A stretch of 64,000 nucleotides of DNA from Effrenium voratum (lineage: Eukaryota; Sar; Dinophyceae; Suessiales; Symbiodiniaceae), in assembly GCA_963377175.1 (NCBI GenBank), contig CAUJNA010001635.1:273907-337906 (forward strand), given 5' to 3'. Position 1 is the first letter of the stretch; each line of letters starts with the position of its first letter. This document shows positions 1-64,000 of this stretch, one piece after another. Position numbers and translations under genes: made by a program. Below the pieces are notes generated by a model, which searched no databases, had not been told where the DNA came from, and worked only from the letters and a program-made list of their open reading frames with translations.

Positions 1-394
1 CATACATACATACATACATACATACATACATACATACATACATACATACATACATACATACATACATACATACATACATACATACATACATACATACATA
101 CATACATACATACATACATACATACATACATACATACATACATACATACATACATACATACATACATACATACATACATACATACATACATACATACATA
201 CATACATACATACATACATACATACATACATACATACATACATACATTACATTACATACATACATACATACATACATACATTACATTACATTACATTACA
301 TTACATTACATTACATTACATTACATTACATTACATTACATTACATTACATTACATTACATTACATACATACATACATACATACATACATTACA

Positions 395-425
<31 letters not shown>

Positions 426-751
426 CATACATACATACATACATACATACATACATACATACATACATACATACATACATACATACATACATACATACAT
501 ACATACATACATACATACATACATACATACATACATACATACATACATACATACATACATACATACATACATACATACATACATACATACATACATACAT
601 ACATACATACATACATACATACATACATACATACATACATACATACATACATACATACATACATACATACATACATACATACATACATACATACATACAT
701 ACATACATACATACATACATACATACATACATACATACATACATACATACA

Positions 752-782
<31 letters not shown>

Positions 783-1300
783 CATACATACATACATACA
801 TACATACATACATACATACATACATACATACATACATACATACATACATACATACATACATACATACATACATACATACATACATACATACATACATACA
901 TACATACATACATACATACATACATACATACATACATACATACATACATACATACATACATACATACATACATACATACATACATACATACATACATACA
1001 TACATACATACATACATACATACATACATACATACATACATACATACATACATACATACATACATACATACATACATACATACATACATACATACATACA
1101 TACATACATACATACATACATACATACATACATACATACATACATACATACATACATACATACATACATACATACATACATACATACATACATACATACA
1201 TACATACATACATACATTACATTACATACATTACATTACATTACATTACATTACATTACATTACATTACATTACATTACATACATACATACATACATACA

Positions 1301-1331
<31 letters not shown>

Positions 1332-1784
1332 CATACATACATACATACATACATACATACATACATACATACATACATACATACATACATACATACATAC
1401 ATACATACATACATACATACATACATACATACATACATACATACATACATACATACATACATACATACATACATACATACATACATACATACATACATAC
1501 ATACATACATACATACATACATACATACATACATACATACATACATACATACATACATACATACATACATACATACATACATACATACATACATACATAC
1601 ATACATACATACATACATACATACATACATACATACATACATACATACATACATACATACATACATACATACATTACATACATACATACATACATACATT
1701 ACATACATACATACATACATTACATTACATTACATTACATACATACATTACATTACATTACATTACATACATACATACATTACA

Positions 1785-1815
<31 letters not shown>

Positions 1816-1909
1816 CATACATACATACATACATACATACATACATACATACATACATACATACATACATACATACATACATACATACATACATACATAC
1901 ATACATACA

Positions 1910-1941
<32 letters not shown>

Positions 1942-1975
1942 CATACATACATACATACATACATTACATACATAC
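1..1975. repeat. Long CATA/CATTA microsatellite
   Basis: Nearly 2 kb of the tetranucleotide CATA, interrupted at about 247-390, 1216-1300 and 1670-1800 by runs of the pentamer CATTA. The sequence is open in several minus-strand frames as a repeating Met-Tyr-Val-Cys tetrapeptide. That is a property of a 4-bp repeat free of stop codons, not a gene. The array continues beyond the left edge of the window. Confidence 0.97.
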
Positions 1976-4900
1976 GCAGTTACAAAGAGTTGTTCCCACG
2001 CAAAGCACGACAAAGCTGCCACTGCGCTGCTAGGGCTCTCCCTCAGCCATCTGGTGTTGCCGTCCCAAATGTCTCGCGCGTTTTCGTGATAATGCTTCGG
2101 CAGGACCTCTCGATTGCAAGCCGTCCACTGCGGTAGAGCAAGCGACACAGGTGCTGCCCCTCCCAAAGGCATGAGCTTTGATACTTGGGGTCTGAAGAGG
2201 GAATGTGAGTGTGTTACAGGTTACTTGGCAAATACAATAATTCACATACTCCGACTCTTCAAGCTACTGTTGGAGGAAACCAAGGACAACCTACAACCTC
2301 TCAAGATTTGCTGCATCCCAAGAACACGACAAACACACCAACCATACACGGCACATCGCTAGATTTCCTTGTTCCCTACTTGCAATAACAGTTTGAGCTA
2401 GTGCTTGATGCCAAACAGACAGACCAGTCAGCGACCAGACAGCAGTCTGGGGCACCAAGTAACGACATTTGACATGAAGCGCCTGAGAAATTCAGGAACA
2501 TAATAATTGTTCCGCGAAGCAGTTTAGTGCCAAGCCGCATTTCTATCTTCCAAATCCGGGCGTTCCTTGGCAGAGGAGCAAGCTACAGGCGTATTGGATT
2601 TTCTTCTGTTCCAGCAACACGCCAAACCACTCCTGAATTGCCCTGGCTAATTAAACACACGTAAAATTGGCTGGCGCTATGCAACTCTCCAAGCATCGAG
2701 CTCCCTGTTCTGCATCAGGCTGGGCCAAATGGAAGGCGCACGTGCCCGCAGCTCACTACGGGGTCTCCGCAAGAAGTCCTTGCGCCGCAGCCCAAGGGAA
2801 GGGAAGACAGGCAGCTTGCGCGCTGGCACTCAAGCATGCGCATTCCATGCAAACAATGAAATTGCAGAGGAGGATCGTACGCAGCAAGCAAATTGAAGAC
2901 GCACAGTTTGCACTGAGAGCTTGCGGCAATGTAAACTATACAAAGGAAGCTCGTTCCGCGTGGCCCTCTATGAAACGGAGCACCTACCCCAATGACACAA
3001 ATATAGCTTTCTTAGCAGCAGCGCTGACTAACACAGAAAGTGATAGATCATCAGTGTAGGATAAATAAGCTTCTATCCTTACCTTTTTCTGCTGGAGTCA
3101 TGAACTCTTGGAGGTGGTAGCTTGGATTTTCAACCATCTATCTATGGATCTATCGCTTAAAGTGCTGGTGCAGTAGGGAATGACCCAGGGTGTTGGGAAT
3201 GACCTGGGGATTCCCGTAAATGCAAGTTAAAGTGCTCCACCCCATAAGTAAAAGGGGGTTGATCAATATGCGGCCCCTAGTTTTGACCATGGGTAGCTTT
3301 TTCCCAAGTGAAAACATATCAAATCTTTTCTTCATGGTTTTCCAACCAATGGCCATCCCATGTATCACGTACCTTTTGATCAACCCCATGTAGGTTCTTA
3401 GCTTCACCGATGGCCTAAGAATTTCTCCTCGCAGCGCAGGCGACGCAAGATCACCTCTTCCCGGTAGTCCGTGCGCACCAAGCACCGATACCTGAGCCCC
3501 ATGTGTCAGCCCCAACATGGGGAACGTTCCCCTTGTCTCCCTTTTCCTGAACAAATAACCTCACCAAAAAAGGTACCAGTATGAAAACCGGCAACATGAC
3601 TAGGAAATCGAAGCAATGTGCTGACACCCTTAAACATGGATGGACATACATGTTGCAATACTTTGCCCCATAGAATCCCTCTCAAACTCAGGATGTCTTT
3701 ACCCCAAACACAAGGATTGCCAAGTCAAGCAATTGGCTTGGCAAAAACAACCCTGGGCCTCTTCCACTTGTTCTGCCTTGATGCACATAGTTGTCATGAA
3801 CGCCGATGACATCACCGATGCATGGATACTGCGGGGTTCCCTCATCATTGTCGGTCATCCACAGTTCCTCCCGCATCGATGTGACCTTCTTGACAGAATC
3901 AGCGGACAGGCTCATCCTCACACAACCAGCACATAGGTGAGCCATTTCTCCAAAACTTGGTTTCTTTAAAAGTAAACGGGGAAGCCACCAGGTTTGGGAT
4001 AGCCAGCACACACTCAGCCATGTTGCTTGAACTTTGGTCGACCCGAACAAGGATGGACTCGTGGGATTTCTGAGCCTCATGGGTTGTCAGCCTGAATGCT
4101 AAGGGGCTCACCCCAATTAGACAAGCTTACGGTTACGGCACAGATTTCAAGCCCTCCATAGACTCCTTTTAGGGTCCATGCAAAAGGTTAAACTCACCAG
4201 GCACCGCCAGCATGAATGCGAAGAGCTAAAGCAACAACTGGCAAAGGTTAGCCAAAGTAGACACCAAACTGGACGTGGGCTCCAAACGCTATAATCCTTT
4301 TTTGTCAAACGGTAAACAGGGCGTTCCACCCGAGTGGGGTGTAATCTAGAGCTCTGACTCGATACACCAGGTGAAGATAGGTATGAGAAAGCCATCATGT
4401 AGCATGATACAACACTGGCTGCGAAAACTGCGGACCATCAATGATGATGCCCATCCGGCGGACATGACACGAGCCCTTCAAAATCACAAAGGAACAAAAG
4501 GCTTGCCCGATTCTTGTCGGAGCATCAGGACCCCTCCGCTGTAGACAAAGACTGCGCCGTTGGGCCCAGTGATCAGTGGATGGGAGTCCCGCACAACCAT
4601 ACCATAGGCATGAGGAATCAAGCGATCATCCCAGGTCGGGAACCAAAAGCGTGCCTGGCGCAAAGAAAGAAACAGAAGGATCCTATGGTGACTGTTGACC
4701 CCGCTGACGCTTAACTTGTTTGCGGGTTCAATGGAAAACCAGTTGAAATCCCAAAACGTTAAAGTCTAAAGATACGATCCAATAGCAATCATGAATCAAG
4801 ATAAACCAACGGTTCCTTCGCAAGCAGAGGCGGCCAAAAGGTTGCCATATTTATCAAACAGGCAAATGTACCCTTGCCAGTGGCTCCAATGTCTAGAGGG

Positions 4901-7369
4901 AATAGGGAATGCCCACCTGATACCTGACTGTTTCAGTGTCTGTCTCAAAATGTGCTCAACAACGTTTCACTGAGAATCAAGCCCAGGTTGTGCGGGGAGC
5001 GGATGACAAGTGAATCGTTTCATGTTTCAGGGCAACCATAATTATTGATGTCAAAACTCCACACGACGTGGGGTGCGTTGTCACGGTCAGCTCACGGAGC
5101 GGCATGAACATGTCCAATCAATTATGTTGGTGTGTTCTTTTAGAGACCCCCCGCCAAAAAAAAACCTTCCTCTTGGTTTCCCCCAAAATCCGCCAAAACA
5201 AGTACCCTAAAACAATGCTTCCTCACTGGAAGGCTAATGCAAAATCTCTTTGTGACACGAAACACAGGCCTCAAGCCACTCCCGGGGGGGGTGGGAGAAG
5301 CACGGGTGTGTCTCTTAAAGGTCCTTTTTTTGGGTTGGCTTCAAAGGGAAACCAAAAGGCAAAACACAAATTTCGTCCATATCCCCACTATGAGCCAAGC
5401 CATTTGACCCTCCGGCCAGGGAATCCGTCCCTCGCCTGCTCGAAGGGTCCATCCTGACACCCGCGATTCTCCCCGATCTGCATGGCCCACTGCCATCCAG
5501 CGGCTGTCTCGCGATACACTTGGATGGCATGTGACGCTGCGTGCGTCACGAAAACCGACTGCCCTGCACGAGTTTGGTTGCTTGTCTCACTTGACCGCTT
5601 GCTTTTGAACAAACGCAAACACGCACAGCCAAACACCTACCTATACAAGCAGGCAAGAATGATCTAATCAAACAAGGCTTCCTTTTTCAAAGCACAGCTG
5701 AGGATCCATATATTGGACAGCAAAAAAAATCACCGGTCTGGTGCCAACAAAGCCGACCATCTGGCCATGTCATAGTCATTACCCCCTCGTTGGCTCCTTT
5801 CACAAGAAAATAGTTGTTGCAGTCCCTTCAAAATGATTTAACTACCTGTAATTCCCTAGAGCTTGGACCAACATCTGGCAACTATCGCTATTGGCCAAAC
5901 CTGGGTCGCAACCCTACAGCAATCTTGGAATTGAGAACAAAGGGTAGTTCTGAGCCCCTCAGAATAATAGAGTCCCCGAAGAGCTAGCTTACAGAACCCA
6001 AAGTCACAACATGACATGATTAGAGTTAGGCCCAGTTACAGAATGTATATTTCATTGTTTGCTTCACTTTAAGTCACTGGTAAAATGTAAAATGTATCCT
6101 AAGTCTACCCCAAATGAAAAGAGTTCGGAAAAAAAACACCCACCGCGCCTGCTATCGCCATGCTCGTAACGCGCGAGCAAGAAGTGGGCAATACAAAGAG
6201 CTCCAAAACCTTGCCTCCCCGCAGCGGCCGCCGAACCACGCGGCGAACGAAGTCAGCTCTGTCCACCCAAAGTACCGTGAAGCTGGCGCGGTCCAAGCAA
6301 AAGGCCTGGCGCTTGAAAGGTCTAACCTGCCTTGCTCTGATCGTCATGGCTTCTATACAGTGTAATTTGTTGCCTCAGGGCAAATGATGTCACTCTGCAG
6401 CTTTGGGAGGCTGTGGGTTCTTACAATTCTGGATAGAGCGCCATTTGCTTAACACAAGCCTTAGGAAAAAAAGGATGAGAAACAAAAAAGTTATCCGGCA
6501 ACTTGCACTACTTTCAACTTCAACCCCTACCTCTTCGTTTGATATCGTTTGACCCAATCATTGAGGAGTGCGATCCCGCAAGTGTTTGTGTCTCGGGCAC
6601 GCAGATGCTCCCTGCTCAGCTCTAAACACCTCACTGGGGGAAACGATTTCAAGGTCCCCACGGGCTGTTGTCAACTAAGACTTTCCCCGAGCTCCGTGCA
6701 CCGGTTAACGTATGAGTCGCCAGGCTTTCTTTCTCTGCAAGTTTGGTACTATGTGCCTCTCCCGGCATCCTGCGGACCTGAATCAGGCGGGCCCCTCTCT
6801 CACCTCGCGGGCGTCAATGCTTTCTTTGGCTTCACTAGGGATGGTCAAGGGATTGTCCAAAGCAACCATCTTGCTATCGCCGATGAGCAAAGGGGGGTCG
6901 AATCACCGACTTGCCTCACAGTCCGAGGTCTCATCCGAGATGTTGACCTCCAACCTGGGCTGTGTCGGTCATCGCCATCTTGACCACAAGCTCGAGTACA
7001 ATGCAGTCAAACCAAGCTCTTCAAAGCAGCATGCATATAAATATGGTGCAGCATCCCTATCCTCGTTCACAATCGTCTAAAGTCATTTGGTGAGTTTGAG
7101 CCTGTGCACTTCCATGCTAGGACAACTTTTTACCTGTCAAAACATGGGTTCAGCTGACATGGATGTGTGCGAATTTGCGTAACTCCTCGGGAGCTTGGAT
7201 AGCTTTTCCCTGTGCACTTTCATGTTAATCATGTGTTCTCACCTTGGCACGTATTCAGACAGAAATTCTAAACAATCCGCCTGTGAAGCAGGCTAACTTT
7301 CATGCTAGCAACAACCAAACGGAATACTCAGCCGCTATGAGCCACTGAATACTAAACGTACCTGGAATT
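1976..7369. other. Host flank, no recognisable gene
   Basis: Mixed-composition host DNA. Open frames here are short (under 135 codons), overlap on both strands and show no domain I recognise. The longest minus-strand frame, at 3150-3554, begins within low-information sequence and lacks any motif. Exons of a spliced host gene could be hidden here, but I see no convincing exon series. Confidence 0.6.
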
Positions 7370-7482
7370 GGAATATCCGCCATATCTGGAATATCTGGGA
7401 TGTCTGGGATGTGTGGAATACTTGAATAGCTGGAAGACCTGGAAAATACCTGGGATATCTGGAATATCCGTAATATCTGGTG
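7370..7482. repeat. Degenerate TCTGGAATA-type short tandem repeat
   Basis: About a dozen imperfect copies of a 9-10 bp unit resembling ATCTGGAATA (variants GTCTGGGATG, ACCTGGAAAA, ATCCGTAATA) lie head to tail. A decayed minisatellite with no coding signal. Confidence 0.7.
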
Positions 7483-7798
7483 CCAAGTGCAGGAACAATC
7501 CTAATCTTACAACCTCTTGGATCCTGCTAAGGTAACTAAAGCAACTATCATAAATGTTCAACCTCTTGGATCCACAGAATGTATCCAGCTAAGGAAACTG
7601 AACTAACTCACGGCTGACATGACAGATTCGCTATTCGAGAGGGCAACAGGCATTCAGGCACCAGCTCAATGGCCACCAGATGCATCTGGCTTGAGGTGTT
7701 GTAAGGCCTCCTCCGCACAGCTGTCACGGCCAGCCCTAGGGAAGGCACCGGGTATCCTGCAAAGCTGAGAAACGTGTGCTGCAAGAAACAAAGCTAGA

Positions 7799-7969
7799 AC
7801 AAACACACAAACACACACCCGCACGCGCATGCGCGCACGCGCACATCACACACATCACACACATCACGCACACACACATCACACACATCCACACACCCAC
7901 ACCCACACCCGAACACGCACACGCACGCGCATGCGCGCACGCGCACGCGCACGCGCACGCGCACAGGCA

Positions 7970-8011
<42 letters not shown>

Positions 8012-8059
8012 GACACAGACACGCACACACACACCCACACCCGTACCCGCACCCGCACC

Positions 8060-8098
<39 letters not shown>

Positions 8099-8970
8099 CA
8101 CAAAAATCACACACAAATCACACACACATCACACACACATCACACACACACATCACACACACACACACACATCACACACACATCGCACACACACACACCA
8201 CACACACACACACATCACACACACACATCACACAAATCACACACACATCACACACACATCACACACACACACATCACACACACACATCACACACACACAC
8301 CACACACACATCACACACACACACATCACACGCACACATCACACACACACACATCACACACATCACACACACACACACATCACACACACACACATCACAC
8401 ACACACCACACACACACATCACACACACACACACACATCACACGCACACATCACACACACACATCACACACATCACACACACACATCACACACACACACA
8501 TCACACACACACACACACCACACACACATCACACACACACACACATCACACACACATCGCACACACACACACACACCACACACACATCACACACACACAC
8601 ACACATCACACACACACACATATCACACACACACACACACATCACACACATCACACACACACATCACACACACATCACACACACATCACACACACATCAC
8701 ACACACACATAAAGACACACATCACACACACACACATCACACACACACACACACGTCACACACACGCATCACACACACACACGCACACATCACACACACA
8801 CATGAGACACACATCACACACTTTACACTTCACACACTTCACACATTTCACACACTTCACACACTTCACACATTTCACACACTTTCCCACACACACACAC
8901 TTCACACTCTTTCACACACACACACACTTTCACACACACTTCACACACACACGCACACATATGCAACAAA
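7799..8970. repeat. (CA)n satellite with ATCACACACA higher-order unit
   Basis: About 1.2 kb of CA dinucleotide sequence. The first 300 bp carry GC-richer variants (CACGCG, CACCCG). The rest is punctuated by TCA every 8-16 bases, so it reads as variable-length ATCACACAC units. After 8810 it becomes CACTTCACA. The long His-Thr open frames on the plus strand and Val-Cys frames on the minus strand are artefacts of the repeat. Confidence 0.95.
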
Positions 8971-9115
8971 CAAAGAAACAAAGAAGCAAACAAATCAACT
9001 AACTAGAACAAGCAAACACACACACACACAACCAAGCAAGCAAAGAAGAAGCAGGCAAACAAACAAGCATGCAAAAAGCAACAAACAAGCAAACAAACTT
9101 GACGCAGAAAAGTAA
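8971..9115. repeat. AAACAAGC-rich simple repeat
   Basis: A short A/C-rich tract of irregular CAAA, CAAG and CACA units that trails the CA satellite. Confidence 0.6.
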
Positions 9116-9388
9116 ACGTCTTTGTTCCCCGTTTGCATCCCCTCAAAGAGAAGCTCCGCGCAAAACGAAACCGTTGTTCCAACCCCCTCTCTCCGCGTGT
9201 CCCTCTGATCTTGGCCTTTCATTCTGGAGGACACTCCCACACCAAGCCTCATGAATCACAGACGATCCTTAGTGTTTCCTCCGACAGGCTTGGTCCTCCT
9301 GGTTCCTGTCTTAAAGTTGAGATGTTGTCCCCCCAATTTCGACTGGCAGCAAGAGACTCCCGATCCATCAGTCGCCCGCTTGGACCTT

Positions 9389-9430
9389 GAGACTCTGAGA
9401 CTCTGAGACTCTGAGACTCTGAGACTCTGA
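9389..9430. repeat. GAGACTCT octamer repeat, 5 copies
   Basis: Five perfect head-to-tail copies of the self-complementary-like octamer GAGACTCT followed by GA. This is a recent microsatellite expansion. Confidence 0.9.
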
Positions 9431-10878
9431 TCTCTAGGCAGGTGAGCCCAGGTGAATCTCCTGCTTCGTTTCGACACAACCACAACCCCGGGCCATGAAT
9501 TTGCGCGCTCGTGTCCGAGCGATATCCCTTGGCATGCGAGAAATCTTAGGCATGTGTGGCGCAAAAAAAACGGAAACGGCCACCAACATGGCTTGCCCTG
9601 GTGAATGGAAGCTGTAGTCTGGCTCTGAAACCTTGAGCCACACTCATGTTTCGGCCCCTTTTACCAATTCTCCTTGGATCCGCTCGACCACCTGTATCTC
9701 CACCGCTGTGGTGAGGGCATGATACTTCTGGAGCTCGATGACAAAGGGTTTTGCAGGCGAAGATGGTATCACCAGCAGGCTCCGGGGCACATAGTTGTAG
9801 TCGCAAGGGCAAAACCCCAAGTCCTTGCGCAGCTGTGGATTTGCTTCTTAGCTTTGCGTTGGCTTTCCCGCAGGCTCTGCCCGAGTTTCCTTGTTGGGTT
9901 TGTTGGAATCAATGTAGCAGAATTCAATACGTTGAAAGTGCGCATTTGAACAACATGTGCAAACTAAAGCGGACTTGGACCCCCGCTCCAAACTGCAAAG
10001 TGCTGCGCACTTGACAAACCACGACTCATTCTGTGCGAGGCACAATTTTTAAGTTTACTCTTGTCTGTTGTATCTATTGAACTTGACCGAGGTTAGATTT
10101 GAAGACCGTTGGTTTATGGACGCTAGTGACTCCTTTTTCCAAGCTGAATTCTGGGAAAAAAAACAACTCGAGAGTAAACGTGAGGGGACCAAATTAGCGG
10201 CCTCGACGAGAAAGGACAAGCAACATGTCTTGAGCGTGTTTGCTGTGTCACTAAGAGGACAGGAGGGAGAACAAAAAACCATTGGCCTTGCCCGAACAAA
10301 CTGTTTTCACACAAAGCTGCTGTGCTTCACTAGCTGGCAAACCATGCTTGTTTGGCCCAAACATGTTGTTGCGCCACTCTAAGTTGACATGAAGGGGGAC
10401 GCCAATCAACATAATTTCCCAGCATTTGGCAAACGAAAACGGAGCTTCCGCAGCAATCTCTGGCATCAAACTTTGCAACGGTCTGTCCGCGACATGAAAT
10501 GATTCCCTCCATTACTGTCAAAATTGGTCCTTTGCAAATAGCCCTATGTCATCTTTGGTCCTCATCTACATTGGTTGTCCTCTGTGCGGCCCCAAAACTG
10601 TTCAAACGGCACTTTCCGCGTAAGGGCATTAAACAGCGTAAGACAAGCAAATGTTTCAAATGTTGAATTCTGGGCACCGGGAGAAACCTTTCTTGATCTT
10701 GTTTGTATTGCCTGCGGTGCTTACATTGCAACAAGAATGGGCTATTTTTGGTGCACTCCCTCACTATTCCCTCCATATTTGTATTCGAAGTGGCCAGATC
10801 AGAAGTGAGCCATGAGTTCAACCACCAGTCAAGGAAGGTCCAACATTCCCACCCCGCTCTCGCCTTTTATCTTGCGCC

Positions 10879-10922
10879 TACCACTCTTCGCTCTTGGGAT
10901 TACCACTCTTCGCTCTTGGGGT
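10879..10922. repeat. 22-bp direct duplication
   Basis: Two adjacent near-identical 22-bp units, each starting TACCACTCTTCGC (10879-10900 and 10901-10922) and differing at one base near the end. Confidence 0.85.
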
Positions 10923-11904
10923 TACACCAACAGGGGAAGATACTAACAGATAGGGCAAGCCAGGAACGCAGATCCCTGATCCAAGAGTTAACAGACACTG
11001 CGCGAAGGCGAGACGTAGAGATGGAGAGGACGGGAGTCAACCGTTCGTTCCTCCACCCACCCTCTCCTTCCGATTCCTTCCCACATGCAATCTTAATAAG
11101 ATGTAAAACGACATCTTGGGTTGACGGGGGGGTTTGCCCGGACTTTCATGCTGCCCCGCGCATGCCAACCCTCAGCGTGCTCGCGGCTGTCGAGGGGCGT
11201 GGAATGGAACCGGGGGGGGGGGGATGGAAAGAGCACGGGTCCATGTTTCCAGCGCGTTGAGGCCAACCTGTGGTTCAAACTAGTCGATCCTGACCCCCCT
11301 GCCCCAAACGCCATGTGAGTTCCGCGCTATCTGCACGCTCTACGCGACTGCGTGCGCAGTCTGCCACTTTGCCGCAGGTGGTTTTTCGACACCTGGTGTC
11401 TTAGAGGGCTTGGGGCCTTCTTGCGTTTGAAGGAGCTACCTTCCCGAATACTGTCTCCACTGCGCTCTCAGCACAGAGCGGGAACGGAACTTCTGCCAGC
11501 AAGTTATCAGCGCAGCTCATGACTTGTCTGTGTCGCATATACAAGGCAGCCCGGCCTTGACAGCTACATGAAAGTGCTGGTGGCATTCTGAAGGTCTCTC
11601 ACCAAGAGAATCAAGCCACAGTCCTGGAGCCTGCTTCGAGCAAATAAAATGCTGCGCCTGCCAGCCCTATTCGAATCTGAGATTGCTTTCCTGTGATATC
11701 ACCGAAGCCACGATTCATTGCTATTCGCATTAAATTTGCACAACTCCCAACTCACGTCCAAGGGTGACCGTCACTCGGTCCGGGCAAACCCCCGCCCGGC
11801 AACCCAGTGATTGAAACAAAAGGTGACCAGCTAAGAAGAGAGAAATGGCTTTTGGTCACCAGTGTGTCTTCTCCATCCCTCTCTTTCCTCTTCCTCTTCT
11901 CTTA

Positions 11905-12625
11905 CTGGAGTCCTTCCCACGCGAACCAAAATCATCCCGAAATCCCAGCCTCGACCTCGCCATCCGACTTGCCTTTACTCTTGCCCTTGCCATCTTGGAT
12001 CGACGGGCTATCCTCGGAAGATACTTCCCGCTCCACGTGGTCTAATCGACACAAGTTTGGCTTCAAAAAGAAGCTAGGTTCGAGTGGTTTAAAGGAGACA
12101 CCAAAACGAAACCCAGCAATTCGGAGGCTGCATATATTCCTGTAGGCACTTTTGCTTGCTTCATTTTTTCAGACGGGGAACTTGACTTCCCACGCGAACC
12201 AAAATCATCCCGAAATCCCAGCCTCGAACTCGCCATCCGACTTGGCTTTACCCTTACCTTTGCCATCCTGGATCGACGGGCTATCCTCAGCCGATACTTC
12301 CCACTCTACTTGGTCTATCGACACAAGCTGCTCACTTCAAAATCAGTTCTTTTCAGACGGGGAACTTGACTTTCCACACGAACCAAAATCATCCCGAAAT
12401 CCCAGCCTCGACCTCGCCATTCGACTTGCCTTTACCCTTGCCCTCGCCATCCTGGATCGACGGGCCATCCTCGGCCGATACTTCCCGCTCCACTTGGTCT
12501 ATCGACACAAGCTGTCGGCTTCAAAACAGACGCTAGGTTTGAGTGGTTTAAAGGAGACACCAAGACGAAACCCAGCAATTCGGAGGGTAGTTAGGCATTT
12601 GTGCTTGCTTCAGTTTTTCAGACGG
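11905..12625. repeat. Three diverged tandem copies of a 190-260 bp unit
   Basis: The phrase TTCAGACGGGGAACTTGA recurs at about 12168, 12354 and 12617. It is followed by a block containing CCAAAATCATCCCGAAATCC (about 11926, 12198 and 12384) and by an ACGGGCTATCCTC-type block. The first copy lacks the leader phrase. The middle copy is shorter because it lacks the AAGGAGACACCAA...CAATTCGGAGG segment. A plus-strand frame at 12152-12634 runs through two copies in different registers, so a conserved protein is unlikely. Confidence 0.8.
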
Positions 12626-12639
12626 GGAACTTGATGAGA

Positions 12640-13565
12640 AACAGGTGTCAGCTACCACCTCAGCTAAAATATATATTTCGAAGTAACATCAATGAGCACC
12701 ACGAAGAAACCATCTTCTGCCCAGGTGGCACTGGGGTCGTCTTCCATCTGCTCGTCCTCCGATCTCTCACGTCTTCTGCTGTCGTAGAGGGTGGCCCCCA
12801 CCGCCACCACCAGGCCGCTGTCCGGCTCCAGGCCAGTGCCTGACATGCCGACCCCATGTCGAGGGGCCTGCCTCAGGGCAAGCCCTGGCTTGAGAGACTA
12901 TGCTGGTTTTTGAGGGGTTTGGAGGAGTCACGACCCTTGCTAATATTGTTACCTTATGGATAGTGGGAAGGGCCTCGACAGGATAGAGATTTCATTTAAT
13001 TATTTAAATGCGTGGAGCACGTGAGATAGGGACTTCAGCCCAACACCGAGTATCCAGCTGAAAGGGAAGTGGTCAATCCTGATGCCAGGGATTTGGCGCC
13101 TCGTTTAACGCTTACTTCGCGCCCCTCGCCCTTAAAATATTCTACATTGATCCTCCATTTCAGACCAAACTAAGTCTGAACCCTACGAACATGCCAGGCC
13201 CTCTGAAAGATCTCTAAACACACTTGATTAAACAAAAACAAGCTAAACTGAACCTACAGCTACCGCCAACCAGGCTGCAACATGCTGCAACCCATTTATT
13301 GCAAGCCCCCCCCGGGGACAAGCTACATCTGCTCCAAAGCCCTTTTTAATGTGTACTTCCTGGTTCTACTTGCAATTTCTGGATTCAAGTTGACGCTCAC
13401 CCTCCGGCTTGGTTTAGGGCGGGTTGGGTTGAGGGGCTGCCCGGATTGGTTTTGTGGCAGGTTGGGGTCAGGGTTGATTGATGGGGGGGGCAGGTAGAGC
13501 AGTAGAGCACTCCTTAAGAAGGACCAGTGCGGCTCTTTTGTTGTTCCGAAAAGGGTTCTCCGGAA
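12640..13565. other. Host flank, no recognisable gene
   Basis: Nothing supportable as a gene. Short C-rich and G-rich homopolymer runs (for example near 13305 and 13485) and overlapping short open frames only. Confidence 0.5.
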
Positions 13566-13569
13566 AAAC

Positions 13570-14165
13570 GCTAATTACGAGTAGCACGAGCACACTTGCG
13601 CGATACCACTTGCACGAGCACACTTCCATGAGAAAACTTGAACGAGCACACGCACGAGCATGAGCGCATTTGGACGAGAAAACTTTTACATAGAGCAACA
13701 AAATATCCTCAAAGCGGCGCGGTGGGACCGAACCCAGTCTGCAAAAAATGTTGCCCTCTGCGAGGGCCTGCGTGTTCAATGTACAACAATTGGGGACGTT
13801 TGCTACCTTCTTGCGTTTGCAAATGAGTCTTCACAAGCTGTCTCAAGGTGATGCTCTATGCAATCACCGATGTATTATCAGAGAAGAACATGCGCAAACA
13901 ACTGCACACTTGCGTAGGAGCAACTTGGCAGAGCAACTTGCGCAGAGCACTTTCGCAAAGTGCTCGCGCGCAGAGCAACTTGCACAGAGCGCTTGCGCAG
14001 AGCGCTTGCTCAAAGAAACTTTCAAAGCACACTTCCACAAAGCAACTTGCACAAAACACTTCATTAGCACTTGCGCAAATCAAAGTGCATGGAGCATTTG
14101 CACAAAGCAACTTGCACAGCATACTTGCGCAAAGTAACTTGCACCGAGCACTTGCGCGTGCAAAT
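13570..14165. repeat. Degenerate GCACTTGCGCAAAGCA-type minisatellite
   Basis: About 30 imperfect copies of a 14-16 bp unit resembling GCAACTTGCGCAAAG or GAGCACACTTGCACGA. The array has two parts (13570-13690 and 13905-14165) separated by unrelated sequence. The open frames across it, rich in Ala, Cys, Ser and Leu, follow from the repeat. Confidence 0.8.
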
Positions 14166-14179
14166 TCGCGTGATCACAT

Positions 14180-17100
14180 GTGATCAAGAAAAGTTGCACG
14201 AGAGATTACGATAACATTGCTCTGCAGCGCCCTTGACAGACTCCATGTCGTGCGCGAAAGCAAACACCGTATTTGACACCATACGCCGCGCTCGCTATAT
14301 ATGTTAGCCGCCCGTTCTTCTAGTGTTCTTTTCCCAGGTTCGCGTGTGTTGCCTCCGAGTGGCACGTGATACGGGGCTGCGGCATGACTTCCTTCTCCTC
14401 GCCATCGCTCTTGTACATAACTCGTAGCTCTTCCTCGGGCGGAGAGTCAACAGGTCGACTCCGGATTCACCCAAAAGTGAAGGATCTCCTGTTGAATGGG
14501 GAACCTGCCGCCCCTAGTGAAACCATGGTTTACTCGTCCGTCTGGATTAGATTGAAGCTGGGTCTGAAGCCAGAAATCGCCCCCCCCCCCCCTCCCCCAA
14601 ATCGGAAACCAGTTTTGACTTAGGGACAACTTTTGGCCTGGCGGTGATTTGGAGGTGCTCGGGGGCGGGGTTTCCCCGTTTACCCTCTAGAGCCAGAAGT
14701 TCAAATCAAGAACCACCAATCCAAAACACCAATTCAGCTTTGCTCAGAATTAGTTGGCAAACACCGGCACTGGAGAAACAGGGAAAGAGAATGGCACCGT
14801 CCTTGAAAGAAAGGGCACCACGCCAGGCATGTCATTTTTGCCAAAACGGATCCTCAGTTGGGAAGCATCAGCATAGTTATTAAGACCATTTCAGACCCAG
14901 CTAGGCCAGGTCCGGCTTCTGTTTCTCACCTCCCAGAAACTGGTTGTTTCCCACGAAACATGTTCTTCCCGAAACAAGTTACTTGCAGGAAGTGAGAAAG
15001 CGGGTGCGCCCTCGTTGCACTTCCTGATTTCCTTCAAGCCAACAAATGTTGAAATCATCACCAAAAAATGGTAAGTGTTTTTTTTTTCCAATTTTCCTTT
15101 TAGCCAACCTCCCCCCAAACCCCGAACTCCAAGCGTCCAGAAGCCGATCGGCGCCCTCCAATGCGGACCATTTTACATCGAAGCTGCCCCGACACTCTGG
15201 CAGCGTCACCACCTCAGCCGGAGCCAAGGTTGCACCAAGATGGCCTGCCCCAATTCGCGTGGAATCAACAGATACCCCACACACACACACACCCGTAGAA
15301 ATATGTATCCATTCATATCCAAGTGCTCCCCAAGCACATAGCTTCTTTGCGACACAAGCAACGAACCTGAGTCTGCTTGTTGACATGGGATTATTCTGAA
15401 CAAGTCGCAGGTTGTGCAAGAGGTATTGAAGCAAAGGTCTGTCGTGACCCTAGCTACACATTGGCATTGCGTTGCCAAAAGTTGGCTAAGGGAACACATG
15501 GATGGTGTGCCTTTTTGGCACACCAGCACACGAAGGCAACACAGTAAGAATCGCGCGCTGTGAATGCTGTGGTGATTAAAGGCAGGAGTGCTGCCTTTCT
15601 GGAAAGCGAGCCGGGGCAACAAGCGTAGCAAGACTTTCCCAGCTTTGCTCTCGTGTACAAACAGCATGGCGAACAACCAGCAAGCCACAGTTGTTCCTGG
15701 CCACGACACAGCGACCGCTCATGGTTTGCCCAAAAGCTTCCAGCTACGGTACCTGAGTGATTTTGGGCCCGAAATGGGTTGTGCCAGAATCAGAAATCTC
15801 CGAGCGCCAACTCGCCTACTGAACAGACCGGCCTTCATCGGGCTTGCCCTATGCTTTGCCTTGCCCGAGAATGGATCCGGAGATTCGTACCTGCAAAGGG
15901 TCTTGGAAAAGAAGAAGCCACACATTCGCCCCCTGTTTCCTGTGTATGCGGTGAACATTCGATATATTTCTCCCACCCAAATCCCTGCTTGCATGGATAG
16001 CCTAGGAGCTTCCCATTTAGGTCCGTTTTTCGCAAGACATTGATATTGGTGACTGCTCTGTTTTTAGTGGTGTTTCGACCTTGCTTGACAGGGAAACCCA
16101 AAAGAAACCCTCCATTTTCTGCCCCGCCCGCATTTTGACACATACCAAGCGCATCGGCCGCATCGCAACTCTGGGGCGCAGGCCAAGGAGAGCTGCAGCT
16201 CATTGGAACCAAACTGCAGGCGCGAGCCGTTGCTGAGCTCCTGAATGCACGAGCCACGCCTTCCGAAACCCGAAGCTCGCCGGTTGCCATGGAGCTGGCA
16301 TCGTTACACTTCTGCCCTGAGTCACCCTGAGTGTGAGTTGGGGTGACTAAACCTCCAACTCGTTTGCGAAACTTTGCGAAACTTCCCGAGAGGGACGCTC
16401 ACAGGTTAGGGTTCACAATTGAAAAAACACAACGAACGCACCCAATCCCAAGTCACGCAATGGATGGTCATGGTCCACTTTGGTAGTTGTCCTTGTACAA
16501 GAGACATTTTGCTTTGATTGGGCTCAACGCGAGCTTCGGGAGCCTGTTCAATCAACTTATATGCTGCTTCGGAGCTTGTGGTCGAGCTTTATTTCAGGCG
16601 CTGATCAATGAGGCTTGGAACCGCTCCATCCGAATGGCAACAAGCACTTCTTGAATCTTTACTCCCCAAACTCACATCTGGAAAAAGGGAAGGGGGGGGT
16701 CCCAGAAAAAGAGCTTCCGCTCGGTTTGCCTTCCTTCCATGGCCTTTGGGAGACCGGGCAGACCGGGCAGACCGCGCCTCGGGCCCATAGCTGAGGCGCT
16801 GGAGCTTCACCGGTGGCCCGCCCTCCGAGAAAATCCGCTGCTTTAGCTCGCCAACCTCACCCCCGAAACCCCGGAGCGGCGCCCAGCTCCTTTGGGCTGA
16901 AGTTGAAGCTTGCCGAGTGGAACCGTGGAATGAGATGCTGGATATGTGACATAGAACCGTCCCTGGAAAGCGGAGGTACTGCACATAGCAATCTCCGTAC
17001 TGCACCAAAAAATCACACCTCCTATGAGAAGTCTCGCAACATGCCATTCAGTTTACGGAAAAAGGAGCGCAGCCTGCACAAACAGCACCTTTCAGAACAT

Positions 17101-17905
17101 ATGGCATTTGCAAAAGTCTAAGGCACTAGTCAGATTGATTGGCCCTCGGACTGAAATTGCGGCAAGGGCTCACCAAAGAACAACAAGTGTGCTGCTTGTA
17201 AGACGTTGACGAGGGTGTGAATTCTGTGCGGAACCCTGTGACATCATTTGCAAGGGGTGTGATGCTCACCCACCCTGTTCGCCATGACAATTCATGAATA
17301 TCTGAGCATGCCGATTCGATTCCGGGCCAACACCGGGAAACGGCCCCAACCTGCTGGCTGAGATTTACAGCCTATCACGATGTCAGTTCAGAGGTGCACA
17401 GGAACAGTGAACATTTGTGCTATAGCCCCCTGCCCACAACGTCGATGTGTTGAACATGGCTCCATAAGAATCTTGAGTCTATGCTCAGGCCATGGATTTG
17501 TTCAACTTGGGACCCCAAAAGTTCAGTGCCCATGAATTGGGTCATCCATCGTGAAAGGCGAGCATGCCCGAAGCAGATTGTGTAGTTTGAAGGAGCCCTG
17601 TTGATCCGAAGCAGCCGTCAGACCGCTACCAGTGACACCAAGTCAAGAACAAAAAACAGGGCTTCTGAACACATACCCCCAAATCACAAGAAGGTTGCGT
17701 CCGGAAATCCAGTATACCATCAGCCAACAAGCTTGTCTTCGGAAACAAAGGATCCTGCACAGAGACCACCTGAAAGTGGCCTGGTGCTGGTGCGAAGCCT
17801 ACACCGAATCCCGCAGTTTCAGCAGCGGAAAAAATCAAAGAGAGACAGGTAAAAACGGAGGGCCCGAAACTGACTTTTGTGTGTTGTGTGCCATGTAATG
17901 GCATG
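14180..17905. other. Host flank, no recognisable gene
   Basis: Unremarkable host DNA with short open frames in all phases. I recognise no protein domain, tRNA or rRNA in it. Confidence 0.5.
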
Positions 17906-17910
17906 CAGCC

Positions 17911-17982
17911 AGGGGGTGGGTGGGTGGGTGTGTGGGTGGCTGGGTGGCTGGGTGGCTGGGTGGCTGGTGGGTGGCTGCGTGG
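17911..17982. repeat. G-rich GGGTGGCT repeat
   Basis: A GGGTGGGT run followed by four or five GGGTGGCT units, about 110 bp outside the left end of the integrated virus. The spaced GGG tracts on this strand could form a quadruplex. That is a sequence property only; no function is shown. Confidence 0.85.
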
Positions 17983-18091
17983 TTACATCAATCTGTCTGC
18001 GCATGCATACATGCGGGCATACGTGCACGAACGCACTAATTAGGGTGCATGCATGCATGGGTACAAGCATACATACGTTTATGGGGCCCAC

Positions 18092-18096
18092 AAAAC
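18092..18096. repeat. Target site duplication of the viral element, left copy (AAAAC)
   Basis: AAAAC directly precedes the left terminal inverted repeat (AGTAGTCGGGGG...). The same five bases directly follow the right one, at 48858-48862. A 5-bp duplication is what a retroviral-type (RVE) integrase would leave, and the element encodes one. Confidence 0.85.
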
Positions 18097-18514
18097 AGTA
18101 GTCGGGGGCCTCGCCTGGCAATGAATTGCTTCATACATACACCCCCCCCCTACAACTTTTTCCATCTTCCATCTTCTACCCTTATTCGTTTTCATCATTT
18201 TTCTACATTCCTTTCTGTCCATCTCATCCGTTTTTTCTCATCATTTTTCCAAATTTTTCGCCATCCTTTTCTCCTTCCTCCTCGCCTCATTCATTTCACC
18301 AACTACCCTTCAACATGTCATTTCCTCAATCTCCTCACCTCATCCATTTCAAAAAGTAAATTTTGCAAAATATATTGCAAACATATTTGTCATCAAAAAA
18401 ATATTTGAACTGTCTAAAAACGATTTGTCCATTTCTCGGACAAAAAATAGAACAGCAACAACATCACTCCCCTCCTTCGTTTCATCACGTTTATCATCAC
18501 TCCTAATCAGTAAA

Positions 18515-18544
18515 TGATACAATAGTGTTCATATTATTGTATCA
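18515..18544. terminator. Perfect 10-bp stem hairpin after TIR gene (left)
   Basis: TGATACAATA (18515-18524) and its exact reverse complement (18535-18544) enclose a 10-base loop. It lies immediately beyond the stop codon of the TIR zinc-finger gene. The same hairpin occurs in the right repeat. Its position suggests a 3'-end or transcript-stability signal, by inference. Confidence 0.6.
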
Positions 18545-18550
18545 ATCACT

Positions 18551-19018
18551 CTAAGTTTCCCTATGCTTCTCCATTATGTGTTTCTCCCATTGATACGGTA
18601 GAAAACTGGCTCTACATGTCAAGCACCTAAAATGCTTTTTGCCATCTATGATTTTGATTTCATCAGGTTCTGGCAGTTTCTCCTCAGGGTTCTCGCTTCT
18701 TCTCAGGTTTCCTTGATGCCATGCTGTTTTCTCGTGTCTTGCTTTGCTTTTTAGTTGCACTTCAACATCGCGTAACGAACAATACAGCATTCTTGTTTTG
18801 CATTCCTTCATGTATTCTCTTTGCCTTTCTTGGTATTTTTCAGGATTGTTCTTTCTACCTTCCCTTCTGTATTCTCTGTATTTTTCAGGCTTGTTGTGGT
18901 AGTGTCTTTTATTTTTTTGCTCTACATATATTGCAAGTCTTGAACTCTTCTTCAAACTTGTCGGCTTTTTGATTGAACATGCATGTGCTACAATACCTTC
19001 TTTCAATTTCCATCCTTA
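18551..19018 (-). pseudogene. TIR-borne zinc-finger protein, left copy (frameshifted)
   Basis: This copy matches the intact right-TIR gene (47933-48394) over its full length. An A run near 18914-18920 has seven A's where the right copy has five A's plus a G, which shifts the frame and stops translation after about 34 codons. The C-terminal part stays open (18551-about 18910) and carries the same conserved features: KNNPEKYQERQREYMKEC, a KSKARHEKTAWHQGN segment and a final CLTC-x12-H-x4-H finger. The first cysteine pair of the central finger is altered here (YCSLRDVEV against YCPLCDVEL on the right). A single-base error in assembly could also explain the break. Confidence 0.8.
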
Positions 19019-19262
19019 TTATCTATAGGTGTTCTCTCTTTAAGTGTAAATCCAAGCCTATAATTATGAAAAACATGTAGGCGTGGTGCTCCTTGTAGGA
19101 TTTTATCTTCAATATATAAAACGCTATACTTACATTATAATTATAACATATAATATTTTACATGTTATAATTATAGTATGGTTGAGAATTATGGGTTAAA
19201 ATAATGGTCAGGTAACAAGTCTTCAAATATGTAATCTACATATTTATATATGTCATCTTTAT

Positions 19263-19832
19263 CTATATATTTGATATTGTTTTTCCTATTGAATAAATAT
19301 ATTCCCAAAAGAATAAATACAACAGTAGACATACTTTATATTTAGTGTTGTAGTAATACCATACATGATATTTAGTTATTCTAAATTCATTCAAGACCTC
19401 GTTTATTTTATCTTTACTTAATAAATGCCAATCAATCGCTTCAAACATGTCTCGAATTTTTTAGCAAATGCTTTATATGGTTTAATTGCGTCTGTTCCTC
19501 CAAACCTTTTAATCAAACCGTTATTATTAAAAAAACTCATCAATTTCTTTTTCAAATGACTTTCTAGCAATTTTATGGTAAAAACATACAGGAAATCGTT
19601 TTTGATATCTCATAAAGACTTTCAACTGTAATTGAAACTTTGTATATCCCTTATCCTTATATTCTTCAACAAAAAACTTTTCAAGGTCTCTTGTTATACA
19701 GCATTGATTACAATATACATCATATTCACTTCTTTTACTACACAGATTAGCAGGTAATAAGTTATACAATGTAAAATTAATATCATTCTTTTTATTATTG
19801 CAACATTCGCACTTGTTATAGTTAAAAAACAT
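19263..19832 (-). pseudogene. Cysteine-rich viral protein, broken
   Basis: Translation starts at 19832 with a cysteine-pair-rich N-terminus (KCECCNNKK, then YCNQCCITRD), suggesting a small zinc-binding module. It then has a KFQLQLKVFMRYQKR segment. The frame ends after EKEIDEFF near 19527 and continues in other frames (NNGLIKRFGGTDAIKPYKAFAKK, then AIDWHLLSKDKINEVLNE) down to about 19263. At least two frameshifts in T/A runs are needed to connect them. No function recognised. A TATATTATAATAGAA box precedes the start, as in the two neighbouring duplicated genes. Confidence 0.5.
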
Positions 19833-19891
19833 TTCTATTATAATATATATATATAGTGTTTATTTCTTTAAATACTTTTTTACAAGAAATA
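19833..19891 (-). promoter_or_regulatory. Candidate promoter block upstream of cysteine-rich gene
   Basis: On the minus strand a TATTTAAAGAAATA-like box with a flanking TTTCTTGTAAAAAAG (about 19861-19891) is followed by TATATATTATAATAGAA directly before the ATG. The same two-part arrangement occurs upstream of the genes starting at 20470 and 21127, and the first box recurs at 26879-26909. Regulatory role is inferred from conservation and position. Confidence 0.55.
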
Positions 19892-20005
19892 AAATTAAAT
19901 ATTGAAATATAATAACAGATAATATTTACATGTTATTATTATATTATGATTATAATTTCAGTTCAGGATAACTATTTAATTGATACATCTTACCTCTTTC
20001 ATACA

Positions 20006-20470
20006 TCATTTAAAAATACAACTAATATCTATCACCATATTTTTAACATTAAACTGTTCACTTTCAATATATGATTTAATGATTTTGTTTACATCAAACC
20101 CTCTTTTTCTTTGATAAATCAATGCCCATAATATGTAGTGAATAATTTCATACTTTTTCATACTGATTTCAATAAATGCTTTAACATAATCATAAGGTGG
20201 TATTTCATACACAGTTAAAAAATATCAAAATGTCATCTTCAACATTTCTTTCATTAAGCCTTTTAATGTCCAAATTATATTCGATTGCTTCTTGGTAATA
20301 TCTCCATTTTCTACATGTTCTACATATATTTTTTATCCAAAGAATAATCAATAAAAATATTAACTATTCCATTAGGTAAATTCAATTTATATAATTCCAT
20401 ATTTTCTTTTTTGAAGTGGCAACAGTCGTAGCATTTCTTGATATAACTGTTGATTTCAGTTTCAACCATT
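20006..20470 (-). pseudogene. Degraded tandem paralogue of the 20501-21127 gene
   Basis: The start at 20470 reads MVETEINSYIKKCYDCCHFK, nearly identical to the next gene upstream, and the C-terminal part at 20006-20212 (PPYDYVKAFIEISMKKYEIIHYILW...) matches the corresponding part of that gene. The middle is interrupted by stops and frameshifts. The downstream intergenic DNA is also shared, so a whole gene-plus-promoter module was duplicated and one copy decayed. Confidence 0.7.
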
Positions 20471-20523
20471 TCTATTATAATATATATAGTTGTTATTTAT
20501 TTAAATATTTATTACAAGAAATA
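20471..20523 (-). promoter_or_regulatory. Candidate promoter block (duplicated module)
   Basis: The minus strand carries a TATTTAAATAAATAA-like box with TTTCTTGTAATAAA (20493-20523) and then TATATATTATAATAGAA just before the ATG at 20470. It is homologous to the blocks at 19833-19891 and 21128-21182. Confidence 0.5.
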
Positions 20524-21127
20524 AATTTAAATATTGAAATATAATTATAACATATAACATTTTACATGTTATTATTATAGTATGATATAATTTAAGTTCA
20601 GGATAATAAGCTAACTGATGACTATTAAACTGTGTATATATCTTACGTTTGGCATGCATCAGTTCAAAAATAATATTAATAGTTCTCACGGTATTGTTCA
20701 CATTAAACTTGTTGCTTTCAATATATGATTTAATGTCTTCTTTTAAATCACACCCTTCTCTTCTACGATGTAACAACATCCATAAAATGTGGTCAATCAG
20801 TTCATACTTTTTCTTACTGATTTTGAGAAATGCTCTAACATAACTATAAGGTGGTCTTCCATACGCAGTTAAAAATATCAAAATTTCATATTCAACATTT
20901 CTATTACTTCTTCTTTCCAGATTTAAATGATATCTGATTGATTCTTGATTATCTCTCCATTCCTGACAAATTTTACATTCATCTTCTTCACTCAAAGCAT
21001 AATCGATAATATGATTAACTATTCCATGTGGTAAATTCAATTTATATAACTCCATATTTTCTTTTTTAAAGTGGCAACAATCGTAGCATTTCTTATTGAT
21101 ATAACTATTGATTTCGGTTTCCACCAT
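20501..21127 (-). CDS. Uncharacterised viral protein with CxxC pairs, tandem duplicated
   Basis: A 208-residue open frame. The N-terminus has CYDCCHFKKEN, then a segment LNLPHGIVNHIIDYALSEED that superficially resembles an F-box-like helix pair, then a second pair CKIC (about residue 54). The middle part (RPPYSYVRAFLKISKKKYEL) is helical, and the C-terminus becomes hydrophobic. The last 30 or so residues read into AT-rich intergenic sequence, so the original stop may have lain earlier. The degraded copy at 20006-20470 confirms conservation of the N-terminal and central parts. I do not recognise a family. Confidence 0.65.
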   Translation of the reverse strand: MVETEINSYINKKCYDCCHFKKENMELYKLNLPHGIVNHIIDYALSEEDECKICQEWRDNQESIRYHLNLERRSNRNVEYEILIFLTAYGRPPYSYVRAFLKISKKKYELIDHILWMLLHRRREGCDLKEDIKSYIESNKFNVNNTVRTINIIFELMHAKRKIYTQFNSHQLAYYPELKLYHTIIITCKMLYVIIIFQYLNLFLVINI

Positions 21128-21182
21128 TTCTATTATAATATATATAGTTTTTATCTTTTTAAATACGTTTTTCCAAGAAATA
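21128..21182 (-). promoter_or_regulatory. Candidate promoter block of the 21127 gene
   Basis: Minus strand: ATTTCTTGGAAAAACGTATT, then TAAAAAGATAA, then TATATATTATAATAGAA next to the ATG. This is the best preserved of the three tandem blocks and closely resembles 26879-26909 upstream of the replication gene. Confidence 0.55.
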
Positions 21183-21245
21183 AATTTATACTTTTAATAA
21201 CTCATGTCTCAAAAATGCCCTGTCATAATTTTCAAAATAATAATA

Positions 21246-22096
21246 TTACTGTCCTAACTTCTTTTCAATCTTTGATATTTTGTAGGTTTGTTTAGTCCAT
21301 ACTCCTACTCTCTCCTTTTCATTTGGTCTCCTTTTCCTGAATATCTTAACTTCATTTCCTACATTTAAATCTGGATAAACTCTATTTCTTTTGGCTTTCA
21401 TACCTAAGTTTAAACTCACTTCTAATTGATGTTTAGGCTTTCTTGCTTCTGACGGTGTTAAGCCGTGCGAAGTGTGCTTTATTCCATTGTTATAAGTTAA
21501 TATAATTTCGTGTATGTAGTCTGTCCATTGAATAGCCTTTCCTTTTTCCTCATCGTTTTCAACCCTCTTAGACAAGCTATCTTTAAACGTCCTTATCGCC
21601 CTCTCCGCGAATGCTGGGTGTCCTCTGGTTCTGCGCAGCTCTATTTTTCACCTTTCAAGAAATCTATAACACTTTGATTGTTATAAGCTCCTTCATCGTC
21701 AATATAAATTAGTTTGGGCTTTCCACCCATTTTTTTTAATACATTCCATCAGTCCTGCTAAAATGTCCGCTGGCTGTTTTGACATAAGCGGGACAACAAC
21801 CATATACTTAGAAAATATGTCAATACACATCATACCAAGTTTCATTTTTTGTTTAGGGATATCATTAATGAAAAATAATTCAATTTGAAACTCATAATAT
21901 GCGTTAGGAGCTACAAATGAATTCTGTCCTCTTGGCTTGGCTTTCGTTCTACATTCTTCCTAAAAAACTCATTAATATCGTTTATAGTTATTGTGCTATC
22001 CTTTTTCCTGGCTTCTTGTAAAGTGCGGTTCTTTGACCCGAAGCCTCCCTTATCATAATAAACATTTCTAATTATATCTTCTTTACTATTGCTCAT
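21246..22096 (-). pseudogene. Retroviral-type (RVE) integrase of Polinton-like virus, frameshifted
   Basis: The N-terminal piece (start 22096) reads NVYYDKGGFGSKNRTLQEA, typical of Polinton-type integrases. It frameshifts near 21940 into a catalytic-core piece with FQIELFFINDIP, then CIDIFSKYMVVVPL. A further shift near 21735 gives LIYIDDEGAYNNQ, and another near 21655 gives RTRGHPAFAERAIRTFK. The remaining 21246-21575 frame holds the end of the core and a chromo/SH3-like C-terminal part (RNRVYPDLNVGNEVKIFRK). The second acid (DDEGAYN) and final glutamate (AFAERA) are visible. The position expected for the first catalytic aspartate is glutamate (QIELFF). With at least three frameshifts it is not functional as read. 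It explains the 5-bp target duplication around the element. Confidence 0.88.
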
Positions 22097-22114
22097 TATA
22101 CTAAAGAAGATATT

Positions 22115-22812
22115 TTAATTTTCTTCTTGTTCTTGTTCTGGTTGTTCCATGGACTTTAAATAGTTTTGATGTCGCTTGCATTTTAAGTCTTGTGCCTTTC
22201 CCAAGTATTGAAAAGTGCTTCCGCAATCACAGACAACTTCCCTCTTTAACCAGTCTTGATGTCTTTCTAAATATTCCTTATGTTTTTTGTCAGTTCTGCA
22301 TTTCCCTTTTGCTCTCTTCATTTCTTTTGTTTCATTTGGCATTCTGTTTTATGTTCCTCTCTGTATTGTTTGCTGTTGTCCTTTAATTTGTCTTTGTGAC
22401 CTTCATAATACTTCTTCCACGACTGTTTCATATCTTCCTTGTGGTTTGCTTTGTATTCTCGGCATCTTTGTAAGTAGTATTGTTTGTTATCTTCATAATA
22501 TTCAGTTTTGGTTCTGCCTGCAACGTTTTTATTAACACAGTCTATGCTTTGTTGGTATTCCCCCTCCCTTGCTCTTAATTCTTCTTGATTTTGACACGGG
22601 TATTTTTCTAAAAGAAGTATCTTACAGTTATCAATTCCAAATTCTCTAAATAAATCAAATGACCTTGCATTCTTCCCTCCATTCTTCACATAGTTTTGAT
22701 ATGCCGCCCTATGTCTTGCCATTCTTTGGCTCAAGTCTTCGCAAGTAGAACCTATATAACATTTATTATATCCCGCATCTACGATTTTGTAGATTTTTTC
22801 ATATCTATTCAT
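22115..22812 (-). pseudogene. GIY-YIG endonuclease with C-terminal zinc-finger-like tail, one frameshift
   Basis: The start at 22812 gives KIYKIVDAG...CYIGSTCEDLSQRMARH, the GIY-YIG nuclease core: tyrosine in IYKI, YIGST, then the conserved arginine and histidine, and a glutamate-rich helix further on (LLLEKYPCQNQEELRARE). After residue 100 the protein is charged and repetitive (YYEDNKQYYLQRCREYKANHKED). The frame stops near 22318. A one-base shift continues into 22115-22342, which ends with VCDCGSTFQYLGKAQDLKCKRH, a zinc-finger-like tail often attached to viral GIY-YIG proteins. The nuclease part alone is open (164 residues). Such genes in viruses may act as homing or repair nucleases; the role here is unknown. 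An ATTTCTTTAAA-type box lies upstream at about 22829-22843. Confidence 0.85.
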
Positions 22813-22851
22813 ATCCTTATTTGTCTTAAGTTATCATTTCTTTAAACCAAT

Positions 22852-24242
22852 TTATTTAGCACTACAATTGCAAGACCTACACCACGCTTCGCAGTTGTCT
22901 TTTTCATGTGCATATAGGTTGCATTTGCGTTGGGCTGTCATATTGCTATGAATTAGCCCATTGTTTATTTCTATTTCAAAGTCAGTTCCGCATTTATTAC
23001 ATCTTGTTCCAATTCTGTTAAGCAACCATTCAACATCTATATATTCATTTTCATTTATCTCCCTTTGAGACTTCATGTCTTGTAATTTATATTGTTTAAT
23101 CTTATGTTCTAAATATCTGGTTACTTGTGCTTCATTTAAATCAGTATCATCTATGTCTGCCTTGAAAAACTTGACTTTATTGATATCTCTGCACCTTGTA
23201 ATCGCTGTCCAAATCCACTCACGGCTGACCAAATGTGATTTATCCCATTCGTGTATAGTAATGCTTTTATCTACAGAAGCCCCTTGAGACGAATGACATG
23301 TAGCACAATACGCATGTATAAAGTGCTTGTCTAAAGTCGTGGTGTTTGTCATGAATATAGTTTTACTTTTGATATCTTGGATTTCTACTTTCCAATCATC
23401 AATACTAATAATTTCATAAGTAATATTTACATTAAACACCTGCCCCATTTCCTTCTTATAAACTCTGCATATCACATGCTCTCCAATTTCATATTTATCT
23501 GTCTTTCCTAAGTTATTTCTTACGGTTTTGCTCACCCATTTGCACCTAGCATTAGTATAGGCTATGTTATGCTCTCCTTCCATGATGTCGCTTGTAGTTT
23601 CAAACTGTTTATTTACTATTTCCTTAATGGGCAGTTTATTTTTCCAAATGTCATTATATATATATCATTCAATTTAATTTTATCTTCTTCTGTCTTAAGT
23701 CTCTTAGATATCTTAAGATAAATCTTATATTTAAATATTTGATTAAGAGAGTTGTTTAAATATGTCTCGTGGTCTTGGGTGTTAGTTAAACCAGCTATAG
23801 GTTTCAACTGCTTCCCGTCAGCAGTTCCTATAATTATCTTCTCTGGGTGCGTATCCTTAAACTCCCTAACTCTGTTCAAAATATAATTACCCGCCATACC
23901 TAGCTCATCAAACACAATACAATTATAATCAGAATGGTCAAATGTCGGTAGTCTTTCTCCAGCTTCTATTGGGATGCTAAAAAAATTGTTTAATGTTATG
24001 GCGTCGGCTTCGGTTTCTTGCTTCTGCTTGTTATTAGGACATACGAGTAACACATTATAACCTAGATTTTTCATATATTCGCCTATATAACTCTTGCCGC
24101 TTCCAGCCAGTCTTGCTTTTATCAAAACCGGATTACATGACACAATTTGCTCACAAATGCTTTTGGTGTCGTATTCGTCTTTAACACGAATTTTTACATT
24201 ATTGTAAGTCGGAATTTCTGATTAACCTTAATTTTGTATATA
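22852..24242 (-). pseudogene. SF1 helicase, C-terminal domain of the replication protein (frameshifted)
   Basis: Reading from the 5' side: DEYDTKSICEQI, then LIKARLAGSGKSYIGEYM with the Walker A (GSGKS) near 24100, CIVFDELGM as Walker B, and GTADGKQLKP as helicase motif III. A frameshift near 23640 leads to the piece starting about 23655. It holds an OB/SH3-like segment and the C-terminal helicase motifs (CHSSQGASVDKSITIHEW, WTAITRC). The tail adds two cysteine pairs (RCNKC and AWCRSC). This is superfamily 1 of the Pif1/RecD/UvrD type, acting in unwinding for DNA replication. It is continuous in order and strand with the pieces at 24243-26845, so all are probably one gene of about 1,330 codons. 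Confidence 0.85.
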
Positions 24243-25321
24243 TCGCTCGGTGGTGATACTTGTTTATTATCTTCAGCTCTCCATCCTCCCCTTTTGGTTG
24301 AAAACTTAATCAATGTTTTGGCCTTGTCAATATTTTCCTATCAATAATGAAGGCATCAGTTTTAACACTATGCACATTGATATTGTTGTTTTTCAATGTT
24401 TTATAATCTTTATGCACTTTAAAATTATGTCGTTGCATGAGTAGCTCTTTAATATACCTAAAGCCATTGGTTAAGTCTTTTTTGTTTGTCATTGTCAATG
24501 TGTAACATTTGATTTCTGATTCTTTCTCAACGTTTTTGATACCGTTTTTTTTCCATCTATAATTTTATAACATTCACGACCATGATTACGATAATACATA
24601 TTATTTTTCCAAAATTTATATGTACCACCATTAGAATTCCAGTACCTATCATCATCGTTATCATGAGCCTTAAATTCTAAAACCCATCCCTCGCCTATGT
24701 TCCTTTCTAATTCTTTAATATATTCATCTGTCATCTCTGTCAAAACCTTATCATCATAAAATCCACTAATCTTATTAATTCTTCCCCCATACAGATTTTG
24801 ATGATACAACGCTTCACTTAATGTATCAAATACTAAACTCTTCTGAGACTTGTTAGTTCCCTTTTCTAACAATCCGATATTTACATTCGAAATCAACTTC
24901 TTAACCTTGATGTCTTCACCTAAATTATTTGATATGTGAGTCTTCCATAGGTTCTCAACTATACTTTTATAATCTACTTCATAAATCGAAGAAGGCTTTT
25001 TAAAATATAAAATTTCGACTTCGTCAATAAACTCTCCTAAAAACATGCCATATATTAAATTATATTGTTTATTAAAAATAACGATGTTTGTTTTCCAGTA
25101 AACTTAACTAAGAATAAACATAATTCTCCCATGCTATTAAAATCATGTTTACCGCAGTCATAAGGCATCCAAATGTTAAATTGTTTAAATACTGGAATTT
25201 TTACGATTTTAGTTAAATTATGTGTGTATGCTTTGTTCTGGTTAATCTCTATATGTAATTCATTACTATGATAAAAGGAATGAAATTTACCAGCGGGTGC
25301 TACTGTCCTGCATCTGTTTCA
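24243..25321 (-). pseudogene. Central, polymerase-like region of the replication protein (frameshifted)
   Basis: After an in-frame TGA (25319-25321) the frame continues with PAGKFHSFYHSNELHIEINQ, NKAYTHNL, then frameshifts near 25065 into NLIYGMFLGEF and the 183-residue frame 24495-25046. Another shift leads to 24310-24498 with NNINVHSVKTDAFIIDRK. An acidic N-K-A-Y motif, an N-x-x-Y-G motif and a V-K-T-D motif in this order recall palm motifs A, B and C of DNA polymerases. I cannot name the family with confidence. It lies between an N-terminal region of unknown function and an SF1 helicase, a sensible layout for a viral replicase. Confidence 0.5.
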
Positions 25322-26845
25322 AATGTCTACATCAATGTCATTATAATAAGATTTATGCAGTGGATTAAATAATGATTTATTGAATTCAAACATCGCTCTC
25401 GACATCCTGTTATAGGTGTCTTCAGTTTCTACTGTCATACTTGCATTGAAGGCATCAATGAAATTTTGTGTTTTTATCCTGTATGTAATTATTCTTTTCT
25501 TAATCTTGAATTGAAACACCAGCTCCGAAATGATACACGCACTAAATTTAATTTTCGGGTTATATCCCGCCTGCTTTGCTTGATAATACATTTTCGCCAA
25601 ATCATTGCGTGTATATATCATTGTGTGTTCGTCCTGTTCGGTGTGTTTTAATATGTCATCCAGCTCTTCAATCATGATGCATTTAATGGGTTCCTCTCTA
25701 TGATTTAAATAAAAGTCGGTAGAAGCATTAACATTGATATTATACTCTTTCCGTATTCCTAAATTTGATTTCAATTGCTTCAAGTGCTTATTTAATGTAT
25801 ATATATGGTCATTCTTTATTAATGCGTAGAATGTTTTAATGGTATGGTTTCTTTTTGGTGGGTCAAATGTAAAACTCAAATTACCTACAATATCGAAAAT
25901 TCTGGCGGCGATGGCATACTCTTTAAATACCTTGTTCATGTCTTCTATTGAAGCACCGTGGTTATTGAATTCCTCGTCTGTTTTGTCTATGAGTTTCAAA
26001 ATACTCTCTCTGGTCATCTTCTTCATATTCGTCTTGTCCGTAAAAATCATTCAATGTGTTAATCCAACATTCGTTTTCAACATAATGCTTCACCTTAATG
26101 GCTTCCTCAAAAGTGCAATATTCTGGGTCGAGTTCTGTTTCCATATATCTATGAAAAATACCAATATTATTTGCGTTTTTAAGTTCTTCTTTTTAGGGTC
26201 ATAATCTTTAATATCTCCTTCTACCGTGTCGGCATCATAAATGACTACTGCATCTATATAGTGCTTCATTGTCTTGTAATGCCTAGCGATGTCGTCATCT
26301 TGCGCCAGTGTTTTAATAACCTTCTTAAAAAGGTTTTTGTCATACAGTCTAAAAATTCTCTTCTTGACTAATTCCTCTATCCATCTTCCAGTCTTCACTC
26401 CCGCATGCTTATCATCAAAATGCATGGGATAATATGTCCCGCCTTCAATGTCTTTAAACGATGCTTTTACCTTATGTGCTCCATATCCACTCATAGTAAA
26501 AAAACGAAATCCGATTGTGTAATCTCTGGGTTTTGTTTTGTGCCCTCTTGTTATGTTCTCCTGTTTGTTCTTTTTCATTCTTTCGCTTAGTGGTTCTCTC
26601 TCTTCATATGTGTTCATAACCTGGTCGTATTTGTGATTTGCCTTGCTCTTTTCATCCTCTGATTTTGCCTTTATGAAATCATTAACTATCTTCTCCGCTG
26701 TTGTGTATTGTGATATTTTCCTGTCGGTGTATAATCCTATAATGTCTCTAACCTTTGCCTTTTGTTGTGTTGATAAATTCCCCTTGTTCCTTTCGAGTTT
26801 GCTTTCTAAAGAGTTAATATTTCTTTTTACAGCTTTTGATGTCAT
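25322..26845 (-). pseudogene. N-terminal region of the viral replication protein (frameshifted)
   Basis: The start at 26845 gives a basic, helical N-terminus (MTSKAVKRNINSLESKLERNK), a YTDRKISQYTTAEKIVND helix, then a beta-rich part (YTIGFRFFTMSGYGAHKVKA) and YIDAVVIYDADTVEGDIKDY. Frameshifts near 26145 and 26020 connect to METELDPEYCTFEEAIKV and then to the 243-residue frame 25319-26050 (RESILKLIDKTDEEFNNHG...SELVFQFKIKKRIITYRIKT). No family recognised for this part. Together with the polymerase-like and helicase parts it forms the largest gene of the element. A TATTTAAAGAAATA-type box is 35-65 bp upstream of the start. Confidence 0.6.
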
Positions 26846-26878
26846 AATAATATTTATATTATATATTTTATAGTGTCA

Positions 26879-26970
26879 ATATTTCTTTAAATGCGTTTTT
26901 CTTGAAATGTTATTTAATAAAAATTTGTAGTATATATTTATATTTTATGTAAAACTTATTTAAAGAAATA
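26879..26970. promoter_or_regulatory. Divergent promoter region with two inverted TTTAAAGAAATA boxes
   Basis: The 150 bp between the replication gene (minus) and the small plus-strand gene holds the conserved box twice, facing opposite ways. At 26879-26909 it serves the minus strand (CGCATTTAAAGAAATATT). At 26951-26970 it serves the plus strand (AAAACTTATTTAAAGAAATA). The start of each gene is 25-35 bp downstream. Promoter role is inferred from this symmetry and from recurrence elsewhere in the element. Confidence 0.6.
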
Positions 26971-26994
26971 CTGCGTTAATAATATATTCACAGA

Positions 26995-27261
26995 ATGCCC
27001 AGATTATCAAAATATCATGATGTTACTAAGGACTTGAACCCGGATGACTACACAATGGAAGAGATACAAAAACAGATGGCTATATACAACCGCTTGTGTT
27101 ATCTTAAGAACCTACAAAAAGAAGGATGGATGGAAAATAAAATTGAACAAAGCAAAAAGGCATATCGTCAGAAAGCCAAAAAGGAACACAGAGAAAAACA
27201 AAATATAGATATTGATGAAATTAAAAACCCTCAAGAACTACTTGACAAGCTCACAAAATGA
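26995..27261 (+). CDS. Small charged helical viral protein
   Basis: An 88-residue intact frame beginning MPRLSKYHDVTKDLNPDDYT. It is rich in Lys, Glu and Gln, with a predicted long helix or coiled coil (QSKKAYRQKAKKEHREKQN). No known domain. It is the only plus-strand gene in the left half and has its own upstream copy of the TATTTAAAGAAATA box, which supports it being real. Confidence 0.7.
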   Translation: MPRLSKYHDVTKDLNPDDYTMEEIQKQMAIYNRLCYLKNLQKEGWMENKIEQSKKAYRQKAKKEHREKQNIDIDEIKNPQELLDKLTK

Positions 27262-27297
27262 AATACTTAATAATATTATGTTGTTTAATATTATTAA

Positions 27298-29441
27298 TTA
27301 TTTAGATTTTTTCTTTTTCAATAATTTAGTTTCCAAATATTCTACGCGATGGATTAGTTTTGATAAAGCATCCCAACTAATACAAGCCATTCTGTCATAA
27401 CACATCGTTAAGTATTCTCCTGTATCATTTACAATATTATATTTAGGATTTGTGTATTGTTGAACATCTTGAGCAATCCATCCTAATTCAGTTTTTCTGG
27501 TTTTTTGATTTTTAACAAATGTTTTAATCTTAATGCTTTTTACCATATTTATAGTATCATCTTCTACATCTTCTATATTATCTTTCAGTCTCTTATCACT
27601 ACTTAAATTAAATCCATTGAATGATGAAAAATGTGTATCGTCCAATTGTAAATATTTAGTGCCATCAATATAACTATCAATAGTTGTTGATGCTTCTAAT
27701 CTTAAAACAGCATCACTATTTAAATGTCTCAAATTGATTTTATGAGCAATTCCAAAAGTCACATCACCGTCCAGTCGCCTCGTAATTCGCTATTACTTCC
27801 ACTATTCAAAATAATTTTATTATCAGCATATGTTGCAGATAATCCAACAACCAAATTAATAGAGTTTGAAGTGTTGCTATTCCTAATTATTAAATCATTT
27901 GTCTCGAGATACATTTCAGCATTACCAATTATTAGTTTTGATGTGTTGCCAAATTGAACATTGCCACTCGGTGAATTTTGTAATAATAAAGAATTTCCTG
28001 ACACAGACTGAACTTGGTTGACTTCAACTTTCTTACCAGAAACCATTGTTAAATCGCCGTTTGTATACACATCACCTAATACATCAACTGGTTTATTGAA
28101 TATGGTTTTTGATACAGCGCCGTCGCACATAAAATGCTGATTAGAAGAACTACTAACATCACCAACACTAACAGCAACAAAATTATTATGTGCCATATAT
28201 AAACCTTCTGTAGCATCTGGTGTATATCTTCGTATTGAACCATTATTAGCAAAATTTAAATATGAACCATTATTAAGACTTACTGCGTTGTCAGTTCCTA
28301 CAAACTGAACAGCACTGGTAAATCTCGCTTGGCCTGCACAGTTTAAAACATAACCAGAAACACCAACAGCACCTAAACCAAACCTATCCTTAACCCAGAC
28401 ACGACCAACATTAGCATCTCCTATTTGAGTTTCCCATTGACCTCCTGAACTACTCATCCACATTCTGCCATCTCTATTAATATGAAATTCTCTGTTAAAC
28501 ATTACGAATTGAATGTGTAATCCATTACTTGGTGCCCTATAATTATTACAAAATAAAGTATTACCAGTAACCATTGTAATAGAGTCATGAAATGTAACCG
28601 GACCGGATACTGATTGATTGCTTAAATCTAGTTTATCTAATTTTTGTAAATCCGTTGCTAATAAACTATTGATAGTATTTGAATTTTGAGTTACTAATAA
28701 ATCTTGTGTCGTGTTGTCTGATATGATTGAGGCAAATGTATTACTGTATGCAGTATTTGTTTTGAATAAATTAGTATCATTTGTATATAATGTTGATACA
28801 TCTGCTTGAATAGTTGTTTTTTCGGCTGTAGTCCAAGAAGCACCCGCTCCTGCTTGTAAATCTGCTATATCTGTTAAAATCGGCTGATATTGTGTTTCCG
28901 TGTCCTGTTATTAGTGAAGAATTTGAACTTATATTATTGAAGTTTGAAGTGATTGTATTATTGGAATTTCCTACTAAGAATGTATTAGAACTAATAGTAT
29001 TGAAGTTTGATGTTATTGTAGCATTTAAATTACTGATTAAAAAAGTATTAGAGCTAATATTATTAGCATTTGTGTCAAGCTTAATTGTATTTGCTGATAT
29101 GGTCGGTAGTATTGAAGTTATGGTTAATCCGTGTGCTGTTATATTATTAAGGTTGCTTGTAATTGTTGTGTTTTGATTTACTTGTTCGTCAAACATTGTT
29201 GTTGATGTTGCGTTAATTCCTGATATTGCTGATATGTTTGCATCTATCTTATTTTTTGTGCTAAAATAAGAGCATCAACTTCTTCAATTGTATAACCTCC
29301 GCCTAATGAACCTGCTGTGTCTGCTAATTCTTGCTTTGTAGCATAAACACTGCTTAAGGTTGATGGTTCTGTTGAATTTATTAATACTAATTCGCTTGCT
29401 ATAATTCTGCTTGAGCCATCCAATGATAATGTTGAAAACAT
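27298..29441 (-). pseudogene. Fibre/spike protein with C-terminal peptidase S74 chaperone, frameshifted
   Basis: The likely start is the ATG at 29441 (MFSTLSLDGSSRIIASELVL). The first 300 or so codons are rich in short repeats of the type TISSNTFLISNLN, a trimeric coiled-coil or beta-helix pattern. The middle (27759 to about 28890) is Gly/Asn/Ser-rich and beta-structured, like viral receptor-binding fibres. The C-terminal piece (27298-27762) has SSDKRLKDNIEDVEDD and ELGWIAQDV, the hallmark of the S74 intramolecular chaperone that cleaves itself off after trimerisation. Frameshifts near 29265, 28905 and 27765 connect the pieces; the full protein would be about 714 residues. It probably formed the host-binding fibre of the virion. 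It is transcribed away from the neighbouring split zinc-finger gene's end on the same strand. Confidence 0.82.
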
Positions 29442-29469
29442 AATTATTATATAGTAGGTTATAAAATAA

Positions 29470-29778
29470 TTATATTCTACCTTTTTTTCCTCTTGAACCA
29501 AATATACATTTATTTAATGCATTGTATTTTTCTTGCTTCTGTCTCAAATATTCATTTTGCAACAATTGGTAATGCTGTGCTATATTTTGTAGCGGGTTTG
29601 GAGGCGGTTGTGGTTGCATTCTTCTTGGGGGTGGTGTGTTCGCTATTATATTATTTGTTACTGGTTGTTGTGGAACATGTTGCTCTTCTTCGTTGTGCGC
29701 TACTTCGTGACGCGCCACTTCGTTGTATTCTACCTTTTGGGGTTTTGCTATTGGAACTGCTTTTGGTTTGATTGATTT
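29470..29778 (-). pseudogene. 3' half of viral zinc-finger gene split by copia insertion
   Basis: This codes for the C-terminal part of the protein whose N-terminal half lies at 37884-38164. It is Pro/Gln-rich (TPPPRRMQPQPPPNPLQ), then helical (YQLLQNEYLRQKQEKY), and ends with a basic tail (IFGSRGKKGRI). It joins in frame with the other half once the retrotransposon and one target duplication are removed, giving 194 residues. At present it is fused in frame to 11 codons from the LTR. Confidence 0.85.
29774..29778. repeat. Target site duplication of the copia element, left copy (GATTT)
   Basis: GATTT directly precedes the left LTR (TGCAAACC...). The same five bases follow the right LTR at 37884-37888. 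Five bases is the usual duplication length for Ty1/copia integrase. Confidence 0.95.
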
Positions 29779-29878
29779 TGCAAACCTCCGGGGCGCCTTT
29801 TCCTCCTTCAAAGCATTAAAGGGTCTGCGGGAATCGGTTCATCCGCATGGTCAACACAAGAAGTGCACACCTCATGCA
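29779..29878 (-). repeat. 3' LTR of copia element
   Basis: 100 bp, from TGCAAACCTCCGGGG to CCTCATGCA on the plus strand. It differs from the other LTR by one base (AAGTGCAC here, AAGCGCAC there). It contains an ATG that opens a frame running out into the viral gene. Confidence 0.96.
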
Positions 29879-29888
29879 CCCCCCCTTG
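29879..29888 (-). other. Polypurine tract of copia element
   Basis: On the minus strand AAGGGGGGG lies directly before the 3' LTR, the expected place for the plus-strand primer of reverse transcription. Confidence 0.7.
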
Positions 29889-29968
29889 GCACTTTGTGCC
29901 AACTGCAAAATGCATGGCTTCGAGCTTCTATACTGCTCTCGGCCACCCTTGCGCTCATTGGCGCCAGC

Positions 29969-30844
29969 TCAAGACCCCACCTCCTGCTTCTTCTTGAAGA
30001 TCGTGAAGCCCACAAACTCCCTCAGTCCAGACCGCGACCCCACCGTGTAGTCGCCGCCCAGCACAAAGACAGGCCCTGACGTCCTCATCACCGTGATCCT
30101 CTCCGGCCCGATCTTCTCCTTCGGCATGTAGCCCCTCCGTGGGTCAAACTCAGAGACCCTCCTTCTGCAATGCATCTTGATGTAGTAGCCGCCCTTCTCC
30201 AACCAGCGGTCTTCTGTCCCCACCGGCTCCTTCATGATGCCCGGGAAGATTTTCTTCACATCCTCCCAGATCACGGTCTCATCCTCATCCAAGGAAACCT
30301 TCCACTCCGCCGCGAAACTCTTCTCCGGTGCCAACCCGGTCTGCCTCGCTTCTCCACCTCCGGCTTTCCAGCCTGCATTTCTCTCATGCGAGTTCCCGGC
30401 TTTCTCGAGCCCGTCTGCAGCACTACTGCTGCCGGGCCTTCCTCCTCCCTCTGTGCTCCGTTCCTGCCTTTCCTCGGAGCTCTCTCTTCCTGCCCTTTTC
30501 TCAAGCAACCTCTGCATTGCCCTCTCCTTGCCACCCTGCATGGTCTTCACCTTCACTCCACCTCCGGTAGTTGACATACTCCCGCAGTCCTCCCCCTTCT
30601 GCAGGTTCCGCACCGCGTCTGCTGCCCTTCTCGCACTCCACTTCAACGCCTCCCACGCGGCCACCACCGCCACCAGAAGCGCCGTCAAAAACAGAAGCTC
30701 CTCCCGGGAAGCCTCCTCATCCTCCATGCCAGCTGCGTCAGCCAGCATAATGCACGTGATGCCCGTCAAGACCTTCAGGCCTCGCTCGTGCTCAATGCTG
30801 TGCACCACCCTCACCTTGGCCGCGTTCTCCTCCCCGACCTCCAC
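29969..30844 (-). CDS. C-terminal extension of copia Pol
   Basis: A 291-residue frame after RNase H. It starts with a helical stretch and a hydrophobic segment (LLFLTALLVAVVAAWEALKW) that could span a membrane. A charged low-complexity part and a folded-looking C-terminus (GGYYIKMHCRRRVSEFDPRRGYM, VFVLGGDYTVGSRSG) follow. It overlaps the preceding frame by about 50 bp in another phase, so a frameshift separates it from the RT-RNase H frame. Such a tail is absent from textbook copia elements. I associate similar tails with dinoflagellate copia proteins, from memory and unverified. Function unknown. Confidence 0.6.
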   Translation of the reverse strand: MEVGEENAAKVRVVHSIEHERGLKVLTGITCIMLADAAGMEDEEASREELLFLTALLVAVVAAWEALKWSARRAADAVRNLQKGEDCGSMSTTGGGVKVKTMQGGKERAMQRLLEKRAGRESSEERQERSTEGGGRPGSSSAADGLEKAGNSHERNAGWKAGGGEARQTGLAPEKSFAAEWKVSLDEDETVIWEDVKKIFPGIMKEPVGTEDRWLEKGGYYIKMHCRRRVSEFDPRRGYMPKEKIGPERITVMRTSGPVFVLGGDYTVGSRSGLREFVGFTIFKKKQEVGS

Positions 30845-32135
30845 AAGGTTCGCTCTCGCCCATCTTCATACCCATCATCTCGGCCAGTGCTCTCAAGCGA
30901 GAGCTTCCCAAGGCCTTGGTACCGATGTCCGCCAACATCGTCTCGCCCGGCAAGTGCTGCAGCGCCCAGAAGCCATTCTCAAATCTCTCCCTGGCTGACC
31001 TGGCCCGGATCTTAAGTGGCCTCGTCCTCCATGACCCACCTGGGCCCTGCAGTAGCGTGACAGCTGCCGCATTGTCCTGCATCATCACCAGCTTCAACGA
31101 CTTCAGCTGGTCCCGCCCTTCCACATCGATGCCCGCCCTGTCCCACACCGATGCGACCTTCCTGTCCTCCATGTCGGCGATGATTTCCGCCCAGGCTTCC
31201 CCTTGCAGCACCCCCTCCATGGCTGCCAACAACTCAGCCTCCGCGGTCGATCTCGCCACAAACGGCTGCCGCGTGCTCGTCCAATGGATTGGGCAGCCAC
31301 CATAACATACGATGACCCCCTGCTGCGAGCGGCCTCCATCCGGCCCGAAGCCTGCGTCCGCGTAGACCTCCACGGTGTTCATGCCCCACTCATACACGTA
31401 CTCCCCATTCTCCCCGTGGCCCTCCGCCGCGGCACCGAACTCCAACTTCCAATCCACCGTCTTCTTGAGGAAGCCCAACAGGTAGATTCCCATGTCATAG
31501 GCTCGCCTCGCCTGCCGCGCGATCAGCTGGCTGATGCGACTCACGCCATAGCTGATGTCTGGCCTCGTCCGGGTTGCCCACAGCAACTCCCCCGACAACG
31601 TCTGTGCTCTCCGAACCATCTCCATGTCCTGCTCCTCGTCCTCCCCGTCCTTCTCGATCTCCTTCGGTACCGGGATGAGCTTCTCCTTCACCTCGCTCCC
31701 GTACCGGTTGATCACATCCTTGATGTAATCCTCCTGCCCCACCAGGATTTCCCCACCTCCTCCTGGTTTCACCATCACCTCCACCCCGCAGAACTTCAAC
31801 GCCTTTTCGGTTTTGGCCCACTCCAGGTCCGTGGCGTCCCACTCCTTCTTGATGTGACCAGCCATCACCTCCACGATGCTCTGCTCTCCGACGATCATCA
31901 TGTCGTCCACGTAGCAGCAGATGAACCCCACCGTGGTCTTCCCCAGTTTGATCTTCCACAGGTTCTCATCGGCAAAGGCCTGCTGCAATACCAGCACCTG
32001 TCCCCCACCAACGTCCACCTTCCACCTCCTGAGAGTGTCATCCCGGCGCGCCCCCCAATCGGCTGGTGAAGCCCTCAGCCCATAGAGCGCCTTCGTCACC
32101 TCCCACATGATGCCCGGCTTACACAACCTTCGCAT
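30792..32135 (-). CDS. Copia reverse transcriptase (C-terminal part) and RNase H
   Basis: A 447-residue open frame. ALYGLRASPADW is the copia RT signature before the fingers-palm junction. FICCYVDDMMIVGE (about 31895-31925) holds the catalytic YVDD. RTRPDISYGVSRISQ matches the connection region. RNase H follows: VYADAGFGPDGGRSQQG with the first acid near 31360, then STAEAELLAAMEG, and the closing HLPGETMLADIGTKALG typical of copia. This part is unbroken. Its N-terminal RT portion is in the preceding frame at 32119-32850, so one frameshift lies near 32130. Confidence 0.95.
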   Translation of the reverse strand: MRRLCKPGIMWEVTKALYGLRASPADWGARRDDTLRRWKVDVGGGQVLVLQQAFADENLWKIKLGKTTVGFICCYVDDMMIVGEQSIVEVMAGHIKKEWDATDLEWAKTEKALKFCGVEVMVKPGGGGEILVGQEDYIKDVINRYGSEVKEKLIPVPKEIEKDGEDEEQDMEMVRRAQTLSGELLWATRTRPDISYGVSRISQLIARQARRAYDMGIYLLGFLKKTVDWKLEFGAAAEGHGENGEYVYEWGMNTVEVYADAGFGPDGGRSQQGVIVCYGGCPIHWTSTRQPFVARSTAEAELLAAMEGVLQGEAWAEIIADMEDRKVASVWDRAGIDVEGRDQLKSLKLVMMQDNAAAVTLLQGPGGSWRTRPLKIRARSARERFENGFWALQHLPGETMLADIGTKALGSSRLRALAEMMGMKMGESEPCGGRGGERGQGEGGAQH

Positions 32136-32850
32136 CGATGAGCATCCTCGGCCGTCTCACCACCACCCGATGGGCCGACCTCCTCGGCTGCCCACCGACC
32201 ACCTCATAGCCGCCGCCGGCCTTCCGGAGCAGCGCACGAACAGTGCCAGCCTCCACCCCAGACGCGTACACGTCGGCTCCTCCTTCCACCTCCTCCTGGA
32301 TTTGGTTGCCGCAGACAACCGCGCGGCACTTCCTCCTTCCATCACCTGACTTGCGGGTGAACACCGCTTTTCCTGGCGCTCTTTGCACCGCCTCACCTTC
32401 TCGCTCCCATCTGTCTACCTCCTCTTCTCTCACCTCCCGTATGGCCGTCTTCTCCAACAACGCACCGACCTCCTTCTTCATCGTCGGCACCCACAGCTCC
32501 ATCTCTCTCCTCACCTGCTCCAGACCGATGATCTTCGTCTGGAGAAACATCTCCTCTTCCGCCACCACATCCATCGCCCTCAGACCTGCCTTTGGGCGTT
32601 CCTCGCGGGTGACCTCCACCATCTCCTCCTCCGCGCAGCTCTGCTGGATGTCTAACCTTCCCAGCACCTCGGCCCACTCCTCTCCAGTTCCCCCCATCTC
32701 CAAGTCATCCATGACCAACTCAAGGCACCGATCCTTCTCTTGCGACCATACCACCTGCCTTTTCGCCATCGCATCGATCCAGTCCTTCCCGACCCCTACC
32801 CACCCCGGGTCCAAGGACACTTCCACCTGCTCCTCATTCTCCTGGTCCAT
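32119..32850 (-). CDS. Copia reverse transcriptase, N-terminal part
   Basis: A 243-residue frame. The start of the RT domain is recognisable at MKKEVGALLEKTAIREV, PGKAVFTRKSGDGRRKCRAV and VVCGNQ, followed by VYASGVEAGTVRALLRKA, where the copia palm begins (usually D at the first catalytic position lies just after). The frame diverges soon after KAGGGYEVV, so the segment with the first palm aspartate is shifted out of frame. Upstream residues (WSQEKDRCLELVMDDLEM) form the linker from integrase. Confidence 0.88.
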   Translation of the reverse strand: MDQENEEQVEVSLDPGWVGVGKDWIDAMAKRQVVWSQEKDRCLELVMDDLEMGGTGEEWAEVLGRLDIQQSCAEEEMVEVTREERPKAGLRAMDVVAEEEMFLQTKIIGLEQVRREMELWVPTMKKEVGALLEKTAIREVREEEVDRWEREGEAVQRAPGKAVFTRKSGDGRRKCRAVVCGNQIQEEVEGGADVYASGVEAGTVRALLRKAGGGYEVVGGQPRRSAHRVVVRRPRMLIDAKVV

Positions 32851-32879
32851 AGCTCACCCACCACCGGGATGTCCACCTT

Positions 32880-33437
32880 CTAATCCCTCGGCTCTGGCAC
32901 GACCTGCGACACCGTGTAGATGCTGCCCCCTTGGTCCATCATCCTCAACCCGAAGGTCATGTCCGGGCACGGCCCCACATAGGTGGCGTTCTGCGTGATC
33001 GCCTCCCAAGCCTCTCTCTTCCATCTCCTCTTCTTCACCACCACCTTTTGACCGAAGACCGGCAGCTGCAGCTGTGGAGAACCCATCTCTCGCATGATCT
33101 TCCGGTTCCTGATCTCCACCGCTTGCAAAGCTGCTCCATGCCACAAATTGGCGTTGGCCCCCGCCGCCAGCAGCAGCGCCCGCGCTTTCCGCTTCACCCA
33201 GCCAACCGCTGCCTCCGCCCGGCCATTGGCTTGCGGCTCATCTGGGCTCGACAACGTCTTATACAGCCCATGACTCACCGCCCACCTCCTCAACGCTGTC
33301 GACACCAGCTCCCGTCCTCGATCAACCTCGAAACCCCACCACCGAAGCTTGGCAACCATCGACTGCGTCGCCGCAATCACCTCCGCTGCTCTCCTGGTCC
33401 TCAGCGGCTCCACCAACATGATGGTCCTTGTGACCAC
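32880..33437 (-). CDS. Copia integrase, catalytic core C-terminal half
   Basis: A 185-residue frame. FEVDRGRELVSTALRRW contains the second catalytic aspartate. SSPDEPQANGRAEAAVGWVK contains the final glutamate (about 33200-33245). The GRAE...VKRKAR motif is typical of copia integrases. It ends with the C-terminal GKQVVVKK-like beta part (FGQKVVVKKRRWKREAW) and VPEPRD. A frameshift near 33440-33480 separates it from the N-terminal half. Confidence 0.92.
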   Translation of the reverse strand: MVTRTIMLVEPLRTRRAAEVIAATQSMVAKLRWWGFEVDRGRELVSTALRRWAVSHGLYKTLSSPDEPQANGRAEAAVGWVKRKARALLLAAGANANLWHGAALQAVEIRNRKIMREMGSPQLQLPVFGQKVVVKKRRWKREAWEAITQNATYVGPCPDMTFGLRMMDQGGSIYTVSQVVPEPRD

Positions 33438-33480
33438 ACCTTCCAGCCCCCCCGGAGCTGGATGCTCTTCTTCCCTTCTC

Positions 33481-33912
33481 TCATCCTCCTCCTTCTACCC
33501 TCACGGCTCCTCTCTCCTCACCTTCTACCCTCACCTCTCCTTTATCTTCACCTTCTATCCTCAAGGCCCCTTCCTCCTCAAACATCTCCTCAAACGGGTC
33601 CTCACTCGTGTCTTCTCCTTCTCCCCCGGCTTCCTTTTCCACTTCGTCTTCCTTGGCCATGTTCTCCGCCACCGCCGTGACATAGGAGCCCACCAACAAA
33701 TAGCGATGCCCCTCCTTAGATGTCTTGAACGGACCCGTCACGTCGATTGCCAAAGTGGCCAAGGCCGGGTGACTTCTCTTCCTATGGCTCCTTCCTCTGA
33801 GCCCACCCTGGATGCAAGCCCTGCAGTCTCGGCGAAATGGGGTATGGCCATTCTCGACGGCTCTTCCACATTTCCTCCGCCGATGCCTTTGCCATTCTTG
33901 ACGCCGCCACAA
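33481..33912 (-). CDS. Copia integrase, zinc-binding and N-terminal catalytic part
   Basis: A 143-residue frame. HTPFRRDCRACIQGG is the end of the HHCC zinc-binding domain; its histidines are shifted out of frame upstream. ALATLAIDVTGPFKTSKEGHRYLLVGSY carries the first catalytic aspartate (near 33742). The frame then runs into an acidic repeat encoded by a GTAGAAGGTGAG-type tandem repeat (33470-33570), an expansion inside the integrase not usual for copia. Confidence 0.88.
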   Translation of the reverse strand: MWRRQEWQRHRRRKCGRAVENGHTPFRRDCRACIQGGLRGRSHRKRSHPALATLAIDVTGPFKTSKEGHRYLLVGSYVTAVAENMAKEDEVEKEAGGEGEDTSEDPFEEMFEEEGALRIEGEDKGEVRVEGEERGAVRVEGGG

Positions 33913-33967
33913 CCTGTTCCTTTGATCGCCTCGTCCAGCGCCCCCGCTCCTCCAACTCCAGGTCCTC

Positions 33968-34501
33968 TCATGCCGTCCAGCTGCCGTAGGTCCTTGTGAT
34001 GCTGGTCAGCAGCATCGTCGGCTTCCTCTTTATGTGGCCCATCGCGCCCTGGTCAAACTTCACCCTGATGAGTCCCAGCACCTCCTCCAACGCCGTGACC
34101 TCCGGCCAGTCCCAGATCGAAGGCGGTTCGCCCCCCCGGGCCTTGGCCTTCTCCCACTCCTCTTCACTAACAAAGCTCCTCGGGTCCTCCGGGTGCTCCT
34201 TGACCATCCATGCCTTCAGACCCACCAGCTCCCGGCCACCGTTCGCCAGCACCGCCAGGATCCACATGCGCAGCATCAAGACACTGTCGCCCTCCACTTT
34301 CCTTGCTTCAGCGTCGCTCAGCTCCTCATAGCCAAACCGCTCTTCTCCTCTTCCTCGGATCAAAGTGCCGGCAGTAGGAGTACGTCCTACACGGCGGTCC
34401 ACCCGTGACCCCCTCCGTGCTTCCTTCCGCCGCCAAACCAGCCAGGTACGCGAAGGTGTCCTCCTCCAGCAAATCCTGGCCCGACAGGATATCCACCGCA
34501 A
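33968..34501 (-). CDS. Copia Pol segment between protease and integrase
   Basis: A 177-residue frame. After an out-of-frame N-terminus it reads LKAWMVKEHPEDPRSF, PSIWDWPEVTALEEVLGL and VKFDQGAMGHIKRKPTMLLT. An F-D-Q-G-x(2)-G-H motif followed by a K-P-T motif here is not part of animal or plant copia elements. I associate it with copia elements from dinoflagellates, from memory and unverified. Function unknown. Confidence 0.65.
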   Translation of the reverse strand: MRWISCRARICWRRTPSRTWLVWRRKEARRGSRVDRRVGRTPTAGTLIRGRGEERFGYEELSDAEARKVEGDSVLMLRMWILAVLANGGRELVGLKAWMVKEHPEDPRSFVSEEEWEKAKARGGEPPSIWDWPEVTALEEVLGLIRVKFDQGAMGHIKRKPTMLLTSITRTYGSWTA

Positions 34502-35090
34502 TGACCTCCCTGTCCCACTGCCCGTGTCGCCTTGGCATGCCTCCTCCTCGCCGCCCGGTTCCAGGCGATTCCCCTTCCTTCTCCTGTGCCCAGGGCCCTC
34601 TCCAGCAGCGCCACCGGCACCTTCGGGGAGCTGCTCGAACTCCGACCCCCTTCACCTTCTCCATCTCTCCTTTCTTCCATGCATCCGCCACCCTGCCGCA
34701 CAGGCCCTTCTTGACGTCCGGCTTCCTCATGCTCTTGGTCGCCGCTGTAGCCGCCCTCCGGAGCAATCCCTTGTTGAACTCCTCCAGCTCCTCCACCAAC
34801 CTCAGAGCCACCTCCGTCGGGACTTCCGGGCAAAACTGCCTCATCCTCACCGGCAACAGGCCTCGGCTCGCGTGCTCGATGCAGCAGACACCCTCCTCCC
34901 AGCGGATCCTGTAGCCCAGCAGGTACAACGCTCCAAGCGGCACAATGACCTGCGTGGCTTCCTTGCAGATCAAGGTGTGACCCTCCGTCATCTGCATCAC
35001 CACCTCCCGGATCCGCAAGCTCCACCATGCGGTCCTCCCCTGTCTCACCCTTCCGCGCTTGCCTGAGCGCATGCGTGGCCCCTCCATCAA
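34326..35090 (-). CDS. Copia aspartic protease, C-terminal part, and following linker
   Basis: The frame continues after the DGGATH motif, which lies just upstream in the overlapping Gag frame. TEGHTLICKEATQVIVPLGALYLLGYRIRW is the flap and C-terminal beta part of the protease. After that comes a linker and AVDILSGQDLLEEDTFAYL, GVTGGPPCRTYS. One frameshift near 35010 separates it from the active-site frame. Confidence 0.75.
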   Translation of the reverse strand: MMEGPRMRSGKRGRVRQGRTAWWSLRIREVVMQMTEGHTLICKEATQVIVPLGALYLLGYRIRWEEGVCCIEHASRGLLPVRMRQFCPEVPTEVALRLVEELEEFNKGLLRRAATAATKSMRKPDVKKGLCGRVADAWKKGEMEKVKGVGVRAAPRRCRWRCWRGPWAQEKEGESPGTGRRGGGMPRRHGQWDREVIAVDILSGQDLLEEDTFAYLAGLAAEGSTEGVTGGPPCRTYSYCRHFDPRKRRRAVWL

Positions 35091-36129
35091 GAAGCCCCCA
35101 ACTTTGCCTCGCCGCCTTGAGCTTCTTCATCCTGAGGCTCTTCAACAGCTGCGTCGCCTCCGCCATCAGCTTGTCCTTCCCACCAGTCTCCTCGACGGCG
35201 ACCTCCTCCATTTCTTCTTCCACCACCGGTTCCGCCGCATGGCTCTTTCCTCCGGCAGCTTTCCTCACAGCCCCCTTATTTCCCGGCGGGGTTCCGGCTC
35301 TCCTCTTGGCTCCTTCGCCTCCTCCAGCCGCAGCTTGGCCTCCTCCAGGTCCACCTCCTTGGGGTCCAGGCCGCGGGCACTCCGCCTTGCGATGCTCCAG
35401 ACTCCCGCAGTTCCAGCCGACCCAGGCTGTCCCACACATAAACAAACTTGCAGTTCTTGCCAAACCCGCGTCGGTCGCGTACCATTTGCACGCCCTTGAC
35501 AAATCCACCACCCTCGGCTTCCCGGGAGTCCCACCACTACTTGATGGCTTCCAGGGTCCAGCCTCCTCCTTTCCTACACCACCCATCGCCTTCACCTTGG
35601 GAGCGGTCTCCTTGCCGCCCTTTGCCAACTCCGCCGTTTCCGACTCCGCCTGGAGGTACTCCGCGAAGCTCTCCACCGCTTCCTGAGTCGGCCTCGTGTC
35701 CAGGTTCAGCTCCGCTCTCACCGCGGACATTCGATAGCTGCTCTGCTGATCCAGCTTCGACAGAGCCGCTGCGAACTTGTCCAGGGCAGACACCAACAAC
35801 GTGGCATCCGGCAACGCCACTCCAAGCTCCAGCGCCCTTTTCCTCCAGTGCCTCCACGACCTCAGCTGCTTAGCCACCTCCGAAGCGTTCCCGCCCTTGG
35901 TGTCCAGCAGCGCGTTCAGGATCTGCTGTCTTTCAGAGGCTCCTCCTGGCTGGTACAGAATGTACAGGCGATAGATGATGTTCACCACGCTCAACTGCCT
36001 GTTGTCCACCAGCTCCTTCTTGACGCTCTCCGGGAGCGCTTTGAGGACCATGGCCACCCCTCTCTGCTCAGTGCTCCATGCAGACCGGCGGAAGCTCGCA
36101 GCCTCTGCAACGGGCTCGCCACCAACCAC
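35010..36129 (-). CDS. Copia Gag core, zinc knuckles and protease active site
   Basis: LKALPESVKKELVDNRQLSVV and YQPGGASERQQILNALL are the copia Gag core. RACKWYATDAG...CGTAW and WNCGSLEHRKAECP (35380-35510) look like a CCCH-type finger plus a CCHC knuckle. Cysteines missing in this frame appear in the neighbouring frame (GKNCKFVYVW), so two compensating indels scramble about 25 codons there. WGLLDGGATHALRQA (35046-35097) holds the aspartic protease active site DGGAT. The same frame stays open downstream to 34387, but sequence after about 35010 is out of phase with Pol. Confidence 0.88.
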
Positions 36130-36150
36130 TCCGCATAGGCCTCCTTGGCA

Positions 36151-37659
36151 CTAGCGCACACCCTCCTCCTCCCACATCGCGCTGTAGGTCGAGATGTCCT
36201 TCATGTAGTGGTCGATCGTGGCCATCCAGTCCCCGAAGGTCAGCGGGCTTCCGTCCCCCACCAACTCCGGCAGATCCGTAGCCCGTCCAGTCTCGTTGGG
36301 CATCTCCTTGACCTCCGGCCGACTCTTCGGCTTCTGCTGTAGCAGGGGCGCCACTGGCGTTGCTGGCTTCTCCTCCTCTGGTTTCCGGGTCTCGCCAACG
36401 TCCTTGGAAGTCGACCTCGACCTTGTCCACCTCGGTCTGCTTGCAGCCGGCTTCTCCTCCCTTGACGTAGACCTCGAGCGCCCCCGTGCCGGCTTGTAAC
36501 TCACCCCATCCATGACCCAACCATTTTCAGGGTTTGGCCATTCATGATCATAAGGGGGTGGATCCTGCGGCACTCTGGTACCACCCAACTTCATCTCCAG
36601 CTTTTGCCTCTTGGACCGAATTCCCGGAGGCGGTGGTGGAGGTGTTTCCGGCCTCGGTGGCTGCGGCTCCTCCTCCTGCTGCGGCGTGTGAAATTGCTGA
36701 GGCCGTTGTTCCAGCACCGTGATCTGATCGGTCAAGAGCTCCACGTGCTTCTCGGCCTGCCGCGCCCGTGATTCCCACAGCTCTGCCATCCTCCGGTTCT
36801 GCTCGGCCTCCGCCTCCACTACAATCTTCTCCAGCTCCAGTTGCTCCACCTTATGTCGCAGCTCATTCCGCTGCCGCAACGCCTCAGCCAGGTTCATGTT
36901 GACCGCACCGTACTCCTCGATCATCACCCTGCTGAGTTCCCCCTCCAGACGGTCCTCAGGCGTCGCTGGCCTCCCCTTGTCTCCGGCGCTTCCCGCGCCA
37001 TCCCAATCCTCTCCACCTCCACCTGAAGGCCCCTTGTTCCGCCAGCCCTCCTCCGGCGGACCCTCTCCTCCGATCCGCATCAGATCCCTCTTGACCGCCT
37101 GCAAGGCCACCTCCCTTTTCTCATCCGCCAACCGCTCCTCCGGCGACATGAAGGCCCTGGCCCGATTCCTCTTTGCCGCTGCTTCTCCCTCCACAGCCTT
37201 CAAAGGTGTCCTGACCGGCTCCTCCTCATCACCTGACTCCGGGACCGGTGGCAGTCCTTCCGGCCTCGCTTCACGAAGCCTCACCTCCTCCTGCACCCTC
37301 TTAGACCAAAAGGGATTTACCTCCGCTCCTGCCTTCGGGCCATCACCGGCCCTTTCCATAGAGCCCGATCTCCTGGATGCCGAAGGGCTCGACCTCGTGG
37401 TACTCCCTGGCTTGGATGCCATAGAGCTCTGCACTGAAGCGCTCCTTCGCCTAGAGGCCGTAGAGCTCGATTCCCTCTCCACCAAAGGCTCATCATCCAT
37501 GCCCGGCCTGAGGTCTCGGTGACGTCTCCCTCGTCCTTGATGAGCTCCTCGCCGATCTTGCCGTTGATGCCTCCCTGGTGGATGCACGGCCATCTGCCGA
37601 GTGAACCTCCAGGATGTCATCACCCTCCATCGGCTCACCCATCTCAGGATCTTCTCCAT
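36151..37659 (-). CDS. Copia Gag N-terminal extension
   Basis: A 502-residue frame; the meaningful part starts near DDEPLVERESSS (37500). It is Ser/Arg- and Pro-rich, followed by a long helix or coiled coil (LRQRNELRHKVEQLELEKIVVEAEAEQNRRMAELWE). A proline run and SR-type repeats come next, and it ends with GSPLTFGDWMATIDHYMKDIS, the entry to the Gag core. A frameshift near 36155 leads to the core frame. The extension is much longer than in standard copia Gag. Confidence 0.75.
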   Translation of the reverse strand: MEKILRWVSRWRVMTSWRFTRQMAVHPPGRHQRQDRRGAHQGRGRRHRDLRPGMDDEPLVERESSSTASRRRSASVQSSMASKPGSTTRSSPSASRRSGSMERAGDGPKAGAEVNPFWSKRVQEEVRLREARPEGLPPVPESGDEEEPVRTPLKAVEGEAAAKRNRARAFMSPEERLADEKREVALQAVKRDLMRIGGEGPPEEGWRNKGPSGGGGEDWDGAGSAGDKGRPATPEDRLEGELSRVMIEEYGAVNMNLAEALRQRNELRHKVEQLELEKIVVEAEAEQNRRMAELWESRARQAEKHVELLTDQITVLEQRPQQFHTPQQEEEPQPPRPETPPPPPPGIRSKRQKLEMKLGGTRVPQDPPPYDHEWPNPENGWVMDGVSYKPARGRSRSTSREEKPAASRPRWTRSRSTSKDVGETRKPEEEKPATPVAPLLQQKPKSRPEVKEMPNETGRATDLPELVGDGSPLTFGDWMATIDHYMKDISTYSAMWEEEGVR

Positions 37660-37816
37660 CGTCCGCCACCAGCTCGCCCCCGGCCAGTGCCCGGCTCTCC
37701 TCGACTTCCCTGCCAGGGCTTACCTGGCCGGACCGTCGCCGCCTCATCACCTCCATGTGCGCGAGCGGCTTGGGCTCATAACCTGCAAACCTCCGGGGCG
37801 CCTTTTCCTCCTTCAA
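37493..37816 (-). CDS. Start of copia Gag, initiating inside the LTR
   Basis: The ATG at 37816 lies inside the 5' LTR and reads MKEEKAPRRFAGYEPKPLAH across the primer-binding site. A frame running from LTR into the body with no nearer start suggests translation begins in the LTR. It shifts into the 36151-37659 frame near 37500-37520. Confidence 0.55.
   Translation of the reverse strand: MKEEKAPRRFAGYEPKPLAHMEVMRRRRSGQVSPGREVEESRALAGGELVADDGEDPEMGEPMEGDDILEVHSADGRASTREASTARSARSSSRTRETSPRPQAGHG
37772..37783 (-). other. Primer-binding site of copia element
   Basis: Directly after the 5' LTR the minus strand reads GGTTATGAGCCC. This is complementary to the anticodon stem-loop region of initiator methionine tRNA (GGGCUCAUAACC), not to a tRNA 3' end. 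Drosophila copia is known to be primed by a half-tRNA-iMet at the same place; the same mode is inferred here. Confidence 0.7.
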
Positions 37817-37883
37817 AGCATTAAAGGGTCTGCGGGAATCGGTTCATCCGCATGGTCAACACAAGAAGCGCACACCTCATGCA
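37784..37883 (-). repeat. 5' LTR of copia element
   Basis: 100 bp, TG...CA, one mismatch to the other LTR. It contains the start codon of the Gag frame (37816). Confidence 0.96.
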
Positions 37884-37888
37884 GATTT
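37884..37888. repeat. Target site duplication of the copia element, right copy (GATTT)
   Basis: It follows the CA end of the right LTR and is identical to 29774-29778. Confidence 0.95.
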
Positions 37889-38164
37889 AATTGGTTTAGA
37901 TTCTAATGGTCCTTGACAGTTTTTTTCGTGGCTGTATCTGTATGATTTTAGTGTTAAAGTTTTGGCACATTTTGGACAGGTTATTTTCTTTTCATTGCGT
38001 GCTTGAGTTTTTGAGTTGTTTTTAAGTGGCTCTACTGGTTTCGCTTCTGTTGGTGCTTCTATTGTTGGTTCTGCCTTTGGTGCTTCTTCTTCAATTGGTG
38101 GTAATTCATTTACTGGCTCGTCTGCTTCAATTGTATTAGTAATTTCAGGTTCAACTTCTGACAT
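37884..38164 (-). pseudogene. 5' half of viral zinc-finger gene split by copia insertion
   Basis: It starts at 38164 with an acidic, Pro/Glu-rich N-terminus (MSEVEPEITNTIEADEPVNE, EAPTEAKPVEP). A zinc finger follows, ITCPKCAKTLTLKSYRYSHE then KNC (C-x2-C-x11-H-x3-C). The frame breaks at the TSD and resumes at 29778. The combined protein of 194 residues would be an acidic-finger-basic virion or DNA-binding protein; no family recognised. Confidence 0.85.
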
Positions 38165-38277
38165 ATATAATATATTATATATTTGGTATATACTTTTATA
38201 TATTTTGTCTATATGGACAAAATGAGAAATATTAATATTAATAATTTGATATAAATATTAATAATTAGGTTGTTTAT

Positions 38278-39110
38278 TCAATTATCTAATTGAAAGAGAA
38301 TGCTAAAAGAAATGGGAACGCCGTGAAAATCAATTAATTCGTTTCTTGAAGTTGTTATTCTAAAGTGTAGTCTCTTAATATTTTTACCGCCTACATCAAT
38401 AAAATCTGCATATATGGGCGCCCAAGTTGTTGATTGATTTGAACTTTTTTAATTACTGAACTGCTGAAATTATTAGGTGCTGAATATTTATAATCGCTTA
38501 GTTGAGGACAATTTATGTATATATTATGAAAAGGAACTCAATTAAAGTATCCACTTAACCAAGATGACGCAGGATCATAGGCAATATAATACTTAATAAA
38601 TAATTAATAGATTTTGGTCTTAAATTGTCATATTCAAACTGTCCTCTGTTCCATTTGCCATGTACATAAGTTTCTAATTCTTCATCTGTAGGTATTTTTG
38701 ATTTTGTAATTTAGAGGGTCGTTGAGTTTCAAGTCCATGCGTCTCTCGCTCTGTCCATATACTGTTAAGAATAAGTCAGGCACAATATCATTAAATGCCG
38801 TGTTTAATTCCGTTTGTATTTTGTATGATAATTGATTGGCATAATAAATTTCACCGGATACATCAACGGCAGTGCTTCTTAATAAGACATTGGAACTATT
38901 GTACAACATAATATAGAAGCGTTCGTAAAACCCTTTCTCTGTTGTATAAAACGGAGTGCTAAATGAACACTCTGTCACGAACATTTTTGTTCTTGGTGGA
39001 ATTTCAAAGTTTTGGTCAAGTTCTATAATAAAATCGCTGGTAGAATTGCTTTCTGATAATCTGTAAGCACTATCAACATAGACTTTTTTATATGTTAATC
39101 TGTCACTCAT
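38278..39110 (-). pseudogene. Penton / minor capsid-like protein, frameshifted
   Basis: The start is taken at 39110 (MSDRLTYKK); an ATG five codons upstream is also in frame. KKVYVDSAYRLSESNSTSDF and ELDQNFEIPPRTKMFVTECS match the N-terminus of single-jelly-roll penton-type proteins of Polinton-like viruses (DSxYR, SxSDFxxEL, then a TEC/D-type strand). The frame stops near 38682 and continues through several shifts with PTDEELETYVHGKWNRGQF, INCPQLSDYKYSAPNNF and a final HGVPISFSILFQ, the expected C-terminal strand. About 275 residues in all. It would form the capsid vertices together with the major capsid protein. Confidence 0.75.
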
Positions 39111-39152
39111 AAATATAATATACAATAGAAATTATAATATAAGTATTATTAT
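39111..39152. promoter_or_regulatory. Short divergent promoter between penton and lipase genes
   Basis: Only 42 AT-rich bases separate the minus-strand penton-like start from the plus-strand lipase-region start, with ATAATATACAATAGAAATTA and ATAATATAAGTATT in it. Two promoters must overlap here. Confidence 0.4.
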
Positions 39153-39933
39153 ATGATAGGAATACAATTATTATTAGGTGCTATTGAAGGCAGGACACCT
39201 ACACAAATAATGGCAGGTGTAGCAAGTGATAAAGCATATACAGCAGGTAAGGATTTAATAGAAGATGTATTTTTTAATCATAAAAAGACATTGGAAGACA
39301 AAATAGGAAGGTTCAATAAACATTTTGATAAGCAGATAATGAAACATAAAACACGCTATGCTGAAGAAATCAATGTTCAAAATAAAAAATAAAATCGATG
39401 ATGTCAAGGGTTTAGACGCAGCCTATTCAAATGTGAATGGAAAAACAAGAATAGGCAACACATTATATATTGGCGGCACCGGTGCTAAAACGGGACTAAA
39501 TCACAAAGTCAATGATGTCATTGCAGATTTGTTTTTTATTCCTACTCATAATGTTCAATTAAGCGAAATATATAAAGACGCAATGGAAGAATTATGTAAA
39601 AATCCAGATGTGAATAGAATTGTTGGTCACAGTTTGGGCAGTTCCGTTGTTCAAGAAATCAACAACAGACACGGAAACAAATATGCTACTACTGTTTATT
39701 CATCACCTTTTGTATCGGGGATTAATCAACAGAAAAACCCGCGACACTTACGATTTAGAAATCGTGGAGACCCTATAGCAATGTTCGATGACGCGGCAAT
39801 AACTGGAGAAATAGAAAGCAATCATTTATTAGATAAACACAGTTTCAATAATTGGACAGGACAAGGTATGACTGAAATAAACCCTACTACGAACATTTCT
39901 AATGGATTCAACCCGAATGATAATTCGGGTTAA
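39153..39933 (+). CDS. Lipase-like alpha/beta hydrolase with N-terminal extension (one frameshift)
   Basis: The first 79 codons (MIGIQLLLGAIEGRTPTQIM...) are helical and begin hydrophobic, possibly a membrane anchor. They run into an A run at 39384-39392. Deleting one A there connects them to the 39358-39933 frame (KIDDVKGLDAAYSNVNGKTR). That frame holds VNRIVGHSLGSSVVQEI, the GxSxG nucleophile elbow of class 3 lipases, with NRGDPIAMFD and LLDKHSFNNW as candidate catalytic aspartate and histidine. Lipase genes are known from some Polinton-like viruses and may help entry or exit through membranes. The lipase core itself is unbroken. Confidence 0.8.
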
Positions 39934-40001
39934 ATGCTTCGCGTTTCAACCCTAATTCAACACCAGAACAATAAATAAATATATATATATATAAGTTATA
40001 T

Positions 40002-40417
40002 ATGAGTATTGATGCTGAGAAATGGGACAACGATATTGAATATGCTTATAAGAAAATGATAGAGCAAATAGTAAATATGAATGTAATTGTGGCAAAGAAG
40101 TATTGAATAAGGATAAAGAAGAGCACGAAAGCAATGATTTAAATCATTTATACTACAGAAAAGGTAATATTGAAGGACTTATGATAAGTATGTATAGTGA
40201 AATTATTAATTATGAAAATGATTATTTAAAATTACATCCTGAAAATAAAAAGAAGCATTATACAGATTATAGTAGAGTTGATTATACCGACTTTTTAAAA
40301 GAACAAGAAGAAAATAAAATTCCATTAGATGAAGATGATTTAAGCTATTTGTATAAGTATAGAGACGAATTAGAAGATTGTATAAAGCGTATAACTGAAC
40401 TAACATTATCTCAATAA
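40002..40417 (+). CDS. Small viral protein with CxCGK motif (one frameshift)
   Basis: It starts MSIDAEKWDNDIEYAYKK after an AT-rich leader. A one-base shift near 40078 leads to ECNCGKEVLNKDKEEHESND, a possible zinc-binding turn, and an acidic helical remainder (YTDYSRVDYTDFLKEQEENK...) to 40417. About 138 residues when joined. No family recognised. Confidence 0.6.
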
Positions 40418-40428
40418 TATTAATAGTA

Positions 40429-40566
40429 ATGGTTAGAAATAAAGAAAAACGAAACAAAATTCCATTAGAGAAGACACTGACAAAAGAGCCTACAAAATAC
40501 GATAAACAATATAAACAATTAGATTATGATACTTTAAAAGATATAGTTGATACAAAAAATATCTAA
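40429..40566 (+). CDS. Small basic viral protein
   Basis: A 45-residue intact frame, MVRNKEKRNKIPLEKTLTKE..., very lysine-rich. It shares the NKIPLE string with the preceding gene's C-terminal part, possibly by chance. It fits tightly between neighbours on the same strand. Confidence 0.5.
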   Translation: MVRNKEKRNKIPLEKTLTKEPTKYDKQYKQLDYDTLKDIVDTKNI

Positions 40567-40639
40567 TAAATACTATAAAAATACAACTTCAAATAATTCT
40601 ACTACAATGCTTCCACATAAGAAAAATATAAATAAAAAA

Positions 40640-40669
40640 AATAAAATCTAAGTTTATCATATATAAGTA
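40640..40669 (+). promoter_or_regulatory. Candidate late promoter box of the capsid gene
   Basis: AAATCTAAG lies about 25 bp upstream of the capsid ATG, followed by an AT stretch (TTTATCATATATAAGTA). The same ATCTAA core precedes the starts at 42650, 44508, 46623 and 46969. Confidence 0.5.
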
Positions 40670-42256
40670 ATGGATAATATAATTGCAGAAAGTGAAACTA
40701 CAATGATTAACTCGTTAAATTTTGGACTTCCGGAAACAGCACAATACATCACAGACCGACGACACGTTCATTATTTTCCATCAGGTAGCAATGTCTATAA
40801 TCCAAATGCAGGAAACAAAAATACTAGATTTCATATATCAGGAGAAGACAACACATATATTGATTTATCAAGTATTCGTTTATTTGCAAATCTTCAAAAC
40901 ACTGACGGAACACGAAGTCATTTTTTACGACCGTTAGGTAATTTGTCATCCTTCTTCAGTCGTTATAGATGCACTGTAGGCGGGCAACAAGTTCAAGATA
41001 TTATTGAATACAATAGGCACAGTGAATTGTATAATTCCTTTAAAAGTCAAGATGCCCGAGATATGGATGATTTAGAAGGCGGTGCTAATCCTCGCTGGGA
41101 TGATGACTGGCGACATACATATGCTACTGGACTGGCAGAAATGTTAGATGTCAATAAACGAACCAATCCCGCTACTGCCGACGCTACAGCAGCTACATTT
41201 CCAACAACTAGAGACCATAACAATTGGGGAGACTTAACGGCACGATATACTCGCCATTCAGTTGCAGGAATTCCCGGCGCTAATGGTTATATGAGATTAG
41301 GACATAAACCAGTATGCGGATTGTTAGAAAGCAATTATTATTTACCTCTTCGTTATGCACCACTTGAACTGGAATTTACACTCGTATCAGATGAACATAT
41401 ACCAGTCATTACACCATTTGCTAAAACCGATGACAATGTTCATATTGATGCAAATGGTTATTATTTCACAACTGGAGACACCAGCACCTCGTTTGAATTG
41501 AATAACGTAATCATTCGTGCAGAATGCATAAGCCTCGACAATACGGTCAACAATAATATAGTAAAACATTTGTTAGAGGGTCAAAGTTTGAAATTAGTAT
41601 TTGCAATGTATCACACTATGACACAATCATTCAACGCGACAGGAACTGAAATTAATATGAATATTGTAAAATCCGCTTCTAAATTAAATGGTTGCTTCAT
41701 TACATTGTATCGTGCGCCAAGAGCAGGTGTAGATGCTGATAATAATAATTACTACAGACACGATAATTATATTTACAAGAGATGGAATTATTTTTACAAT
41801 CCTATGATTAATTCTCGTATTTTTGATGGTGCTGACCCTGATGGCGCTGGTCGTGAGCGTTTCCGCGGTAAAGGCTTTCAAAATCCTGAATTAGATTTGA
41901 CTTGGCAATTACAAATTAATAATAAGAAATATCCAGAGTTTGAATGTCAATCAATGGCAGAAACCGCATATTATTTAAAACGAGCATTAAGTTATATGAA
42001 CCCTGACCAAGATGCCTTTAGTATTTCATATAAGCAGTTTAGAGAAGATAAATTTGTTATCGGCGTATCGTTCGAGAAAATGAATCAGACTCATTTTACA
42101 GGCCAGAATACGAAACAAGGAGGCTTACTCGTTTTTAAATTGAAAGGGTCAAACAAGTCATTCACAACAGATGAAGATGTGCGCGAAATATTTGTGCATA
42201 TGATTTCGGAGTCTGTTCTGGAATTACGCGAAAGTGGCTCCGTTTTGTATGATTAA
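40670..42256 (+). CDS. MCP: Major capsid protein (double jelly roll type)
   Basis: An intact 528-residue frame, about the usual length for Polinton-like virus capsid proteins. N-terminal features: DRRHVHYFPSGSNVYNP, then TRFHISGEDNTYIDLSSIRL and LRPLGNLSSFFSRYRCTVGG with QQVQDIIEYNRHSELY, the conserved first strands of these capsid proteins. The second half has YYLPLRYAPLELEFTLVSD, a short strand pair before the second jelly roll, and a C-terminal EDVREIFVHMISESVLELRE. It would assemble as trimers forming the icosahedral capsid. It is the largest unbroken viral gene and heads the plus-strand structural cluster. Confidence 0.9.
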   Translation: MDNIIAESETTMINSLNFGLPETAQYITDRRHVHYFPSGSNVYNPNAGNKNTRFHISGEDNTYIDLSSIRLFANLQNTDGTRSHFLRPLGNLSSFFSRYRCTVGGQQVQDIIEYNRHSELYNSFKSQDARDMDDLEGGANPRWDDDWRHTYATGLAEMLDVNKRTNPATADATAATFPTTRDHNNWGDLTARYTRHSVAGIPGANGYMRLGHKPVCGLLESNYYLPLRYAPLELEFTLVSDEHIPVITPFAKTDDNVHIDANGYYFTTGDTSTSFELNNVIIRAECISLDNTVNNNIVKHLLEGQSLKLVFAMYHTMTQSFNATGTEINMNIVKSASKLNGCFITLYRAPRAGVDADNNNYYRHDNYIYKRWNYFYNPMINSRIFDGADPDGAGRERFRGKGFQNPELDLTWQLQINNKKYPEFECQSMAETAYYLKRALSYMNPDQDAFSISYKQFREDKFVIGVSFEKMNQTHFTGQNTKQGGLLVFKLKGSNKSFTTDEDVREIFVHMISESVLELRESGSVLYD

Positions 42257-42281
42257 ATTTAAAACCTATGATTAATATATA

Positions 42282-42603
42282 ATGTATAAATTTCATAAAC
42301 GAAATAACTTTAAAAAAAAAAAGAGGTAAGATATTCTTACAATCCTCAAAAATTAAATATAGTCCATTTGATCTAAAAGATACAAAATATTTAGAACACC
42401 TACACGAACAAATGAAGTTAAGAAACTCACAAGAAGCATCAGTAGCATTAAGGAAAAAGATTGACGAAGGAAACAAGAGAGCAAACTATGTAAATGAGCT
42501 GGATAGAATGATGGGCGAATTATATCGTCCTAACTTACCACATGCAACAAAAGAACATTTAAATAAATGGTATGAATATACAAAAAAGTTAATATTTACT
42601 TAA
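42282..42603 (+). CDS. Small viral protein, shift in A run near N-terminus
   Basis: The ATG at 42282 reads MYKFHKRNNF and then a run of 11 A's. One base fewer connects to RGKIFLQSSKIKYSPFDLKD and the open frame ending KWYEYTKKLIFT at 42603 (about 106 residues). The part from the Met at 42412 is open regardless. Helical, charged, no domain recognised. It follows the capsid gene by 25 bp. Confidence 0.55.
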
Positions 42604-42649
42604 GATTTATTATAATAATATTAATAATCTAACTATTATTATAATAAAT

Positions 42650-43659
42650 ATGGCAACTACAGCAAGTTTAGAACTGATAAATCCATACGCAAAATTTGGC
42701 TTGAAACGACGACCCACTTATGAAGAAATCGCTAACTTAATAGGCGAAAACGATTTAATAACGGGAAAACTACCTAACCGAGACGCTACATTTTTTAAAG
42801 CAAGTCCTCAAGGTAGTTTTTTGATGGAAGCGACCATTTAGAATTATTGAAAGACCAAGAGATGAGAATATTAGACAGACAAATGAGAGAGGCAATGATG
42901 AAACAGGAAGCACATAGAAATGGACACACATATGCAGTTCACAAAATGAATGCAGAAACACCAGTCCAAGCAAACGCTGATGCAATAAATGATGAATATG
43001 ACTTTTCCACACCACAACAAACGGCAAGACAACACGAGGCAATGGTAGATACACAATTACAAGATATAGCAACTGCAACAAAGCGGAAAGCGGAAGAAGT
43101 AGGTAGAGCGATGGCATCAAATTTAAGAGAGATGGGCGGAACATTATTTCATAAAATGGTGGCAAACAGACAATCAGCACCAACAGAACCACGACAAGCG
43201 CCAGCAGGTAGAGCAGTAGCAGACGACCAGCAAACAATGCGCGTAGAAGATGTTGAACTATCACCTCAAGCAGTAGATGACAATTTTTACGCGACACCAG
43301 TTCAACAAGCAACAGGAGCATCAAGTTCAACAGCCCAACAACCACCACCATTGCCAATGACGCCATTATTTAAAACAACAATAGATAATACTATTAGTCC
43401 TGTTTACTGGAAAGAAAACCCTAATTTAACAGTAAATGATATTAAATTTCAATTTTATTTAAGAGGAATTCAAGTGCCAGAAGAATTCGAAATACAAGAA
43501 GAATTGAAACACAAAGGAAGAGGCAAGGCGAGAACATACAAACAATATTTAGTGGATATGATTTTAGACACTATTGATAATGGCGGTTGGATAGTAAATT
43601 TAAGCAAGGGTAGAATAGAAGAACTCAAGGCAAGTTTTAAAGGCAAAGGTAAGAAATAA
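42650..43659 (+). CDS. Conserved virion-associated protein next to capsid (one frameshift)
   Basis: The N-terminal 63 codons, MATTASLELINPYAKFGLKR then RPTYEEIANLIGENDLITG, resemble a protein I associate with the capsid gene neighbourhood of Polinton-like viruses. A one-base shift near 42830 connects to HLELLKDQEMRILDRQMREA. A long Ala/Gln/Thr-rich middle and a C-terminal folded part follow (VYWKENPNLTVNDIKFQFYL, RTYKQYLVDMILDTIDNGGW), with a basic tail GKGKK. About 336 residues joined. Probably a minor virion or scaffold protein, by position. An ATCTAAC box lies 25 bp upstream. Confidence 0.65.
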
Positions 43660-43681
43660 TATATAAATAATAATAATAATA

Positions 43682-44497
43682 ATGATAATATTAACCAAAA
43701 AAAAAAACTGAAAAGAAAGAAGCAGAAATACAATGATAAATATGATGACGACAGTTTTACAATACATAACCTAACAAAACCAAACACACCAACAACAATA
43801 CAACCACCAAAATTGATGAAAAAGGGCACGCCGAGAGAATTTATTGACATTGCAACCAACACAGATACTATTGCTACAGCAACCAGACAGACTGACGAAA
43901 AGTTATACAATGATGCAAATCAACAATTAAATATGACATTTGAAGCGTTTAAGGTAAAGGAAAACCAAGACAATATGTTTAAAATAATGCTTAAACAACT
44001 TTTGGCGCAACACATACAAAAGAAATGAGCCAACAAGAACACAAGCAACACAAACCCTGAAAAACCAACGCGACGCAATGGTGTCAGCCTTTACTACAAT
44101 GCTCGACAACAACAAACCGCCAGAACAACCGCCAAAGAAACCACCAGACGAGGAGGACAGCGACGAAGAAGAAAAGAAGTTCAAACTGACAAAAATGGTA
44201 GAAATAATGCTACACAACGGCGCTACAGTAGCAGATATAATATTAAACTTATCACATAGCGCAATTGCAACAACTATAAATATCGCAGATTTAGTCAATC
44301 AGATAACAGCAGGGAATGCACAAGGTAGCAGTAGCAATTCATCAAATGAAGCTATTTGTGTTCATAGTTCTCCACCTATTACTGTTCATAGTTCTTCATC
44401 TGAAAGTCCAACAGAAATACCAGCACCAACTGAAGACGAAGAAGAAGACGGAGAAGAAAAACAAAAAGATAATTTTGAAAAATTAAAATCTAAGTAA
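43682..44497 (+). CDS. Viral protein with acidic C-terminus (two one-base shifts in A runs)
   Basis: The ATG at 43682 reads MIILTKKK into an 11-A run. One extra A gives LKRKKQKYNDKYDDDSFTIH and runs to ...MLKQLLAQHIQKK at 44028. A second one-base shift near 44020 leads to NQRDAMVSAFTTMLDNNKPP, a Pro/Glu/Asp-rich stretch, a helical part (MVEIMLHNGATVADIILNLS) and an acidic tail. About 270 residues joined. No family recognised. It lies in the structural gene cluster. Confidence 0.5.
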
Positions 44498-44507
44498 AAT
44501 ATATATA

Positions 44508-44654
44508 ATGGGTTCAAGTAAATCAAAACCAGTAGAAATTGATGATGAAGAGGCTATTAAAGTAATAAAACATATAGATGTAAATACGATAAGTGAAATG
44601 TCAAGAATTGATATTCTACAAATAAATTCATTGAAAGCAATAATAAATAAATAA
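44508..44654 (+). CDS. Small protein with Src-like N-myristoylation signal
   Basis: A 48-residue intact frame starting MGSSKSKPVEIDDEEAIKVI. Gly2 and Ser6 followed by lysine match the N-myristoyltransferase consensus, and the first eight residues match the N-terminus of Src-type kinases, which are myristoylated. The rest is an acidic turn and a helix (NTISEMSRIDILQINSLKAI). It would be membrane-associated, perhaps with an internal virion membrane or at budding sites. It starts 11 bp after the previous gene's stop, whose last codons overlap an ATCTAAG box. Confidence 0.65.
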   Translation: MGSSKSKPVEIDDEEAIKVIKHIDVNTISEMSRIDILQINSLKAIINK

Positions 44655-44765
44655 GAAAAAGTTAATGAATGTAAAAAAGATAAAATATATTATAAATTGC
44701 CTGCTCTCAATCTTTGTAGGTATTCATTATTCTAAATTGATAATATTAAAACATAATTAATATTA

Positions 44766-44999
44766 CTAATTGTTATCATAATCTGTCATTTCACTTTTGG
44801 ATAATTTTGCTGAGGCATTGCTACACATATCATCTATTAAATCTTCTTCATCAACAAAATTATTTTGAAATCTTAATAATTCCTCGTCTGTTGGTCGTCT
44901 TTTTAACACTTTATAAAGTTTATGTATCCAAGAATTAGTATGAAAATTATAATTACCTTTACGATACAATCCACCACATCTACATAGTTTCATTGGCAT
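44766..44999 (-). CDS. Small zinc-finger protein
   Basis: A 77-residue intact frame. LCRCGGLYRKGNYNFHTNSW then IH gives C-x-C-x(11)-H-x(5)-H, a short C2H2-like finger at the N-terminus. An acidic C-terminal half follows (NNFVDEEDLIDDMCSN). It lies convergent to the plus-strand cluster and 30 bp downstream of the ATPase, same strand. Confidence 0.65.
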   Translation of the reverse strand: MPMKLCRCGGLYRKGNYNFHTNSWIHKLYKVLKRRPTDEELLRFQNNFVDEEDLIDDMCSNASAKLSKSEMTDYDNN

Positions 45000-45029
45000 A
45001 TTATTATATTATATTAAATTAGAATATCT

Positions 45030-45794
45030 TTATTCATCATTTGTAATTTGAAATGCCTGTTCAAAATTGATATGAAACATTTTGTTAATGTCCTTTGAAT
45101 TCATATTCACGTAGAAAAAAGAATATGGAGCAAAATTAACGGCTTGATGGTACATATCTAATAATTGCTGTTTATCAACAATGGCACTATTTTCTTCAAT
45201 AAAACTCATTAATTCACTGGCATTTTTTAACCTAAAAATATATAATCAACTGGCATTTAAACGAATGATAGGCGCCAAATCATTGTATTTTTGTGTTGAA
45301 CAAATCACACTTACTGCATCGTGCCTGCCTCTTGTAAATACTCCATGTAATAATGTACTATATCTAACAAATTTAGGGTCGTCTGCGTGGTCATCTATAA
45401 CGATTAATATTGAATGTAGTTTCTTTATCTTTTTAGACTTCATATAGTTAATAATTTTCTTCTGTCTTTCGATTACATTTTCTAAATCTGCTGGATTATA
45501 ATTATCAAAATAAATTTGTTCTTTTTCATCATCCACGTGCAATTCATCCCTGATGTATTTTTTAACTTCTGTAATTGTAGGGTCGTTATGGACACTGGGG
45601 GAAAATATAAATATTCTTGCAAATGAATTTCTATAAACATTCAATCTTAAATCTTGAATAAGGACAGTCTTACCGCCTGTCGAAGAAGCAACTATAATAC
45701 TTCTAAATGGTAATTTTGGCACGTGGTCATATTTGGATTGCTTGAGTTCATATTCAGTTATGTTTATTGGTTTTATTATTGGAACATCTGTCAT
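45030..45794 (-). CDS. A32-like FtsK/HerA packaging ATPase (with in-frame insertion)
   Basis: It starts at 45794 (MTDVPIIKPINITEYELK). RSIIVASSTGGKTVLIQDL holds the Walker A (A-x4-GKT). ILIVIDDHADDPKF is the Walker B. TRGRHDAVSVICSTQKYNDL is the conserved RGRH...STQ region of viral genome-packaging ATPases. At 45246-45248 a TGA stops the frame, but the same frame continues afterwards to 45030 with NASELMSFIEENSAIVDKQQ. Around the stop a short near-repeat is visible (RLNAS, then stop, LYIF, RLKNAS). A 33-nt in-frame insertion, once removed, would leave about 243 residues, normal for this family. The enzyme drives DNA into the capsid. Confidence 0.88.
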
Positions 45795-45863
45795 AGTTGA
45801 TCTTAAAGATATATAGAAAATTATATTTACAAATTAACTTGTAATTAATATTAAATGGAACAT

Positions 45864-45943
45864 CATTTTTATGATATGCTGGTGGCGAATATCATAAAAA
45901 TGGAACAGGTTTTCCATTGCTTCAATCAATAAAGCATTGAAGC
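45864..45943. other. Two adjacent perfect hairpins in divergent intergenic region
   Basis: A 14-bp perfect stem (45864-45877 pairing with 45889-45902, loop GCTGGTGGCGA) is followed by an 8-bp stem (45919-45926 with 45936-45943). They lie between the divergent ATPase and plus-strand small genes. A 25-codon frame starting MEHHFYDMLV overlaps them but looks incidental. Could be a structured RNA, regulatory element or origin-like structure; the sequence alone does not decide. Confidence 0.55.
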
Positions 45944-46053
45944 TAATTAGTTTGATGCATTGTAAAGAAAACCCCAAGTGCTGTGCCCCACCAATATTCT
46001 ATTATGCATGAAAATAAAATAAGATTAACTAACTATTTTATCTTTCTATTTAT

Positions 46054-46161
46054 ATGAATAGGAGTTATTCAAATTATATTAATATAATAGATGAAGTAGA
46101 GAATATAGAACAAGTAATAATAACTGACAATAAAATTAAAAATGCTGTTATTATTCATTAG
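46054..46161 (+). CDS. Very small viral open frame
   Basis: A 35-residue frame, MNRSYSNYINIIDEVENIEQ..., acidic and Ile/Asn-rich, between the hairpins and the next gene. AT-rich DNA easily gives such a frame by chance, so support is weak. Confidence 0.25.
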   Translation: MNRSYSNYINIIDEVENIEQVIITDNKIKNAVIIH

Positions 46162-46223
46162 AAATACTTAAGCTAGGAATACACAATATATCAAAAATAA
46201 AAATTGTAAATATTAATATATAA

Positions 46224-46542
46224 ATGGGAAAAAAGAAAAAAGAGTAAAGGCAAAGAAAGACCAATGCCAGATATTGAAGCACGGAAAGAAACAGCAGAAA
46301 GGGTTAAATCACTGGGCGAAAGTAAGGCTATAAAATGTGATAAATGTAATCACGTAATGAATTTTAAAAATGAATTGACAGTAGATAAGAAAGGCGGAGT
46401 GAAGGTTAGTTGTATTCCTTGTATGTTTTCTTATAAAAGCTCAGATAAGGATTTGAATATTGAGAACAAAACAGGTGGCGATATGGTTGTTGAAACTAAT
46501 GAACATTTGATTAATGTTAGTTTTAACAGGGACTTAAGTTAG
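46224..46542 (+). CDS. Zinc-ribbon protein, shift in N-terminal A run
   Basis: The ATG at 46224 reads MGKKKKE and stops. A one-base change in the A run (about 46228-46240) connects to SKGKERPMPDIEARKETAER. The open part from 46264 has IKCDKCNHVMNF and KVSCIPCMFSY, two CxxC pairs about 28 residues apart that form a zinc ribbon. A short acidic tail follows. Possibly a transcription factor or small DNA-binding protein; unproven. Confidence 0.6.
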
Positions 46543-46622
46543 TATTTAAAGAGTAGATTTAGCCTAATTGCACTTTAAAAATATATAATTAAGTAAATAA
46601 TTATCTAACAAAATATATAGTA
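46541..46622 (+). promoter_or_regulatory. Candidate promoter with both recurring boxes
   Basis: TATTTAAAGAGTA (about 46541-46555) is followed by TTATCTAAC about 20 bp before the ATG at 46623. This is the one place where both motif classes occur in front of the same gene. Confidence 0.4.
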
Positions 46623-46943
46623 ATGTCTGAAAATGATAATTATACTATTAATGATTTAATGAATAAGATAACATTAATTGGTAAAAATATCAAACACTTA
46701 AATGATATGATTAAATCCATTGATGACAAAATGAAACCAGTTGAGCGCAATGAAGATAAAGAAAAAATCAAAAAGATATTTGAAAGCCGTGGCTTGGGTC
46801 GTCCGCAGGGCAGTTATGAAACAAAACAAAAGACATACTGTGAAATGTTGAATAGTAATAAAATCAAACAACCAAAGCAACAAACATTAGAGTTTTATAA
46901 AATTACAAAAAATGATGATGGAGTATATGTATTATTTGAATAA
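46623..46943 (+). CDS. Viral protein with coiled coil and GRPQGSY motif
   Basis: An intact 106-residue frame. The first half is a likely coiled coil (ITLIGKNIKHLNDMIKSIDD). The second has KIFESRGLGRPQGSYETKQK, where the GRP may insert into the minor groove like an AT-hook, and ends with FYKITKNDDGVYVLFE. No firm family. Tightly packed between neighbours. Confidence 0.65.
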   Translation: MSENDNYTINDLMNKITLIGKNIKHLNDMIKSIDDKMKPVERNEDKEKIKKIFESRGLGRPQGSYETKQKTYCEMLNSNKIKQPKQQTLEFYKITKNDDGVYVLFE

Positions 46944-46968
46944 TTAATATCTAAGTAATTCTAATAAT

Positions 46969-47579
46969 ATGAATTTATTAGAATTATTTAGCGGAACAAA
47001 AAGCGTCGGAACCATAGCAAAGTCGCTTGGATTTAATGTAATATCATTAGACTTGAAAAATGCTGATATCGACACTGATATTTTGGAGTGGGATTACAAA
47101 CAGTTTGACAGAAACCATTTTGATTTTATTTGGAGTAGTCCCCCATGCACTGAATATAGTGTAGCAAAAACTAGGGGAATTAGGAATATCGAATATGCAA
47201 ATAGTATTGTCTTAAAAACTATTGAGATTCTCAAATATTTCAATCCTAAATATGTTGTACTCGAAAATCCACAAACTGGATTATCAAAAATCGGGAGTTT
47301 ATGGATGAGTTTGATTTTAAAGATGTAGATTACTGTAAATATGGTTTTCAGTATAGAAAGAGGACTAGGCTATGGAATAACATTACAACTTGGAAACCTA
47401 GAGATTTATGTAAAAAGGATTGTGGCAACATCAGGAATAGTAAACATATTGAAACAGCACAACGGCTACCATCGGGCACCAAGGAAAAATGGGGAGACAA
47501 TCCAAAAATACATAAACAAGAAGACCTATATGAAATACCTAGCGAATTAATTTGTGAAATCTTAGTGAGTTTGAATTAG
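46969..47579 (+). CDS. C5 cytosine-specific DNA methyltransferase (one frameshift)
   Basis: MNLLELFSGTKSVG is motif I. IWSSPPCTEYS is motif IV with the catalytic cysteine, and KYVVLENPQTGL is motif VI. A one-base shift near 47295 leads to MDEFDFKDVDYCKYGFQYRK then RTRLW, motif VIII. The C-terminus includes a target-recognition-like part (KDCGNIRNSKHIETAQRLPS). At about 203 residues it is shorter than bacterial enzymes, like other virus-type C5 methyltransferases. It could methylate viral DNA; the host of dinoflagellate type would add its own modification systems, but that is speculation. An ATCTAAG box precedes the start by 20 bp. Confidence 0.87.
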
Positions 47580-47665
47580 GAGGAGTTCATCACAACATCC
47601 ACCATCATTGCATTCATTGCGGGGAAAGGCGGAGCCTTTTATAGGGAAAATGCACCACTCATGGC

Positions 47666-47751
47666 TTTGAGCGCTACCTCTCGTGGGTTTGAGTGCTACC
47701 TCTCGTGGGTTTGAGTGCTACCTCTCGTGGGTTTGAGTGCTACCTCTCGTG
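47666..47751 (+). repeat. 22-bp GC-rich tandem repeat, about 4 copies
   Basis: Units beginning TTTGAGTGCTACCTCTCGTG start at 47666, 47688, 47710 and 47732; the first differs at one base and the last is cut short. It is markedly GC-richer than the surrounding viral DNA and sits just inside the right inverted repeat, with no counterpart inside the left one. Confidence 0.92.
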
Positions 47752-47932
47752 AAATTGAGTAGTTTTATACTATGATTATAGCATTTATACCCTTATATGT
47801 TATAATTATAATGTAAGTATAGCGTTTTATATATTGAGGATAAAATCCTACAAGGAGCACCACGCCTACATTTTTTTCATAATTATAGGCTTGGATTTAC
47901 ACTTAAAGAGAGAACACCTATAGATAATAAGG

Positions 47933-48394
47933 ATGGAAATTGAAAGAAAGTATTGTAGCAAATGCATGTTCAATCAAAAAGCCGACAAGTTTGAAGAAGG
48001 GTTCAAGACTTGCAGTATATGTAGAGCAAAAAGTAAAAGACTCTACCACAACAACCCTGACAAATACAGAGAATGCAGAAGGGAAGATAGAAAGAACAAT
48101 CCTGAAAAATACCAAGAAAGGCAAAGAGAATACATGAAGGAATGCAAAACAAGAACGCATTACTGTCCATTATGTGATGTTGAATTGCAACTAAAAAGCA
48201 AAGCAAGACACGAGAAAACAGCATGGCATCAAGGAAACCTGAGAAGAAGCGAGAACCCTGAGGAGAAACTGCCAGAACCTGATGAAATCAAAATCATAGA
48301 TGGCAAAAAGCATTTTAGGTGCTTGACATGTAGAGCCAGTTTTCTACCGTATCAATGGGAGAAACACATAATGGAGAAGCATAGGGAAACTTAG
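47933..48394 (+). CDS. TIR-borne zinc-finger protein, intact copy
   Basis: 153 residues. N-terminal finger: RKYCSKCMFNQKADKF then FKTCSICRAKSK (C-x2-C...C-x2-C). Central charged repeat KYRECRREDRKNNPEKYQER. Second finger YCPLCDVELQLKSKARHEKT then AWH. C-terminal finger FRCLTCRASFLPYQWEKHIM then EKH (C-x2-C...H-x4-H). Three zinc fingers suggest nucleic-acid binding. A copy in each repeat doubles its dosage, and genes in terminal repeats are often early-acting. Family not named. The left copy is frameshifted. Confidence 0.8.
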   Translation: MEIERKYCSKCMFNQKADKFEEGFKTCSICRAKSKRLYHNNPDKYRECRREDRKNNPEKYQERQREYMKECKTRTHYCPLCDVELQLKSKARHEKTAWHQGNLRRSENPEEKLPEPDEIKIIDGKKHFRCLTCRASFLPYQWEKHIMEKHRET

Positions 48395-48400
48395 AGTGAT

Positions 48401-48430
48401 TGATACAATAATATGAACACTATTGTATCA
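48401..48430. terminator. Perfect 10-bp stem hairpin after TIR gene (right)
   Basis: TGATACAATA (48401-48410) pairs with TATTGTATCA (48421-48430) around a 10-base loop, right after the zinc-finger gene's stop codon. It is the mirror of 18515-18544. Confidence 0.6.
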
Positions 48431-48857
48431 TTTACTGATTAGGAGTGATGATAAACGTGATGAAACGAAGGAGGGGAGTGATGTTGTTGCTGTTCTATTT
48501 TTTGTCCGAGAAATGGACAAATCGTTTTTAGACAGTTCAAATAATTTTTGATGACAAATATGTTTGCAATATATTTTGCAAAATTTACTTATTGAAATGG
48601 ATGAGGTGAGGAGATTGAGGAAATGACATTTTGAAGGGTAGTTGGTGAAATGAATGAGGCGAGGAGGAAGGAGAAAAGGATGGCGAACATTTTGGAAAAA
48701 TGATGCGAAAAAAACGGATGAGATGGACAGAAAGGAAATGAAAGGAATGTAGAAAAATGATGAAAACGAATAAGGGTACAAGATGGAAGATGGAAAAAGT
48801 TGTAGGGGGGGGTGCATGTATGAAGCAATTTATTGCCAGGCGAGGCCCCCGACTACT

Positions 48858-48862
48858 AAAAC
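48858..48862. repeat. Target site duplication of the viral element, right copy (AAAAC)
   Basis: It directly follows the outer end of the right inverted repeat (GACTACT) and matches 18092-18096. Confidence 0.85.
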
Positions 48863-48878
48863 ACGTGGGCTTTTGAGA

Positions 48879-49657
48879 CGCAAACCCGCCCACGCACTCC
48901 ATCCCACGCCTGTGCAGGTGCCTGGCACATGATAAGCACACCCGCCCGCACACTCTGTCGCACGCCTGCGCACGCGTGCACACACACACACAAACACACA
49001 AACACACAAACACACAAACACACAAACACACAAACACACAAACACACAAACACACAAACACACAAACACACACAAACACACACAAACACACACAAACACA
49101 CAAACACACACAAACACACACACAACACACAAACACACAAACACACAAACACACACACACAAACACACAAACACACAAACACACAAACAAACACACAAAC
49201 ACACAAACACACAAACACACAACACACACAAACACACAAACACAACACAAACACACAAACACACAAAACACACAAACATGCAAACACGCAAACACACAAA
49301 CACACAAACACACAAACACACAAACACACAAACACACAAACACACAAACACACAAACACAAACACAAACACACAAACACAAACACAAACACAAACACAAA
49401 CACAAACAAACACACACAAACACACAAACACACAAACACACAAACACACAAACACACAAACACACAAACGACACAAACGACACAACCGACACAAACGACA
49501 CAAACACACAAACACACAAACGCACAAACACAAACGCAAACGCAAACACAAACACAAACACAAACACAAACACAAGCACAAACACAAACGCAAACGCAAA
49601 CGCAAACACAAACACAAACACAAACACAACACAAGCACAAACACAAGCACAAACACA

Positions 49658-49693
<36 letters not shown>

Positions 49694-49736
49694 CACACAC
49701 CCGTTCACGCACTCCGTCGCACACCTGCGCACAAGC
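48879..49736. repeat. (ACAAAC)n satellite framed by a GC-rich 40-bp unit
   Basis: About 700 bp of CACAAACA-type repeat (48976-49690), with variants CAAACG and CACAACAC. On its left side a GC-rich unit (CCCGCCCACGCACTCC...CACGCCTGTGCA) occurs twice, at about 48884 and 48942. A third diverged copy is on its right, at about 49698. Long Cys-Val/His-Thr frames here are repeat artefacts. Confidence 0.88.
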
Positions 49737-49739
49737 TAC

Positions 49740-51515
49740 TTTCTGGATATGTCATGCTCCTGCTTTGCTTTTTTGGGGCCAATCAACTGAGGAAATTATA
49801 TATTCCTGTTTGTGATGGGGTTTGTCGCGCCATTGAGTTGGTTTCTCGACTGCGGGGGATTTCTCAGAGCTGGTCCATTTGTCAAAACGGATCCCTTTCT
49901 GTCCATTTGCAAAGAACGTAGGACGCCACCAATCATTTGGAGGGGTCCTTCAATACAAACGTAGAACTTGGTTTTGCCCAGATCGAAATGCTCTCTTTCT
50001 TGAGCTCCAAAACGCTGGTAGGCGTGGCACTTTTTGTTTGAGCAAACCGTTTTGACATCAAACGTGGGCCGGGAGAATCTGACAGCGTGTTCACGTCTTT
50101 CGGTCTCTGCATCTGTAAATATATATCTGTATTTGTATCTCCACATCTAGTCTGTATCTGTGTCCGTCCGTCTCCCTCTGTCTGCTCGTGTAGTATGCAC
50201 GTATCATGCACATATAGCATAAAAACAAACGTAATGTGCATGCACACATCTAAAATATGTATATATATATATGTATATTAACACGTACGCAAGCATGTGT
50301 TCGATTAATTGCACAACTTCATAGTCACGTTTGTAGCATGCAGCATGAATAACATTGTCTCAGACCAACTTCCCGGAACCAAGAAGCCAGCATGTCTGTG
50401 GACACTCGGAAGTCGCCCACGATGTCTCCGTTGGCCTTTGCCACCATCACTCTCACCTCTGCCATGGCGCAAAAGCAGCCGGACGAGTACTTCCGCGAAA
50501 CACGAGCCGAAATTGGCTGCAGGGCAGGAGATGGCCATGGGTCAAAATCCAAATCGCACCCCCCAGTGAACATCCCAATCCCAACTAAAATAGACCAAAA
50601 TGGGTGGTGAATTCACCTACCCCAAAATGGTACCATTGGTAGATGTCCAAGCTGGGCCTCGAGCGGTTGGTGTCGCTGGCCCCTGATTTCGCTTGCAAAG
50701 GTCATCTCCGAGTAACTGGTTCGCTGGGGCTTGCCAAGGGGGAACTTTAATGGCTCATTGCACGCAACTGCTCAGGCCATAGGAATCTTTGGCGTATTCT
50801 ACCCGCTTTGGCCTCCAGGAGGGCACTGCGGCTTGTAGAGTGAACAGGTCCAACTTCAATCCCAACCAAACAATTAGACGCGCGGTACCCTCCAAAAACA
50901 AACATGGAACCTGAGACAAAGTCCTCAGAAAACCTTCGCGGGTTCTGTAGCAAGTTGTCTTGCATGTTGAGTCAAAGGCTGACCATAGGCTGACCATTGG
51001 AGGACGAGTCTCGGCTTGGACTGCACAATGAGCGATTCCACGAGACAATCTTCTGGACCTGGACAAACATCCAATCTTGTGTGTTTGGGGGAGCAGGTAG
51101 AGGGGTCGCAGGAACTCCATGTTCCAACGCCATGTCTCCTTGCAACCCTGTGACACCGGCAAAAAACGCGGCATGCAATCGAGACTTTCCCGGATCCCGA
51201 ATAGCAGACCACTCCTTCCATTTGCTTAGGTCCGCAAAACACAAATAACTATATGTCCAGTGCTAGATTCCCTTTGCAGCAAACAGAGGAGCATAAAAAC
51301 ACAAGTGCTAAGCAAATGACTCAAGGGATCATCTGGTAGACTCCTTCCGAATCTGGAGAACAAACAAAGAGCATCCATAGAACACAAGTCCTAAGCAAAT
51401 GGACGACTCTGCTCGCGACTGGAAAAGGCCCATTGGGCATCCGCGCCGGTGCGTGGCCCTGGCGCGCGGCGCGCTCCAACCACAAGGCCGCATCTACGGT
51501 CCTCCGAGAAGACCA
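49740..51515. other. Host flank, no recognisable gene
   Basis: Mixed host DNA with short overlapping open frames. No domain, tRNA or rRNA recognised. Confidence 0.5.
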
Positions 51516-51519
51516 CATG

Positions 51520-51960
51520 GGAGACAGACAGACAGACGAAAGAAAGAAAGGACGGAAGGACGAAACAAAACGAATACACGCAAATGAATTAATTGACAAA
51601 GCAAATACATGAAAAAGCAAATAAAGAAAGAGCAACATAAAGAGCGAAGTGTACAGAAAGAACTAGAGAGAGAGAGAGAAACAAGCAAATACTTAAGAAA
51701 CAGAGGAAACGAAACCAAAGCAAGGACGGCAGGCGAAAAGAAGGAACACACAGAAAACAAGACAAACAAACACACAGAGAGACAAACAAGCAAAATGAAC
51801 AATGACAATAAATGAATAAATAAAGAACGAAGCAAGAAACAAACAATCAAGATATATGCAGATCTTGAAATAGATAGTTGTAAATAAATAAGCACACAAA
51901 CAAACAAATAAATCAATAAAGAAAGAAAGAAAGAAAGAAAGACAGATAAAACTAGTAAAG
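51520..51960. repeat. Polypurine A/G-rich simple-sequence tract
   Basis: About 440 bp of irregular GACA, GAAA, AAAC and AAAT units on the plus strand. Open frames rich in Phe, Leu and Cys on the minus strand follow from composition. Confidence 0.75.
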
Positions 51961-51964
51961 CCAC

Positions 51965-54900
51965 AAAGAAGGAGATACCAAGGAAAAGGGGAAGATCAGT
52001 GTGGTCCGAACTATGCTTCTTTCATTTTGGAGAAATCCGCTCCCGGCTCCGCCGGCCCTTAATGGTTATAAGTTATCGTAGGTACTCGAAAGCAGCCACC
52101 GCAAAACAAACAGCTGAGGTGCTCAAAGGAGCAACATGTTTACATTTGGGTCATGACTCCAAGGGTACCGGTCCAAACAACCAGCACTTCAAAAGTTCAG
52201 AAGGCCGTTTTTGGAGAAGCGAGGTGAATGCAAGGAAGCAACTGGTCAAGAACTGGGTCTGGTATGAATCTTGGGATTGTGATCATATTAGCGGTTTCAA
52301 TCATGACTCAGGCTCTTATGTTGGACTGTGACGCCCAACCAGCCAACCAACCAAATACACCAAAAAAAACAACATCACACAAAATACTCTAGCTGTCCTG
52401 CCAAAGGCCCCAGTCAGCAAAGCCATGCCTGGTGGCCACTCACGAGCATGACAGGAATTTCAAAACGAAGTTCCGAGAAGTTCTGATCCTCTCACTTTCA
52501 AAGGTTGGTTTGTGGGGCAGCTTGAGTTCGGTCACCAAATGAGTCAGCCAGGGGACTGGGTATGATCAACAGGTGTGTGAGGTTTCAGCCAGTTGGTTCG
52601 CACTTCCTTTTCCAATCATCATCGTGGACATGGTGGTTTGATCGTTTGTTGAGAAACCATAGGAAAAAGCAAGCACCAGCCAAGTCTTCTGAAATCGGCG
52701 GCCCCTCGAACATGGCCCTAAAAGTCTTGCGCCTTTGTGATTGCCGGTCTGCGAGATTGTCAAGACAAGGGACCTCTACGAGCATGCCAGAAGAAAGGAA
52801 ACACAGCCTTTTGGGTTGGGCTAATCACTTGTCACAGTGTGACCACAACACCTAGGACCATTTGAACTCTTGGAAGTGCACTCCTGGGCCCCCTGAAATC
52901 GAGGCAACTCAGCTGCTTGCTGTAAGCTATACACTGGCCCGTCATGTTACCAAAGTGTATGCAAGATCCCCGGCTTTCGTAGAGAAACAGTGTAGTTGTT
53001 TATCAACCAACTTGTTTGGCATATTGTTCAGGGAATACTGAACCGCGGTGAGCCAATCCTTTGACGCGCGGGCTCAAATGGATTCGTGTCGCAGTGAAGC
53101 TTCGCGTGGATTTCATTTCAATGCGCGCTGTCTTTGCACATGGGCGAGTGTGATTGAATAGTCCTTGCAGCTCTGCAACACAAATGGCAGCCCGATTATT
53201 GCCACGTCGCTCTCATTTTCCGGGCTTCAAGGTCATGACTGTGGTGGGGGTGCCGAATTCTGACCATTACGTACATATCATAAGGTAGTTGTGAAACAAC
53301 CTGGGGTTTCAGCCTCAGACCAACGCTTGCGGGGAAGGGTCCGGCTGCCGAGCGACGTTGCAACAAGAGTCCAACAGCGGCCCAAAACATGATCCAAGCG
53401 CCGAAACGTCAATGCGGTCAGGGATCTCCCAGCGGGAAATGCAACAAATCGCGCTCCATCTCGATCAACCACGAGGTATCCCGGGTTCGTATCAGAAGCT
53501 GCAAGCTAAGCCCCTCGGAGTTGCCCGCCTAGGTCGTGCTGTGCCACCGCATGCCCGGCCGCTGCCGCCTTCCGCAGCCACTCCTAGTCGTGGGCAACAC
53601 CGCAGGTATTTGGATCATTGCAATGGTCGAGCCGCTTTAGCAATCGAGACCAGGAATCAACCTTACTCGGCCCTTGGCCAAAGCAGAAAACATACATTTT
53701 GCTGGGCTGATGCTGGCGAAACAGAACTAAGATCCTTCACTTCGAAGACTCCCCACCTTCTTCCGGGCCGTTCCCACAAGCGTTCTCATCATTGCTGTGC
53801 GATAGCTTCTTCTTTTTCGCGAAGCCCATCATGTTCGCCCTCAAATTTTGCTGTGGGCTCTTTTCTGGTGTGGAATAATTACTCGAGCTACTCCTGGGGT
53901 TCGGCTAGCATGGTGTACTCAGGGCAGCTCGAAAGCCTTGCGGCATGGTAGGAGCAGCATATCTTGAAGCTTGCTTGGAGTAGATGGCTAGGGTGCAGGC
54001 AGGTGGGTAGGTAGGGCACAGGCCTAAAAGGGGTGCAAACGCCAAACTAGAATCTAGCCACCCCTCTCGGACAGGGAACAAGAAGCCACCTAGACTGTCG
54101 TTTTCCCCACACATGCGATGCAGGCCTCATCCCCTCCTCAGCTTTGAGGGGCTCCTTCTGCAGCAGAGCCATGCCCAAGGAGGCCATTGCGCCTGGTCAA
54201 AGGGCTATGCACATGGGGGTGGTGCAAAATTATGCTTCTGAACACTGCCCTTCCGCCCTTCAGCAAATCTTCCGCGCACTTCCGCGCCCATTGTAAATCT
54301 ACACACCAGTTAGCACTGGTTTTCGGTCAATGCTTTCGACTGGCCCTTCCGCATCTCTTCCGCTGCCCTTCCGCGTCTCTCCCGCGCACACACTGGGAAG
54401 CTCATGCCATGTAAGCCTGGAAATTCGGAACACTAAACCGACCACATGGGTTTTAGCACGACGCCCACATACACTCCGTGCTGAACTTCCTGGGTTAGCC
54501 CGCAGCAAGCATGTACTTGTCGCTGCCCAACATCTTCACACAGGGAAAACGGACAGTAAGATGTGGCGAACCTCTCAATGGGGTTGTCCACCCACATGTT
54601 CTCCGCAGTTGTTGTGTAGGCCGGGTCAGTTGGGCCCGTGGACGCCCAATTCGCCTTGCTTAGGACTCAACTGACCTAGAGGGTAACGGTGCAACCATGG
54701 TCACGCACCATCTAGCTAGCTTATCCCCAGGCTGTCAATCTTGCTCTGTCATCATTCATCATCCGCCTTGGCTCTGTTTTGCAGTTTTCGAAGGATCTGA
54801 AAAAAGACAAGCCCTCTTTTTGGACCATGACTACAAAGGCTGTGCGAAGAAGGAAACCACATAGTCCGCTGATTTGTTCTGGATGCAACTAAGACATGTG

Positions 54901-57900
54901 CGAAACAACGCATCCGCAATACGCGCACTCGACCCGGTTCGACAGCCCGCCTGCATCCGCTTGCTTGGCTGCCTCTCTCAGCCTAGGCAAAAATCATTTC
55001 TCGAGGGGAAGAGCATCGCCCCAAATGTGGATTGAGGGCGAAAGGTACATCCTTAACACTCAGACTGCAACATATTAGTCAAAAAAGCACGCACTCCTAG
55101 GAAGTCCCCTCCCTTAATTGCAGTAACAACGAGTGTATGCCTTGACCTACAGGAGCCCTTGTATGCTTCTGTGGTTTTCCAAACCGAGCCTCACATCACG
55201 CACAGCGGACTTGCATCGCGACCCTCGTTGTAAACACACCCGACTTAACTGGGATGAATCACTTGCAACCATAGGTGGCCTTTTGGAAGAGATGGCCCTG
55301 GTAAATGCAATAAAGCCCATCTAAACCAGTGTCCATTTCTAGTCATACCGAAAAAGGACACCCAAGTTTGCAACTTGATACATGGGGATTTTCCGAGGCT
55401 CTGAGTAGGAGAGGAGGCCTGAGCTTCGATTTGAGGCTCATGCGAGCTATCTGTGCGTGGCTTCTGATTCGATGCCTTACAAGGCGCAATGTTGACCCCG
55501 GGTCTAACCCGTCCTAGGGTTCTTCCTCTAGTGAATCCACCCACTCAAAGGTCCCCCCGATCCGAGGTTCATTTCTGGCTTGCAGTTTTGATACATGGCA
55601 TGCATGTGCGAGGTGGATTTTGCCCTTGTTCCTCAGCTGCTGTTCAATCCCTCAAAGCCACACCTCAGCCGTTCTGGGTTGCCCCACCATCGCAGTGCTT
55701 CCGCCTGTCAAACAAACGGGTGAACTGGCGGTGGGGGCCTGCTGGTTCACCATGTCGTGTGCATCCACATTCAAGCATTTCAACCAATGTAACCGATCAC
55801 TCTCTTGCGCTAAGCACGGACCCACACTGCAGCCAGGTGCAGAAGCATTTCAGTATATGCGTATAATTCGCGCGTAACAAAGGACGAAGGCAGGTATGTG
55901 CTCATGCAAAATTAACACCACAACTACTTGAACGTTGACCATTTGTCATGGTTCATAAGGAGACATACTACAATCCGACCCATCGTGCTCAAATACTATG
56001 TCGTGATTGTCCTAGACCGCCAGGGCTTTTTTCTGGGGTGGGAATCTCCCAACTATCTGTCTTTAACTCTCCAACTGGAAGCAAAGGGATCCGCAAAACG
56101 AGAATGACAATCACTTAGTTCGCCCGATTGAACCCCCATTCGTTGCTTGCTCGCATTATTTTGTTTGAAGTAGGGTTCACAGTACCAAAATATCGAAGTT
56201 GATATTTCTTCGCAAAGGCATCACTGCAAGCAGGTCACGGGGTCAAATACCAATAATGTGGCACGCGGACTTCCGCCCTGCTTCGGACTGTTCATGACAA
56301 AGTCAAGTCTGTCGCCTAGGTAAAGTTCGAATTAGGTTCACTACATCCCAAAGAACTGGAAAAGCAGCTCAGTGGCTCCTCAGCCTTGGACCCACCCCTC
56401 AGATGCCCAGTGGCCATGGGAAAACAAGAGCATCCTTTTTTGGTTGGTTGAGCTTAAAGGGGAACCCTCCCCCCCCCAAAAAAAAACACACGGAAAAAAG
56501 AAAAAGGGCAACTGGGACCAAGCTCGCCTCCTCGCCTTCCTCTTGCAGGCGCTTGGCCAAGTGAGCCTGAGCGCCAGCCAGCCCGGCCTGGCCAGCGAAC
56601 TCCGTTGAATTCCCCCGTGGCATGGCACGGTTCCCCTTCTTGAAGGCCGCGTGCTTGTCAAACGCCTTGGATCCGTAAACATTTGGGAGCCAAACAGCAC
56701 AACATATTAGCCATATAGGACCCCCAAATCTATTTAGCTGGCAAGGAACATAGCCGAAAACCCGTTGGTTGGGAAGTCCAACGCTGACAAAGCAACAACA
56801 CACAATATGCGCAGCTGTCAAACTTCCCGATGCGGGCCACGGTCATCGGTCGCTGTCTCGCGGGTGAGTTGGGGGGCACTTTGGCCCAAACGGATCGAAT
56901 CAAGAAGAGGTGAGACAACTACCCCTTCACCTTAGCAAGAAGAATATGCAACTTTTCCAGAATGACGTCGCATTGATGAATGGCATCCACAATACACTGA
57001 TGCGGGCCACGGTCATGTTCCCCAGAACAGCAACCCTGACAAGGGTGGTCGGACATCCCTACTAAGGGCTCGACCATCCCTTCCGAACCCCAAGTGAAAA
57101 CTTGGTTGGTCGCCGCAAAAGGTGTGTCAATTTTAAGAGCCTCAAAAGTGGTTGGTGGACATAAATCCCAATGCTGTCCACAAAAGGGTCCCTGATTAAT
57201 AATGCCGATCTCATCCTTTCCCTGAGTGCCTCTGCAGCCTGCCGCAGACAGGCCCTGCCCTCGTCGCTGCGGCCATTCTCACCTCCAAGGTCAAAGGACA
57301 GAAGCAAACTGGCCCGGCTGGAAATTCCCACAAATGTCTCAAAAATAATTCCCTATAGCCCATGAATGCCTTCTGTAATACAACGTTCCAAGCAAACTTG
57401 CAAGCCACTTGGGGCTGCCTGTTGGCTGACTTGAGCTTGGCTTGGCCGGGAGAACAAACACATTGGCCCGGCCACCAACACTAGCCTTCCTGTGGGCAGC
57501 TTAAGTGGGGAGCCGGCCGGTCAGAAAAGCGTGAGCACCTGAGATGTGGCCACATGGCCAATGGAGGTCAAAGCCAACCGGACCAAACAGAAACAGCAAC
57601 CTTGAAATTGAAACATGAAATCTGAGGGTCGCAGAACAACTCTGCAACACTCTCTTTCAATTCCTTGTACCAAGCCTCGTGTCACTCACAAATGCACGCG
57701 TCCAAATGGCTGGAAAACATGATGCTGCCTCTCTTTTTGCAGGCAAGTCAAGACTGCCGCATCTGGCAGCTTTTCAAACACTACCAGTACCGCAGCATTG
57801 CTACTGTAGCATGCCTGCAGAATCTAAATATCCAGCCGTTGCAGAGCTTTGGGTGATTTGCCAGTGCAACATGACTTGGGCCTCTGCTGACAATGCCAAC

Positions 57901-60900
57901 TATGTTTATATGACTATCCCTTGTGCTGACAGGTTGACATCTTAAAACTTACCCCTAAACTTCAATTTGGTTTCAAGGAAAACATCACACTACAGGCATT
58001 TGTCCTCATGATATTACATCTGCCCGCAGTGTGTGATTCCAGGGCCTGGCCTGTTCCCAGGATTTGCATGGCCACCACATTTCCGGCCTGCGGCTGCAGA
58101 GGCGCGCAAGCCACCGAAAAGTCCCGCGGGAGGCACAATTTTCGCGGGGTTGAGATAGCAACATCAGCGCGAGTGAAACTGCTCAACACGGCGTACACTG
58201 GAAACCTACTCCAGCCCTCAAACTCCTAAACTCCCCAAGTCCGTGCGGACAGGGTGCCGTATCAACCTCACTCCGAACCGAACCACAAATGCAGTCGTCA
58301 CAAATCCCGGCCTGCGCGGCCACTCTGAGGAATGGCCTTTGGTGCAGCTCCACTTGGCTCACGCAGGGGCTGGCATCCTGCGGACCCAAAATAAAATAAA
58401 AGAACTCGGCCCCAGTGGCCGTTCCCCGCTTTGGCAAGGAAAAAGCGCAAGTTGGTTGTGGCTCCAACTGAAGCAACCTGGTTTTGCAGGATCTGGCAGG
58501 TCTTTGTGATGGCGTCAGCACTTCCGCAGGTGATTGGGAGTTGCAGACATCCCATCGGAAGGTTGGCGCACATCGCCAGAGCGTGGCGTTGCCAAACTCT
58601 TTGTGCCTGCCATCCCTCGTAAGACTGCGCACAACTCGAGAATCACCACAACTCATTCAGCATCATGTGTCTCGCAGGCACTTGCCAAAGGTTACTTAAT
58701 CAATCCAAGCTATGGCAAGGGGAATAAAAGAAGCCATGCATGCTTGGCACACGTGCACGATTTGGGGCTGGTCTTTCTAATCTCATCAAGTGAGACTTGG
58801 GTGTCTGTTTTGAGGGTACCCACCTCCCGTCTCTTTGATGTGTCAAAATGACAACCGAAAGGAACACCAACCATTGTGTGGGTCTAAAAGACACCCACAG
58901 CCAAAGGTCTCCCCCAAATGGACAGCTGGTCCTGTAGCCAAAGAATCCAACTCAATCGCTGGCCCTCCGTGACCTCGCAACGTCGGCTACGCATCGGTGA
59001 ATCCATGTGCCGTTTTGAGGCTACCCGGCTAGGCTCTTTGGGGTTGGTTTAAGTGGAAACCCCAAGGAAACCCTTGCCATTTGCGGGTCCCCCTAGCTTG
59101 TCACATACCTATACCTACGTGAACTTGTTGGCTGGTTGGATGCCAACAAGCAAAGGTTGCCAACCCAACAGGAAAGGTGCAGCAGCAAGGCTGACACGAG
59201 GGCCATGCGGCACCAAGGCAACACATGTTTTACGGCACAAATAACATATGACAACGGGTAGATGAACCAGAATCAGTCAAGAAACAATAGGAAACAACCT
59301 TACCTGGTGGTTTCTTGACGGAAAATCACACGCCATCTGAATCCAAGCAGGAATGACAAGCCAGCCTTCGCCATGACTCGATACACAGTGCGCACCCTCG
59401 ATATACATTGCAGGGGGTGGGATTGTGTCCCGCTTCTGGACGGACTTGTCTTTGAACCCTGTCAACTCCCCACGCGATTTGGATGCTTGGCCCGCAATGT
59501 GACAAATCTATATTCAATACTCAAAAAACGTTGATCGCAACGTGGCGAGTAACCTGATAAGACCCATAATATCGAAATATACAAAGTCTTGCTTGCCGAG
59601 CAGAACAGGTAGATGATTTACTTCACGGTAGAAAGTATTTCTTGGGTGTTTTGTTCTGTTCGGACTCGTGTGCGTGTTAGGTGATGATGAGTTACTCATG
59701 TTTTCACCGACTGAAAGACAACATCGCCGAAAGCAATGTGCAAACCTTAATCAAACGTTAACTTCAAAAGCAACTCGAGGGCGACTTGCAAACGATGCTT
59801 TTGAAGCAACTCAGCCCCGGATAATTCCCTGCGCTGAGTCCACGAAATCCATTGAAGCAGTCTGCTTCGCTGTTTGTTACCCTGTGGGTTCGACTGGAAG
59901 GACGCATCACCACGGTACGAATAGAATGTGTCTGCTCACATGCAACTCACTTTTGAGTTGGCCATCGGTGGGGAGCCGTCTGAAAACGAGGTGATAGATT
60001 CCCTGTAAAACCAGCAGGAAGAGAAAAACTACAACAAGAAACAATCTTAACCAACTGGAAGTTGGAGACAAACGTGACACGTGGTCCGCCCCGATGGATC
60101 GATTTCTGGAGCCTCGACGCCATGCTGAAGATCCCAGCGGTGGATCACCGCATCCCCCGCCGCCAGGGAGACGGTCAGCGGCCTATCGAAGCGGGTTCCT
60201 GGAAAGAACACTGGACGGTGGGGCCGGGGCCACCCGTTTGTTTAAAGATGTTTAAACCACTGATTTTGATGATTCTTCCCTTGTAAAGGTGGTGCTTAAA
60301 CTATATTTTGCCCCAGCACATGGGCCATGGTCGAAATTCAGCTTGTTGGGCCGATTGGGTCAGGATAGAAAGGATCCTTACCATCAGTTGGATGACCGTT
60401 CCTGTCAACCCCAAGCAAAGGGGTCTTTTGATTGCGGCACCCATGGCAACACACATGATCTGGTTTCCGAAGCACCATTAAATCATTACGGGCTGCCAGC
60501 CATGGCTGAGCGAATGGGGTTGTGGATTAAATCTCCTAAGACTGAGACCCAATAAAACATATAGAAAACCGAACATGGGGTCAGCCTCCCTGACGCCGAC
60601 CGAGAAATTGAGAGCTGCCTGGAGGGGTCCGAGACCAGGTAGAGGCCTCCGGCCGTTCGATTCAGCTCTACAGGTACGACCCTGGTGAACCATGAACGAA
60701 GATCATAACCGAACGAATTCCATACAAAACCAAACCAAATCATGGCGTTTGCCAGCAATTTTAGACAAAAAGAAACCATTGGCCAGCCCAAATTCATTTC
60801 TCTGGATGCTGTAGTTTGCCAGCGGCTCGGAGCTCCTCACATTCATCGCCGGACAGGCATACCAGGCAACTTGTTGACATGTAGCTGGGCTTCCTGTTCG

Positions 60901-63900
60901 GTTGCTTGGCACTCCTCAACAAAGGGCTGCTACTTTTGACTTTACACTTGTGTGCCGGTCACCAGCTGGCTGGTTACGGCTCCCCTCATGTGTGCTTATG
61001 CTCAGCATGCGGCCGCCCTGGTAGTCGACGCCGGCACTGTTTAGTGCAATCACAACCTCAGGCAGCAGTGAAGTTTAGATGGGTGTGTTTTTTTGAGGGC
61101 ACCCTCTGCAGCTTTGTTCACAGGGACCATTTTGGGAGGGATGTCCTCTACAGCCCAAAAAGTTTTGGAACTTGCGGCCGGACCCACAAATTAGTTGGAT
61201 ATGGGTGTGCCTTTTTCAGGGGCGGGTTTTCCTTTGGCTTTCCCTTTGAAACCAGCAAAAAAGCGTGCAACTCAAAAACAAAAAAAAACTCTCTAGTCCC
61301 TGTAAAAAATGGAACTCCCCCGGTCACCCTGGGGCTACACCAGGGTGCTTTGGAACGCCGGAGGCTCGGCAGCTGGGCCCTCGACTGTCGCAAAGGCCTG
61401 CGACCCATGGCCGAATGCCGATGTGCCCGTCCCCCGTAAAAAAGAAGCGGGGCCTGTCCATTCAGTTCCCTTCTGGCGGTTTTTGGATTGGTGCTATGGT
61501 GGTTGAGGGATGGTTGCCCTTTTGGGGTCCTCTATTATAGAAGTTGCCCTCCCCAATGTTTGGCATTTAGAGGAGACACGTAAGCAAACCCAAGCTTTCT
61601 TTTTATTTTAGGGCATAATTGGGAAACCAAAGTCTGCATTAACAGTATTAAGTCAAATGCAACCGATACTCAATTTAGTACTGCCAATGCTAGGGACAGG
61701 TTATTTAATATCACGTTCCCGTTAACACCAACACGAACATAGGATAAGTAAACACAATCCCTCCCCATTCAACACCTAAACACCCCTTTAGCACCTAAAC
61801 AACGTTCAGCTTGGAAGGGAGCGTGAGCCACCCCTTTACCGGGACGCCCGCACCTGTCCGTCGGTGTGGGGGGGGTCGCGGTGCCTTTCCCCGAGCGCCT
61901 CGGAACGGGTCCTGGGACTCGCGCCATCCCGATTGGAAGCGCTTCCCTCCGGATTCGAATCGAGGGAGATTCGCCACTGCGAAACAGCAACATGAGAGTA
62001 GCATGTGTTGGATATGGGACACCACCGAAGGCTCAATGACACCATTTTGCACACGTGAGGCTCTAGAAGGACCGTGTGAGCTCTGCTCCGCTTGAAGCCT
62101 GCAAACCTGAGGAAATAGGAAAGCAGAATGAGTTCACCGATGGGAGACTAAGGGAGACACTCATCCAGCATCGTCCAAACACATCGCAGGCAAGCGCTGT
62201 GGTTGTTGGTTGCATGGATGGCTGGTCGTTCCATGCTGGACAGAGTTCCCGAGAAACAAGGCGTTACACCAGGTATTTGAATCTAATTTCCCTGCAAAAC
62301 AATGCCCGCTTGTTGGGTAAAACTCTGTGCCCCTGGCTGCTGTGATTTTTGAAGATAAACACCCTTCTCCAAGAAAGAACGTGTTGGTCAAAAGCATCAC
62401 GTCAAGATTGTGAATGCAATGCCTGCCAAAGATGGATTTGCGTCATCTGGACCACCTAGGACGCTGGGCCCATCCGGAGACAAGCATACAACAAGCTGAG
62501 GTCTGCGCCGTAGAATAGCGCCGAAGAATGGAAGAGCAAACCACACCTGCAAGCACTCAGCTCTCACTTTACGTTGCTGGCTTAGTGGCCATGGCCCTTT
62601 GTTGTTGACGATTCCGTAGGTTAATATTTGCTTTGCTTGTTTGGTGTTTGCCTAGTGGCAAAAGGATAGCCACAGAGAAAAGCTGCCTCGTCATGAATTG
62701 CAGTCATGTTCTGTGCAACTCAGCAAACACAATTCAATCGATGCTGGCAACTTTCTGATTGGCGCAGTCAGTCTAGGGCCCTTCATACTCAGGGAGGAAG
62801 CACCTGGGCTACAGAATGGGAACGGAGGCCTGACGATTTTCTCAACCAGCAAGTCTCCAAGGCTTCTGGCAGGCCCAAAACCACCTGCCCCGGAAAATGC
62901 TTGGCACCTGGCGTGGACACCTCCCATCCGAACTGCCCCTGAGACTGCGGCACGCCGGGCACGCGAGGTGTTGCCGGAGGTAGGGCAGCAAGCGACCTAG
63001 CCGCAGTACAAAATGCCAGCGCTGGCTCGGGTCTGATTGCAAGGGGCCGTTGAGCTTGGCAATCTAGAATGAGCTTTAGGAAAGATAGTCAGGATGGGGC
63101 ACCGGAACCGCACTTGCATGTTTTGGAGACCCACAAAGGAAAGCCTTGGAGAACATAATCAGGGCTGCATGGAAGGAACTCCCTCCAACAGTTTCATCTA
63201 CAGTATGACTGGTCCCTTGCCTTCAACTGCTCTATACCTCCAAAGAGAAATGACAACAAAGTTGAAAACTGAAGGGGAGCCACGATTGACCAATGCCCAA
63301 AAATCTTGAGGCCGGGCGGCTGGGCGTGGGTTTTCTTTGTGGGGTACCCTGGTTGGGGTGGTTTCAAACGAACACCCAAAGGAAGCCAGGGGGGGGTCCC
63401 ATGGCCGTGAGCAGCAAAGCGTTCATCTCCAACGCTGGCGCTGACACTTGCCGTGCAACGTTTTGTCCAACTATATACTGGCTTTCCACCGATGTCAACA
63501 CGTTGCCTGAAGTGGCACTGAGTCATGAGGTATGAATCCAAGTAAAGTCTGAGAATGCTTGCACGTGCCTTTTGAGACAGGCACACACACAAATTCATAA
63601 GTTTCCAAGTATAGTTGAGTGTCAACAACAGAGTTGCACGCTCAAAGTTGACTTCCTGTGGACATTGTTTGAGCTAATATCTGGTGAGACATCCGACATA
63701 TTCCTTTTTGGGTTAAGTCTAGAAACCCGCTGTACGGAGAACATTGACAGCAACCACCAGGGCCACCACCATTTGGGTCACTTTGGGAATATACCCTCCC
63801 AAAAACAATCTTGGAAGCTGAATAAAACCCTCTCGAATTCCATCCTTTCAAGGGACCAGGAAACGGGTGGTGTCTCTTTGGGTTCCCTCTAAAAGACAAA

Positions 63901-64000
63901 GAGCCCGATAGAACATGTTGCTTTGGGAGGGTGCCAAGCATGCAAACAGGGCACCACCCAAACAATGTTGCTTCGGGATGGTACTTGGATGTTCCACCAA
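51965..64000. other. Host flank, no firmly recognisable gene
   Basis: About 12 kb of mixed host DNA. It has short C-rich or G-rich runs, a CTTCCGC-rich patch at 54245-54395, and scattered copies of a GGTTGGTTTCAAA...AAACCC motif (reported as a finding). One stretch, minus strand about 60085-60206, could be a protein-coding exon, again reported as a finding. Everything else gives only short overlapping frames. Confidence 0.5.

Follow-up and report, generated by a model that had tools for sequence, protein, structure and literature searches.

An integrated Polinton-like virus interrupted by a Copia-like retrotransposon in a probable dinoflagellate genome

Introduction

Expansions of Polinton-like viruses (PLVs), and retrotransposons nested within them, are already in print. 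In dinoflagellates, the integrated, capsid-bearing Polinton-like EVEs of the "Dino group" (Bellas et al. 2023, PMC10120064) are, in the portions of that account drawn on here, AT-rich, high in copy number (Polarella glacialis has 2,535 capsid genes by the authors' count), equipped with inverted repeats and accompanied by retrotransposons either nearby or inside. The cryptophyte PLVs (Bulzu et al. 2025, PMC12220804) are described, in the relevant sections, with a retrovirus-type integrase, 4-6 bp duplications, S74 fibres, GIY-YIG genes and nested GC-rich retrotransposons of 4-9.5 kb, and the same paper cites a Copia element inside a Guillardia PLV. OmPLV of the dinoflagellate Oxyrrhis marina (Haro et al. 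2025, PMC12721341) is a low-GC, fragmenting element with Ty1/copia nearby, to which the sections on integration attribute a tyrosine recombinase and no target-site duplication. Finally, the virophage EMALEs (Hackl et al. 2021, PMC8547959) provide an example of a GC-rich retrotransposon within a low-GC endogenous virus, the retrotransposon in this case being Ngaro, a tyrosine-recombinase type that, by the parts of the account concerned with it, prefers virus DNA.

How does the present locus compare with these systems? The window, by which is meant the whole 64,000-nucleotide stretch of DNA that was analysed, very probably contains an integrated PLV, some 22.7 kb long and interrupted by an 8.1-kb Copia-like retrotransposon, that is likely to have entered by means of its own retrovirus-type integrase, the family having likely spread as a capsid-making virus and this copy having likely decayed. 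The locus resembles the Dino group in its capsid gene, high copy number, AT-rich virus parts, inverted repeats and inner retrotransposon; the cryptophyte PLVs in its short duplications, S74 domain and nested GC-rich retrotransposon and, putatively, in its integrase and GIY-YIG gene; OmPLV in its low GC, its fragmentation and its copia-type companion; and the EMALEs in the nesting of a GC-rich retrotransposon within a low-GC virus. Relative to the Dino group, with which it is compared by description only, the present locus is delimited as far as both duplications and the nested Copia-like element. In contrast to the cryptophyte PLVs, which by that account are without lipase genes, a lipase-like ORF adjoins the capsid gene here and the host is probably a dinoflagellate. 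Unlike OmPLV, 5-bp duplications are found in five of five elements read, and unlike the EMALEs the retrotransposon is Copia-like, with none of the seven other copies read in matching virus DNA. The initial annotation suggested that the gene combination may mark a distinct lineage, a proposal weakened by the presence of S74 fibres, GIY-YIG and DNA methyltransferase genes in PLVs covered by the cited parts of PMC12220804 and PMC10120064, and by variation, between copies of one genome, of the side of the element that bears the methyltransferase. What survives of the proposed distinctiveness is a zinc-finger gene in the inverted repeats, which separates this copy and one other from four sisters. 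The locus thus presents two integrations, one inside the other and each with its own 5-bp duplication, for the inner of which uninterrupted sister copies serve as controls.

Ends of the element and host junctions

The inverted repeats reported initially are real, measure about 1.09 kb each and are 95.3% identical over 1094 aligned columns; a second alignment returns 38 substitutions in 1080 columns, a difference of 3.5%. The AAAAC duplication was likewise correctly placed outside both ends (Table 1). Exact 5-bp duplications are present at all five end pairs read in the genome, this element included, and it is because the other four are also exact that the duplication is taken to exceed chance. 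Host flanks have a GC content of 0.49-0.52 and the virus parts one of 0.31-0.32. Inverted repeats with a short duplication at integration are among the features by which PLVs are defined, and their presence here bears out the reading of an integrated Polinton-like element, with ends as a retrovirus-type integrase would leave them. In mechanistic terms, the integrase would attach the ends of the virus to target DNA cleaved with a stagger of 5 bases, and such a stagger would account for the 5-bp duplication found at all five complete elements that were read. A search of the same assembly with the left flank revealed no empty host site, the flank matching elsewhere only a short simple repeat.

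Table 1. Coordinates of the element, its genes and the nested retrotransposon, as positions in the window.
Feature	Position	Strand	Basis or remark
AAAAC target-site duplication, left	18092..18096	.	
Left terminal inverted repeat	18097..19179	+	95.3% vs right repeat over 1094 aligned columns
Zinc-finger-like ORF, left repeat, altered start region	18551..19006	-	151 aa from TTG
Retrovirus-type integrase remnant, two frames	21246..21959	-	rve_3 E 0.11, below cut-off
GIY-YIG-like ORF	22318..22812	-	By eye; Pfam: DUF123 alone, E 1.7
SF1-type helicase region, split over two frames	22852..24221	-	AAA_30 E 1e-4, UvrD_C_2 E 5e-4
ORF run, function unassigned, possibly replicase	24310..26875	-	No trustworthy Pfam match
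Fibre-like region, C-terminal Peptidase_S74, several frames	27298..29274	-	PF13884 E 9e-11 at 27298-27789
Viral ORF piece, one side of retrotransposon	29470..29778	-	Translation
GATTT target-site duplication of retrotransposon, left	29774..29778	.	
Copia-like LTR retrotransposon, 8105 bp	29779..37883	-	LTRs 29779-29878 and 37784-37883
GATTT target-site duplication of retrotransposon, right	37884..37888	.	
Viral ORF piece, opposite side of retrotransposon	37889..38164	-	Translation
Minor capsid (penton)-like ORF	38682..39125	-	Likeness by eye
Lipase-like ORF, GHSLGS motif	39358..39933	+	Hydrolase_4 E 0.022, below cut-off
Predicted major capsid protein, 528 aa, open	40670..42256	+	Fold matches to double-jelly-roll capsids
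Two conserved ORFs (42847-43659, 44078-44497), unassigned	42847..44497	+	Conserved in sister right arms
Packaging ATPase of A32 type, split between frames	45030..45833	-	PF04665 E 8e-10
Two small conserved ORFs	46264..46943	+	Comparison with sister right arms
C5 DNA methyltransferase, split between frames	46948..47579	+	PF00145 E 4.7e-9
Right terminal inverted repeat	47767..48857	-	Pairs with 18097-19179
Zinc-finger-like ORF, right repeat, open	47933..48394	+	153 aa
AAAAC target-site duplication, right	48858..48862	.	

Gene content

Two further features that define PLVs are a double-jelly-roll capsid and an A32/FtsK-type ATPase, and both are found here, the former in a structure model with a mean pLDDT of 56. 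The capsid ORF product has no Pfam match and is called as a putative double-jelly-roll major capsid protein by its predicted fold, which, in a model of low confidence and with TM-scores of only about 0.3-0.5, matches the capsids of PBCV-1 (E 9.5e-13), Tetraselmis viridis virus S1 (E 2.2e-12) and also Sputnik. The packaging ATPase is recognised by PF04665 both in this copy (E 8e-10) and, more strongly, in one sister (E 2.4e-12). Within the gene set first claimed, the ATPase, Peptidase_S74 and C5 methylase stand by Pfam and the capsid by a low-confidence fold model.

The remaining assignments, among them the retrovirus-type integrase and the minor capsid (penton) protein that are also characteristic of PLVs, are of a different kind. 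The lipase, GIY-YIG and penton calls are without profile support (Hydrolase_4 E 0.022, DUF123 E 1.7 and none, respectively) and draw on motifs or likeness by eye. In alignment with sister copies the lipase-like ORF has a shorter start region, and its structure model (pLDDT 32.8) provides no usable fold support, whilst similar pieces of the penton-like ORF, itself with no Pfam match, are present in two of eight capsid loci. PDB sequence searches with the capsid, integrase and lipase gave no trustworthy match. The claimed integrase and helicase are both split and have weak profiles below cut-off, and the integrase, read in this broken copy only, is assigned from stretches with D, D and E motifs, picked out by eye in two frames, which we take to be those of a retrovirus-type enzyme. 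Of the two marks of a Polinton/Maverick in the strict sense, a protein-primed PolB and a cysteine protease, neither was matched by Pfam among the scanned ORFs of this broken copy alone.

The family of copies and how it spreads

The element is not alone, for the capsid gene gives 40 scored matches, this copy included, in the 1.16-Gb host assembly. The algal host originally proposed narrows, probably, to a dinoflagellate, the capsid relatives with a named source being Symbiodinium kawagutii models in four of four cases among the 120 matches listed. What, then, drives the multiplication of these copies? The favoured reading is that the family spreads, with production of virions, as a capsid-making virus, which is likely because the capsid and ATPase differences between copies are mostly silent. 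Median dN/dS is 0.13 for the capsid (range 0.12-0.16; 15 pairs, 6 loci) and 0.07 for the ATPase (66 pairs, 12 loci), with near-identical copies among the loci such that the pairs are not independent. Two of eight capsid loci were dropped, one being split and the other missed by the start-motif filter, and the ATPase set comprises 12 of 18 matching loci, the remaining six not being a single open frame; two of 20 right arms have no ATPase match, one of these being shortened by a contig end.

It is conceivable, if rather unlikely, that the family instead spreads within the nucleus purely as a transposon, with the capsid genes as passengers and the copies as duplicates made in the host genome. Such a process would fit the high copy number in a single genome, and three sets of junctions have host flanks in common, from which it follows that part of the copy number reflects host DNA duplication or uncollapsed haplotypes. 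It would also fit the outcome of IMG/VR searches, in which neither a single-sequence nor an alignment query yielded a free relative, and it has a parallel in OmPLV, for which the authors argue, in the part of their account cited here, for a shift toward a transposon-like state (PMC12721341). However, the dN/dS values of the capsid and ATPase would be hard to maintain unless the capsid were used. Moreover, capsid copies from this genome are interspersed among those of other assemblies in an arbitrarily rooted tree of 39 sequences, made up of the window copy, 33 relatives drawn from the 120 listed, a single trimmed Skav model and four own-genome loci (two of the six intended were missed by the motif filter), with no known PLV included. 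The family permits viral and transposon-like spread of dinoflagellate Polinton-like elements to be tested against each other, with low capsid dN/dS favouring the virus and with enough assembled copies in the genome for a genome-wide test.

The nested retrotransposon

The body of the element was first called AT-rich, which is true of the virus parts but takes no account of the retrotransposon, a block with 61% GC that was absent from the initial annotation. Its LTRs are 100 bp long with one mismatch between them, start with TG, end with CA and are bounded by a 5-bp duplication, an arrangement shared by all three other copies for which both ends were found. The RVT_2 profile scores 31.4 bits, just below the curated Pfam cut-off of 31.6, with rve (E 0.031) upstream of it and a zinc knuckle (E 0.012), both below cut-off and in Copia order. 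All ten of the ten sister virus copies read are contiguous, without the retrotransposon, at the same place, and in five of these the uninterrupted site has exactly one 5-bp overlap. The viral pieces to either side would be parts of one ORF. The LTRs differ at 1 of 100 positions and the inverted repeats at 38 of 1080 (Fisher P 0.25), a comparison that does not tell the two insertions apart in age.

When a 400-bp query across the virus-retrotransposon junction was used, an end-to-end span was obtained solely at this locus among the best 40 scored of 702 candidates, with 32 of the 40 matching the viral half only and seven the retrotransposon half only; carriage of the retrotransposon by the virus to other copies was thus not seen. 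The retrotransposon family is very unlikely to be a specialist of these viruses in the way that Ngaro elements are of Cafeteria virophages. One copy does reside in a virus of this kind and virus-preferring retrotransposons have been published, as the cited part of PMC8547959 relates, but the left flanks of all seven other copies read have a host-like GC content (0.49-0.64) and no match to the virus, two of them sharing one flank. The retrotransposon, with its other examined copies in host-like DNA, likely landed in a viral ORF.

Probable decay of this copy

The integrase, helicase, ATPase and methyltransferase genes are all split between frames in this copy, whilst in sister loci with a match the methyltransferase is one ORF in eight of ten. 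The copy is likely dead or inactive, and its decay would be expressed in the split genes and in the divergence of its inverted repeats, although the frame breaks are read in the assembly and could be assembly errors. The description of a complete, uninterrupted virus does not hold, since a Copia-like element with its own duplication lies inside it and several core genes are split. That the locus is instead one complete and possibly working provirus, with sequencing errors for split frames and host or viral cargo for the GC-rich block, is scarcely credible: the capsid gene is open and assembly-derived frame errors are documented for a PLV in the cited part of PMC10120064, but the block is refuted as cargo by its LTR structure, its duplication and its absence from ten of ten sisters, and, of the 18 sister loci in the same assembly where the ATPase is matched, 12 have it as one uninterrupted frame.

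A zinc-finger gene within both inverted repeats

The zinc-finger gene found in both inverted repeats is the least known feature of the locus and a small question in its own right. A speculative scheme, which we consider improbable, is that the PLV family continues to re-invade its host as a virus, with the repeats as exchangeable cassette sites; the gene, with almost no known relatives, would have been captured at both ends and kept alike by end-to-end copying, its product acting on the ends in integration or replication. The left-hand ORF has no Pfam match and its initial part is unlike that of the right-hand ORF. The right arm of a further locus (L021) matches the zinc-finger protein at 27.8% and was not counted as a cassette, and for the right-hand ORF three relatives were found.

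Structure of the locus and the nested element

The initial annotation described a complete Polinton-like virus (PLV) with an AT-rich body, and its terminal inverted repeats and AAAAC duplication are borne out, with the repeats 95.3% identical across 1094 columns and AAAAC abutting the outer side of both. The low GC content (0.31-0.32, against 0.49-0.52 outside the virus) holds for the viral parts, but not for a central GC-rich block, which is a second element that had gone unmentioned. Likewise both ends of the virus are resolved, but it is interrupted by this insert, and several core gene regions extend across multiple frames. The locus is thus a well-resolved example of an already published type of element, and less complete than had been held.

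Features of the virus and its surroundings
Feature	Position	Remarks
Virus	18097-48857	22,656 bp minus the insert; 22,651 with GATTT counted once
Left inverted repeat	18097-19179	
Right inverted repeat	47767-48857	
Insert (Copia-like retrotransposon)	29779-37883	GC 0.61
Stretch matching contigs C3357 and C3359	29579-29769	98.5-100% identical
Direct duplication, virus left arm	19827-20529; 20464-21188	~0.7 kb, 79% identical
22-bp tandem repeat	47654-47751	4.5 copies, immediately inward of right inverted repeat
Simple repeats	1-1975; 7799-8959; 48979-49700	long in all three; (CATA)n opens the window, the others being CA-rich arrays
CA-rich arrays		within left flank; ~120 bases off right junction

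The insert is bounded by 100-bp direct repeats (LTRs) that differ by one mismatch, are spaced 8005 bases apart, have TGCA termini and carry GATTT on their outer flanks. Between them lies an RVT_2 family reverse transcriptase (E 1.9e-7; 31.4 bits, the cut-off being 31.6). Upstream on the same strand, an integrase core (E 0.031) and a zinc knuckle (E 0.012) match weakly. This order agrees with that of Copia elements, where the integrase core and zinc knuckle precede RVT_2.

Sister copies demonstrate that the retrotransposon is nested in the virus. When 400 bp spanning the insert's left junction served as query, this locus alone matched at full length among 40 scored matches of 702 candidates, the partial matches covering either the viral half (32 of 40) or the retrotransposon half (7 of 40). 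About 400 bases were read at the insert position in 10 of the 32 viral-half matches, and in all ten sister copies the two viral sides are contiguous without an LTR. In five the two viral matches overlap by exactly 5 bases, which agrees with an unoccupied site carrying one GATTT, and in the other five the match ends before the edge. With the other retrotransposon copies, all seven left flanks are host-like (GC 0.49-0.64, one flank being common to two) and none of the seven matches this virus, so that the insert is a member of a retrotransposon family in its own right, for which no preference for these viruses is visible. In three of the seven the far LTR lies where its distance had been guessed, and each of these three has an exact 5-bp duplication.

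Gene content and decay

What remains of the proposed gene set? The capsid protein is an open frame of 528 aa that matched no Pfam family, and its predicted structure (mean pLDDT 56, from 34 sequences) finds double-jelly-roll capsids, including PBCV-1 among solved structures (E 9.5e-13) and, at rank 5 of the viral models, a protein of Tetraselmis viridis virus S1 (E 2.2e-12), albeit with TM-scores of only ~0.3-0.5. Pfam supports the ATPase, S74 and methyltransferase, and the helicase only weakly, whilst the GIY-YIG, lipase and penton assignments come from motifs judged by eye. The integrase appears to be a remnant (rve_3, E 0.11), as the residues of what is taken to be its catalytic motif are split over two frames.

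The lipase-like and capsid genes adjoin in the window, and a lipase-like part is fused to the capsid protein in a Symbiodinium kawagutii gene model (P0031); this gene order is therefore common to different genomes. Four of the best 120 of 363 capsid relatives carry a source name, all being 'Skav' models, a prefix used with S. kawagutii.

The helicase, integrase, ATPase, methyltransferase and fibre regions each occupy more than one frame in this copy. Of 20 sister right arms examined, 18 match the ATPase, and 12 of these carry it as a single frame of 254 aa or more; 10 match the methyltransferase, which is an intact ORF in 8 of them. The capsid is a single ORF at 6 of 7 other loci. Frame breaks are thus not general in the assembly, and those seen here may be errors limited to this locus; frame errors are documented in a published PLV (PMC10120064).

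Copies in the genome and mode of spread

The virus belongs to a family with many copies in the host assembly (1,155,904,702 bases; 3699 contigs). A capsid-gene search there gives 40 scored matches of 704 initial candidates, this locus included and the others 87-94% identical, and a search with the outermost 404 bases of the inverted repeat also gives 40, of 382. Facing ends within 21-31 kb form five pairs including this copy, the other four measuring 21.4, 21.9, 22.2 and 23.5 kb, each with an exact 5-bp duplication (TTATT, ATATT, TAATT, GTATG). All 20 virus-end junctions read begin AGTAGTCG. Host flank is shared within three sets of these junctions, and part of the copy number therefore reflects duplicated host DNA or uncollapsed haplotypes; identical flanks occur on contigs C2002/C1562 and C2446/C1207, and twice on C475, 28 kb apart. 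No empty site was seen in the same assembly, where the left host flank of the window's copy matches elsewhere only by a short simple repeat. Between capsid and ATPase the right arms of the copies mostly share 85-94% identity, and the methyltransferase side is variable or absent.

Neutral drift within the host alone would take dN/dS towards 1. The capsid has a dN/dS of 0.12-0.16 at a silent divergence of 0.23-0.44 (15 pairs of 6 loci) and the ATPase a median of 0.07 (range 0-0.19; 66 pairs of 12), for which the simplest reading is that capsid-making elements have entered or been mobilised repeatedly over a long time, and that the present copy is a dead one. Its dS to sampled sisters is 0.27-0.34 and its own ends are 3.5% apart, such that the ends would be younger than the split if both change alike.

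Published work describes a dinoflagellate with thousands of PLV capsid genes and a distinct cluster of dinoflagellate capsids (PMC10120064), and chromatin-domain borders of Breviolum minutum are enriched in Maverick elements (PMC11071213). Nested retrotransposons are described in PLVs, including a Copia in a Guillardia PLV (PMC12220804), and in virophages (PMC8547959); S74 fibres are widespread among PLVs (PMC12220804). A limited search of titles and abstract openings found no literature on this element, nor on zinc-finger genes carried by the inverted repeats of PLVs.

The inverted repeats and the zinc-finger cassette

Between the two inverted repeats 38 of 1080 columns carry substitutions, of which an outgroup of up to five other copies, and just one past the first ~400 bases, assigns 21 to the left, 13 to the right and leaves 4 undecided. 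An identical run of 261 bases exceeds random placement (P 0.00085), a hint that sequence is copied from one end to the other.

The zinc-finger ORF, open in the right-hand copy and with a differing start in the left, sits in a ~580-base stretch of the repeats (repeat positions ~402-983). This stretch is present in one of five sister right ends compared (locus L027), the other four having the outer 401-410 bases and then different sequence, and a weak match (27.8%) occurs in one further arm among 20 right arms. The protein search gave 3 relatives among 13 candidates, with no Pfam family at cut-off in the two scanned. That the product acts on the virus ends is a guess.

A short motif, GCGTGGTGCTCCTTGTAGGATTTTA, and its variants lie near the inner repeat edge where copies start diverging, in the inverted repeats of the window and at loci L009, L018, L023, L026 and L027, and may mark a module boundary. 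Beside the insert, the stretch 98.5-100% identical to the copies on C3357 and C3359 contrasts with this virus's nearest capsid at 94% and nearest inverted repeat elsewhere at 95%, possibly reflecting mosaic copies.
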